Assembly: GCF_040802235.1 (NCBI RefSeq)
Contig: NC_133158.1
Coordinates: 158,670,401 to 158,734,400, forward strand
Length of the DNA stretch: 64,000 nucleotides
DNA from: Manis javanica
Lineage: Eukaryota; Chordata; Mammalia; Pholidota; Manidae
Reading direction: 5' to 3'
Shown: in pieces, positions 1 through 64,000 of the stretch
Layout of the letters: each line of letters starts with the position of its first letter
Numbering within the stretch: the stretch's first letter is position 1
Notes under the pieces: generated by a model
The model's input: only the letters and a program-made list of their open reading frames with translations
Told to the model about the DNA's origin: nothing
Database searches by the model: none
Made by a program: the position numbers and the translations under genes

Positions 1-117
1 TTGTAAACAGTCTAGCCATATGTTGAGGTGTATATTAATGTCACACAGCCTGCAGTGTGGTGAAGAGGTTGGAGTGGGGTAGTTTGGGGACAAGGAGTGA
101 GTTGAAAGGCTATTAAG

Positions 118-351
118 AAACAGCAGTGACAATAACCCAGGCAAAGATGTCACTAGGCAGTGTAATTTCTGTAGTGTGGTTGATTGTGAGTGTGTGGAAA
201 GGAAGAATTAGGTAGTAAGGCTGGGAGAAGGGGCCAAGCAATAGAATGCCTTGCAAGTTATAACTTCTGTTTATACTTCATCCAGCATATGTCTGGACAA
301 CACAGAGGAATGTCCTATGTAAATGTGAATATTCATGTTCAAATAACCAAG
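118..351 (+). repeat. 235-bp direct repeat, copy 1
   Basis: This segment is nearly identical (about 94-95% by eye, with small indels) to 1438-1670. Both run from an aataacccaggcaaagatgt stretch to a ttcatgttcaaataacca stretch. The sequence on either side differs between the copies. Copy 1 sits inside an ancient repeat that resumes right after it, so copy 1 looks like the inserted one. Confidence 0.85.
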
Positions 352-599
352 AGATGATGGTGGCTTTCAAGTAGGATGCTGACAGTGGGAATTGAGATGG
401 TAATATCTGGCAAAATGTAAGAGACAGAAATAGTTTTGACAAGTTTATAAATGCATACTTTACATAATATATATGCACATATTACATACACATTGTATAT
501 ACAATATATTAATAACATGCATGTAGAAGGTGGGGCGGAGGAAAGAGTAACCAGAGAGATGACTCAGGATTTTAGCTTGAGTAACTAGATGAATTTAAA

Positions 600-838
600 T
601 AATAGTTAGTATTTATTGACCACATACTGTTTGCTATGCAGTATTCTATGGGGCTTACATGTATCAACTAATTTCATATTCACAACAATCATCTCAGGTG
701 TTGTCGTTATCCTTATTTTGCAGATAAGAGATGTGAGGCACAGAGCTTGTACAAGATCACAATTAGTTTAAATAGCAGAACTTGAACACCTGGCTGCCTG
801 AGCATCCAACCATTTAATCATTTTGCTCTTCTACCTAG
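600..838 (-). repeat. MIR SINE, antisense
   Basis: The order of blocks matches the reverse complement of a MIR: tatttattgaccac, then a tttgcagataagag-like core, then gaggcacagagcttg, then gaacacctggctgcctga. It is diverged and full of small indels, as expected for this ancient tRNA-derived SINE. Confidence 0.8.
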
Positions 839-1437
839 ATTGTTGTGATATTTACTGAGACAGAGACTTCGAAGAAATACTCAATTTGGATCTAAAGAAG
901 AAAAATGAATTCCATTTTAGACTTGTTCATTTTGAAGGGCCTGTGATACAGCCTAATGGAGTTTTCCAGTGTCTACTACTGTTATTTAAGTCTACAGTTC
1001 AAGAGAGAAATGTAACTGGGAGATTTAGATTGGAAAGTTTTCAGTGAACAGATAGATGCTGAAGTCATGAAAGTAAATGAAATTGTCAAAGTGAGAGGAG
1101 AAGATGGAAGTGGTGTATCATTCCCCCAGTTATGGGTCTTAGAGGGAATATAAAGATGTAAAACATTATCCCCTCACAGACTCCCATCTCATGGGAGAAA
1201 TAGATGACTAAACAGACAATTGCAGTATGGAGTGATAAGTGATAAATCAGAAGGCAGAAGCACTAAGAATAATTTACCTTCTTAAAGGAAGGCCATAGTC
1301 CATGAAACTACTTCCTGGAGGCTGCAATACCTGAGCTGGGTCTGGAATAATGGTGTGGAGTAAATCAGGGGAAGAAGAAAAGTAAGTATCGGTTAACTTA
1401 GGCAGTAGATGTCCTGGTAGTTTAAGCAGCCCAAGAA

Positions 1438-1670
1438 AAAGCAGTAACAATAACCCAGGCAAAGATGTCACTGGGCAGTGTAATTTCTGTAGTGTGGTTG
1501 AATTGTGAGTGTGTGGAAAGGAAGAATTAGGTACTAAGGCTGGGGGAAGGGGCCAAGCAACAGAATGCCTTGCAAGTTTTATCTTCTGTTTATACTTTAT
1601 CCAGCAAATGTCTGGACAACACAGAGGAATGTCCTATGTAAATGTGAATATTCATGTTCAAATAACCAAA
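1438..1670 (+). repeat. 235-bp direct repeat, copy 2
   Basis: Partner of 118-351, in the same orientation about 1.32 kb downstream. Its flanks resemble no repeat I recognise, so this may be the source copy. Confidence 0.85.
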
Positions 1671-3109
1671 GAATAAGAAAGAGCCTATTTTTTCCATATC
1701 TTAAAGATATTTCACTTGCTGTCTCTGAATTTTACCATTTTGTCATGGCAGAAAGAGTTTAAAGACCTGTGTGTATCAGGAAACATGATGTCAATTTATT
1801 TTTCATTCAATGAATGTTAACATACTTCTTGCCCTTCCAAAGTTTAAATTCTGTTGTCATAACATGCTTTATCTGGAGCCACTCCTGCCGGTAATTGAAA
1901 ATCCCTGAAAGTACAAAGAAATTTGTTCACACATGTAATTGTGTAGGGTCCGGCTTAACACTCTTCAAGTTAAATTCCAGATATTGTCACAACAACCTAC
2001 ATGTATCACTCCTTTTTAAAATAGACGTCTCAAAATTGTAATTTAACATATTCTTAAACTTTGTTGAAACAAGCTTACCAAAAGAGTAAAGCTTACTTAC
2101 TAAATAGCTGAAAGGAAATGTACATAATTTTTTAAATTAATTTTCATTATATTATTTAATATTATAAAATCATGATCCAGTTAAATGTCCCCAGTCAATT
2201 TGGCAATGGCATTCAAGCAAATATATTTTAACAGAATAAAAATTCTGGACAGAACATAAGAAAAAATAAGACATCTGTTTATAATTTGGACAATTACGAA
2301 TGTCATTAGCAAGTATAATTTATGAGATTCTTTTTATTTATGCTAATGTCAATGTGTTTTCTATCTTCTCATTTGGATTGTAATGGAGGATCTCAAGATG
2401 ACTGACACACTTTCTTCTCCCTGTCAGATTAGATGTTTTTCTCCTGCGTGTGTGTGTGTTTTGCAGTATTCCTACAGGGCTCTTAATGAGCCATCAATTA
2501 CTTGTGCAAATTGGAAGCAGAAACTAAAAGTCCCCCTACCCAAGGTGTTAGTACATGACTTTAAAACACTTGAATTTCAACACATGTATATTAACCTTTG
2601 TGCCCAGACACATAAAATATTATTTTGTGCTTTAATGAAGTTATATAATCATTGGGTTGGAGATTCCTTCACAGTGGGTGATTAGGCTGTATTTAATGAG
2701 GGAGTAGAGAGTTATATATATTACATATGCATCACTTGAGGCAAAAGAGTGAAACCTTCTTCATTCCTTACTTTTAATCCAATATACTACTTTGGAAAGT
2801 GAAGTAAATTTTAACAAAAATGATATATTTGACATGCTCCTTTTAGTGAAAAGTTTTACAACAATGTGTCACTCCAAGTCAACAGTGAATAACTCAGACC
2901 ATAAATATCACTGAAAAGGGGACTCTCTTTTCTAGAACACTCCCTCATTGAAATTCACCCACTCTTTTTTTCTGCATGGCTTCTATATTTTGGAAGGTAT
3001 TAAAGTAATATTTTACACAGGTTTCCCATATTACTTTCCTCTGTAATTCTTGCTTCCCTTCTCATCTTCTTGCTAGAATTTGTTCGCCAGTCAGCAGGAA
3101 CAGAGAAAA
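1671..3109. other. Anonymous AT-rich DNA
   Basis: No gene, exon-like ORF or recognised repeat. The open frame at 2383-2685 (100 codons) has no recognisable domain and no codon-bias signal that I can see. I read it as chance. Confidence 0.6.
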
Positions 3110-3345
3110 GGTACTTAACACCTAATACTTCTTAAGTATTTACTCTATGTTTAACTGTGTTTTAGCCCTTTTTAATAATCATTACAAAGGACGCTTGCTG
3201 TATGCTGATATTATTATCCTGGCTTAAAGATAAGGAGACCTCAAAATCATTCACAAAACTACCAAGTGACAGAACCAGGATTTTCACATGGGCAGGAGTC
3301 CTAGGCCAGTTTTCCATTTAGCCTTTACTCTGTATTCTCTTTCGT
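3110..3345 (-). repeat. MIR-like SINE, antisense
   Basis: Diverged antisense MIR pattern: aagtatttactctatgt, then a ttattatcctggcttaaagataaggagac core, then accaagtgacagaaccaggatt. The order and spacing fit MIR, but identity is low. Confidence 0.6.
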
Positions 3346-5189
3346 TTGATAGAATCCAGGTGGGAAAGGGGTGAGTTTAACGGAGAAGGGTTTTTTGTGA
3401 GGTTTTGAGTAAAGATTATCAGCAGTCAAGTTCAGTGTTTAAATGTACTGAATAGAAACGTGTTGGAAAAAAGGAGAGTTTTGAAAGATGCTGAGTTATT
3501 TTGCGACCCCTCATGACATTCTAGACATGAAAATAAAAGAGACTGTCATTATTTTAACATGACCTTGTGAAAGTGCTCCCAGAATGAGTCATGAGCATTA
3601 TGGCTTAGTAAGCATTATATTCTCATGGATAGTGAAGTCTTCACCACTGGAGGCGTCAAGATTCTTACTGAGCACATCCTCCATCTCAAAAGGGGAGTTT
3701 TCTCAAGCCAATAAAATCATGCCTCCCTGTAAGAAAAAAAACAAAAATATTTTTTTCAGAGCACTTTTTGTCTCCCCCCCACCCCTTTGTTCACAATAAA
3801 ACATTTTAATCATTGTGAGCTCCAACTAAAATGGCCTCTAGCTGCCATATATGCAGCCCTGGAGGAAGTTGTAATAAGTACTCAACTTGCAGAGAGAGAG
3901 AAAGCTCTAGAGTGCAGGCCCCAAACACAACGCAAAGGCCGCACAGTTTAAGCTAGCAGCACTGCAAAACCGTCGGAGGAACAAATTAGAAATGGGCTCA
4001 TAGAGCTAGACAAGAATTCTATTCCCATTAAAGAATCTGATGATCAATGTTACCATTTCTCCCAATTCTTATTCTTCAGTAATGATCAGCTTTCCAATCA
4101 CCACCACTGGCCCACCGTTTATTATCCTCACCCTAGGTGGTGTGATGATAAATGTTTAATGACCATCTCTAATATATCTTGATAAATAAACAAATACAAT
4201 AGGAATAGACATTTATTATTAACTTTACTCATATAAAGGATGTATAGCACACAATTTATTAATAATAAAACACCTCAATCATCATTATAAATTCTTTATC
4301 ACCTTTAATTCTTGCAGAACATGTTTGTTGAATTTGCTGAACTTTTGTGTCTCTAGCCAACTACGTTTGCAACTGATGCAAGAGCGAAGTTGCCAAATGT
4401 ATGTTGGATCTTGGTTGATATTTTTATTTGCATTAATAAGTAGGACAAAAATGAAACAAGGAGAGACATGCCAGAACTATAACTCATTTGTAATACATGT
4501 GACTTCTTTGCTAAACTGAATAATGGCTTTCAGAAAGTGGGAATATGTTCAAAATTTTTGTAATATTTACAATTTAATGGCAACATATGCAACAAACTTT
4601 TAAGTTTAATGTATTTTAGCAGCAGTTTTTCTAACATTTAGAAAATCAACAAAAACAAGGAAAGCCTTGATATGTAGAATTTCACATTTTCTGTGGGATA
4701 AATACTCCTAACATCATCAGTTTTTAAATTATTAATATAATGTTACTGAATGCAGAATTAGGAAGAGATACGCAGTAGCAAACCATTTTGAAATTTCTAA
4801 ACTTTATGGTACAATAGAGTTAAATAACCTGAAGGGCAGAAGTAATAGTAAAATGTAGTACAATAATTAGACATCGATAATAATGAGTTTTAGTATTTAT
4901 TAGACTTATTTTAAAATAATTATTTAAAGTACAAATTCATATAATTTAATTTTGAATGATGGTTGTTTGATCACTGACTTGGAAAATCCTTGAGAATTCA
5001 GGTGTCCCTGCCCTGAGCCATCAGGAGCCTGCCCTACTGCTGTCACCCTCAGCAAGTGGATTGTCACAGAAACTGGCTGATGAGACTCTCCTCCAAGTGC
5101 AAGTAACCAGTATAAAATAACACTAACATAGTCCTTGTTGGTTTTTTCAGGATGAAGTGGAGCATAAATCAGTTTTCCAGGGACTCATT
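3346..5189. other. Anonymous AT-rich DNA
   Basis: No gene or confidently named repeat is visible. The small open frames at 3584-3799 and 4325-4519 look random. Confidence 0.55.
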
Positions 5190-6922
5190 TAAGAAATCTA
5201 GAAGCAAGTTTTCTGAACTAATAAGTAAGTTCAGCAAAATAAGGTCGGTGTATAAAAAAAATTTTATTTCTAAATAATAGCAAGAGAATGTGTAAATCAA
5301 ATTTTCAAAAATTCCATTACTGTAACATCAAACATATAAAATGCTTAGGAAGTAAGAAAAATGTGTGTAGGACATGGACACTTTAAACTACAAAGTATTA
5401 CTGAGAGAAACTACAGGTGATTTAATAATGGCAATGCATAGATGTTCATAAAAGAAAAGAATCAGCAGTGTTAAGATATCGGTTCTCCCGAATTTTACCT
5501 ATATATTCTAAATAACAATCACAGTAAAATTTAATTTCACCTTTTTTTATCATTTCTAGAATTTGTATGGAAATATGAAATACCTGAAATATTTTTTCAA
5601 TAATTTGAAAAAAAGGACAAAGTTTAAAGACATGTACTACTTGATTTTACCACTTATTCTAAGCTACTTTATTGCGATTGTGTAGTATTGGCATACCATA
5701 TAAACACCTTATTTAAGATTCTCTAGTATAGTCAGCCCATATAAATCACTAGGTTTGAATGATGATTTCTGAAATAGAAATGCTTCAATATGGTCAGTTG
5801 ATTTTCATTAAAAGTACTGATGACATTCAATTAGGAGAGGATTTAATATCTATATGTAAAAAATAAATGAAATTCTATCCCTACCTCTCCCTATATAATC
5901 CACATTAAATAGATCACAGAGCTAAATTTGAAAGCTAAACTACAGAACTTCTGGAAGAAAGCATAGCAGAACTCTTATTAACCAAGGATAAGAAGAGAGT
6001 TCTTAGAAAACAAACCATTGAACAATAAAAACTGGTAATTCAATAATTTTTAAATGAAATTTCATTAAAATTTAAAACGTTTGCTTTTCAAAACTCACTG
6101 TGAAGAAAATAAAAAGGCATGTCATAGACTGGGAAAAAACATTTGACAAAATTATTTCTAGTAAGGAACTTCTGCAACGGAGTGGCAAATAACTCAATTT
6201 TTTAAATTAATAAATGATTGAAAGAGCTATCTCACAATATATCTGAAGACTATATGAATGGACAGTAAGCCCCTGAAAAAAATCGATATCATTAGTCATT
6301 AGCAAAACACAAATTAAAAACCCAGTAAGGCACCATTTCACACTCAAGAAAATGGTGCAAAACAAAAAAAGACTGAAACTATCAATTTTTCTTGAGGATG
6401 TGGAGGAACTAGAACTCACATTTGCTGGAAGGAATGTAAAGTGGTACAACTGCTTTGAAAAACAATTCAGCAATTCCATATGAAGTCAAATATATACTTA
6501 CCGAATGACCTAGATATTTAATCAAGAGAAATGAAACATGTTCAAAGAAAGGATCGTAGTAAGATGTTAGACAAAATAAATGGAAACAGCATGCACATAA
6601 ACAGGTGAATAAGTAAATAAACTGTGGACTTTCCAAAGCATGGAATACTACTTAGACATAAAAATAAACAAATTACTGACATATACAACATGAACAATTC
6701 ATAAAAGCATTATGCCAAATGAAGGAAGCAGATACAAAAGACAACCTGATTCCATCATACTATCTGATTTCATCAGAATCAGAATGTTGATGAAGTACAT
6801 GTTCTTTAGCTTGATTGTGGTGGTGTTTATATGACTATATACATTTTTAAAAATGAATCAAATCTTACATATATTTGGTGAATTTTTAAAATATAAATTA
6901 AATTTCAATAAAACTGATTAAA
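5190..6922 (+). mobile_element. Old L1M fragment (ORF2 3' part plus 3' end)
   Basis: Degenerate L1 ORF2 text is visible from about 5215 (frame reading roughly ISKFSKIRSVYKKNF), then the C-terminal ORF2 region at 6110-6680 (phrases such as catttgacaaaatt, tgctggaaggaatgtaaa, tggaatactacttagacat). It ends at 6922 in the typical old-L1 terminus, tttcaataaaactgattaaaa. Many stops and indels make it a fossil. The open frames on the opposite strand at 6207-6636 are shadows of it. Confidence 0.75.
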
Positions 6923-8067
6923 ATATGTTTCTCAGAGGAATTCTGAAGGAATATATAGAAATAATAATAGTTACTATTTTATCTGTTTGTGATTATAGGT
7001 TTTTTTCACATTTTATAAGTCTTTAAATGTTTCTGATATTTGTTAGCTAAATTTAAAAAAATTAATAATGTTTAAATGTTATTATTTAAATAAAAATGAT
7101 ATGGTGTACCATAGAGAACTTTATTCAGAAATTCTACTTGCTTAGCTTAACTATAATCTTAGAAAACAACCAGCAAAATTTGAGTCATAAGAGCTACAAG
7201 TGTGTACTTGATTAATGCCTATTGAAATAATTCAGCACCCACCTGCACATCCTGCTTTCAAGGCTTATCACCTTGAAACAGAGGTATGTGTGAGAGAACT
7301 GCATACATGTGGGCATTTATTAAGCAGCCTTGATCTTGGCAGATTTATTTTTAAATGTATCACTTATATCCAAGCTTATATCACTTAATGAGTCACCAGA
7401 ATGTGACTAATGTCACTTCTATATAGTCTTTGAAAAATGTTCAACATTTAGATATTAAACATAATATATTCATGTTGCCCTCCTGAGAAAGCAAATGAAA
7501 AAATACAGTGAGAAAGTAAAATAACAAGGCATGAATAGCTTTAGTTAATATTTTGAACAATATACATGCATATTATATATATACATACATATGTTCATGC
7601 ACACAGATATACACAAATATATTTATATATAGCATTTATCTAGTGCCTAAAGTTATCCACGTTTAGGAAGTACATTGAATACCATATGAAGATATTTCAG
7701 TAACTGCATTATACCCCATCATGGAGACAATTTAATGCAACCATTCTCATATCACATATTCTGTTATTATAATTAATTTTTCCATAAACCCATTTTCACA
7801 AAAATCACCTAAATTTTTGATGTTGCACAATGACTCCTGCCTTACCCTCCAGTCCATCTGGGCTCTGGAAGCATGACTTGAAAAATAAGTTTAATTTTTA
7901 ATAATTTACCTCTCAAGTCTTCAGGGGAGTGAGGAAAAAGTCACTCTTATCCATGATAAAGCGTATTATACTCTTAGGAGTTTCCATGTATTTCCTCTAA
8001 ATTACCAGCAGTCTCTCCTTTTTCTATTTCATCAACTACACAATTCTCCTAGATCAGAATAATGTAA
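6923..8067. other. Anonymous AT-rich DNA with TA-rich patch
   Basis: No gene seen. Low-complexity TA-rich sequence lies around 7560-7630. Confidence 0.6.
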
Positions 8068-8245
8068 AACAATGTTTCTCAATCTATCCTGCACATTAGA
8101 ATCTCTGAGGAAATTCTCAAATATTTAAATTCCTAGATCCTGGCCACGAAGATTCTGACTGAATCGGCCTTGGGTGAGTCCCAGGCGCTGGCAGTTCTCC
8201 GAGCCGCCCAGACGGCTCTGATATGAATGTGCATCTGTGTCAAAA
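8068..8245. repeat. MER5A-like DNA transposon remnant
   Basis: The text tttctcaatctatcctgcac, then attagaatctctgagg, then gattctgactgaatcgg, then tgagtcccaggcgctgg matches the order of the short non-autonomous hAT/Charlie element MER5A. It is diverged and its far end is unclear. Confidence 0.6.
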
Positions 8246-8439
8246 ACCACTGCTGCACAGGGTTCCCCAGACAGATTGGAACTCTGTTTATTTCTTCCAG
8301 CTGGGTCCACAGTTCTTGGGCTACATTTGATCGTATCTCTAACTTTTGTGCCCCCAAATCACCTCAGTGTCTCGGGTTTCAGTTTCACAGTAAATTTTCA
8401 TTGTTAAGCAACAGATTTTCCTTCTTTCCCTTCTGCAGT

Positions 8440-8898
8440 TGTTAGGCAGGAAAACAGAAATTAGCAGGATGAAAAGGAGAAAGGATCCCCCCAAGATGAC
8501 TCAGGGAGCTGATCAAATAAAGACAGAAAGGCAGAAATGACTCAGAGAGTTAATCAGATGAAGCCACAGGGTCCAGGGGTGACTCAGGAAATGTCCAGGG
8601 TCCCCCCAGATAACAAACATCAGAAGCACAGGCACAGCACAGCCCGTCCCCATTTCACCAATCAGAACAAGCCTAGAGAGCTGACCGCTGTCAATAAATG
8701 ACCTCTCTGCCCTGCCTAAACCACACAAAAGCAGCCTCAGAATGAGCAGCCAAGCCTGCCTGTCTCACCTGAGGCAGGCCTGCTCTGCTACTCTGTGCAG
8801 AGTGTATTAAAACTGACTTTGCTTTCTTGACTTTGGTCTCTCATCTCACTGTATCTGACTTCCCTGCGACACCGAGCCGAGTTCCTTCCTTCCTAACA
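8440..8898 (+). mobile_element. Solo ERV LTR with 4-bp target duplication
   Basis: A 459-bp block begins TGTTAGG and ends CCTAACA, a perfect 7-bp terminal inversion with TG...CA ends. It is flanked by CAGT at 8436-8439 and CAGT at 8899-8902. A possible poly(A) signal, attaaa, lies near 8807 and is followed by a CT-rich R/U5-like region. A 4-bp duplication fits class I (gammaretrovirus-like) ERVs. No internal viral genes adjoin it, so it is a solo LTR left by LTR-LTR recombination. The boundaries are seen directly; the class is inferred. Confidence 0.85.
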
Positions 8899-11800
8899 CA
8901 GTCACAGGCTCAGTAACTAAAGAGTTGTCATTGGGTCCTAAAATATTTTCAATTCATATTATCAGTACATGAATTCAGTTTTATGAAATTTTACAAACTT
9001 CTGAGCCCCTCTGACAGGTATGCTTAAACTGGGCTACTTTCCGAGAGACTCTGAGTATCATCTGTTTCAGAGGAATGAATTTCCAGATCTGCTTGTAAAT
9101 GGACTTTCTCCTAAGATTTTGTTCCCTCTTCCCACCTTCCCCTTCACCTCAGCCCTCTTCCACCTTACAAACAAAAAGAACAACCTCTCTCTCCCAAATC
9201 TGACAGAATTGCATGCCCCTGGGCATAAAGCCTCCAGTCCTCTAAACCACTGGGATGGGTGAAGACTGCTTTAGTGAGTAATCAGAGCACCAAAAACCAA
9301 CACAGGGCCTTCTGTCTTTTACATTATGAAATATATGTAATAAGCATGATCCATGCTACAAGAAAAGATATTTTATTCCCATTCTATAAAGAACTGGAAT
9401 AAAAGATTTATAGAATATGGACGTGGGGAATGACAGCAATTCTCTTTCACCTACCTCACTTCTTCTGTCCCTTGACCATTGAGAATGAGAGCACAAGACT
9501 GGCAAGGGACATTTCTGTAAAAGTCCTCAGAGAGACACTAATATTGGCTTTTCATATATTAAAACACAAGCAATTCGTATCAGCTCTTCCAATATTCACT
9601 TAAGATTTGCCATTAGCTGGAAAGCAAAGAGTCTTCAAACAGCTAAAGAAATAGTTTAGTGATGTTGATTTCAAATGTCAAACTGGAATGTTTTTTTGAA
9701 ATTACCAGTATTCCCAAGTTACAGTGGATAGAAATCAGTCCCTCTCAAAATATTATGTGACTTCTTCAGATTAAGTGGATATTTAAATGTATTTAAACCA
9801 TATTTTATGCCATTGTATTTTATACTCATGTGAGTTCATCTTACACAATTTTAATAATTTCCAGACCCTTTTAAAAAGGTCAAATGATAGACTAATTTCT
9901 CTTTGGTTAGCTGTAGCAGAATATACACCTTTTTTTATTACAGTAACATTTCTTGGCCCCTAAGATGGAAATTTTTGAAAGAACTCTGAAGAATCTTCTA
10001 ACCAATATTCCAATGTCTGCTGTCACATTCACAGCATGATGCCGCACTTGCTGCCTCCCTGAGAGTTTTAGGCACTCAGCAGTATATGGGTGGTTCTATA
10101 TCCTGATGGTTCCAGCACCACCACTGTAGCATAAAGGCTCCAGAGCATCTTGGCTACTCTGATGAATGAGACCAGAGCCTGGAATGAGCCTGTAGCCACC
10201 AACCTTCTCTCTCCTCCAGGAAAATGTTTGATTTCTTGAGGAATTGCCTATTTCCTGAGGCTTCCATTAGAAGGTGTTGTAGACTTCAATCTGCTGGGCT
10301 CCATCAGCACAGCTGCTTCTGTCTGGATTTCAGATGGCCCACCTCATCCTCTACCAAGCACTCTCCCCAACCCTGAAATTTCACCCTTGCTGAGACCCCA
10401 TTATGTTTCTTTTGGATTTCAGAGATGCTCCAGGAGCCATTTCAGCTTATGATGTGTCAACTTTTTTCTTTCACCCTGAAGAAACTAATGTGGAAGGCAT
10501 ATTCAAATTTACTCTTAGTTATAGGATGATGATTGTCATCTGTTTCCTTAGATTTCTATCCATAAAAGGGACTACAGGACTAAAAGAGAGGGACACTTTT
10601 AAGATTCTTGAGGTGATAGAGTGATACAATTTAATACAGAGAACTAAAGCCATAAAGAAAGCCATAGGCAGGCCCAGCCTCTCTGTCTTTGTGGAGCTCA
10701 TGCTTGACTAGATGCCAACACCATGCCCTCAGATTGCACTTTGTGCTTCTAAAAAATGTCTTCATTTCTTTATCCCCAGGGAAAGAAGCAGCTTTGTTAT
10801 TTGGCAAACACTTCTGGTATGGGACTATTTACAGAATTGCTGAATTAACCTTCCATTCTCCCTCACGCTTCAGGTGTCTGAATCTCAGAAATCAGCTAGT
10901 GCTGGCTGAAACGAGGGGAAAAGGGTTATCTCGGATCTAAACAGAGAGGAGGGCAGCAAATTTCCTCAAGTGAAATGGCGTGATCCTTAGTGGAACTTTG
11001 TCAGCCAGTGACCCCACAGAGTAGCAATGTTCCCCAAGGTAGGAAAACACATCAACGACACGGCGTCTCCGACTTCACACTGCTGACCAGGGCTGCTGAT
11101 TTCACTCTATAGACATTCAGGAATGTGAAATATCAAAGAGGTAACATATTACTGTGACTATAATAAAATAATACTGCTTTGTCTCCAATGTAATGAAGAA
11201 TGGTGTATTAAAAAATACATGTCTGCCTGCTTAAAAGATTAATAAACTAAAAACAGAAACATAATTCCCATTTAACTCTCCCACCACATTATCTGTGATA
11301 TCGTTTACTAATATCATAGGATCAAACAGCTTGAAATATCTTTTTTGTTATTGTTTGAAAATCTGAGAGGAAGAAAGTGATAATTTGTGACTTTTAGCAT
11401 GTATTTGATTGCTAATGAAATTTATCAAGACTTCATATTCATTGGTATTCATGAGAATTGTCTTTTTATAGTTGATCTTTAGGGTTTTTTTTAACTGGTT
11501 TATCTGATTTTTAAAATTTTATTTTGGCTAGTTGCTTCTTTGCTTCACTAATATTTTGATATAGCTTGTGAATTTATTTAGTTCCACTGTTTGCTAATTT
11601 CTCTTAAATTACTAATCTGGAAATTATCTGTAATTCTTAGGCATATTTTACTGTATTTCTTAAAATATTTAGGGTTCAAATCTTAATAACATTATGTTTA
11701 AACTATATGACTTAATGATATAGACAATGAAGTCTGAATTTTTCTCTAGACACTGTATCCATAATACATTCAATATGTCTTGCTGTCTAGTATTTTATGA

Positions 11801-12129
11801 GAAATTTCAAGCTACTCAGTAATTTGTCTTTCTGTGATGTTTCCTTTTCCTTAGTTAAGTGTGATTTTCTATTTGCTATTTAATATCCAGATATTATATA
11901 TTTCTCTTTTCTATAATAAATTTCTATTTCTTTTGAATGGTGATTTGAAAATATTACAATAGAAAGAAGAAATAAAATTTTAATTATAATTAAGAAATAG
12001 AATTAATAATAAAGAAAAAAAACAGGACACCAATGGGCTGGAAAACTAATTTACTTAAGAAAAAGGAAGAAAACACAAATACATAAAATAGGAAATATTA
12101 AGGGAAAAATAATCAGTTACCGAAGAAAT
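8899..12129. other. Anonymous DNA
   Basis: No gene recognised. The open frames at 9020-9262, 10403-10624 and 10689-10940 have no recognisable domains and no supporting splice-site pattern that I can defend. 11.3-12.1 kb is very AT-rich. Confidence 0.5.
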
Positions 12130-12475
12130 TACACAAATTAAATTTTGCACACGTCCAGTTCCTCATTGTAACTCTGGGGGATAAATCTGTACCCAGCCTG
12201 GGCAAAATACTTTTGAAACCAAATCAGTCAAAGGGAGAAATAAAGTGGGAGAAATTTATTTATTGATGACAGTCATCCACTTCTGCTTGCCCAGTGTCTC
12301 TCACAACCGGCCACAGAAAAGGGTCCAGATAAGCCCTCACTTCCCCTTGTAATTACCTGTTGATATGGAGATGGACTCCTCCTCTCCACCCCTTGGAAAC
12401 ACCTATTGATATGGAAATGAACTTTGGCCAGGAAAGAGATTCTGGAAATATTACAATATTACCCACACTCATGAA
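12130..12475 (-). mobile_element. Probable ERV LTR, antisense
   Basis: A moderately GC-richer block in AT-rich DNA. Read on the minus strand it has a promoter-like region containing repeated ccatatcaa(t/c)agg units, then caataaataaatttctccc (possible poly(A) signals), then a U5-like tail. I cannot fix its TG/CA ends or see a target duplication. An LTR is the best guess. Confidence 0.4.
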
Positions 12476-14460
12476 GTTAATATGAAAAAAGAAAAAATAG
12501 ATTCACTGGATATGTTATAAAAATGTAATTCCCCTAAAGCAAATATAAATTATAAAGAAAATAAAAATATTATTATAGAAGAAATATAGAATATTTCCAT
12601 AAACACTATTCCCTTAGAAATACTGAATCTGATAAAACCATAAAGTTGTTCTACCAAAACCAAACCTTGAAAATACAGATAAGTAAAATATCATGTAAAA
12701 ATGTTCAGAATATATTTAAAAGAGGAAGAGAAAGTCTCTTACTTATTATTTTAAAAAAAGTTTGCCAAATCAGAAAACATATATAAATCAATCTCAAACA
12801 ATATTCAAAAACCCTTTAAAATATCAGCAAAAAAAAAAAAATACTATGGAGACACTGGACATATTCTCAGTAAATTGGGAATAAAAATAAAATATGTGTA
12901 CAGTTTAACATTTTTCTGAAAGTGCTGACCAACATACTTAGAAAAAGAAAGATTTTAGAGATTTAAAAAGTGTAAAGATGGATTGACAAAACTGGTTTTG
13001 GACATTATATACTTAAGTAATTAGCAAACTCAAGATAGTTGGGGAATGGAGATAATGTTGGTAGCTAAACAGTGCTCAGTTGATAAAAAAGATTCACAGG
13101 CCCCAAAATGGCAATATTTATGATTCTATTTTTTACCAAAAAGAAAATACACTATAGCAACAGAAATACAGTAAGGATATTCATAGCAGGTACAGACTCA
13201 CATTATCTTCACTCTGGAAAGGCCACAGGGAAGCACTTCATTTCTCAGATCATCACTACTGGCTTGTGCACAAAACATCTCGAGTAATTCAACACAGAAA
13301 ACATACAGACATTATATCTATTTAAATCTGACTGGCACACACATAATAAAGTTTAATCAATGAATTATAAAGAAATAGTTGACATGGCATGTCAATTGCA
13401 CATTGTGTGAATGTAGATGAGATATTATTTATAAACATATGTAAAGTACAAATCAAATACCAAAGGCATTCAGGTTCAAATTTTAAAGTGTTTTTTTCTA
13501 AAAAATAATAGAGAATCTTAATATGACATAAGATGAAATAACCTTAGAGGGCTTCTTGTCAACGTTTTAGTATTCCATTTGAGAAAATTCAGGTCTAAAA
13601 CTCAAATTTACCCATGTAGAAAAATGCCAGGACTCTAGCTGGGACCATGATGCCTAGCAGGATGTGGATGTGCAGAGCAGGCATGTTGAAATTGACTTAG
13701 AAAAAAGCATATTGATTCTCTTCATAATAAAATGTTTATTTCATAATAAAGGATTTTGTCTCATTCTTTATTCTAATCTCTTAAAATCTCCTTTAACTCC
13801 ATGATATCTATTTTACAGAAAACAAGGAATGTACTCAAAACTACATGTTTCTAAATTCAGAGTTTCTAGGCCATTAAAGAACTTATAATACCTTTGTTTA
13901 TGATAAGTAATAGAGTGTGAAGCAAAGACAAATAATTTAAAATTATTATTACTTACAATACAAATAATAACATGCTTTTTACCTGATATGTTGATTCAAA
14001 TATTCCACTAGCTTGTGAAAGGCTATATCCTTTCCTAAGATTGGATATTTTCTTTGAGATTTGGAAAAATAGAATAAAAAATTATGTAGAGAAAACTTAT
14101 GAAAAAGCTTATAAATCAAGTTAGATTTAAAAAAGAATCAAATAGTAGAATAATTAGAAGAATGAGGAATGATTGTCAGTTTAAATCATCATATATGTAT
14201 CATTTCAATGTTTGGGCCATCTCAAATCACAACAAATTTAGCTCCATATTCCCTTCACATTCTAAGCAAAACTCAGTAATTGGAACAATTTGCCTTTATT
14301 GCTTCCCTTTTCTTTCCAATTTTCTTTACATATGTCATAGATCCTTCAGGATGGGAAATTAAAGCATTTATTAACTCTAGATTTAAACTTCTTTTCCACA
14401 TAATGTTATTTGATGCCTATCAAGACATTGCTTTAGTTAATGACATTATTGCATTGATAA
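12476..14460. other. AT-rich DNA, possibly very old L1 debris
   Basis: No gene seen. The text near 12490-12900 (long A-rich, purine-biased plus strand) resembles extremely decayed L1 ORF2, but I could not align it convincingly. 13.5-13.7 kb hints at a MIR core and is too diverged to call. Confidence 0.35.
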
Positions 14461-14474
14461 AGAATATTAACTCT

Positions 14475-15434
14475 ATGAACTGAACAGACAGTTCTCCAAA
14501 GAAGAAATTCAGATGGCCTACAGACCCATGAAAAGATGCTCCACATTGCTAGTCATCAGAGAAATGTAAATTAAAACCACAATGAGATATCACCTCACAC
14601 CATAAGGATCACCACCATCCAAAAGACAAACAACAACAAAATACTGCTGGTGGGAGTGTTAATTAGTTCAACCATTGTGAAAAGCAGTATGAGATTCCTC
14701 AAAAAACTCAAAACAGAAATACCATTTGACCTAGGAATTCCACTCCTAGGAATTTACCCTAAGAATGCAGCAGCCCAGTTGGAAAAAGACATATGCTCCC
14801 CTATGTTTATCACAGCACTATTTACAATAGCCAAGAAATGGAAGCAACCTAAGTGTCCATCAGTAGATGAATGGATGAAGAAGATATGGTACATACACAC
14901 AATGGAATATTATTCAGCCAAAGGAAGAAAACAAATCCTACCATTTGCAACAACATGGATGAAGCTACAAGGTATTATGCTCAGTGAAATAAGCCAGGTG
15001 GAGAAAGACAAGTATCAAATGATTTCACTCATCTGTGGAGTATAAGAACAAAGAAAAAATTGAAGGAGCGAAACAGCAGCAGACTCACAGAACCCAAGAA
15101 TGGACGGACTAACAGTTACCAAAGGGAAAGTGACCGGGGAGGGAGGATGAGTGGGAAGGGAGGGATAAGGGTGGGGGGAAAGAAAAGGGGCATTATTATT
15201 AGCATGCATAATGTGGGGAGGGGCACAAGGAGGGCTGTACAACACAGAGAAGACAAGTAGTGATTCTAAAGATCTTACTATGCTGATGGACTGTAATGGA
15301 GTTTGTGGGGGGAACTTGGTGATGGGGGGAATCTAGTAAACATAATGTTCCTCATGTAATTATAGGTTAATGATACGAAAATAAAAATAAAAATAAAAAT
15401 AAAATGATTGAATACATCCACAACAATAAAAAAA
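14475..15434 (+). mobile_element. 5'-truncated L1 with target duplication
   Basis: ORF2 C-terminus, a G-rich 3'UTR and an (A-A-A-A-T)n tail form a short L1 copy. The flanks AGAATATTAACTCT (14461-14474) and AGAGTATTAACTCT (15435-15448) match at 13 of 14 bases and mark a target-site duplication. The element stops at the ordinary L1 tail and carries none of the retroviral sequence found after the 3'UTR in the copies at 31.9, 45.4 and 55.3 kb. Confidence 0.93.
14490..15045 (+). pseudogene. L1 ORF2 C-terminal fragment
   Basis: The frame at 14650-15045 encodes the last part of the L1 reverse-transcriptase protein. It includes the [25 protein letters not shown] and WYIHTMEYYSA blocks typical of the ORF2 tail, ends LICGV and stops. 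The zinc-knuckle region upstream is lost or broken: the block running from peptides like those at 48289 is shortened near 14600-14650. No endonuclease or RT domain is present, so it is inert. Confidence 0.9.
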
Positions 15435-15448
15435 AGAGTATTAACTCT

Positions 15449-16289
15449 TTATCAGAGGTGATGGTAATAATTTCTTAATTGCATATGAGTCAAATTCAAT
15501 AGATAAATGTCTTGCTTTCCTGCCTGGGAAGTGAAAGAATAAATGACCTTCCCAAATTTGACTTTTAAGTGCAAATGCATGTAAGATCATTAAATATGGC
15601 TATACAGATTGGTTGCTGTTCATTTGGTATATTCATTCTTTCAGTGACCAGTGGTCCACATTAAGTAAAGGATATTAGTATATAATGATCTACTAAAAGG
15701 ATTTTACATATCAATATCAGAAACTAAGAAGAAAGGCACTGTTGCTTTCACTTTTAGAAAAGAGATAATCTATTTCCTCATTTTATTTCTCCTTCTGAGA
15801 AATAGAACAGCTGCCTTCATCATACACATTGGCATTTCCACCTTCCCAACCTCTGGGGGAAATAAAAATTATTTTCAAACTTTTAGTTCCATCTGTTTAC
15901 TTTCTAGTTTACATAAATAGGGAGAAAATGCCTCTAGTTTTTAGCATTCTATTCATCCCAAGATGGTAGTTTTTTCTGTTGCTTGCGTGTTTTTAACTAT
16001 TTGTTTTGTGTGTGACTACAAGTATTTCCATGTCATTCAGTTGAGTGAGTTTCATCTTAATAATTAAGTCACCTTTATTCCTTCTTCCTGTAAGGGCTCA
16101 ATCAGCTGGTTGGTCAGTCAGCAGTATTCATTAAATAATACTTACTATGTGGTAGATACTCTACTGGGTTCTAGTTGAGTAAACAGAAAGACACAGTTGT
16201 GCAGCTTTGAGGGTGCCAAACTATGGACTGAAGTAGAAAACAGTACATGTGTCCCTTCTTTAAGTAGGCAGGGTAGATAGCAAACATCT
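15449..16289. other. Anonymous AT-rich DNA
   Basis: No gene or confidently named repeat is seen. Confidence 0.6.
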
Positions 16290-16720
16290 TCTTAAAGAGG
16301 TAGCATTTAAGCTAAAACTTAAAGAAAAGAATAACCATCTACCATTTAAAGGTTGAAAGAACATGAAGGAAAAGGTAATTCCAAGAAGAGTAGGTTCAAA
16401 GACCATGAGAAAAAAAAAAGGAATATTCAAGAAACTCAAAGAATATAGTAATAGCTAGAGCTTGGTATTATTGGGAGAATATGGTACCAACTGAGATTGG
16501 AAAAATGGGCTGGGCTCAGATCACATAGGGCTTTTGGGCTGTGACTGAGCATCCCACTTTAAGACAGGGTCTGAGGATATTCAATTAAATGAATCCAAAG
16601 TCTTTGAGAAGACTAACTGTTTAAGTACACTGTTTCTGCTTTGGATGGAGAATGGTTTGAAGGGGACAACAGCGGAAGAGGAGAGTCCAGGTAGAAGGAT
16701 GGCTGTGACCACCCATAAAA
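16290..16720 (+). repeat. Ancient mid-repetitive element, second copy
   Basis: Blocks such as gaggtagcatttaagctaaaac, cagatcacatagggcttt and ggatggagaatggtttgaaggg follow the same ancient consensus that I see at 45-1110, here an upstream portion of it. I cannot name the family. The open frames around 16581-16914 lie in this repeat and are chance. Confidence 0.4.
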
Positions 16721-17945
16721 ACAGAATGGACTCCCACCCAAAATTTGGTTTGGATGTTGACATTGATGATATCACTCAAACACACCAAGAGGGCATGAAA
16801 AGCTTTATGACTCACATAATGAGGCTTTCTGGGAGAGCAGTAGAGATCCCAAGCAGGCTTCTCAGTATTATATGTCCTATGATGTTTGTGCAGTATGTTA
16901 ACTTTAAAAATTAGTAAATTGTGATTTCTGATCCTATCCTAAAGAGATATGTTGCATGTTGTATCTAAATTTGTGTTTGAAATTGGTTATATGGATATGT
17001 AAAGGGCACATTCAGTTCCCATTAAACCAGGGAACTATGGTATGATAGCCAAGATATGGGGAGGGCTAGGGGAGGTGTAGTGTGGAGATGAAGAGAAGGA
17101 AGGTGTCTGCTTTTAAATGCTGTCTTCAGCACATCATGTACTGGTTACTAAGTTCTGTGTTCATCCAATCAGGAGAAATGAGAAGACAATGTTCGTTAAT
17201 GTGGTGCCACACACAAATAAGGGAGCAGATGGAATTTTCAATTACAATTTGGAATTAGAAAGTATAATCTCTTATTCACAGAATCTTATAAATCCTTTAA
17301 AGAAGTTGAAGGAATACCAGTAGAACCAATTTAGCTAACCTGGCAGGCACTGAGGAGAATACAATGAAAACAATAAATGGTGCTGATTGCAGCCCAGAAA
17401 ATCAGCAAACCTTAATCTTAGGCCAATAGAAGAATTGAAGAAAGTATTGATGTTTTTATATATGCGTTTCTTTTCTTAAATTGTCAGCAAGCAGCTGTTT
17501 TATTATACAGAAAGAAGCCAGATTCCAAATTTGACAAGAAAGTCAGCAAAAATAAAGTTGAGTTGATTTTCATGAATAAGTGTACACAAATCAAATATTC
17601 TACATTCTAAAACTAAGGAAGGCTGAAATGTGAAAACAAAGCCTAACTTGGGAAGTTTATCAGCTTATCTTCTGAGGTTTTTAAATAACCTTTCTTTTTC
17701 TTTAAATCCTATTTACTTGACTTGATTAAAAAAGGGGTTGTAAAAGGAACAGAAAATGTATACACTGCCAACTTATACTGAGTGAGACCATTCTGAGATT
17801 TTCAGTGCTATCAAGTATAGAAAAGTATATTGTTAGTAACTCAGTACAAGTTCTGCCAAGATTAAAATCTCTTCTTATTTCAGAGAGAAATATTATAACA
17901 TAAATCATGTTTACTGGAATTTAAACAAGACAGTACCTCTCTCTC

Positions 17946-18000
<55 letters not shown>

Positions 18001-19325
18001 TTAGATGGAAAGATGACTTATCTTTACCTAATTTTCTCATACGTAATGGAAAAAATAGGCCTTGAAATCTACTAAGCTTCATAAAAATGTGTATAAAAAT
18101 AGGATTTGACTTCCTGAAATTATTATTATTTCAAAATAAAAATTTAAGATATGTATTTAATTTTTAAAACATGAAGGATGTCTCCTCTTTCTGTACACTC
18201 TGGAACAATTTAAATGGAAAAAGATTCTGCTTATTATTGGTCTATAAATATTCTATCCTTTCTTGTGTTACTTTTAATGATTTGTATTTCTATAGAGAAA
18301 TCATGCCATTCAGTTAAAGATTTAAATATAGTCCCACATATTTTTAAGTGGAATGTGAGTGATTCTTTTCTTTTTAGGACAATGGGACATAAATTATTCT
18401 CAGACAGTTGAATTCAACCTTCTGAACTTTAGCCATATACGTAATAATATGAAGCATGTAGGAATTGAAGGTAAATAAGTAATGTGAGAGAAAGATATGA
18501 TAAAATATGTATCTGTACTGATCAATAGAATCTGAATGTATATTAATTTAAATGTGACAGTCACTGAAACATATTCATGTGTGTGTATTCTTTTAAGTAG
18601 TTACCAAAGAACTTTTCTATTTAGCATGTGAAAATTGTCTTATAGTTTAATATTTTGCATTCATTTTTTTTTAATGAGAAAGAGAGGAAGAGATTCTCTA
18701 GTAGTACATTGATTTAAAAATACAACAACTTTATAATACAATAAGCCAGGGTATCAACAGGAGGAAAAAAGTCTCAAAATAAATAAATAATATTTAGAGT
18801 TTCACTAGAAAAGAATCATAGCCCTCTCCAACTATATAGTCTCAGCACAGATTTCAAATATTCCTCTCTGCTAGTCTAAGTGTCCCTTGAGGCCTACTCC
18901 TTGCTGACTACAAGGCAATTCTGGTACGGAGTGTGGGGGGATCTTAGTCTGTGCTTGAGTATAAAACAGTATTAAACTTTTAAAAGAAAACAGGAAAACA
19001 GTCCCTGACAGGACTTTGTTCTCAATAAAAACTGGTTGAATGAGCAAAAAGATGATTTGATAGATATAACAAACCATATGATTATGAATAATAATATTTC
19101 TATTATCATAAATTATGAAGTTAATTTTGGAATGTAAGTTTAAACAAGTCTACTGAAAAGGAAATTTGCTTACTGAACTCTTTTGAAATAAAAAAATGAA
19201 AACACAATCTATTTATTGGAGGGTCAAATACATTTTGAGCAGTGAAATATAAAGTGATTTATACAATAGTTCACACAATGCATCTATCACTATAAAAATC
19301 TTTAGCCTAGTATGGGACATCATGC
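16721..19325. other. Anonymous AT-rich DNA
   Basis: No gene seen. It contains the TA microsatellite at 17952-17998. Confidence 0.6.
17952..17998. repeat. (TA)n microsatellite
   Basis: About 23 uninterrupted TA units (47 bp), preceded by a short TCTC/GTGT stretch. Likely length-polymorphic. Confidence 0.98.
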
Positions 19326-19345
19326 AAGCTAGCTTTCTTTTTTAA

Positions 19346-19393
19346 TTTCATTTCATTTCATTTCATTTCATTTCATTTATTTATTTATTTATT
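19346..19393. repeat. (TTTCA)n/(TTTA)n tail of element D
   Basis: Six or so TTTCA units followed by TTTA units, at exactly the poly(A) position of element D. It is an expanded A-rich retrotransposon tail read on the opposite strand. Confidence 0.95.
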
Positions 19394-19727
19394 AAGGTAT
19401 ATTGATACACAATCTTATGAAGGTTTCACAAGAAAAACTATATGGTTACTACATTTACCCTTATTACTGAGTCCCCACCATACCCCATTGCAGTCACTGT
19501 CCATCAGTGTAATAAGATGCCACAGAGTCCCTACTTGTCTTTTCTGTGCTATACTATCTTCCCAGTGACCCACACACACACCATGTACACTAATCATGAT
19601 ATCCCTCAAACACCTTCTCCTTCCCTCCCCACCTGCCTTCCCTTACCTCTCCCTTTTGGTAACCACTAGTCCCTTCTTGGAGTCTGTGAGTCTGCTGCTG
19701 TTTTGTTCCTTCAGTTTTGCTTCATTG

Positions 19728-22700
19728 TTATACTCCACAAATGAGGGAAATCATTTGGCACTTGTCTTTCACTGCCTGGTTTATTTCACTGAGCATAACA
19801 CCCTCCAGCTCCATCCATGTTGTTGCAAAAGGTAGGATCTGTCTTCTTCTTAAGGTTGAATAATATTCCAGTGTGTATATGTACCACATCTTCTTTATCC
19901 ATTCATCTACTGATGGACACTTAGGTTGCTTCCATATCTTGGCTATTGTAAGTAGTGCTGCAAGAAATACAGGGGCAATGTCTTTTTGAATCTGAGAAGT
20001 TGTTTTCTTTGAGTAAATTCCTAAGATTGGAATTCCCAGGTCAAACAGTATTTCTATTTTTAGTTGTATAAATACCCATATTGCTTTCCACAATGGCTGA
20101 ACTACTTTATATTCACACCAGCAGTATAAGAGGGTTTCCTTTTCTCCTCATCCTTGCCAGCATATGTTGTTCTTAGACTTTTCGAAGGTGGACATTCTAA
20201 CTGGTGTGAGGTGATATCTCCTTGTGGTTTTAATTTGCATTTCCCTGATAATTAGCGATGTGGAGTATCTTTTCATGTGCCTGTTGGCCATCTGAATTTC
20301 TTCTAGGGAGAATTGTCTGTTCATGTACTCCACCCATTTTTTAATAGGGTTATTTGCTTTTTGGGTGTTGAGGCACATCAGTTCTTTATATACTTTGGAT
20401 ATTAATCCCTTGTCAGATATGTCATTTACAAATATATTCTCCCATAATGTAGGATGCCTTTTTGTTTTGTTGGTGATGTCCTTTGCCATACAAAAACTTT
20501 TTAGTTCGATGTAGTCCCATGAGTTCATTTTTGCTTTTGTTTCCCTTACTCAAGGAGATGGGTTCAGGAAGAAGTTGCTCATGCTTATATTCTGGAGATG
20601 TTTGCCTATGTTGTCTTCTAAGAGTTTTATGGTTTCATGACATACATTCAAGTCTTTAACCCATTTTGAGTTTACTTTTCTGTATGGGGTTAAACAACAA
20701 TCCAGTTTCATTGTCTTGCATGAAGCTGTCCAGTTTTGCCAACACCAGCTGTTGAAGAGGCTGTCACTTCCCCATTGTATATCCATGGCTCCTTTATCAC
20801 ATATTAGTTGACCATGTATGCTTGGGTTTATATCTGGACTCTCAGGTCTGTTCCATTGGTCTATTGCTCTGTTCTTGTGCCAGTACCAAATTGTCATGAA
20901 TAATGTGGCTTTGTAGTAGAGCTTGAAGTTGGGGACCATAATCCCCCCTGTTTTATCCTTCCTTCTCAGGATTGCTTTGGCTATTTGGGGGTCTTTTGTG
21001 GTTCCACATGAATTTTAGAACTATTTGCTCTAGTTCATTGAAGAATGCTGGGTTGGTATTTTGATAGGGATTGCATTGAATCTGTAGATTACTTTTGGCA
21101 GGATGGCCATTTTCACAATATTAATTCTTCCTATCCATGAGCACAGGATGTGTTTCCATTTATTAGTATCTTCTTTAATTTCTTTCATGAGTGTTTTGTA
21201 GTTTTCAGGGTATAGATCTTTCACATCCTTCATTAGGTTTATTACTAGGTGTTTTATTCTTTTTGATGCAATTGTGAATGGAATTGTTTTCCTGATTTGA
21301 TTTCTCTTTCTGCTAGTTCATCATTAGTGTATAGGAATGAAAGAGATTTCTGTGTATTAATTTTGTATCCTGCAACTTTGCTAAATTCAGATATTAGATC
21401 TAGTAGTTTTGGAGTGGATTTTTAGGGTTTTTAAGTACCATATCATGTCATCTGCAAACAGTGACAGTTTAACTTCTTATTTACCAATCTAGATGACTTT
21501 TATTTCTTTATGTTTTCTGATTGCCATGGTGAAGACCACCAGAAGTATGTTGAGTAAAAGTGGGGAGAGTGGGCATCCCTGTCTTGTTCTGATCTTCAAG
21601 GAAAAGCTTTCAGCTTCTCACTGTTAAGACAATGTTGGCTGTGGGTTTGTCATATATGGACTTTATTATGTTGATATACTTGCCCTCTATTCCAATTTTG
21701 TTGAGAGTTTTTATCAAGAATGGGTGTTGAATTTTGTCAAATTTTTTTTCAAGAATGGGTGTTGAATTTTGTCAAATTTTTTTTCAGCATCTATGGAGAT
21801 GATCATGTGGTTATTGTCTTTCTTTTTGTTGATGTGGTGGATGATGTTAATGGATCTTCAAATGTTGTACTATCCTTGCATCCCTGGGATGAATCCCATT
21901 TGATCATAATGGATGATCTTTTTGGTGTATGTTTGAATTTGGTTTGCTAATATTTTGTTGAGTATTTTTGCATGTTTGTTCATCAGGGATATTGGTCTGT
22001 AATTTTCTTTTTCTGTGGTATATCTTTGTCTGGTTTTGGTATTAAAGTGATGCTGGCCTCATAGAATGATTCTGGAAGTACTCCCTCTTCTTCTACATTT
22101 TTTAAAACTTTAAGGATGGTGGGTATTAGGTCATCACTAAATGTTTGATAAAAATCAGCAGTGAAGCCATCTGGTAGAGGAGTTTTGTTCTTAGGTTGTT
22201 TTTGATTACCAATTTAATTTTGTTGCTGGTAACTGGTCTGTTTAGATTTTCTCTTTCTTTCTGGGTCAGTCTTGGAAGTTTGTATTTTTCAAGAAAATTG
22301 TCCAGGCTATCAAGTTTGTTAGCATATAATTTTTCATAGTATTCTCTAATATTTCTTTGTATTTCTGTGGTGTCCTTTCTCATTTATGATTCTGTTTATG
22401 TGTGTAGCCTCTCCTTTTTTCTTGATAAGTCTGCCTAGGTATTTATATACTTGGTTTATTTTCTCAAAGATCCAGCTCCTGCTTTCATTGATTCTTTCTA
22501 TTGTTTTACCTTCTCGATTTTATTTATTTATGCTCTAATCTTTGTTATCTCCCTTCTTCTAACGACTTTGGGCCTCATTTGTTCTTCTTTTTCAAGCTTC
22601 GCTAATTGTGAATTTAGCCTGTTCATATGGGATTGTTCTTCTTTCCTAAGGTGGGCCTGTATTGCAATATACTTCCCTCTTAGCAGGGCCTTCTCTGCAT

Positions 22701-23555
22701 CCCACAGATTTTTGTGCTGTTGAATTATTGTTATCATTTGTCTCTATATATTGCTTGATCTCTGTTTTTATTTGGTCATTGATCCATTGATTATTTAGGA
22801 GAATGTTGTTAAGCCTCCAGGTGTTTGTGGGCTTTTTCATTGCCTTTGTGTAATTTATTTCTAGTTTCATACTTTTGTGGTCTGAGACACTGATGGGCAC
22901 AATTTCAATCTTTTTGAATTTATTGAGGCTCTTTTTGTGGCCTAGTATATGATCTATTCTTGAAAATGTTCCATGTGCACTTGAGAAGAATGTGTATCCT
23001 GCTGCTTTTGGGTAAAGTGTTCAATAGATGTCCATTAGTTCCATTTGTTCTAATACATAGTTCAGTGCCTCTGTCTCTTATTTTCTGTCTGGTTGATCTG
23101 TCTTTTGGAGTGAGTAGTGTGTTGAAGTCTCCTAAAATGAATGCATTGCATTCTATTTCCTCCTTTACTTCTGTTGGTATTTGTTTCACATATGCTGGTG
23201 CTCCTATGTTGTGTGCATATATGTTTATAATGGTTATATCTTCTTGTTGGACTGACCGCTTTATCATTATGTAATGTACTTCTTTTTCTCTTGTTACTTT
23301 ATTGGTTTTGAAGTCTATTTTGTCTGATACAAGTACTGCAACATCTGCTTTTTTCTCCCTATTAGTTGCATGAAATATCTTTTTCCATCCCTTCACTTTT
23401 AGTCTGTGTATGTCTGGTTTTGAAGTGAGTCTCTTGTAGGTACATATAGATGGGCATTGTATGTTTATTCATTCAGTGACTATGTCTATTAATTGGTGCA
23501 TTCTGACCATTTACTTTTAGGGTGATTATCGATAGGTATGTACTTATTGCCACTG
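19728..23555 (-). pseudogene. Element D ORF2 (endonuclease-RT), broken
   Basis: Pieces of L1 ORF2 appear in order in three frames. An endonuclease segment lies at 22920-23396 (including ILGDFNTLLTPKDRSTRQK), linker pieces at 22126-22900, and RT remnants near 21.0-21.9 kb. The thumb/C-terminal parts at 20148-20939 include an [22 protein letters not shown]-like block, and the tail at 19728-20093 ends LICGV. A 35-bp tandem duplication at 21715-21784 adds a frameshift in the RT region. It cannot encode active protein. Confidence 0.93.
21715..21784. repeat. 35-bp tandem duplication inside L1 D
   Basis: A 35-base unit ending in a run of eight T is present twice with no spacer (21715-21749, 21750-21784). 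The other L1 copies here have it once. It is a private duplication of this copy. Confidence 0.95.
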
Positions 23556-23869
23556 CAGGCTTTAGATTCCTGCATGCCAAAGGTTCAAGGGTATTTCCCT
23601 TACTATCTGTCTATTTTATCTCACTTAGTATGCTATTAAAAACACAATCTAATGACTCTTTTTTTCCCCTCCTTTTTCTGCCTCCTTCATTCTTTATAAA
23701 TTAGGTATCATATTTTGTACTCTGTCTATCCTTTGATTGACTTTGGGGGTAGTTGCTTTGGCTTTTCATTTGCTTAGTATTTAATTGTTCTACATACTTT
23801 ACTGTGTTTTATTTCCTCTGGTGACAGCTATGTAGCCTTAGGAACACTTCTATCTATAACAGTCCCTCC

Positions 23870-24690
23870 AAAATGCACTATAGATATGGTACATGGGAGG
23901 CAAATTCTCTCAGCTTTTGCTTATATGGAAATTGTTTAATCCCTCCTTCAAATTCAAATGATAATCTTGCTGGGTAGAGTATTCTTGGTTCAACACCTCT
24001 CTGTTTCATTGCATTTAACATGTCATGCCACTCCCTTCTGGCCTGTAAGGTTTCTGTTGAGAAGTCTGATGATAGACTGATGGGTTTTCCTTTGTATGTG
24101 ATCTTTTTCCTCTCTCTAGCTGCTTTTAAAAGTCTATTCTTATCCTTGATCTTTGCCTTTTTAATTATTATATGTCTTGGTGTTGTCTTCCTTGGGTCCA
24201 TTGTGTTGGAAAATCTGTGCACATTCATGGCCTCAGAGAGTATTTGTTTCCCCAGACTGGTGAAGTTTTCAGCAATTACCTCCTCAAAGACTTTCTCTTT
24301 TTCTCTCTTCCTCTTCTTCTGGTACCCCTTTAATGTGAATATTGTTCCATTTGGATTGGTCACAGTTCTCTCAATATTCTTCCATTCCTAGAGATCCTTT
24401 ATTCTCTCTGTGCCTCAGCTTCTCTGTATTCCTGGTCTTTAATTTCTATTCCATTTACTGTCTCCTCTACTTCATCTAATTTGCTTTTAAATCCTTCCAT
24501 TCTATGTTTTATTTCAGATACTGTATTCTTCAATGTTAGTTTCTCATTCTAAAATTCCTCCCTGAGTTCTTAAATATTTTTCTGTACCTCCACGACCATG
24601 TTTATCATTATTATTTTGCAATCTCTTTCAGTAAGATTGATGAATTCAGATTCACTTGGCCCTGTTTCTGATGGTTGCAGTATTTTGGTT
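23870..24690 (-). pseudogene. Element D ORF1, broken
   Basis: The open stretch 23878-24363 encodes the RRM and C-terminal half of an L1 ORF1 RNA-binding protein (blocks FEEVIAENFTSLGKQ, TTPRHIIIKKAKIKDKNRLL, TYKGKPISLSSDFSTETLQ). The N-terminal coiled-coil part toward 24690 is visible only as broken text. The plus-strand frame at 24020-24391 is its shadow. Confidence 0.9.
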
Positions 24691-24729
24691 TAAACCAGGT
24701 TTCTTTGACATTTCATATTTGTTTGAGAG

Positions 24730-24863
24730 AAAAAACTGCTATTACAATTACATTTTTTTTGAAAATTTTGCAATCATTGTGGGTGTAGTCACAAATATAT
24801 ACCTCCTTTTCTGTAAGTTTTTTTTAATGTGTGATTTAGCTTATTTTTGGGTGCAAGTAAGAA
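24730..24863 (+). repeat. About 135-bp segment A (paired with 26781-26916)
   Basis: This block inside element D, between its ORF1 and 5'UTR, is a close match to 26781-26916 outside the element (shared text cacaaatatatacctcc and gtgatttagcttattt). The related older L1 5' end at 39.8-39.9 kb has different sequence at this position, so the block is foreign to L1. Confidence 0.85.
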
Positions 24864-25788
24864 GCTCTACTCTCTAGAGCTACTCTACCCCTGCAGTGAT
24901 GGTGGGGTCACAAGTGAGTGGCTCTGGTGCCTGCAGTGTAGAAAGAGCTGTTTCCTGCTATCCAGCTGCTGTGCCTGTCTCCACTGTCAGAACCAGTGGG
25001 CTGATCACACAGGTGTAAACCTCTATGCTTTGGGTTAATAGCTGCCATAGGCAGGGTCTCCCTCTGGCTGACCTGATGTCAGGGCAGGGACTACTGGTTT
25101 GTGACCTGGTGCTGGCAGGCCAGGAGCAAGGCACAGTCGGCTTCATATCAGGGTGGGGGGCCTCAGGGCTGCATAGCCAGCCAGAGAGATGGGTTACTTG
25201 AAGCTCCTGAAATTTCCCTATATGCTGGGTAGAGTGCATCTGGACAATTTTACCCACCTATCCTTTATCCTGGGCAGCAATCTCTGTGCAATCCTACCCA
25301 CTTTAGCAGCCCTCTCATTGTTAGGAAGTCTCTCAGACTGCCCACCTTTCTTTTGTCCCAGAACAGCTGGATGTGAATCCCTGTTTTCCACAAGGAGCTG
25401 GAATCTCAGTCTCTCTAGGTATTCTGCCTGTCTTAGCTTTCCAACCCTACACATCTCCAGAGCACCATGTAATGTAGTTTAGTGCTCCCAGAGCAGATCT
25501 CCAGGGCTGGGTTGTCAGTAGTCCTTGGCTTCCACCCCCTCTGTCATCCATTCTCTTCCTCCAACAGGTGAGCTAGGGTGGGGGAAGGACTTGGGTCCTG
25601 CTGGATCACTGCTTTGGTACGTTACCCTGTTCCATGAGGTCTGCTCTTTTCTCCAGGTGTATGCAGTCTGGTGCAGCCTTCTTTCCTGTTGCTCTTTTAG
25701 GATTAGTTGTGTTAACTGTATTTTCATATTATACATTGTTTTGGGAGGAGGTCTCTATATCACCTCTCATGCTGCTATTTTTTTCCAT
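24864..25788 (-). promoter_or_regulatory. Element D 5'UTR (old type)
   Basis: Aligns by eye with 39.89-40.83 kb (shared blocks around aagctct...cctgcagcaatggtggagg and ctccagggctgg). L1 5'UTRs hold the internal RNA polymerase II promoter. The start on the minus strand is near 25788, with a degraded motif that corresponds to AAGATGGCAGCATGA in the 40.8-kb copy. The open frames here on both strands look like chance products of GC-richer sequence. Confidence 0.75.
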
Positions 25789-25799
25789 GCTAGCTTTCT

Positions 25800-26780
25800 A
25801 TTTAAATTTGTGTGAAAATTGAAGTTGTTAACCATATTGTCCATGGGTGCATGATTTACTAATTTGAAATGTAGGATTTGTTTCAAATTAGATCAGAGAA
25901 CGATGATAGAATCGTGTATGTTTATAGTGTGGCACACTTATTACCAAATGTTTTCATATTCCTAAGTGTAGGGAAAACACAAATTTTATGGCCAGGATTT
26001 TCACCTGATTCTAATATTGCCCATAGGATATGTGTGATAAGGTAATAGCCTGCTGCCCAAATGCCAAAGTCTGCTTGCATATTCATTGGCAGTAAGCTCT
26101 TCATGGCAGATATTGCTCTAAGAAGAGCTCCTCCTAGAGCTAACTATCAGTCATGGAAGTATCAGGAGTGGAGAGGAAGCAAACAAGTGACTGGAAATAA
26201 TTGGTCACTGTTCCCACCAGTCGCCATAGAGATGCACCCATAGAGTAATACTCAGTGTCAGGAGAGAATCCAAAAGCAGAAGTAGCAGAGCCCCATGCTA
26301 GTAGGGGAAAAGGGAGCGTGGAGAAGAGGGAAGCAGGAGGGAGTGGAGACAGGAGCCACGAGTGAAGGCTGTGACTGGGGCAGAGCCTGGAGCTCCAGTC
26401 AGAGGCAGAAATGGGCTTGCTGCTTGTAGACAGCCAGATGACTGCTGATAAATGCTTGGTATGAGCCCCTTTTTACTCTCAATGTTCTGTTATCATTATT
26501 CGGTTCCATCAAATTCATAGTGAACTTGCCTGGAGGTGGGGAACCCCCTCTCCCTGAGCAACACACTGTAATGATGAAAAGCCCTACTGCCTGTACAGGA
26601 AAACCTGAGACTCCTCAGACTTTAAAAAATTGGATGTGGGTTCAAAAAATAACATGAAGGAAACAAGCAAAGACTCCCTGACTCTATTATTTTAGGCCTT
26701 TAAATCAATACTCAATTGTATTGATAGAAGTACTGTTCATCAGAAATTTAAACTGATTATTATTTATGTAGGTGACTAAG
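25800..26780. other. Anonymous DNA
   Basis: No gene recognised. A purine-rich block at 26250-26400 is the only compositional oddity. Confidence 0.55.
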
Positions 26781-26916
26781 AAAAACCTGCTATTACAATT
26801 ATATTTTTGTTTTGAGAATTTTACAATCATTGTGGGTATAGTCACAAATATATACCTCCATTTCTGTAAGTTTTTTTAAATGTGTGATTTAGCTTATTTC
26901 TGGGTGCAAGTAAGAA
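26781..26916 (+). repeat. About 135-bp segment A', partner of 24730-24863
   Basis: Near-identical to the segment inside element D, same orientation, about 2.05 kb downstream. Its flanks here are non-L1. Confidence 0.85.
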
Positions 26917-27189
26917 ATGAGATTCTACTTTTAAAACTACATTTCAGCTTGAATTGAACCCCTGATGTTTATGGGAATAGTCTGGGCATTTTGGCAACAG
27001 GCAAATTTATTTTGTGATACTTTAAATTGTCAGTATGAGAAATTGGATATGCAAATAGGATAAATTGAAGAGGTAGGGAGTGTTTGGTTAAGCATGATTG
27101 AAGTTTGTTCCTATTTTACAGAATGACTTTGAAAATCATTTGCTCAATATTTATTAACATATTTTGTCCTAAGCAAAATTAAATGATAT
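26917..27189. other. Anonymous AT-rich DNA
   Basis: Nothing recognised. Confidence 0.6.
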
Positions 27190-27405
27190 GAGACACTATA
27201 TTAAATATAAGGAATATAGTCAATAATATTGCAAGAACTTTGTATGGTGACAGATGGCAACTACACTTACTGTGGTGAGCATTTTGTTATGTATATAATT
27301 ATCAAATCACTATGTTGTACTCCTAAAACTAGCACAATATTAAAAATCAACTATACTTCAATAAAAAAATTAAAAATATGTATGGTAAAAATAGTAAAAT
27401 CAAAT
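27190..27405 (+). mobile_element. L1MA/L1MB-type 3' end
   Basis: Text such as gaatatagtcaataatatt, tttgtatggtgacagatgg, tcactatgttgtac and caactatacttcaataaaaa follows the well-known 3' terminus of mid-age L1MA/MB elements. Only the last 200 bp or so are present, so it is strongly 5'-truncated. Confidence 0.85.
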
Positions 27406-27446
27406 AAAAATTGTAACAATAAAAACATATCTAGGGCTCTTCTTCT

Positions 27447-27685
27447 GGTGGAAGCAGTATGTTCTAATGATTACAGTGCAGATCCTTAAGCCATGCTAAT
27501 TCAGTTTGAATCCTTATTCTGCTACTTGACAGCTGTGTGTTTTGTACAGGTTACTTCACCTTACTGTTTTTAGGTTCCTCAACTATGATGCAGGGGTAAT
27601 TATATACCTACCTCACTGATGTGATGTGAAGACTGAATGAATGAAGAAAACCTGGTCTATTCATAGTGTACTCAGCAGACTAGTG
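27447..27685 (+). repeat. MIR SINE, sense
   Basis: Sense-orientation MIR order: attacagtgcagatcc, then cttattctgctacttgacagctgtgtg, then ggttacttcacctta, then ggttcctcaactatgatgcaggggtaattatatacctacctca, then gaatgaatgaagaa. Confidence 0.8.
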
Positions 27686-27689
27686 CTGG

Positions 27690-28930
27690 TCTGCAAACTG
27701 TTCCAGTTTCTGATCATCTAAGAACAGAAATTTAGAGTAAGCAATGGATATCTTACAGCAATTTTACAGAGTAGTTTTCTTGCTATTGAGTCTAATAAAA
27801 ATGTTAAAATTAGCTTGTATTTTTCCTTTTTTTCATTTTCATGTAATTCATTTTTTGAATTTTATAAAAGTGTTAGTTTATTATGTATTCCACATTAACA
27901 GTAGTAAAAAAAATTTTAAATGCTTCAATTAAAATAGCTTTAAAGGTTCCTATTACTAGAGATGGGTCATTGGTCTCACTTCAAGAAAAAGTTCAAGAGC
28001 AGAAGCAAAATAGTGGTTGAGCATTAAGAGTTTATTTGGAAAACAAGAATGTAGAGAAAGGTTATAGTACATGCCTGAGAGTGGGGCACAGGCAGACCCA
28101 GTGGTAGTTGCTCTGAGGAAACAGTAGGGAGCCTTTTTTTATATAAGGAGATGAATATTCACAAAGTGGGGTTAGGTTTCAAAGGGAACTGGATGGAGTT
28201 TTTTCAGAGTTTGAACTTGCTCCACTTTCATAAAGGTGGAGGGATTTTGGGCTACATTTGGATTTCTTTAGAACTGTCATGCTGTGGGGAAGTATGATTT
28301 TTACTATGTTAATGAGGGTATATTTTGTGTTGAGGTTTAGGTCACCTTCTCCATGTTGGAAACAGCTGTTTTGGCCAGTCTGTTACCTCTATTCTCACTC
28401 CCCTCATGGGGCAAGGACAGCTTACATAGAATGTGTAGCACATAAGCAAGCAACAGCTAAAGCCCCCTCTCCCTCTCTGCTTTTGTCTGGCTTTCTCTAC
28501 CTACTCTAACAGTCCTGATATAAAAATATTAGAAAATCACTTTCATATAATAAGTACTCAATAATAATGCTAATAAACTAAAGCAATAAAAGTCACCTAA
28601 GTTACTAAAACCTTTCTCGTAAGTTAACAAGACCGACAGTAGGTGGTATCCTCATATGATCATCCACCATCCCAGGGAATGTGATTGTCCATTAGCCCCA
28701 CAAAATCAAGGTTAACTAGCTCTACTCAACTACTCTTCAGCTTTCAAATAATTTTCAGTCACTATTCCTTGGTCACATTTTTATGAATTCCTGATATTAA
28801 CTAGCTCTTGAAATAAAGGGTGCAAATTGTCCCAGTGATTACTCAGCACTTTTATTTTGGAGATAATGACTTATAGAAACTTTAATTTCTGTTGTAGACC
28901 TCATCACATTCTTCTTATTATGGCTCTTAT
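27690..28930. other. Anonymous DNA, possible LTR remnant
   Basis: No gene. The stretch about 27990-28510 (antisense tttattt signal near 28030, GC-richer body, gtctggctttctctacc end) has the feel of an antisense LTR. I could not find matching ends or a target duplication, so it is not called as one. Confidence 0.35.
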
Positions 28931-28935
28931 ATGTA

Positions 28936-31660
<2,725 letters not shown>

Positions 31661-31873
31661 TTTTTTTTTTGGTAATTATTTTTTATTGAAGGGTAGTTGA
31701 CACACAGTATTACATTAGTTTCAGGTGTAAAACACAGTGATTGAACATTTATATACATGATAATTCTAGGTACCAGCTATCACCATACAAGTTGTTACAA
31801 TATTTTGACTATATTCCTTATGCTATACATTACATCCCGGTTACTTATTTATTTTACAATTGGAAGTGTGTAC
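31661..31873 (-). mobile_element. L1MA/L1MB-type 3' end, antisense
   Basis: T-run at about 31662-31673, then the reverse complement of the L1MA/MB terminus (ttattgaagggtagttgaca, ttagtttcaggtgtaaaaca, gactatattccttatgctata). About 210 bp. It lies between the L1 fragment on the left and the poly(T) of element E on the right. Confidence 0.85.
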
Positions 31874-31884
31874 TTTTTTTTTTT

Positions 31885-32204
31885 GTAAGGGCATCTCTCC
31901 TATTTATTGATCAAATGGTTGTAAACAACAATAAAATTCTGTATAGGGGAGTCAATGCTCAATGTATAATCATTAATCCACCCCAAGCCTAATTTTCATC
32001 AGTCTCCAAACTTCTGAAGCATAACGAACAAGTTCTTACATGGAGAACAAATTCTTACATAGTGAATGAGTTACATGGTGAATAGTACAAGGGCAGTCAT
32101 CACAGAAAGTTTCGGTTTTGATCATGCATTATGAACTATAAACAGTCTGTTCAAATACGAATATTTGTTTGATTTTTATACTTGATTTATATGTAGATAC
32201 CACA
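31885..32204 (-). mobile_element. ERV LTR (U3-R) ending element E
   Basis: On the minus strand it starts TGTGGTATCTACATATAAATC straight after a polypurine tract (32205-32215) and ends at the poly(A). The signal AATAAA (complement at 31903-31908) is 18 nt before the poly(A) start, as expected for an LTR whose R region ends at the cleavage site. U5 is absent, as in the 3' end of a viral transcript. Confidence 0.88.
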
Positions 32205-32794
32205 TTTCTCTCTTTATTATTATTATTTTTAATAAAATGCTGAAGTGGTAGGTAGATACAAGATAAAGGTAGAAAACATAGTTTAGCGTTGTAAGAGAGC
32301 AAATGTAGATGATCAGGTGTGTGCCTGTAGACTATGTGTTAATCCAAGCTAGACAAGGGCAATAAAACATCCACAGATGCAGCAGATTTCTCTCAGAATG
32401 GAGGAGGGGGGTTCTAAGCCTCACCTCTGTTGATCCCCACTTTCTCACCTGATAGCCCCCCTGCGACTGTGCCTGTCTTAGGTTGTTCCTCCCTTGAGGA
32501 ATCTTACCCGTCTCTGGCTAACCAGTCATCTTCCGGGACCATACAGGGAAATGTAAAGTTGGTAAGTGAGAGAGAAGCCTTATTGTTTGAAAAGGTTAGT
32601 GTTTCACTTCTTTGCATATTTATGCCCTGTGGCTTCTATGCACAGCATTTGTCTTGAGGTATCTTTACCACTTGGAAGAAATGTAATACACGGTAAATTC
32701 AATATGAGGCATGAATTCTATTTAGGGGTTGTAATTAGGAAGGAAGAAGAAAAGCTATAGAAGTAGCAGGCGGAAGAAAACATGGGAAGATTGA

Positions 32795-33238
32795 TTATTT
32801 CTTTGACATATCTTCTTGTAGAGTAACTTCAGCATGTATAGGTTTTAAACTACTAATTAAATTGCGCACACATGTTAACATAATAGGAATACAGTTACAT
32901 AACCAAAGCATACCTATAATTACCAGCCATCTCCAGTGAAACCATGAAAACCAGTTAGGCACCTTAGGCATTTGTGAAAACTTATCTATGATATGGTGGA
33001 TATTGTCCAACTGAACTTGAACAGTCTGAGAGAAATCAGACAAATTAAAACAGCCCATTCCTGGGGACTGTTCACATCCCACATGTTCTTTTAACAGTAA
33101 ATAGTCTGTAGTTGTAAGATTTTGGAGCGCTACAATTGGCACTTTTCCTAATTCTTGGTTGAGTTCCAACAGTATAGATCCAGTCAAATTTGTTGTTTTA
33201 CTGTATGCACATGCCAGCTTAGATATCTCCTTCTTCAT
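32795..33238 (-). pseudogene. Retroviral env transmembrane (TM) fragment, open frame
   Basis: A 147-codon open frame covering the C-terminal part of a retroviral Env TM subunit. It has a leucine-rich heptad segment (about residues 20-50), a disulfide-loop-like Cys-x7-Cys pair with CFNLSD after it (about 54-68), a second amphipathic stretch, a Trp-rich membrane-proximal region (WFSWFHWRW, about 96-104), a hydrophobic anchor (about 105-124) and a short cytoplasmic tail. No surface subunit, furin site or complete fusion peptide is present, so it is not an entry-competent envelope. It is carried as part of the 3' tail of L1 element E. Confidence 0.8.
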
Positions 33239-33239
33239 T

Positions 33240-33540
33240 CCCTTGGCAAGTCCAGCAACCTGTGGGATGAGTGCATCTACACCTGTAGCAGCGTGTGGAT
33301 CTTTGTTGGGGTTTTTTAATGATCATCTTCTGGCATGAGTCTTCCAGAGTGTGCTGATGTTGGAAGTTCTTTTTCATATTGTATCTTAGTTCGTTTATGG
33401 GGTAGCCAAATTAGGCTTTAATCCTCTGTATAAGAACAAACAAACCCTTTGCCTACACTTTTATATGCCCTTTATACCATTGTGTAGAACTAATTGGAGG
33501 TCACCACAAAGGAACTGCTTTTTTCTTTTTTTTGTTATCA
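33240..33540 (-). other. ERV-derived tail upstream of env-TM
   Basis: Matches 49241-49490 in F and 62560-62805 in G. Probably retroviral leader, or pol-env junction or SU-deleted sequence; I cannot identify the exact region. An A-rich tract at its L1 side (33520-33536, as T on this strand) marks the fusion point with the L1 3'UTR. Confidence 0.6.
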
Positions 33541-33862
33541 TTAATCTACACTTACATGATCAATATTATGTTTACTAGGCTCTCTCCTATACCAGGGCCC
33601 CTTATAAACCCCTTTACAGTCACTGTCCATCAGCATAGCAAAGTGTTGTAGAGTCACTACTTGTCTTCTCTGTGTTGCACAGCCCTCCCCTTTCTCCCTC
33701 CCACCCATGCATGCTAATCTTAATACCCCCCTTCTTCTTCCCCCCACTTATCCCTCCCTACCCACCCATCCTCCACAGTCCCTTTCCCTTTGGTACCTGT
33801 TAGACCAATCTTGAGTTCTGTGATTCGGCTGCTGTTTTGTTCCCTCAGTTTTTCCTTTGTTC
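33540..33862 (-). other. L1 3'UTR of element E
   Basis: Purine/G-rich 3'UTR (C-rich on the plus strand, 33680-33790) with runs of G that could form quadruplexes. It is homologous to 14.5-kb L1 positions 15046-15370, but here it continues into ERV sequence instead of ending. Confidence 0.85.
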
Positions 33863-36800
33863 TTATACTCCACAGATGAGTGAAATCATTTGGTATTTCT
33901 CTTTCTCTGCTTGGCTTATTTCACTGAGCATAATACCCTCCAGCTCCATCCATGTTGCTGAAAATGGTAGGATTTGCCCTATTCTTATGGTTGAGTAGTA
34001 TTCCATTGTGTATATGTACCACATCTTCTTTATTCATTCATCTACTGATGGATATTTAGGTTGCTTCCAATTCTTGGCTATTCTAAATAGTGCTGCAATA
34101 AACATAGGGGTGCATCTGTCTTTCTCAGACTTGATTGCTGTGTTCTTAGGGTAAACTCCTAGGAGTGGAATTCCTGGGTCAAATGGTAAGTCTGTTTTGA
34201 GCATTTTGATGTACCTCCATACTGCTTTCCACAATGGTTGAACTAATTTACATTCCCACCAGCAGTGTAGGAGGGTGCCCCTTTCTCCACAGCCTCGCCA
34301 ACATTTGTTGTTGTTTGTCTTTTGGATGGCAGCCATCCTTACTGGTGTGAAGTGATACCTCATTGTAGTTTTTATTTGCATTTCTCTGATAATTAGCAAT
34401 GTGGAGCATCTTTTCATGTGTCTGTTGGCCGTCTGTATTTCTTTTTTAGAGAACTGTCTGTTCAGTTCCTCTGCCCATTTTTTAATCGCGTTATTTGTTT
34501 TTTGTTTGTTGAAGCACATGAGCTCTTTATATATCCTGGATGTCAAGCCTTTATCGGATCTGTCATTTTCAAATATATTCTCCCATACTGTAGGGTTCCT
34601 TTTTGTTCTATTGATGGTGTCTTTTGCTGTGCAGAAGCTTTTCAGCTTAATACAGTCCCACTTGTTCATTTTTGCTGTTGTTTTCCTTGCCCATGGAGAT
34701 ATGTTCAAGAAGAGGTCACTCATGTTTATGTCTAAGAGGTTTTTTCCTATGTTTTTTTCCAAGAGTTTAATGGTTTCATGACTTACATTCAGGTCTTTGA
34801 TCCATTTTGAGTTTACCTTTGTATATGGGGTTAGACAATGGTCCAGTTTCATTCTCCTACATGTAGCTGTCCACTTTTGCCAGCACCATCTGTTGAAGAG
34901 ACTGTCATTTTGCCATTGTATGTCCATGGCTCCTTTATCAAATATTAATTGACCATATATGTCAGGGTTAATGTCTGGATTCTCCAGTTTGTTCCATTGG
35001 TCTGTGGCTCTGTTCTTGTGCCAGTACCAAATTGTCTTGATTACTTTGGCTTTATAGTAGAGCTTGAAGTTGGGGAGTGAGATCCCCCTACTTTATTATT
35101 CTTTCTCAGGATTGCTTTGGCTATTCGGGGTCTTTGGTGTTTCCATATGAATTTTTGAATTATTTGTTCCAGTTCATTGAAGAATGTTGCTTGTAGTTTG
35201 ATAGGGATTGCATCAAATCTGTATATTGCTTTGGGCATGATGGCCATTTTGACGGTATTAATTCTTCCTAGCAACGAGCATGGGATGAGTTTCCATCTGT
35301 TAGTGTCCCCTTTAATTTCTCTTAAGAGTGACTTGTAGTTTTCAGAGTATAAGTCTTTCACTTCTTTGGTTAGGTTTATTCCTAGGTATTTTATTTTTTT
35401 TGATGTAATTGTGAATGGAGTTGTTTTCCTGATTTCTCTTTCTGTTGGTTCATTGTTAGTGTACAGGAAAGCCACAGATTTCTATGTGTTGATTTTGTAT
35501 CCTGCAACTTTACTGTATTCTGATATCAGTTCTAGTAGTTTTGGGGGAAGTCTTTAGGGATTTTATGTATAGTATCATGTCATCTGCAAATAGTGACAGT
35601 TTAACTTCTTCTTTACCAATCTGGAGTCCTTGTATTTCTTTGTTTTGTCTTATTGCCATGGCTAGACCTCCAGTACTATGTTAAATAACAGAGGGGAAAG
35701 TGGGCATCCCTGTCTAGTTCCCAATCTCTGAGGAAAAACTTTCAGCTTCTCGCTGTTCTATATAATATTAGCTGTGGGTTTATCATAGATGGCCTTTATT
35801 ATGTTGAGGTACTTGCCCTCTATTCCCATTTTGCTGAGAGTTTTTATCATGAATGGATGTTGAATTTGGTCAAATGCTTTTTCAGCATCTATGGAGATAA
35901 TCATGTGGTTTTTGTCTTTCTTTTTGTTGATGTGGTGGATGATGTTGATGGACTTTCAAATGTTGAACCATGCTTGCATCCCTGGGATGAATCCCACTTG
36001 GTCATGGTGTACAATTCTTTTGATGTATTTTAGAATTCAGTTTGCTAATATTTTGTTGAGTATTTTTGCATCTACGTTCATCAGGGATATTGGTCTGTCG
36101 TTTTCTTTTTTAGTGGGGTCTTTGCCTGATTTTGGTATTATGGTGTTGTTAGCTTTATAGAATGAGTTTGGGAGTATCCCCTCCTCTTCTATTTTTGGAA
36201 AACTTTAAGGAGAATGGGTATTATGTCTTCCTTGTATGTCTGATAAAATTCTGAGGTGAATCCATCTGGCCCGGGGGTTTTGCTGTTTGGTAGTTTTTTG
36301 ATTACTGATGCAATTTCGTTGCTGGTAATTGGTCTGTTTAGATTTTCTGTTTCTTTCTGGGTCAGTCTTGGAAGGTTGTATTTTTCTAGGAAGTTGTCCA
36401 TTTCTCCTAGGTTTCCAAGTTTGTTAGCATATAGGTTTTCATACTACTCACTAATAATTCTTTTTATTTCTGTGGGGTCCGTTGTGATTTTTCCTTTCTC
36501 GTTTCTGATACCGTTGATTTGTGTTGACTCTCTTTTCCTCTTATTTTTTTTATTTTCTCGAAGAACCAGCTCTTTGATTCATTGATTTTTGCTATTGTTT
36601 TATTCTTCTCACTTTTATTTATTTTCTCTCTCATCTTTAGTACGTCCCTCCTTCTGCTGACCTTAGGCCTCATTTGTTCGTCTTTTTCCAATTTCGATAA
36701 TTCTGACATTAGACCATTTATTTGGGATTGTTCTTCCTTCTTTAAATATGCCTGGATTGCTATATACTTTCCTCTTACGACTGCTTTTGCTGTGTCCCAC

Positions 36801-37656
36801 AGTAGTTGGGGCTTAGTGTTGTTGTTTTCAGTTGTTTCCATATATTGCTGGATCTCCATTTTGATTTGGTCATTTATACATTGATTATTTAGGAGTGTGT
36901 TTTTAAGCCTCCATGTGTTTGTGAGCCTTTTTCCTTTCTTTGTACAGTTTATTTCTAGTTTTATGCCTTTGTGGTCTGAAAAGTTGGTTGGTAGGATTTC
37001 AATCTCTTGGAATTTACTGAGGCTCTTTTTGTGGCCTAGTATGTGGTCTATTCTGGAGAATGTTCCATGTGCACTTGAGAAGAATGTGTATCCTGTTGCT
37101 TTTGGATGTAGAGTTCTATAGATGTCTATTAGGTCCATCTGTTCTAGTGTGTTGTTCAGTGCCTCTGTGCCTTACTTATTTTCTGTCTGGTGGATCTGTC
37201 CTTTGGAGTGAGTGGTGTGTTGAAGTCTCCTAGAATGAATGCATTGCATTCTATTTCCTCCTTTAGTTCTGTTAGTATTTGTTTCAGGTATGTTGGTGCT
37301 CCTGTATTGGGTGCATATATATTTATAATGGTTATATCCTCTTGTTGGACTGAGCCCTTTATCATTATGTAATGTCCTTCTTTATCTTTTGTTACTTTCT
37401 TTATTTTGAAGTCTGTTTTGTTTGATACCAGAATTGCAACACCTGCTTTCTTCTCTCTGTTGTTCGCATGAAATATCTTTTTCCATCCGTTGACTTTAAG
37501 TCTGTGCTTGTCTTTGGGTTTAAGGTGAGTTTCTTGTAAGCAGCATATAGATGGATCTTGCTTTTTTATCCATTCTATTAATCTGTGTCATTTGATTGCT
37601 GCATTAAGTCCATTTGCATTTAGCGTGATTATTCAGAGGTATGTACTTATTGCCAT
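33863..37656 (-). pseudogene. Element E ORF2 (endonuclease-RT), broken
   Basis: Full-length ORF2 region (about 3.8 kb, the family's usual size) whose likely start ATG is at 37654-37656. Endonuclease pieces occur at 37156-37365 (ILGDFNTPLTPKDRSTRQK), then 36464-37138 (endonuclease end and linker), 36189-36401 ([14 protein letters not shown]), 35041-35475 (thumb) and 34034-34927 (C-terminal segment with the [18 protein letters not shown] knuckle). The catalytic RT block around 35.5-35.65 kb is interrupted. At least four frame changes separate the pieces. Large plus-strand frames here (34401-34781, 36256-36585) are shadows. Confidence 0.94.
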
Positions 37657-37851
37657 TGCAGGCTTTAGGTTCGTGGTTACCAAAGGTTCAGGGTTAACTT
37701 CTTTAGTATCTTACTGCCTAACTTAGCTCGCTTATTGAGCTATTATAAACGTGGTCTGATGATTCTTTATTTCTCTCCCTTCTTATTCCTCCTCCTCTAT
37801 TCTTCGTATGTTGTGTGTTTTGTTATGTGCTCTTTTTAGGAGTGCTCCCAT

Positions 37852-38742
37852 CTAGAGCAGTCCCTGTAGGATGCCCTGTAGAGGTGGTTTGTGGGAGGCA
37901 AATTCCCTCAGCTTTTGCTTGTCTGGGAATTGTTTAATCCCGCCATCATATTTAAATGATAGTCGTGCTGGATACAGTATCCTTGGTTCAAGGCCCTTCT
38001 GTTTCATTGCATTAAATATATCTTGCCATTCTCTTCTGGCATGTAGGGTTTCTGTCGAGAAGTCTGATGTTAGCCTGATGGGTTTTCCTTTATAGGTGAC
38101 CTTTTTCTCTCTAGCTGCCTTTAAGACTCTTTCCTTGTCCTTGATCCTTGCCATTTTAATTACTATGTGTCTTGGTGTTGTCCTCCTTGGATCCTTTCTG
38201 TTGGGGGTTCTGTGTAATTCCATGGTCTGTTCGATTATTTCCTCCCCCATTTTGGGGAAGTTTTCAGCAATTATTTCTTCAAAGAGACTTTCTATCCCTT
38301 TTCCTCTTTCTTCTTCTTCTGGTACCCCTATAATACGAATATTATTCCTTTTGGATTGGTGACATAGTTCTCTCAGTGTTGTTTCATTCCTGGAGATCCT
38401 TTTATCTCTCTCTATGTCAGCTTCTATACCTTCCTCTTCTCTGGTTTCTATTCCTTCAATGGCCTCTTGCACCTTATCCATTCTGCTTATAAATCCTTCC
38501 AGGGATTGGTTCACTTCTGTGATCTCCTTCATGACATCTGTGATCTCCCTCCGGACTTCATCCCATTGCTCTTGCATTTTTCTCTGCATCTCATCCCATT
38601 GCTCTTGCATTTTTCTCTGCATCTCTGTCAGCATGTTCATGATTTTTATTTTGAATTCTTTTTCAGGAGGACTGGTTAGGTCTGTCTCCTTCTCAGGTGT
38701 TGTCTCTGTGATCTTTGTTTGCCTGTAGTTTTGCCTTTTCAT
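37852..38742 (-). CDS. L1 ORF1 protein, intact (element E)
   Basis: A 296-codon open frame for the L1 ORF1 RNA-binding chaperone, which coats L1 RNA in the cytoplasmic ribonucleoprotein. Start chosen at MKRQNYRQTK (38742) because G has the same ATG; the frame stays open 32 codons further upstream without homology support as coding. Residues about 30-130 are a long coiled coil for trimerisation, containing a perfect 11-residue duplication (DEMQRKMQEQW-type unit, residues 39-60). Residues about 133-210 form the RRM (NNIRIIGVPEEEE; TTPRHIVIKMARIKDKERVL). Residues about 211-285 form the C-terminal domain (YKGKPIRLTSDFSTETL; RILYPARLSFKYDGG). There is no internal stop, while ORF2 of the same element is broken. 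Whether it is expressed is unknown. Confidence 0.93.
   Translation of the reverse strand: MKRQNYRQTKITETTPEKETDLTSPPEKEFKIKIMNMLTEMQRKMQEQWDEMQRKMQEQWDEVRREITDVMKEITEVNQSLEGFISRMDKVQEAIEGIETREEEGIEADIERDKRISRNETTLRELCHQSKRNNIRIIGVPEEEERGKGIESLFEEIIAENFPKMGEEIIEQTMELHRTPNRKDPRRTTPRHIVIKMARIKDKERVLKAAREKKVTYKGKPIRLTSDFSTETLHARREWQDIFNAMKQKGLEPRILYPARLSFKYDGGIKQFPDKQKLREFASHKPPLQGILQGLL
38559..38624 (-). repeat. 33-bp tandem duplication in ORF1 coiled coil
   Basis: Two identical 33-bp units (38559-38591, 38592-38624) encode two 11-residue coiled-coil repeats, preserving frame. G carries the same duplication near 57196-57261 with a few substitutions. Confidence 0.95.
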
Positions 38743-39571
38743 GGTGGTAGAGATAGTTTGCAGAGCTGGTACGAGTGACCTCTGGAAGAGCTTCCCTTCT
38801 TGTTGGTTTGTGGCCTTCTTCTCCTGGGAGAATAGCAACCTCTAGTGTCTTATGCTTCGCAGCTGTGCACAGACAGGGCTTCTGCTACCTGCCCGTTTGC
38901 TATTGAGTTTATCTCTGCTGTTGCTGTGGGTGTGGCCTGGCTAAGGCTGCTCCTCCAAAATGGTGGAGCTCCATTGGAGGGGAGTGGCCGGGAGGCTACT
39001 TATCTCTGTATGGGGCCTCTGTGCTCCCTGTTGTCCAGGGGGTTAGAGTGCCCAGAGATCCCCAGATTCCCTGCCTCTGGTCTAAGTGTCCTTTCCTGCC
39101 CCTTTAAGACTTCCAAAAAGCACTCTCCAAACCAAAACAACAACAGCAACAATGAAAGAGTAAAAAGAAAAAAAAAAAAGTAAAGAAAAAAACGTGCAAT
39201 TTTCTTTGTCCTCAGGTGCCAGTCCCAGGCACCCGCTCACCGGTCCTGCTGCCCTGCCTCCCTAGCACTGGGGTCCCCGTCCCTTTAAGGCTTCCTAAAA
39301 GCACTCACCAAAAAAAAAACCGCTCTGTTTTCTTTCCACCCGCCGGGAGCCGAGGGGAGGGGCGCTGGGGTCCCGCCGGGCCGAGGCTTGTATCTTACCC
39401 CCTTCGCAAGGCGCTGGATTCTTGCATGTGTGGATGTGGTCTGGATGTTGTCCTGTGTCCTCTGGTCTCTATTTTAGGAAAAGTTTTCTTTGTTATATTT
39501 TCATAGATCTATGTGTTTTTGGGAGGAGATTTCCACTGCTCTACTCACAACGCTATCTTGGCTCCACCTCC
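38743..39571 (-). promoter_or_regulatory. Element E 5'UTR, monomer type (two units)
   Basis: GC-rich relative to its surroundings. Two monomer-like units are recognised by the ...agcactc(t/a)cc... box near 39118-39130 and 39297-39310, followed on the minus strand by a region shared with G (56700-57076). The element start contains ggagccaagatagc. L1 5'UTRs act as internal promoters; this type is unrelated by eye to the 5'UTR immediately to the right (39.8-40.8 kb). Confidence 0.8.
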
Positions 39572-39574
39572 TCT

Positions 39575-40830
39575 GATCTACTTTTAAATACCTCCATTGT
39601 GTATTTCATTTCAGATACTGTATTTTTCAAAGTTTCTATCTCTTTCTTGAAGTCCTCCCTGAGATATTGACTATTTTTCTGTAGCTGTGTGAACATGTTT
39701 ATGACTTTTATTTTGAAATCTTTATCAAGAAGACTGGTGATTTCAGTTTCACTAAGCCCTCTTTTTTCTTTTTTTTTTTTTGAATTTTTGTTTAAACCAA
39801 ATTCCTCTGTCTTTTCACTTTTTTTGTCTGTGTGTTTCTTTGTCTGTGGTGTTTCTTATGGGGTATTAGGTTGTGTAGGAAGCACCCTATAGTGTCCAGA
39901 AGCTCTGGCTGTGTGGAGCTTCTGTGCACCTGCAGCAATGGTGGAGGTCGCAGGAAAGAGAACTGACACCTGCCAGCAAGAAGGAGTTCAGCTGAGAGGG
40001 TTTCTTTCCTTCTCAGCTGCAACGCCTGCTTCCACTGCCAGGTCCAGTGGGCTGTGCATGCAGGGAAGAACCTCTGTGCTGTTCTTCTGTATAGCCACCT
40101 CCAGCTTTCCTGGCACCATGGCCAGGACAGCAGCTGAGCAGAACAAATGTCCTCTGAGAGGAAGGAGCAGTAGGCTGTGTATCACAGTGGTGGTTCTAAG
40201 GGATGCATTGCCAGCTAGGGGGATGGAGCATCTGAAGCTCCTCAGAGTTTCCAACCTGCTGTCCTGAGTTTTCCAGGCTGATTTGTACACCTCCCCTTTT
40301 TTCTGAGGAGTGAGCTCTGCGTAATCTTTGTTCCTTTGGTGTCCCTCTCAATAATGAGAAATCTTCTAAACTGCTTGACTTTCTTTTGTCTCAGGGGGCT
40401 GGTTATGCCTGCCTATTCTCTAAGAGTGGCTGGACTCTCAGTCTCTTCAAGTATTCTGCCTGTCTTTGTTTTCAACCCTACTAATATCCAGAGGACCATG
40501 CAATGTAGGTTCATGCTCCTGGAGAAGATCTCCAGGGCTGGATGTTCAGCAGTCCTGGACTTCTGCTCCCTCCCACTCTATTTCTCTTCCTCCCATTTAT
40601 TGGTTGTGGTTAAGGGAGGGCTTGGGTCTTCCTGGATCATAGCTTTCTACTTTTTCTACCTTTTCTGTGAGGTCTTCTCTTTCCCCCAGATACAGGCAGT
40701 CTGTTCTGCAGTCTTTGAGTCACTTTTTCAGGATAGCTGTATTTGCTGTATTTTCATGTTTTATATGATTTTGGGGGAGGTTTCTGCCCCACTTTTCATG
40801 CTGCCATCTTTTCCACTTCTCAGATCTTAC
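39575..40830 (-). mobile_element. Older L1 5' end (5'UTR plus ORF1 N-terminus)
   Basis: Aligns with element D's 5' end: ORF1 N-terminal coiled-coil text at 39575-39770, then 5'UTR to about 40830, ending in catgctgccatctttt (reverse of an AAGATGGCAGCATG start). ORF1's RNA-binding half and all of ORF2 that should follow on the left are absent; element E abuts instead. The plus-strand frames at 39911-40267 and 40336-40890 fall in the 5'UTR and are not genes. Confidence 0.88.
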
Positions 40831-41990
40831 ATTTTAAAAGCAACATACTTTCATAAAATCAAAATGAAAGAGAATTTTGTAAAGCAGTAAATAATACCTT
40901 TCAATTTATTCAGTCCCATACCTTTCACCACAGTGCCCCAAAGTTAGCAGTTTCGAATGAACCATTCTAATTATTTAGCTAACTATCCATAGCTGTACTT
41001 GGTTTTGATTAAATAATGATAATCCTATTATACATATTTAGTGCATTTTTTTTCAAGTAGGACAACAATAAATGTATCAGGGAATTAATTAAGCAAAGAG
41101 AACATTCTTAGCACAGTTTATGATCAGGAATTAGCAATAAATATTGTCACTTTATTTTATTAATATGACCTTTATTATCATTATAATAAATGGATTTTAT
41201 ACATAGTATTTACCAATCTTATTTAAAGTGTATCAATACAATAAGCCAAGAATGTGTGAGACATTTAATGAAGTATGAAGTGATTCATTATTAGATGACC
41301 TTTGGTATAATATTATGTATAACAGTGGTATTATAACCAGATTTTAAAAAATATCTCTTAAAATTCCATTTTAATAAATACTGATGACATAGATTAAATT
41401 ACATAAGGTCTGGGGTTTGCCTGAGCTCTGGAGGAGATGGGGTTGTGGCTTAGATTTGACTATGGGTGGAATATGTAACTGTTCATATATTAATTGCTGA
41501 AGCTGGGTAATGGGTATAAAGAAATCTATTCCACTGTTACTCATATTTTTGTGGAATTTTATAATAAAAATTTAACAGACTAATCACTAGGGAATGGATG
41601 TATTATTTGGAAGAATAATGCCCAGGAAAGCAACTCACCTTATGAAAAATACAAATGAATGTCATTTTACTCCCTTATATATATGTACATATATAAATAT
41701 ATATATATAAAATAAGTGCATGTATATGCCTATTTATATATATACACTATATATATATGTATTTAATGACTTAAATGTCAGTAATTAATATGTAAGTAAT
41801 AAGTTAAATATCAAAGGTAAATTTATCAACATAATATAAGGAAATAGAGAGGAATGTTTTATGTTACATATAGGTACAGAACATCCTAAAATGATCTAAC
41901 AGTACAAGCTAAAAGAAAAAAAAAGATGGCTTAAATATATCTAATTAAAGAATTTCATTTTAATTAAGAACACTGAACAAAATTGAAAGA
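40831..41990. other. Anonymous AT-rich DNA
   Basis: No gene. TA-rich low-complexity sequence at about 41685-41765. Confidence 0.6.
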
Positions 41991-42830
41991 TAAATGACTT
42001 TTAACATTGGTAACATATACAGTTAAGAATATATAAGAATATAAAATAATTCTTGAAAATCAATAAGAAAAATTTCATGAAAATTATAAAATTCACAGAT
42101 GTTATAAGATACAAAGTCTATAAATGAAAAACTATGAGTGAAAAAGAAGATGCAAACTAGAACAATCCAAGTTATCACTTTATATTGCACTAGGCAAATT
42201 TTAATAATTTTGAGGTGAATGTAAAACAAAGAATACACTGCCAAAGGGGGTATGCATATGCATGTAAAAAGCATGTCTTATAATACATGGACTTGCATTG
42301 AGTGTTTGAGGATGAGTAGAATATTAATGGTAACAGTTTACAATTCTAGGCAATAGGGATAACGGACAAACTCACAGAAGTGAAAATTAACATGTTTGTG
42401 TGTGGAAGGAGCGTAGTGATGTGACTGGGCTTGTTTTATCACTTTATCAAATTATTTATAGCCTTGTGCAGAATATGGTGAATAGATCCACCCAAAGAAC
42501 AGCCAAAGACTTAATCTCTACTTGGTAATATATTTGATGAAAAAGGCAGAGATAAATCTATTAAAAATAGTACGCAACCTCATAAAGTATGTCTGATTAT
42601 AGTTCAGGTTCCGAGTGCAGGGAAAGTTCTAGCAAGCAACGATGTTACCTTGACAACAAATTAACCATAGATAACCTCTGGCACACTTTACCATAGGGCA
42701 ATAAAAAGTATGCAGGCTTATTTGGCCAAATATTTGAGGAACTGTCAGCATGTTAAGCAAGTTACGCATTGCATTTCACTTTTTGTAAAACATGAAAAGT
42801 AAAGCTTGTATATCATGCCAATAACATGAA
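41990..42830 (+). mobile_element. Very old L1M ORF2 fragment
   Basis: Decayed ORF2 text in order: attcttgaaaatcaataag, gatgcaaactagaacaatcc, ttatcactttatattgcac, and a late piece ggcaataaaaagtatgcagg ... cactttttgtaaaacatga typical of the ORF2 end and 3'UTR. Dozens of indels. Confidence 0.5.
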
Positions 42831-45358
42831 TTTTCTTTTCTTTTAGATTTCAGATGGTTTCTCATTTATTTGCTATAACCTTAAAATGCTTTGAATAATG
42901 TTTATGATGCTGTACATGCATTTGAGGCCATTAAATTGAACATCTTCATTTTGGCACAGGGGGAAGCTGATTCCCAGACAGATGAAAAGACTCTTTCAAA
43001 ATCACAAATTAAGTCAGTAGGGAGATCATGATGAAGTCCTCAGCTAAATTCAAATGAACTTAACAAAATGGCTTCCCATGACCATGACATACTTTATTGT
43101 CTCTTTTCTCTATAGGCCCAGTGGCAACTTAAGCCATTTGTGGGAGAATCACTATAGTTGGAGAAGTTTACAGTAGAAGCAGAAACTATAAAAGACTTCT
43201 TAAGATTAAATTTATTGCAAAATTATGACCTGAATAATCTGAAATAGAGTAGCTAGTGGTATATCCTTTAGTTCCACAATAATTCATATTGCTTCAGAAC
43301 TGTTTTTCAGAAGCACAGTTACCTTGAAATAGCAAATACACACAATCCTCAAAATTGAGAAAACATTTAAAATACTATGTTAAGTTCAATATCTGAGTGA
43401 AAAAACATGCCCTAAAATATGCATGTTATATTTACTAAAAGTTAAAGGTATGTTGACAGTGTAAATCTTATTGTTGAAATTCCACAGGGGAGATTCTACA
43501 ACCCCACAGAAATGAGAGATTTGAAAACCTTAGCCAGTTGAAAATGAGACATTTGAGCTTAAATTGTTTCTGCTCTGAAAAAGACCTAAACTGATAGCCC
43601 AGGGTTAGTAATTGCTTGGAAAGTCAACTAGGGATTACTGGGCTTTACCAAAAAAAAATAGAACAGTGAAAGTTTAGCTGTTCTAAGAAATATTGTAGAA
43701 AATAAAAAAATGCTGAATTCTAATTACAATAGTGAAAGTAATCTTAGTTTCCACTTGGAATATTACATGGCAGAAAAGTCCTGGGTCGTGACTGTCAGTA
43801 TAGAGGCAGTCTTATATTTTGTGCTCCCTGTTTATATAATTATTTTGTTTATGCCTTTTGTCTGTTACGCTTATATACATACAGTCTTCCCTTTGCATGG
43901 CAGTGTGAGAACATGAGCAATCATAACTCATGATATATAATGAGTAATTTTTTACACCTTGATAAATTCTCATACTTCTATATAAGTTTGGAACAGAGCC
44001 TAGCATTTCATTCTTTCTATTTTCAATGTCATGAAATACTTCTGAGAGATCCTTCAATGCAAAGTTTTTTGGTTGTTTGTTTTGTTTTATTTTCCCACTA
44101 GCATCACTCCCTCTAGGACATTTTCCTTCTTTTGTTCCTCTGGCTACATATCTGGAAAATAAGATTAGACACCATTGGCAGGGTCAACATGCCCGCAGGC
44201 AAGTGTTTTTTCTATAATTCTACCTTCATTCAATCAGAATTTCACTTATAACATTATCATTTTTAATTTCCTGGCTGCACTTGAGGAGACTGATTCCATC
44301 TTCTGATTATCCATTTTTATAAATGTCACATGATTTCTGTCATTGGTGACTAGGAGGCAATACACTACATTCTTTGCTGTCTGTATGTGATCTGAGTAGC
44401 AGATACACAATGACCAATCCCTGGAAGATCTTTTAATTGAAGAGGAGTGATTGGCATCTAATGATAATGGACATCTAATTTACATAATGATTTGTGAAAT
44501 GAAGAGCTAGCCATGTATGACTCAAGCAAAGTATTTATAGTTGTTATATACAATGCTAAATGGATTTTGAATCATGTTGTTGGGTGATTGGTGTTATCCA
44601 ATAAAACTGGTAAGACGAAATTTGTGCACATTTGATTTAGAGTGCAAAGCAGCAACTGCCTTTGTGTGTGTGTGTTTATGTATTCTGGCAGCAATCTAGA
44701 TTAGAGAACAGAGTTGCTTCATACAGTCTGACAGAACTTCTTAGGGGCAGTTCCTCGAATCTAATCCCCAGGGTGCCATGTGGTAAAGCCTGGGGTTACA
44801 TGGTATGTTCAGAGTGGTGGCACTACAGGAAAGCAACCCAGAAATTCTGAGACTTGGAGCTTACATACAGACATGACTGGCACATTCACTCACCCTTCCC
44901 TCTGGAGAGAGAGAGACATTTACTCTGGAATATAAACAAATCTGCTGGGGAGAGGAAGATTTCTAGCTTTACGGCTTTTGTATGCAAGCCAAGGACTCAG
45001 GGGAAGGTAAAGCTCTAAAGCAAGGCATGGTCTCTGCTTTCCAATGTATCTTTGCCATTTGTCCATCTTTAACCAACTTTGTCAGTATTGTTTGCTCTCA
45101 AGGCCTGGTTCACATAGAAATGTGAAAACATTCATGAAGAATTGTATCCTAACATTGTGTTTTCTTATTCCTTAGTTAATTTTTTTTTGAACAAACCTAA
45201 CTTTCCAAAATACACAATGGAAAAAAAGACAATTATTTCTCTAAAGATCAGTGAACCCTAATTTGTTCATTCTGATAGTAACAAACACAACCAGGATTAA
45301 AAATTAGCATCATAACTACTAATATTTATGAAGCACATTACTTTTTGAAAAGCACATT
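42831..45358. other. Anonymous DNA with possible MIR core
   Basis: No gene seen. The stretch 42940-43030 (cattttggcacagggggaagctgattcccagac ... aaatcacaaattaagtcagtaggga) could be an antisense MIR core. Confidence 0.45.
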
Positions 45359-45375
45359 AAAATATGTTGCCATCT
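45359..45375. repeat. Target-site duplication, left copy (element F)
   Basis: AAAATATGTTGCCATCT, repeated exactly at 50886-50902. It follows a tt dinucleotide, consistent with an L1 endonuclease TT/AAAA-type nick. Confidence 0.97.
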
Positions 45376-48300
45376 CAGAAAATAAGTAAAGACACACAGG
45401 CACTGAACAACACACTAGAACAGATGGACCTAATAGACATCTATAGAACTCTACATCCAAAAGCAACAGGATATACATTCTTCTCAAGTGCACATGGAAC
45501 ATTCTCCAGAATAGACCACATACTAGCTTGCAAAAAGAGCCTCAGTAAATTCCAAAATATTGAAATTCTACCAACCAATTTTTCAGACCACAAAGGTATG
45601 AAAGTAGAAATAAATTCTACAAGGAAAACAAAAAGGCTCACAAACACATCGAGGCTTAACAACATGCTACTAAATAATCAATGGATCAATGAACAAATCA
45701 AAATAGAGATCAAGGAATATATAGAAACAAATGACAACACCAACACTAAGCCCCAACTTCTGTGGGATGCAGCGAAAGCAGTCTTAAGAGGAAAGTATAT
45801 AGCAATCCAGGCACACTTGAAGAAGGAGGAACAATCCCAAATGAATAGTCTAACATCACAATTATCGAAACTGGAAAAAGAAGAACAAATGAGGCCTAAA
45901 GTCAGCAGAAGGAGGGACATAATAAAGATCAGAGAAGAAATAAAAAAAATTGAGAAGAATAAAACAATAGCAAAAATCAACGAAACCAAGAGCTGGTTCT
46001 TTGAGAAAATAAACAAAATAGATAAGCCTTTAGCCCAACTTATTAAGAGAAAAAGAGAGTCAACACAAATCAACATAATCAGAAATGAGAATGGAAAAAT
46101 CATGACAGACTCCACAGAAATACAAAGAATTATTAAAGACTACTATGAAAACCTATATGCTAACAAGCTGGAAAACCTAGAAGAAATGGACAACTTCCTA
46201 GAAAAATACAACCTCCCAAGACTGACCAAGGAAGAAACACAAAAGTTAAACAAACCAATTACAAGCAAAGAAATCGAAACAGTAATCAAAAAACTACCCA
46301 AGAACAAAACCCCGGGGCCGGACGGATTTACCTCGGAATTTTATCAGGCACACAGAGAAGACATAATACCCATTCTCATTAAAGTGTTCCACAAAATAGA
46401 AGAAGAGGGAATACTCCCAAACTCATTCTATGAGGCCAACATCACCCTAATACCAAAACCAGGCAAAGATCCCACCAAAAAAGAAAATTACAGACCAATA
46501 TCCCTGATGAATGTAGATGCAAAAATACTCAATAAAATATTAGCAAACAGAATTCAACAGTATATCAAAAGGATCATACACCGTGACCAAGTGGGGTTCA
46601 TCCCAGGGATGCAAGGATGGTACAACATTCGAAAATCCATCAACATCATCCACCACATCAACAAAAAGAAAGACAAAAACCACATGATCATCTCCATAGA
46701 TGCTGAAAAAGCATTTGACAAAATTCAACATCCATTCATGATAAAAACTCTCAGCAAAATGGGAATAGAGGGCAAGTACCTCAACATAATAAAGGCCATA
46801 TATGATAAACCCACAGCCAGCATTATACTGAACAGTGAGAAGCTGAAAGCATTTCCACTGAGATCAGGAACCAGACAGGGATGCCCACTCTCCCCACTGT
46901 TATTTAAAATAGTACTGGAGGTCCTAGCCACGGCAATCAGACAAAACAAAGAAATACAAGGAATCCAGATTGGTAAAGAAGAAGTTAAACTGTCACTATT
47001 TGCAGATGATATGATACTGTACATAAAAAACCCTAAAGACTCCACTCCAAAACTACTAGAACTGATATCGGAATACAGCAAAGTTGCAGGATACAAAATT
47101 AACACACAGAAATCTGGAGCTTTCCTATACACTAACAACGAATCAATAGAAAGAGAAATCAGGAAAATAATTCCGTTCACCATTGCATCAAAAAGAATAA
47201 AATACCTAGGAATAAACCTAACCAAAGAAGTGAAAGACTTATACTCTGAAAACTACAAGTCACTCTTAAGAGAAATTAAAGGGGACACTAACAAATGGAA
47301 ACTCATCCCATGCTCATGGCTAGGAAGAATTAATATTGTCAAAATGGCCATCCTGCCCAAAGCAATATACAGATTTGATGCAATCCCTCTCAAATTACCA
47401 GCAACATTCTTCAATGAATTGGAACAAATAATTCAAAAATTCATATGGAAACACCAAAGACCCTGAATAGCCAAAGCAATCCTGAAAAAGAAGAATAAAG
47501 TAGGAGGGATCTCACTCCCCAACTTCAAGCTCTACTACAAAGCCATAGTAATCAAGACAATTTGGTACTGGCACAAGAACAGAGCCACAGACCAGTGGAA
47601 CAGATTAGAGACCCCAGAAATTAACCCAAACATATATGGTCAATTAATATCTGATAAAGGAGCCATGGACATACAATGGCAAAATGACAGTCTCTTCAAC
47701 AGATGGTGCTGGCAAAACTGGAGAGCTACATGTAGGAGAATGAAACTGGACCATTGTCTAACCCCATATACAAAGGTAAACTCAAAATGGATCAAAGACC
47801 TGAATGTAAGTCATGAAACCATTAAACTCTTGGAAAAAAACATAGGCAAAAACCTCTTAGACATAAACATGAGTGATCTCTTCTTGAACATATCTCCCCG
47901 GGCAAGGAAAACAACAGAAAAAATGAGCAAGTGGGACTACATTAAGCTGAAAAGCTTCTGTACAGCGAAAGACACCATCAATAGAACAAAAAGGAACCCT
48001 ACAGTATGGGAGAATATATTTGAAAATGACAGATCCGATAAAGGCTTGATGTCCAGAATATATAAAGAGCTCACACGCCTCACCAAACAAAAAACAAATA
48101 ACCCAATTAAAAAATGGGCAGAGGAACTGAACAGACAGTTCTCCAAAAAAGAAATACAGATGGCCAAGAGACACATGAAAAGATGCTCCACATCGCTAAT
48201 TATCAGAGAAATGCAAATTAAAACTACAATGAGGTATCACCTCACACCAGTAAGGATAGCTGCCATCCAAAAGACAAACAACAACAAATGTTGGCGAGGC

Positions 48301-48720
48301 TGTGGAGAAAGGGGAACCCTCCTACACTGCTGGTGGGAATGTAAATTAGTTCAACCATTGTGGAAAGCAGTATGGAGGTGCATCAAAATGCTCAAAACAG
48401 ACCTACCATTTGACCCAGGAATTCCACTCCTAGGAATTTACCCTAAGAACGCAGCAATCAAGTTTGAGAAAGACAGATGCACTCCTATGTTTATCGCAGC
48501 ACTATTTACAATAGCCAAGAATTGGAAGCAATCTAAATGTCCATCGGTAGATGAATGGATAAAGAAGATGTGGTACATATACACAATGGAATACTACTCA
48601 GCCATAAGAAGTGGAAAAATCCAACCATTTGCAGCAACATGGATGGAGCTGGAGAGTATTATGCACAGCGAAATAAGCCAAGAGGAGAAAGAGAAATACC
48701 AAATGATTTCACTCATCTGA
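45376..48720 (+). pseudogene. L1 ORF2, 5'-truncated, one nonsense codon
   Basis: About 1115 codons in a single frame from the truncation point to the stop at 48718-48720, broken only by TGA at 47464-47466 (CGA in the same place in G, a likely CpG transition). Seen in order: end of the endonuclease domain ([25 protein letters not shown]), a Z-like/linker region, RT with [14 protein letters not shown], the [15 protein letters not shown] block, LRQGCPLSP-type text ([14 protein letters not shown]) and catalytic FADD at 46999-47010, thumb, and the C-terminal knuckle C-x3-C-x7-H-x4-C at 48289-48342. About the first 160 residues, including early endonuclease residues, are absent. Minus-strand frames here are shadows. 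Confidence 0.95.
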
Positions 48721-49098
48721 GGAGTATAGGAACAAAGGAAAAACTGAAGGAACAAAACAGCAGTGGAATTACAGAACCCAAAAATGGACTAACAGGTACC
48801 AAAGGGAAAGGAACTGGGGAGGATGGGTGGGCAGGGAAGGATAAGGGGGGGGAACAAGAAGAGGGGTATTAAGATTAGCATGCATGGGGGGGAGGGAGAA
48901 AGGGGAGGGTGGGCTGCACAACACAGAGAGGACAAGTAGTGACTCTACAACATTTTGCTAAGCTGATGGACAGTAACCGTAATGTGGTTGTTAGGGGGGA
49001 CCTGATATAGGGGAGAGCATAGTAAACATACTATTCTTCATGTAAGTGTAGATTAAAATTTAAAAAAAAAAAAGAAAGAAAGAAAGAAAGAAAGAAAA
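48721..49098 (+). other. L1 3'UTR and A-rich tract of element F
   Basis: G-rich polypurine 3'UTR with several G3-G8 runs (48808-48910), potentially quadruplex-forming as known for L1 3'UTRs, then an A11/(GAAA)n tract at 49059-49098. In an ordinary L1 the element would end here. Confidence 0.85.
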
Positions 49099-49245
49099 GG
49101 GGGATTACTCCTTAACAGGATAAAACTATTGGTAAATCAAAGACGCATGCTTTAAATATCCTTAATGTTGATCACTTAAAGGGTGTCAGATGATCAGCTA
49201 TGGAGGTACTCTTTTCAGATAATATTCCTTTCTCTTAATTAAAAA
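49099..49245 (+). other. Extra about 150-bp module in tail of F
   Basis: Between two A-rich tracts (49059-49098 and about 49240-49252) lies gggggattactcctt... sequence also present in G (62410-62560). In element E the L1 3'UTR joins directly to the next block, so this module is absent there. Origin not recognised. Confidence 0.75.
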
Positions 49246-49495
49246 AAAAAAATGCAGTTACTGTGTGCTGACCTCCAATGAGTTCTGCACAGTGGTATAG
49301 AGGGCATGTCAAAGTGTGGGCAAAGGGTCTGTTTGTTTCTACGCAGAAGATCAAGGCCTAGCTTGGATACCCAGAAAATGAACTAAGATACGATATGAGG
49401 AGGAGCTTCCGGCATCAGCACTCTCTGGAGGACTTGTGCCAGGGGATGATCATCAAAAAGCCTCCACAGGGATCCGGACGATGCTGCGGTTGTGG
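49246..49495 (+). other. ERV-derived tail upstream of env-TM (F)
   Basis: Homologous to 33240-33500 (E, opposite strand) and 62560-62805 (G). The minus-strand frames at 49383-49658 are not genes. Confidence 0.6.
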
Positions 49496-49499
49496 CTGC

Positions 49500-49933
49500 A
49501 TCCAGCCCACCATCTCCTGGACTTGCCATAAGAAGGAGGAGGGAGATGTCTAGGCTGGCATGTGCATACAGTGAGACAACGAATTTGACCAGATCTGTAC
49601 TCTTGGAACTCAACCAGGAGTTGGGAGGGGTGCAAGTTGTAGCACTCCAAAATCTCATGACTATAGACTATCTATGGTTAAAAGAACATATGGGATGTGA
49701 ACAGATCCCAGAAATGGGCTGCTTTAATTTGTCTGATGGTTCAAGTACAGTTGGACAATATCCATCATATCATAGATAAATTTTCACAAATGCCTAGGGT
49801 GCCTAAATGGTTTTCTTGGCTTCACTGGAGATGGATGGTAATTATAGATTTGCTTTGTTTATGTCACCGTATTCCTATTATGTTAATATGTGTGTACAAA
49901 TTAGTTAGTAGTTTAAAACCTATACATACTTAA
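49500..49933 (+). pseudogene. Retroviral env-TM fragment, frameshifted (F)
   Basis: Same TM region as in E and G (heptad region, Cys-x7-Cys loop, Trp-rich membrane-proximal region, hydrophobic anchor, short tail), but F lacks 11 bases near 49737 relative to G. This splits it into frames 49492-49779 and 49697-49933. Incomplete and non-functional as an envelope. Confidence 0.82.
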
Positions 49934-50544
49934 GGTACTCTACAAGAAGATATGTCAAAGAAATAATCAATCCTCCCAAGTTTCCTTCATATGCTACATC
50001 TATAGCTTTTCTTCTTCCTTCCTAATTACAACCCTTAAATAGAATTTGTGCCTCATATCGAATTTACCGAGTATCATAATTCCTCCAGGTGGTAAAGATA
50101 CCTCGAGACAAGTGCTGGGCATAGAAGCCACAGGGCATAAATCTGCAAAGAAGTAAAAAGCTAACCTTTGCAAACAATATGTCTTCTCTCTCACTTACCA
50201 ACTTTACATTTCCCTGTATGGCCCCGGAAGATGACTGGTTAGCCAGAGACGGGTAAGATTCCTCAAGGGAGGAACAACCTAAGACAGGCACAGTCGCAGG
50301 GGGGCCATCAGGTGAGAATTTGGGGATCAACAGAGGTGAGGCTCAGAACCTCACCCCCCCTGCTTTGAGAGAAATCTTCTGCATCCGTGGATGTCTTGCT
50401 GCCCTTGTCTAGCCTGGATTAATACTTAGTCCATAGGCACACACCTGATCATCTACATTTGCCCTCTTACAGCTATGTTTTCTACCTTTATCTTGCATCT
50501 ACCTACCACTTCAGCATTTTATTAAAAATAAAAATAATAATAAT

Positions 50545-50555
50545 AATAGGAGAAA
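50545..50555 (+). promoter_or_regulatory. Polypurine tract before LTR (F)
   Basis: A purine stretch (aataggagaaa, following a (TAA)n run) sits immediately before TGTGGGATCA, the LTR start. The equivalent in G (63880-63890) is a cleaner aaagggagaaa. Retroviruses use such tracts to prime plus-strand DNA. Confidence 0.7.
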
Positions 50556-50878
50556 TGTGGGATCAACATATAAATCAAGTACAAAAGTCAAACAAATATT
50601 CATATTTGACCTGATTGTTTATAGGTCATATTGCATGATCAAATCCGAAAGTTTCTGTGATGAATGCCCTTGTACTGTTCACCATGTAAGAATTTATTCA
50701 CTATGTAAGAATTCGTTCACCATGTAAGAACTTGTTCGTTATGGTTCAGAAGATTGGAGACTGACCAGAATTAGGCTTGAGATGGATTAATGATTGTACA
50801 TTGAGCGTTGACCCCCCTATACTGAATTTTATTGTTGTTAACAACCATTTGATCAATAAATATGAGAGATGCCCTCTC
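50556..50878 (+). mobile_element. ERV LTR (U3-R) ending element F
   Basis: Begins TGTGGGATCAAC after the polypurine tract. AATAAA at 50855-50860 lies 18 nt before the poly(A). U5 is missing because transcription ended at the R/poly(A) site. Betaretrovirus-like by layout (PPT then TGTGG start, TM type); class is an inference. Confidence 0.88.
50855..50860 (+). terminator. LTR poly(A) signal AATAAA used by chimera F
   Basis: The only canonical hexamer at usable distance from the terminal poly(A) of the inserted copy. It belongs to the LTR and not to L1. Confidence 0.9.
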
Positions 50879-50885
50879 AAAAAAA

Positions 50886-50902
50886 AAAATATGTTGCCAT
50901 CT
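50886..50902. repeat. Target-site duplication, right copy (element F)
   Basis: Exact copy of 45359-45375; its leading A residues overlap the end of the poly(A). Confidence 0.97.
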
Positions 50903-51022
50903 AATTCCCACTAAATGTTTATAAAATATACATAACAATGTCCTCATCTATAGATTATAAATTAAGAAAGGATGATTCAAGACTTAACCTGCCAGTGATT
51001 ATCCACGTAGCTCCTTAAGAAG

Positions 51023-51385
51023 TGTTTTAGTTGGCTTGGGCTGCCATAACAAATGACCACAGATCAGGTGGCTTAAACAATAGAAATTAATTTTCTCGAA
51101 GTTCAGGAGTCTAGAATTTCAGGGTCCTGGCATGATCAGGTTCTGTGATCTCTCTTTCTGACTTGTAGATGGCCTCTTTCTCATGGTTTTCTCAAATGAA
51201 GGCGAGAGAGAGAAAGAGAGAGCTCCTTGATGTCTCTTGTTAGGACACTAATCTTTTCAGAGCAAGGCCCTACCCCTATGACCTCATTTAACTTGAATTA
51301 CTTCCATAACACTCCTATCTGCCAATATAGTCACATTTGGGCTTAGGGCTTCAATATGTGAATTTGTTTGAAGTCCCCCAAATAC
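51023..51385 (+). mobile_element. MLT1-type LTR (ERVL-MaLR)
   Basis: Begins tgttttagttggcttgggct gccataacaaatgaccacag and continues ggtggcttaaacaatagaaatt, then tgtagatggcctctttctc, gacctcatttaacttgaatt and gcttcaatatgtgaattt, the order of an MLT1 LTR. Diverged and without visible internal region. Confidence 0.85.
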
Positions 51386-54300
51386 CACCAGATAGTCTCT
51401 TAGTAAACTAAGTTTAAATGTATTAGAAGGTTCTATAGTAAGACAGAACCCCACCTTGATAAGGTCTTAGCATCATCTCAGGAGGGAAAGGCAGAAGTCT
51501 TTACACAGGGCTTTGTGGTCTAGCTTCTAGAGGTTTGGAGACAGTCAAGCCAAGGAACTGCATGACAATGGGCAAGGCTCCTGATATAATTTAGGGTTAG
51601 GGTTGGTGGAAATAGAGAGATGAGGGTCTTGATGTGAGTCTCAGTAAGCAAGTTGTTGTGTAATAAGTACACTGTTGGCTCTGGTGAGTAAATTGTTGTC
51701 TCCCATACATTCATCTGCAGGAATTTTTTAAACGAGTGTAATTGTTCATTGATTTATTCTCTTATCTTTCTCAGGAGGAGGTTTATTGTGGAAAAAAAAA
51801 ACTAAGTTAGGTTGACATGGGTGGTCTACAATCTTATCTAAGTCCCCTTGACACAGATGATCTTGGTTCTCATTCTGGTTTCAAATGTGTATCCTTTCTT
51901 CTATACTATGCTTCTTCCTTAAAGGGCAAGGAACTTTGCAGTAGACCATCAATTCCATTAAATAGATACATAAATATAGGGAAAACAGAAGAGCTATGAA
52001 TGAATTCAATTTTCTTATTAGAGCGATATCTATCTATATAGCATCTCTTAAATATAAAAATTTTTACTTAAGATTCCTTTTCTTGGAAAGAAAATATGAA
52101 AAATTAACTTCCTTAACAGGGAGGAATCAATTTCAATAGTTCTCATGTTTTAATAATTCTGTTTATAACCTCAAGAGCCATAACATAAATACAGGACATT
52201 CAATGCATGTTTAAAAACCTTAAATCCTCAATTGATATTTTAGTAACAATGCTGGTCTATTGCTATCAGCATCCCTACAGCACTGATATTAGACATATGT
52301 GCTAAAAAGACAAAAAGGTTCACGAGCACTAATATATTTACCCAGAAGCTAATGTAAATTTAACACCATGCATTAAAAGGTAAGACTTTGCTTGAGGAAA
52401 ATATAATGTTAAAGTCTAGAGAAACTGTGTTCAGACAGATTTGTAATTAGGGAGTTGAACTGATTGTGGATATAAATTAGCTGACCTCTACTGGTAAAAA
52501 GACATAAACTACACCATTTTGATAGATGAATGCAAATCAAATAACACTCCTTATACACACAAGTTAAATGTATGCTTTTCCACTTTATCAATACATTCAT
52601 GTTTTATCAGAACCTAAAAAAGAAATTAACACCTTCATTATAGAAACAGGAAAGGCCACACAATCTTTCCTTCCGAGAATGCTCAAAAACAAAGCCTCTT
52701 CCTGCAGCTTCACTTGAGCAAGTTCATTTTATTTTTCTTTCCATGGGTCATAATTAGTATCATGTGGCAAGGGAACCATACATTCAATGAGACACTTGCT
52801 TGGGAAGGAATTGTTGGAAACTCAAGCTATTTCAATTCTTAGTTTCCCTTTGTATGGAGTTTGTGGTGGGATTAGTTACTTCCCTACAAATCATCCGGAC
52901 TGAAGTCAGGCAAGGGCTAATAGAGAAAATTATAAAGGGCACTGCCCAAACCAGCATATCCCAATTAGTGACAAGAGAACTTTTTCTTTAGCAGTGTAAG
53001 GACAGTTCTTACATTTTCCAAAGCTTACTCATTCATTAGTCCCCACCCTTGCAACCAACCAAATCATTTTAAAATCCATTTAAGGAAAAATTTTTAGGAG
53101 TATTAAGACATATTATGTAAGACAAAAATATTGACATTGATAAGGAACTGAATGCCATCTTCTAAACAACACTGTCTAGGGAAATGCAGTTGGAAAAATC
53201 TACTTACCAGAAGACTACAATAAAGAGATTTGCAGTCCAATGTTGGCATTCCTTGATGGATCAGCCTGCTCCCCAGCCCTCTATCCTCCGTCTCTGTCCT
53301 TTTCGGTTTCCTGTGGGGAGGGACTTCTCGCCTCTATTAAGCCTCACCACTTTTGAGCTTCAGGGTCTGTTACTTAAGGGTTTGTCTTTCTCTCTTACAG
53401 AAGGTAACATCCTCCTACCCATGAGTGAGCAACAGCTCTAAATTCTCTCTATAGAGAGAGCATCATCCCCAGTGAGTGATTTCTGAACGGTGCAAGGCCT
53501 GAAGGCATTTAGGAAATCTAAGAAATGGAACCATCTGGATTTCCTCTTCACAGAGGACCTGATTAGGTTACCCTTGTTTGAAGTTTATGGTTCTGTTAGC
53601 TCTTTGATAAACCTGACAGATGCAACACTTGATGTTTCCTAGCTTTTTTTCATCAGATATATAACTGCTTTCTATGAATGACCTACTTAAATTTGATGAT
53701 AAAATAAATATGCATGAAGTCATTTCAATCGTATTGTAGTATCTAAAAAAAACACTTTTGGTAATATAATCCACTACATTTTTCTTTAATAAAACTCTGA
53801 AATACTATAACCTTGAAAATCTTTTCTTCTTTACTATGCCTGAATAATTTTTGAATTAAAGTCCTAGGGTTTAATAATATTTTTCCTCTTATAGTTCATC
53901 ATCAATCTTAATCATTACTCCATTTCTCTACTTCATGAATTTAAATGTCATGTTAGCAATGTTAGCAATTGCTGTTTATCTTTCTTCCAAGATTTAGTTT
54001 CCTTTTTATTAGTAAGTGTGCATTTTATGAATAAGAATACATATTTAACTGCTCAGAAATCTAGACCTTAAATCACAGTAAACTATCAAATTTAAATTTA
54101 AGTGATGCTTTAATGAGGAGCTATCATATATGCATATATGCCTATCTGATGCTATCTGAACTATATTTTGCATATGTTTGCTAATATTTGCCCTCTAAAA
54201 GCACTGGGACAAAAGACAACTTAAATCTAAGAATATTCTGCACCTAGTATATGCATGGTTTTCAGTAGATTGGTAGGCATATATTTAAGAAATTCTAAAC

Positions 54301-55329
54301 TAGATAAACAAATTATTTGATGACACTTTATTCTGTGTATATTTATTTCTTCCCATTTCTTTCCCTTTTCTTCTACTGAAACAGAGATCTAATAGGGTTT
54401 TGCCAACAAGTCACACATATTTTAAAATGCAGATTCAAATCTAATATAAGTATAACTGAGTTCACAGACATATTCTGCCTATTCAAATTTTAGCTTTGGA
54501 GGAAAAAAAATCTTAGCAATATAAAGGAGAAAAATAAGAACTTTCTTTTTGCATAGAGAAAACATTCAGATAGTGACAATCTGGCACTTGAAATTTCAGA
54601 AAGCTACATAATGAAAAAATACAAATATCTTTGCAGACATAATCTGCTGCTAAAGTATGTCCCTTACCTTTGACTTTTAAGGGCTTACATAGTAAAAATG
54701 CACAACAGCCACATTATTGGTGTATCATTTTCACATAAATGTAAAAATCCACTATTAAAATATTTAAAAATCACAGTTCCTATAGAGGGAACACTAATTT
54801 GTTACAAATAATTTAAATTATGGCAATTATTTTCTCATGTAGAATATGCCATCATTCATTAAAAATAGAAGCTATACTGGTTCATTTGTCTCTAAGCAGA
54901 TGATAAATAATAGGTAGATAGATGATGTGTGTGTGTGTGTTTTGTAATGCACTGCATAGTACTTAGAATAAGAATTGATAGATACTAATGAACAAGAATA
55001 TACAAAGAACATACTTTTCATGAAAATCATAGGGTGTTTCCAGAGTATATAACATTACCTCATATTTGAAATATAAGCTCAGGAAGATTTGAGTAACCCT
55101 TTCTACTAACCTGTTCATATTGTTGAGAGGAACCATATTGATTACATTTCCAAAACTCAAAAATTCTGTTATCTCTTAAGTCTCAAATAACATGCAGGCT
55201 CCTTGACTTACCAAAAAAAGATTTCATTTCCCTTCAGTGCTCCTCAATTTGACCACCCAGGTGGCAGTGCTGAAGCATCAAAAAATAATTACCAAAAAAT
55301 AATTACCATAAAAACAGCAAAGGCAGACC
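51386..55329. other. Anonymous AT-rich DNA
   Basis: No gene or named repeat is recognised. The GC-richer stretch at 53250-53470 is unassigned; its frame at 53184-53441 (85 codons) shows no domain. A short (GT)n lies at 54927-54940. Confidence 0.55.
55279..55306. repeat. 14-bp tandem duplication before element G
   Basis: caaaaaataattac occurs twice with no spacer, about 25 bp upstream of the L1 start. It may or may not relate to the insertion. Confidence 0.95.
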
Positions 55330-57076
55330 AAGGCAGAGCCAAGATGGCTGCGTGAGTAGAGCAGTGGAAATCTCCTCCCAAAAACACATAGAGCTATGAA
55401 AATATAACAAACAAAACTCTTCCTAAAATAGAGACCAGAGGACACAAGACAACATCCAGACCACATCCACACATGCAAGAACCCAGCACCTTGCGAAGGG
55501 GGTAAGATACAAGCCCCAGCCCGGCGGGACCCAAGCACCCCTCCCCCCGGCTCCCGGCGGGTGGAAAGAAACTGGAGCGGTTTTTTTTTTTTTTTTGGCG
55601 AGTGCTTTTTGGAAGCCTTAAAGGGACAGGGACCCCGTTGCTAGGGAGGCAGGGCGGCGGGACCGGTGAGTGGTGCCTGGAACCGGCGCCTGAGGACAAA
55701 GATCGTGCATTTTTCCCTACGGGACCGGTGGGCGGGTGCATGAGACCGGCGCCTGAGGACAGAGGAAATAGCGTGTTTTTCCCCTTTTTTTTCCCTCTTT
55801 TTGGTGAGTGCTTTTTGGAAGCCTTACAGGGACAGGGACCCCAGTGCTAGGGAGGCAGGGCGGCAGGACCAGTGACAGGGTGCCTGGGACCGGCACCTGA
55901 GGACAAAGATTACCGCGCGCTTTTCCCCTTTTTTTTCTCTTTTTGGCGAGTGCTTTTTGGAAGACTTAAAGGGACAGGGACCCCGGTGCTAGGGAGGCAG
56001 GGCAGTGGGACTGGTGAGCAGGTGCCTGGGACCGGCGCCTGAGGACAAAGACTATCCCATGTTTTTCCCTGCGGGACCGGAGGGCGGGTGCCTGAGACCG
56101 GCACCTGAGGATGGAGGAAATGGCACATTTTTCCCCTTTTTTTTCCCTCTTTTTGGTGAGTGCTTTTTGGAAGCCTTAAAGGGACAGGGACCCTGGTGCT
56201 AGGGAGGCAGAGCAGCAGGACCGGTGAGTGGGTGCATGGGACTGGCACCTGAGGACAAAGAATATTGCGCGTTTTTCCCTGTGGGACCGGTGGGCGTGTG
56301 CCTGAGACTGGTGCCTGAGGACAGAGGAAATCGCGTGTTTTTCCCCTTTTTTTTTCCCTCTTTTTGGCGAGTGCTTTTTGGAAGCCTTAAAGGGACAGGG
56401 ACCCCAGTGCTAGGGAGGCAGAGCAGCAAGATCGGTGAGCAGGTGCCTAGGACCGGCGCCTGAACACAAAGAATATCGCGTGTTTTTCCCTGCAGGACCA
56501 GTGGGCGGGTGCTTTTTGGAAGCCTTGAAGGGACAGGGACCCCGGTCCTAGGGAGGCAGGGCAGCAGGACCAGTGAGCGGATGCTTGGGACCGGCGCCAG
56601 AGGAAAAAAAAAAAAATCACGAGTTTTTTCCTTTTTTTTTTTTTTTTTTTTTCTGTTTCTACTCTCATTGTTGCTGTTGTTGTTTTGGTTTGGAGAGTGC
56701 TTTTTGGAAGTCTTAAAGGGGCAGGAGAGGACACTTAGACCAGAGGCAGGGAATCTGAGGATCTCTGGGCTCTAACACCCTGGGCAACAGGGAGCACAGA
56801 GGCCCCTTACAGAGAAAAATAGCCTCTCAGCCACTCCCCCTCCAACGGGGCTCCACCACTTTGGAGGAGCAGCCCCAGCCAAGCCACACCCAGAGCAACA
56901 GTGGAGATAAACTCCATAGCAACCGGGCAGGTAGCAGAAGCCCTGTCTGCGCACAGCTGACAAGCATAAGCCACTAGAGGTCGCTATTCTCCCAGGAGAG
57001 GAAGGCCACAAACCAACAAGAAGGAAAGCTCTTCCAGCTGTCACTCGTACTAGCTCTGCAAACTATCTCTATCACC
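55330..57076 (+). promoter_or_regulatory. Element G 5'UTR with tandem monomers
   Basis: A CpG- and GC-rich 1.75-kb region in AT-rich DNA. A box gtgctttttggaagcctt recurs at about 55601, 55807, 55949, 56159, 56370, 56508 and 56696, giving spacings near 206, 142, 210, 211, 138 and 188 bp. Long units add a second gaccggcgcctgagga-type half. Such tandem 5'UTR monomers are known as promoter units in mouse L1. E has only two. The open frames on both strands here come from the repeats and are not genes. Confidence 0.88.
55601..56713 (+). repeat. L1 5'UTR monomer array, two unit lengths
   Basis: Seven repeats of the gtgctttttggaag box separated by either about 140 bp (short) or about 206-211 bp (long), plus a final 188-bp spacing. 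The long form contains two copies of the accgg...gcgcctgaggacaaag/agagg module. Units differ at a few sites and by T-run length. Confidence 0.92.
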
Positions 57077-57940
57077 ATGAAAAGGCAAAACTACAGGCAG
57101 ACAAAGATCACAGAGACAACACGTGATAAGGAGACAGACCTAACCAGTCCTCCTGAAAAACAATTCAAAATAAAAATCATGAACATGCTGACAGAGATGC
57201 AGAGAAAAATCCAAGAGCAATGGGATGAGATGCAGAGAAAAATGCAAGAATAATGGGATGAAGTCCGGAGGGAGATCACAGATGTCAGGAAGGAGATCAC
57301 AGAAGTGAACCAATCCCTGGAAGGATTTATAAGCAGAATGGATAAGATGCAAGAGGCCATTGAAGGAATAGAAGCCAGAGAGCAGGAATGTATAGAAGCT
57401 GACATGGAGAGAGATAAAAGGATCTCCAGGAATGAAACAACACTAAGAGAACTATGTGACCAAACCAAAAGGAATAATATTCGTATTATAGGGGTACCAG
57501 AAGAAGAAGAAAGAGGAAACGGGATAGAAAGTCTTTTAGAAGAAATAATTGCTGAAAACTTCCCAAAAATGGGGGAGGAAATAATCGAACAGACCATGGA
57601 ATTACACAGAACCCCCAACAGAAAGGATCCAAGGAGGACAACACCAAGACACATAGTAATTAAAATGGCAAGGATCAAGGACAAGGAAAGAGTTTTAAAG
57701 GCAGCTAGAGAGAAAAAGGTCACCTATAAAGGAAAACCCATCAGGCTAACATCAGACTTCTCAACAGAAACCCTGCAGGCCAGAAGAGAATGGCATGATA
57801 TACTTAATGCAATGAAACAGAAGGGCCTTGAACCAAGGATACTGTATCCAGCACAATAATCATTTAAATATGATGGCGGGATTAAACAATTCCCAGACAA
57901 GCAAAAGCTGAGGTATTTTGCTTCCCACAAACCACCTCTA
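57077..57940 (+). pseudogene. Element G ORF1, two nonsense codons
   Basis: Same start ATG (57077) and frame as the intact ORF1 of E. A TAA replaces CAA at codon 59 (57251-57253) in the duplicated coiled-coil repeat, and a TAA occurs at codon 261 (57857-57859) in the C-terminal domain. Between them 57254-57856 remains open and reads coiled coil, RRM and most of the C-terminal domain. The frame then continues past the second stop with the remaining C-terminal text. Confidence 0.93.
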
Positions 57941-58218
57941 CAGGGGATCCACCTCTACAGGGGAACCTAGAAGAAGAACAAATGAGGCCTTCAGAAAACT
58001 GCCTGGAGCACTGTTGCTCCTAAAAGCCCCGTTGCACAGAACAAAACACTCCTAAAAAGAGCAACATATGAAGAATGGAGGAGGAGGAATAAGAAAGGAG
58101 AGAAGAAAAGAATCTCCAGACAGTGTATATAACAGCTCAATAAGCGAGCTAAGTTAGGCAGTAAGATACTAAAGAAGCTAACCTTGAACCTTTGGTAACC
58201 ACGAATCTAAAGCCTGAA

Positions 58219-61200
58219 ATGGCAATAAGTACATATCTCTCAATAGTCACCCTAAATGTAAATGAACTTACTGCACCAATTAAAAGACACAGAGTAATAG
58301 AAGGAAAAAAAAGCAAGACCCATCTATATGCGGCTTACAAGAAACTCACCTTAAACCCAAAGACAAGCATAGACTAAAAGCCAAGGGATGGAAAAACATA
58401 TTTCAGGCAAACAACAGTGAGAAGAAAGCAGGGGTTGCAGTACTAATATCAGACAAAATAGACTTCAAAACAAAGAAAGTAACAAGAAATAAAGAAGGAT
58501 ACTACATAATGATAAAGGGCTCAGTCCAACAAGAGGATATAACCATTCTAAATATATATACACCCAATACAGGAGCACCAGCATATGTGAAGCAAAAACA
58601 AACAGAACTAAAGAGGGAAATAGACTGCAATGCATTCATTGTAGGAGACTTCAACACACCACTCACCCCAAAGGATAGATCCACCGGGCAGAAAATAAGT
58701 AAGGACACACAGGCACTGAACAACACACTAGAACAGATGGACCTAATAGACATCTATAGAACTCTACATCCAAAAGCAACAGGATATACATTCTTCTCAA
58801 GTGCACATGGAACATTCTCCAGAATAGACCACATACTAGCTCACAAAAAGAGCCTCAGTAAATTCCAAAATATTGAAATTCTACCAACCAATTTTTCAGA
58901 CCAAAAAGGTATAAAAGTAGAAATAAATTCTACAAAGAAAACAAAAAGGCTCACAAACACATGGAGGCTTAACAACATGCTACTAAATAATCAATGGATC
59001 AATGAACAAATCAAAATAGAGATCAAGGAATATACAGAAACAAATGACAACAACAACACAAAGCCTCAACTTCTGTGGGCCGCAGTGAAAGCAGTCTTAA
59101 GAGGAAAGTATATAGCAATCCAGGCACACTTGAAGAAGGAAGCACAATCCCAAATGAAAGTCTAACATCACAATTATCGAAACTGGAAAAAGAAGAACAA
59201 ATGAGGCCTAAAGTCAGTAGAAGGAGGGACATAATAAAGATCAGAGAAGAAATAAACAAAATTGAGAAGAATAAAACAATAGCAAAAATCAACAAAACCA
59301 AGAGCTGGTTCTTTGAGAGAATAAACAAAATAGATAAGCCTCTAGCCCAACTTATTAAGAGAAAAAGAGAATCAACACAAATCAACATAATCAGAAATGA
59401 GAATGGAAAAATCACGACAGACTCCACAGAAATACAAAGAATTATTAAAGACTACTATGAAAACCTATATGCCAACAAGCTAGAAAACCTAGAAGAAATG
59501 GACAACTTCCTAGAAAAATACAACCTCCCAAGAACTGACCAAGGAAGAAACACAAAAGTTAAACAAACCATTTACGAGCAAAGAAATTGAAACAGTAATC
59601 AAAAAACTACCCAAGAACAAAACCCCGGGGCCGGACGGATTTACCTCGGGATTTTATCAGACACACAGAGAAGACATAATACCCATTCTCCTTAAAGTGT
59701 TCCACAAAATAGATGAAGAGGGAATACTCCCAAACTCATTCTATGAAGTCAACATCACCCTAATACCAAAACCAGGCAAAGACCCCACCAAAAAAGAAAA
59801 TTATAGAGCAATATCCCTGATGAATGTAGATGCAAAAATGCTCAATAAAATATTAGCAAACAGAATTCAACAGTATATCAAAAGGATCACATACCATGAC
59901 CAAGTGGGATTCATCCCAGGGATGCAAGGATGGTACAACATTCGAAAATCTATCAACATCATCTGCCACGTCAACAAAAAGAAAGAGAAAAAGCACATGA
60001 TCATCTCCATAGATGCTGAGAAAGCATTTGACAAAATTCAACATCCATTCATGATAAAAACTCTCAGCAAAATGGGAATAGAGGGAAAGTACCTCAACAT
60101 AATAAAGGCCATATATGATAAACCCACAGCCAGCATTATACTGAACAGTGAGAAGGTGAAAGCATTTCCTCTGAGATCGGGAACCAGACAGGGATGCCCG
60201 CTCTCCCCACTGTTATTTACCATAGTACTGGAGGTCCTAGCCACAGCAATCAGACAAAACAAAGAAATACAAGGAAACCAGACTGGTAAAGAAGAAGTTA
60301 AACTGTCACTATTTGCAGATGATATGATACTGTACATAAAAAACCCTAAAGACTCCATTCCAAAACTACAAGAACTGATATCAGAATACAGCAAAGTTGC
60401 AGGATACAAAATTAACACACAGAAATCTGGAGCTTTCCTATACACTAACAATGAATCAATAGAAAGAGAAATCAGGAAAACAATTCCATTCACCATTGCA
60501 TCAAAAAGAATAAAATACCTAGGAATAAACCTAACCAAAGAAGTGAAAGACTTATACTCTGAAAACTACAAGTCACTCTTAAGAGAAATTAAAGGGGACA
60601 CTAACAAATGGAAACTCATCCCATGCTCATGGCTAGGAAGAATTAATATTGTCAAAATGGCCATCCTGCCCAAAGCAATATACAGATTTGATGCAATCCC
60701 TCTCAAATTACCAGCAACATTCTTCAATGAATTGGAACAAATAATTCAAAAATTCATATTGGAAACACCAAAGACCCCGAATAGCCAAAGCAATCATGAG
60801 AAAAAAAGAATAAAGTAGGGGGGATCTCACTCCCCAACTTCAAGCTCTACTACAAAGCCATAGTAATCAAGACAATTTGGTACTGGCCCAAGAACAGAGC
60901 CACAGACCAGTGGAACAGATTAGAGACCCCAGAAATTAACCCAAACATATATGGTCAATTAATATTTGATAAAGGAGCCATGGACATACAATGGCAAAAT
61001 GACAGTCTCTTCAACAGATGGTGCTGGCAATACTGGACAGCTACATGTAGGAGAATGAAACTGGACCATTGTATAACCCCATATACAAAGGTAAACTCAA
61101 AATGGATCAAAGACCTGAATGTAAGTTATGAAACCATTAAACTCTTGGAAAAAAACATAGGCAAAAACCTCTTAGACATAGACATGAGTGACCTCTTCTT

Positions 61201-62035
61201 GAACATATCTCCCCGGGCAAGGAAAACAACAGCAAAAATGAGCAAGTGGGACTACATTAAGCTGAAAAGCTTCTGTACAGCGAAAGACACCATCAATAGA
61301 ACAAAAAGGAACCCTACAGTATGGGAGAATATATTTGAAAATGACAGATCTGATAAAGGCTTGATGTCCAGAATATATAAAGAGCTCACACGCCTCAACA
61401 AACAAAAAACAAATAACCCAATTAAAAAATGGGCAGAGGAACTGAACAGACAGTTCTCTAAAAAAGAAATACAGATGGCCAACAGACACATGAAAAGATG
61501 CTCCACATCGCTAATTATCAGAGAAATGCAAATTAAAACTACAATGAGGTATCACCTCACACCAGTAAGGATAGCTGCCATCCAAAAGACAAACAACAAC
61601 AAATGTTGGCGAGGCTGTGGAGAAAGGGGAACCCTCCTACACTGCTGGTGGGAATGTAAATTGGTTCAACCATTGTGGAAAGCAGTTTGGAGGTTCATCA
61701 AAATGCTCAAAACAGACCTACCATTTGACCCAGGAATTCCACTCCTAGGAATTTACCCTAAGAACACAGCAATCAAGTTTGAGAAAGTCAGATGCACCCC
61801 TATGTTTATCGCAGCACTATTTACAATAGCCAAGAATTGGAAGCAACCTAAATGTCCATCGGTAGATGAATGGATAAAGAAGATGTGGTACATATACACA
61901 ATGGAATACTACTCAGCCATAAGAAGTGGAAAAATCCAACCATTTGCAGCAACATGGATGGAGCTGGAGAGTATTATGCTCAGTGAAATAAGCCAAGCGG
62001 AGAAAGAGAAATACCAAATGATTTCACTCATCTGA
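58219..62035 (+). pseudogene. Element G ORF2, several frameshifts
   Basis: Full-length ORF2 region. Endonuclease start MAISTYLSIVTLNVNELTAPIK at 58219. A frame change lies near 58300-58320. The rest of the endonuclease is open at 58509-59165. One base is lost near 59154 relative to F, and one gained near 59533 (cccaagaactg versus cccaagactg). RT is open at 59697-60818 with FADD at 60312-60323. One base is gained near 60760 (catattgg versus catatgg). The C-terminal part with the zinc knuckle is open at 60980-62035. Hence catalytic motifs survive in separate frames. Confidence 0.95.
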
Positions 62036-62411
62036 GGAGTATAGGAACAAAGGAAAAACTGAAGGAACAAAACAGCAGTGGAATTACAGAACCCAAAAAT
62101 GGACTAACAGGTACCAAAGGGAAAGGAACTGGGGAGGATGGGTGGGCAGGGAGGGATAAGGGGGGGAAGAAGAAGGGGGGTATTAAGATTAGCATGCATG
62201 GGGGGAGGGAGAAAGGGGAGGGTGGGATGCACAACACAGAGAGGACAAGTAGGGATTCTACAACATTTTGCTAAGCTGATGGACAGTAACCGTAATGTGG
62301 TTGTTAGGGGGGACCTGATATAGGGGAGAGCATAGTAAACATAGTACTCTTCATGTAAGTGTAGATAAAAGAGTAAAAAAAAAAAAAAAAGAAAGAAAGA
62401 AAGAAAGAAAG
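62036..62411 (+). other. L1 3'UTR and A-rich tract of element G
   Basis: G-rich 3'UTR (62120-62225) then A-rich/(GAAA)n at 62376-62411, collinear with F. Confidence 0.85.
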
Positions 62412-62805
62412 GGGGATTACTCCTTGATAGGAGAAAACTATTGGTAAATCAAAGATCAACGTATGCTTTAAATATCCTTAATGTTGATCACTTAAAGGGT
62501 GTCAGATGATCAGCTATGGAGGTACTCTTTTCTGATAATATTCCTTTCTCTTAATAAAAAAAAAAAAGCAGTCCCTGTTTGCTGACCTCCAATGAGTTCT
62601 GCACAGTGGTATAGAGGGCATGTCAAAGTGTGGGCAAAGGGTCTGTTTGTTTCTATGCAGAAGATCAAGGCCTAGCTTGGATACCCAGAAAATGAACTAA
62701 GATACGATATGAGGAGGAGCTTCCGGCATCAGCACTCTCTGGAGGACTTGTGCCGGGGGATGATCATCAAAAAGCCTCCACAGGGAACCGGGCGATGCTG
62801 CAGTC
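62412..62805 (+). other. Extra module plus ERV tail upstream of env-TM (G)
   Basis: 62412-62560 corresponds to the F-only/G-only module between A-rich tracts. 62570-62805 corresponds to the block shared with E and F. The minus-strand frames 62697-62988 are shadows. Confidence 0.65.
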
Positions 62806-63258
62806 GTGGCTGCGTCCACCCCACCGTTTCCTGGACTTGCCATTGGAATGAGGAGGGAGATGTCTAGGCTGGCATGTGCATACAGTGAGACAACGAATTT
62901 GACCACATCTGTACTGTTGGAACTCAACCAGGAGTTGGGATGGGTGCAAGGTGTAGCACTCCAAAATCTTATGACTATAGACTATCAACGGTTAAAAGGA
63001 CATATGGGAGGTGAACAGATCCCAGAAATGGGCTGCTTTAATTTGTCTGATTTTTCTCAGACTGTTCAAGTACAGTTGGACAATATCCATCATATCATAG
63101 ACAAATTTTCACAAATGCCTAGGGTGCCTAAATTGTTTTCTTGGCTTCACAGGAGATGGATCGTAATTATAGATTTGCTTTGTTTATGTCACCGTATTCC
63201 TACTATGTTAATATGTGTGTACAAATTAGTTAGTAGTTTAAAACCTATACATACTTAA
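62806..63258 (+). pseudogene. Retroviral env-TM fragment, open frame (G)
   Basis: A 150-codon open frame starting just upstream of the region homologous to E's 147-codon frame. It has a leucine-rich heptad region, a Cys-x7-Cys loop followed by FNLSD, amphipathic stretch, Trp/Arg-rich membrane-proximal segment, hydrophobic anchor (about residues 120-140) and a short tail ending SSLKPIHT. It lacks the surface subunit and cleavage site, so it is not a functional envelope. It is part of the transduced 3' tail. Confidence 0.8.
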
Positions 63259-63879
63259 GGTACTGTGCAAGAAGATATGTCAAAGAAATAATCAATCCTC
63301 CCATGTTTTCTTCCATATGCTACCTCTATAGCTTTTCTTCTTCCTTTCTAATTACAACCCTTAAATAGAATTCATGCCTCATGTCGAATTTACCGAGTAT
63401 CATAATTCCTCCAGGTGGTAAAGATACCTCGAGACAAGTGCTGGGCATAGAAGCCACAGGGCATAAATCTGCAAAGAAGTAAACAGCTAACCTTTTCAAA
63501 CAATGTGGCTTCTCTCTCACTTACCAACTTTACATTTCCCTGTATGGCCCTGGAAGATGACTGGTTAGCCAGAGACGGGTAAGATTCCTCAAGGGAAGAA
63601 CAACCTAAGACAGGCACAGTCGCAGGGGGGCCATCAGGTGAGAAACTGGGGATCAACAGAGGTGAGGCTTAGAACCCCCCTCCTCCATTCTGAAAGAAAT
63701 CTGCTGCATCTGTGGATGTTTTATTGCCCTTGTCTAGCTTCGATTAACACATAGTCTACAGGCACACACCTGATCATCTACAATTGCTCTCCTACAACAC
63801 TAAACTATGTTTTCTACCTTTATCTTGCATCTACCTACCACTTCAGCATTTTATTAAAAATAAAAATAATAATAATAAT

Positions 63880-63890
63880 AAAGGGAGAAA
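63880..63890 (+). promoter_or_regulatory. Polypurine tract before LTR (G)
   Basis: aaagggagaaa directly before TGTGGGATCAAC, a retroviral plus-strand primer layout. Confidence 0.8.
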
Positions 63891-64000
63891 TGTGGGATCA
63901 ACATATAAATCAAGTATAAAAATCAAATGTATACTCATATTTGACCTGATTGTTTATAGTTCATAATGCGTGATCAAAACCAAAAGTTTCTGTGATGAAT
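63891..64000 (+). mobile_element. ERV LTR of element G, cut by window end
   Basis: First 110 bp of the same LTR as 50556-50878; the poly(A) signal and tail lie beyond the window. Confidence 0.85.

Follow-up and report, generated by a model that had tools for sequence, protein, structure and literature searches.

A probable L1 lineage with a captured retroviral env-LTR segment as its 3' end in the pangolin Manis javanica

The 64,000-nucleotide stretch of Manis javanica DNA analyzed here (the window) holds three L1 copies, A, B and C, that share one retroviral tail. They most probably represent an L1 lineage with a captured retroviral env-LTR segment as its 3' end, derived from a single fusion (probability about 0.87). 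The inserted unit comprises the L1, its genomic poly(A), an env remnant and the sequence up to the LTR poly(A) site, and it bears the marks of target-primed reverse transcription: a single target duplication, 5' truncation and poly(A). The common tail had been proposed in an earlier note made from the letters of the window, and tail identities of 92.4% (B/C), 87.1% (A/C) and 85.8% (A/B) bear the proposal out. The older L1s of the window had been described as tailless, which was confirmed at the ends checked (15200-15560, 19300-19720 and 28850-29300).

Copies B and C, both on the plus strand, have the same order: L1, L1 poly(A) or (GAAA)n, about 1.8 kb of retroviral env, polypurine tract and LTR, and poly(A). 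Copy B begins with a 17-bp 5' target duplication (45359-45375) that overlaps a TTAAAA endonuclease-type site. Its 5'-truncated L1 (45376-49062) contains ORF2, in which an RVT_1 domain was detected, and the 3'UTR. The L1 poly(A) has decayed to (GAAA)n at the tail junction (49063-49098), and is followed by the captured env end, post-env sequence and polypurine tract (49099-50555), with the first ~140 bp termed the block, then an A-run and the transmembrane (TM) region. The LTR (50556-50878) runs up to its own poly(A) site with AATAAA at 50855, and the 3' target duplication lies at 50886-50902. Copy C has a 17-bp 5' target duplication (55310-55326), a full-length L1 (55330-62375) with tandem repeats in the 5'UTR, ORF1, a broken ORF2 and the 3'UTR, a poly(A)/(GAAA)n junction (62376-62411), and the captured env end with block, A-run and TM frame (62764-63258), post-env sequence and polypurine tract (62412-63890). 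Its LTR starts at 63891 and is cut by the window edge at 64000, the end given to the copy in the earlier note; at the genomic locus, L009, it runs on to window-equivalent ~64220, where poly(A) and the 3' partner of the target duplication follow. The single 17-bp target duplication around each of copies B and C indicates that L1 and tail were inserted as a unit.

Copy A lies on the minus strand and comes from a different, apparently older subfamily than B and C. Its full-length L1 (33535-39571, ORF1 frame 37852-38841) retains the ORF1 domains Transposase_22 and Tnp_22_dsRBD. An A-tract (33519-33534) joins the L1 straight to env, and the first ~150 bp of the B/C tail are absent. The captured env end (TM frame 32795-33322), post-env sequence and polypurine tract occupy 32205-33518, and the LTR occupies 31885-32204 with AATAAA at 31908. 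The copy had been taken to end at 31874. It runs on past the LTR poly(A) for ~210 bp, through an A-tract and an old-L1-like 3' end with AATAAA at 31687 and poly(A) (31660-31884), to a true end at ~31660. This extension is part of the A-type unit and was also found in other copies of the subfamily.

The tail had been read as an A-rich junction, an ERV block, an env-TM fragment, a polypurine tract and an LTR. The last three parts stand; what looked like an A-rich junction is L1 poly(A). In B and C the block appears to be the opening ~150 bp of the captured env. A foreign insert in B/C was considered and rejected, since the block of the L1-free copy L038 is in frame with the downstream env and the block is present in old copies. 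Both open env-TM frames gave a match to the fusion TM of ASLV (PDB 4jpr), with E = 2.5e-8 for copy A and E = 3e-6 for copy C, and neither was assigned to a Pfam family. Downstream lie the purine tract, an LTR starting TGTG and an AATAAA-poly(A) end. AATAAA is present in the LTRs and absent from the L1 3'UTR of copy C. The env-TM frame shows no sign of selection by codon position (6/17/14 shared variable sites), and the end of the copy C frame is reached in 9 of 22 copies in a raw reading that counts indels as breaks. These codon-position counts and frame survival leave the idea of env-TM as a conserved third L1 protein unsupported. Searches of the window with Rfam gave no match, a 16-base can-SINE start is absent from it, and viral contigs yielded four pattern matches, none confirmed as a relative.

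Target duplications were sought around the whole unit, as the earlier note had suggested. Duplications of at least 9 bp enclose L1 plus LTR in 15 of 22 copies and occur in 7 of 462 mismatched flank-pair controls; at a threshold of at least 12 bp the counts are 11/22 and 0/462. No duplication of at least 9 bp was seen in the remaining 7 copies, which include copy A, with its corrected 3' end as well.

A 301-base query of tail, containing no L1 3'UTR, returned 1035 genome candidates, and all 40 scored matches had 96-100% identity. Nineteen of the 39 scored matches outside the window were fetched for reading. All 19 of these B-type matches are joined to L1, at full length or 5'-truncated to varied extents, and 18 end at the LTR poly(A) site; L014 stops early in the LTR. 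The tail search gave the expected picture of many L1-joined copies with varied 5' ends and a near-constant tail end. Together with the enclosing duplications, it supports the claim that the fusion is amplified as a unit. A search for the A-type subfamily also gave 40 of 40 scored matches, with L1 included in that query. Block loss and the 3' extension characterize the A-type and (GAAA)n the B-type, each in many copies. L048 is joined to L1, and its L1 3'UTR is a mixture of the two types. It lacks an A-tract past the LTR, as do L044, L045 and L049, in a sample chosen for non-A ends. Judged by ORF length, none of the 22 tailed copies has ORF1 and ORF2 intact together (8 of 22 were scored as 5'-truncated); the longest ORF2 is 1018 aa, and one copy has an ORF1 of 296 aa with an ORF2 of 930 aa.

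The copies have the features of a 3' transduction: extra sequence past the L1 poly(A), a poly(A) end of its own and one target duplication. Continuation of the LTR into U5, expected of a provirus or solo LTR, is not seen among the 19, 18 of which have their poly(A) at one LTR site. Two other accounts would be that separate L1s inserted into separate proviruses of a single ERV family, and that one locus was segmentally duplicated. There is a precedent on record for the former in PMC12584738, a pangolin ERV with an inserted LINE-1 (ERV-Gamma.b9-Mpen). Against it, the target duplication spans L1 plus LTR and not L1 alone, the junction does not vary, and poly(A) closes the LTR. The five 1-kb flanks within the window have just two matches in common, 21 and 23 bases long; A, B and C therefore sit in different surroundings, which excludes their origin from one segmental duplication, an outcome the earlier note had named as fatal to its proposal. 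The enclosing duplications refute both accounts as the main explanation, and their joint probability is negligible. Nor is the tail almost never found on L1, the other outcome so named: all fetched matches are joined, yet L1-free tails are common.

The L1-free tails were read in 26 hand-picked loci (19 of 57 places for the LTR end and 7 of 127 for the block start); in these hand-picked samples 11/19 and 3/7, respectively, lack L1. Four of them, L038, L055, L057 and L059, begin at the fusion point. Exact target duplications flank L055 (12 bp), L057 (17 bp) and L059 (10 bp), with poly(A); that of L038, read by eye, is 18 bp with two mismatches, and the exact scan found none there. Among the unjoined copies of the LTR-end sample, only 3 of 11 have a target duplication of at least 9 bp (mismatched control, 10/342). 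A start at the fusion point indicates that the tail also moves without L1 and that repeated joining is possible. Recurrent template jumping would be such a process: copying would start on the RNA of a stand-alone env-LTR retroposon whose 5' end is fixed, and from that end the reverse transcriptase would jump, time and again, to the poly(A) of an L1 RNA, giving many independent fusions. The L1-free poly(A) tails at the fusion-point bases fit this account, as does their occurrence in A-state and B-state classes alike. It is disfavored by the shared block loss, 3' extension and (GAAA)n, each common to many copies, and by the trees: L1 3'UTR and tail give the same split of A plus old copies from B with support of 1.000 (L038 without L1 letters). 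Recurrent jumping is considered unlikely. No source locus, with L1 upstream of an unjoined segment, was recognized in the 26 loci, which were read without a proviral reference. L049 had been considered a provirus; this was withdrawn because its upstream 2.5 kb is unlike the tail references, the only references compared.

The main split common to both trees indicates that L1 and tail share their descent to that depth, in keeping with the single-fusion account. The fusion would have arisen a single time, either when transcription of an L1 sitting immediately upstream of an env-LTR piece ran on into the LTR poly(A) signal, in the manner of 3' transduction, or through an end-to-end template jump. 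The LTR would afterwards have been the element's 3' processing signal. When the lineage split, the A-type would have lost ~150 bp between two A-runs and gained the old-L1-like 3' end through further transduction, and the B-type would have retained the block and the LTR end.

In human L1 3' transduction lineages, sequence past the L1 poly(A) travels with the element and is passed on to its progeny. The pangolin segment is likewise co-moved and inherited, but it is an env-LTR that provides the poly(A) site and marks large subfamilies, and the A-type has a second 3' end after it. The SVA elements of hominoids are mobilized by L1. Their SINE-R, in which the HERV-K10 env 3' end and 3' LTR form the polyadenylated end of the element (PMC12593883), is the nearest analogue; the likeness is of architecture, a polyadenylated env-LTR 3' module. 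The pangolin env resembles the ASLV-type TM. Where the pangolin unit has L1, SVA carries hexamer, Alu-like and VNTR parts at its 5' end; it is a composite without L1 genes, whereas the L1 bearing the pangolin tail has, or formerly had, coding capacity for its own machinery. The ARTenvV retrocopy, as described in PMC9604959, derives from an ERV RNA mobilized by the L1 machinery and shows poly(A) and a target duplication. It is resembled by the stand-alone copies L038, L055, L057 and L059; in the L1-joined copies, by contrast, the ERV piece has been fused to L1 and is passed on with it. ERV-Gamma.b9-Mpen of the Chinese pangolin has a near-complete LINE-1 between ENV and 3' LTR and is presented in PMC12584738 as one interrupted provirus. 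It may be a lead to a candidate founder. Among the open-access literature matches listed, none was an L1 with such an env-LTR tail.

Adopting a retroviral env-LTR as 3' end need not keep an L1 with a coding region of its own from founding large subfamilies. Two separate env-LTR recruitments as a retroposon 3' end would make it testable whether LTR poly(A) signals favor L1-type retrotransposition. The LTR sequence has been dispersed by L1 and not by virus, and a regulatory effect is possible.

The A and B subfamilies differ by clustered A/G changes, 40 in one direction and 2 in the other; the polarity of this patch, judged without an unjoined provirus, may be APOBEC-like or ADAR-like. A more tentative reading, held at less than even odds, is that a SINE-R-like free-standing retroposon arose outside primates, built from the env end and the LTR and having a fixed 5' end, moving alone in trans and also becoming a lasting L1 3' end, with the A/G scar suggesting that an editing deaminase marked the source element that multiplied. 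If this is true, one module is both a parasite and a part of L1. Across 63276-63890 the A-C distance (0.055) is smaller than the B-C distance (0.064), a hint of exchange between copies.

Sequence comparison bore out an earlier note's claim that three L1 copies in the window, A (31660..39571, minus strand), B (45376..50878, plus strand) and C (55330 to past the window end, plus strand), have a common retroviral tail. In B and C, the L1 is followed by an A-tract decayed to (GAAA)n, ~140 bp of env (the block), an A-run, env-TM, a post-env segment, the polypurine tract, the LTR and poly(A). The TM frame has a sequence match to the ASLV fusion TM. Third-position excess was not found in this frame, with shared variable sites distributed 6/17/14 by codon position, and on a raw reading the end of the copy C frame is attained by 9 of 22 copies. 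The LTRs of B and A contain AATAAA ~24 bases 5' of the A-tract, and AATAAA was not found in 62034-62400 of C. This anatomy suggests that the LTR acts as the 3' processing signal of the element. The L1 5'UTR of copy C contains tandem repeats at 55581-56512 with units of ~142, 210 and 352 bp, and the match of two other loci (L012 and L021) skips from reference position ~172 to ~1667.

An L1 family that terminates in an ERV env-LTR does not occur among the matches listed in the open-licence PMC literature. The matched text describes the SINE-R of SVA as the env end plus LTR of HERV-K10 (PMC12593883) and one Chinese-pangolin ERV with a near-complete LINE-1 between ENV and the 3' LTR (PMC12584738). 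The Malayan pangolin genome is summarized as about 2.56 Gb in 19 chromosome-scale molecules, with 35% LINE and about 1% SINE (PMC11825179).

The host genome (2.56 Gb, 63 contigs) was searched with positions 62400-62700, a tail query that starts within the (GAAA)n and contains no L1 3'UTR. There were 1035 candidates, and the 40 scored, one of them the window itself, had identities of 96-100%. Every second rank of the 39 non-window scored loci was fetched, and all 19 have L1 directly 5' and the LTR 3', as expected if the tail is joined to L1 genome-wide. The constant tail end and varied 5' ends anticipated for amplification as a unit were both observed: 18 of the 19 loci stop at one LTR site followed by A's (L014 stops early in the LTR), and 14 of 22 copies were scored as extending to the 5' end of L1 and the other 8 as truncated copies. 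One of these 8, L027, extends to the 5' end in a separate comparison.

Target duplications enclose L1 plus LTR. Copy B is flanked on both sides by AAAATATGTTGCCATCT, and 0 of 1000 shuffles attained 14 bp; copy C, completed beyond the window with L009, is flanked on both sides by AAAAACAGCAAAGGCAG. Among A, B, C and the 19 fetched loci, duplications of at least 9 bp surround 15/22 copies versus 7/462 mismatched flank pairs, and those of at least 12 bp surround 11/22 versus 0/462. Copy A has no duplication of at least 9 bp, even with its 3' end corrected. Its flanks are pieces of an old L1, so a deletion upon insertion is possible.

Tail copies lacking L1 were also found. A pattern of the LTR end followed by non-A occurs at 57 places, and of 19 selected manually on their end letters, 8 are joined to L1 and 11 are not. 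The 5' starts of 9 of these 11 are scattered along the tail, which is what 5' truncation predicts; L038 and L049 begin with the first bases of the tail. Duplications of at least 9 bp flank 3/11 unjoined copies (control 10/342) in a scan that used the wrong 3' end for A-type copies (the subfamily of copy A, lacking the block). The A-tract after the LTR is absent in L044, L045, L048 and L049, whose LTR ends could be proviral, solo LTR or altered copies. With no reference for the ERV 5' to the fusion point, a provirus was not recognized among the tail loci. A block-start pattern occurs at 127 or more places; of 7 chosen by hand, 4 are joined to L1 (L056, L058, L060 and L061). The other three (L055, L057 and L059) start at the first bases of the tail, the fusion point; each ends in poly(A) and is flanked by a target duplication, 10 to 17 bp long. 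The duplication of L038, 18 bp and differing at 2 bases, was identified by eye and not shown by the exact scan. L038, L055, L057 and L059 would represent a SINE-R-like element of its own. The L1-free copies that begin at the fusion point with duplications and poly(A) speak for independent mobility of a tail RNA whose 5' end is defined; a truncation hot spot at the A-tract is another possible source of copies with this start.

The A-type was compared with the B-type, the subfamily of B and C that retains the block. A query across the A-type junction gave 2360 candidates that overlap those of the tail query, and all 40 scored hits match the query, with 92-100% identity, over 259 or more of its 261 bases; this query includes L1, and joining is by construction. 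Six A-type loci of the 39 outside the window were fetched. After the LTR poly(A), copy A continues into an old-L1-like 3' end (31660-31873, minus strand) common to many A-type copies. It is present in L030, L031 and L032, as its first 15 bases in L029, and also in L039, L040, L041, L043 and L053, and would be a further 3' end that the fused element gained. L034 runs from the LTR through an A-tract and polypurine tract into a second, tandem LTR, and L033 ends early inside the LTR. In both L014 and L033 the LTR breaks off directly after CCATG and A's follow, so that this may be an alternative poly(A) site. Diverged copies L037, L042, L046 and L051 have the block and the LTR end; L050 is without the block, yet ends at the LTR. 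In the history we infer, the block was present ancestrally, A lost it through a deletion between two A-runs, and the old-L1 end was a later gain.

Mean within-type distances (A-type/B-type) were 0.078/0.042 for the L1 3'UTR, 0.047/0.028 for an A/G patch in the tail, 0.034/0.027 for the rest of TM, 0.039/0.029 for post1, 0.141/0.078 for the LTR and 0.034/0.050 for post2. The B-type therefore looks younger in 5 of 6 segments, all but post2. The between-type distance in the L1 3'UTR was 0.136, and the L1 3'UTR and tail trees have an identical main split, A plus old versus B. In 63276-63890 copy A is nearer to C than B is, which weakens a simple subfamily history.

The patch, at 62580-62980 (copy C positions), has 40 fixed differences with A in 7 A-type and G in 12 B-type copies, and 2 in reverse. 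Read as A>G, the changes avoid sites preceded by G (2/28 vs 38/108, p=0.0026) and favour sites followed by G (p=0.008); read as G>A, they favour GG (p=0.006), and GC and GT are affected no less often than GA. The pattern looks like deaminase editing of a source element in one or the other direction. The A-state is found at 31-38 of 40 or 41 sites in diverged L037, L038, L042, L046, L050 and L051. It is found at 33-37 of 41 sites in L055, L056, L058, L059 and L061, in a comparison of block-start loci in which L038 did not align and L060 is cut off before the patch. L048, L049 and L057 have the G-state. A carnivore SINE start was not found within the window. Outside the L1s, a 237 bp direct repeat lies at 115-350 and 1433-1669 with 95% identity.
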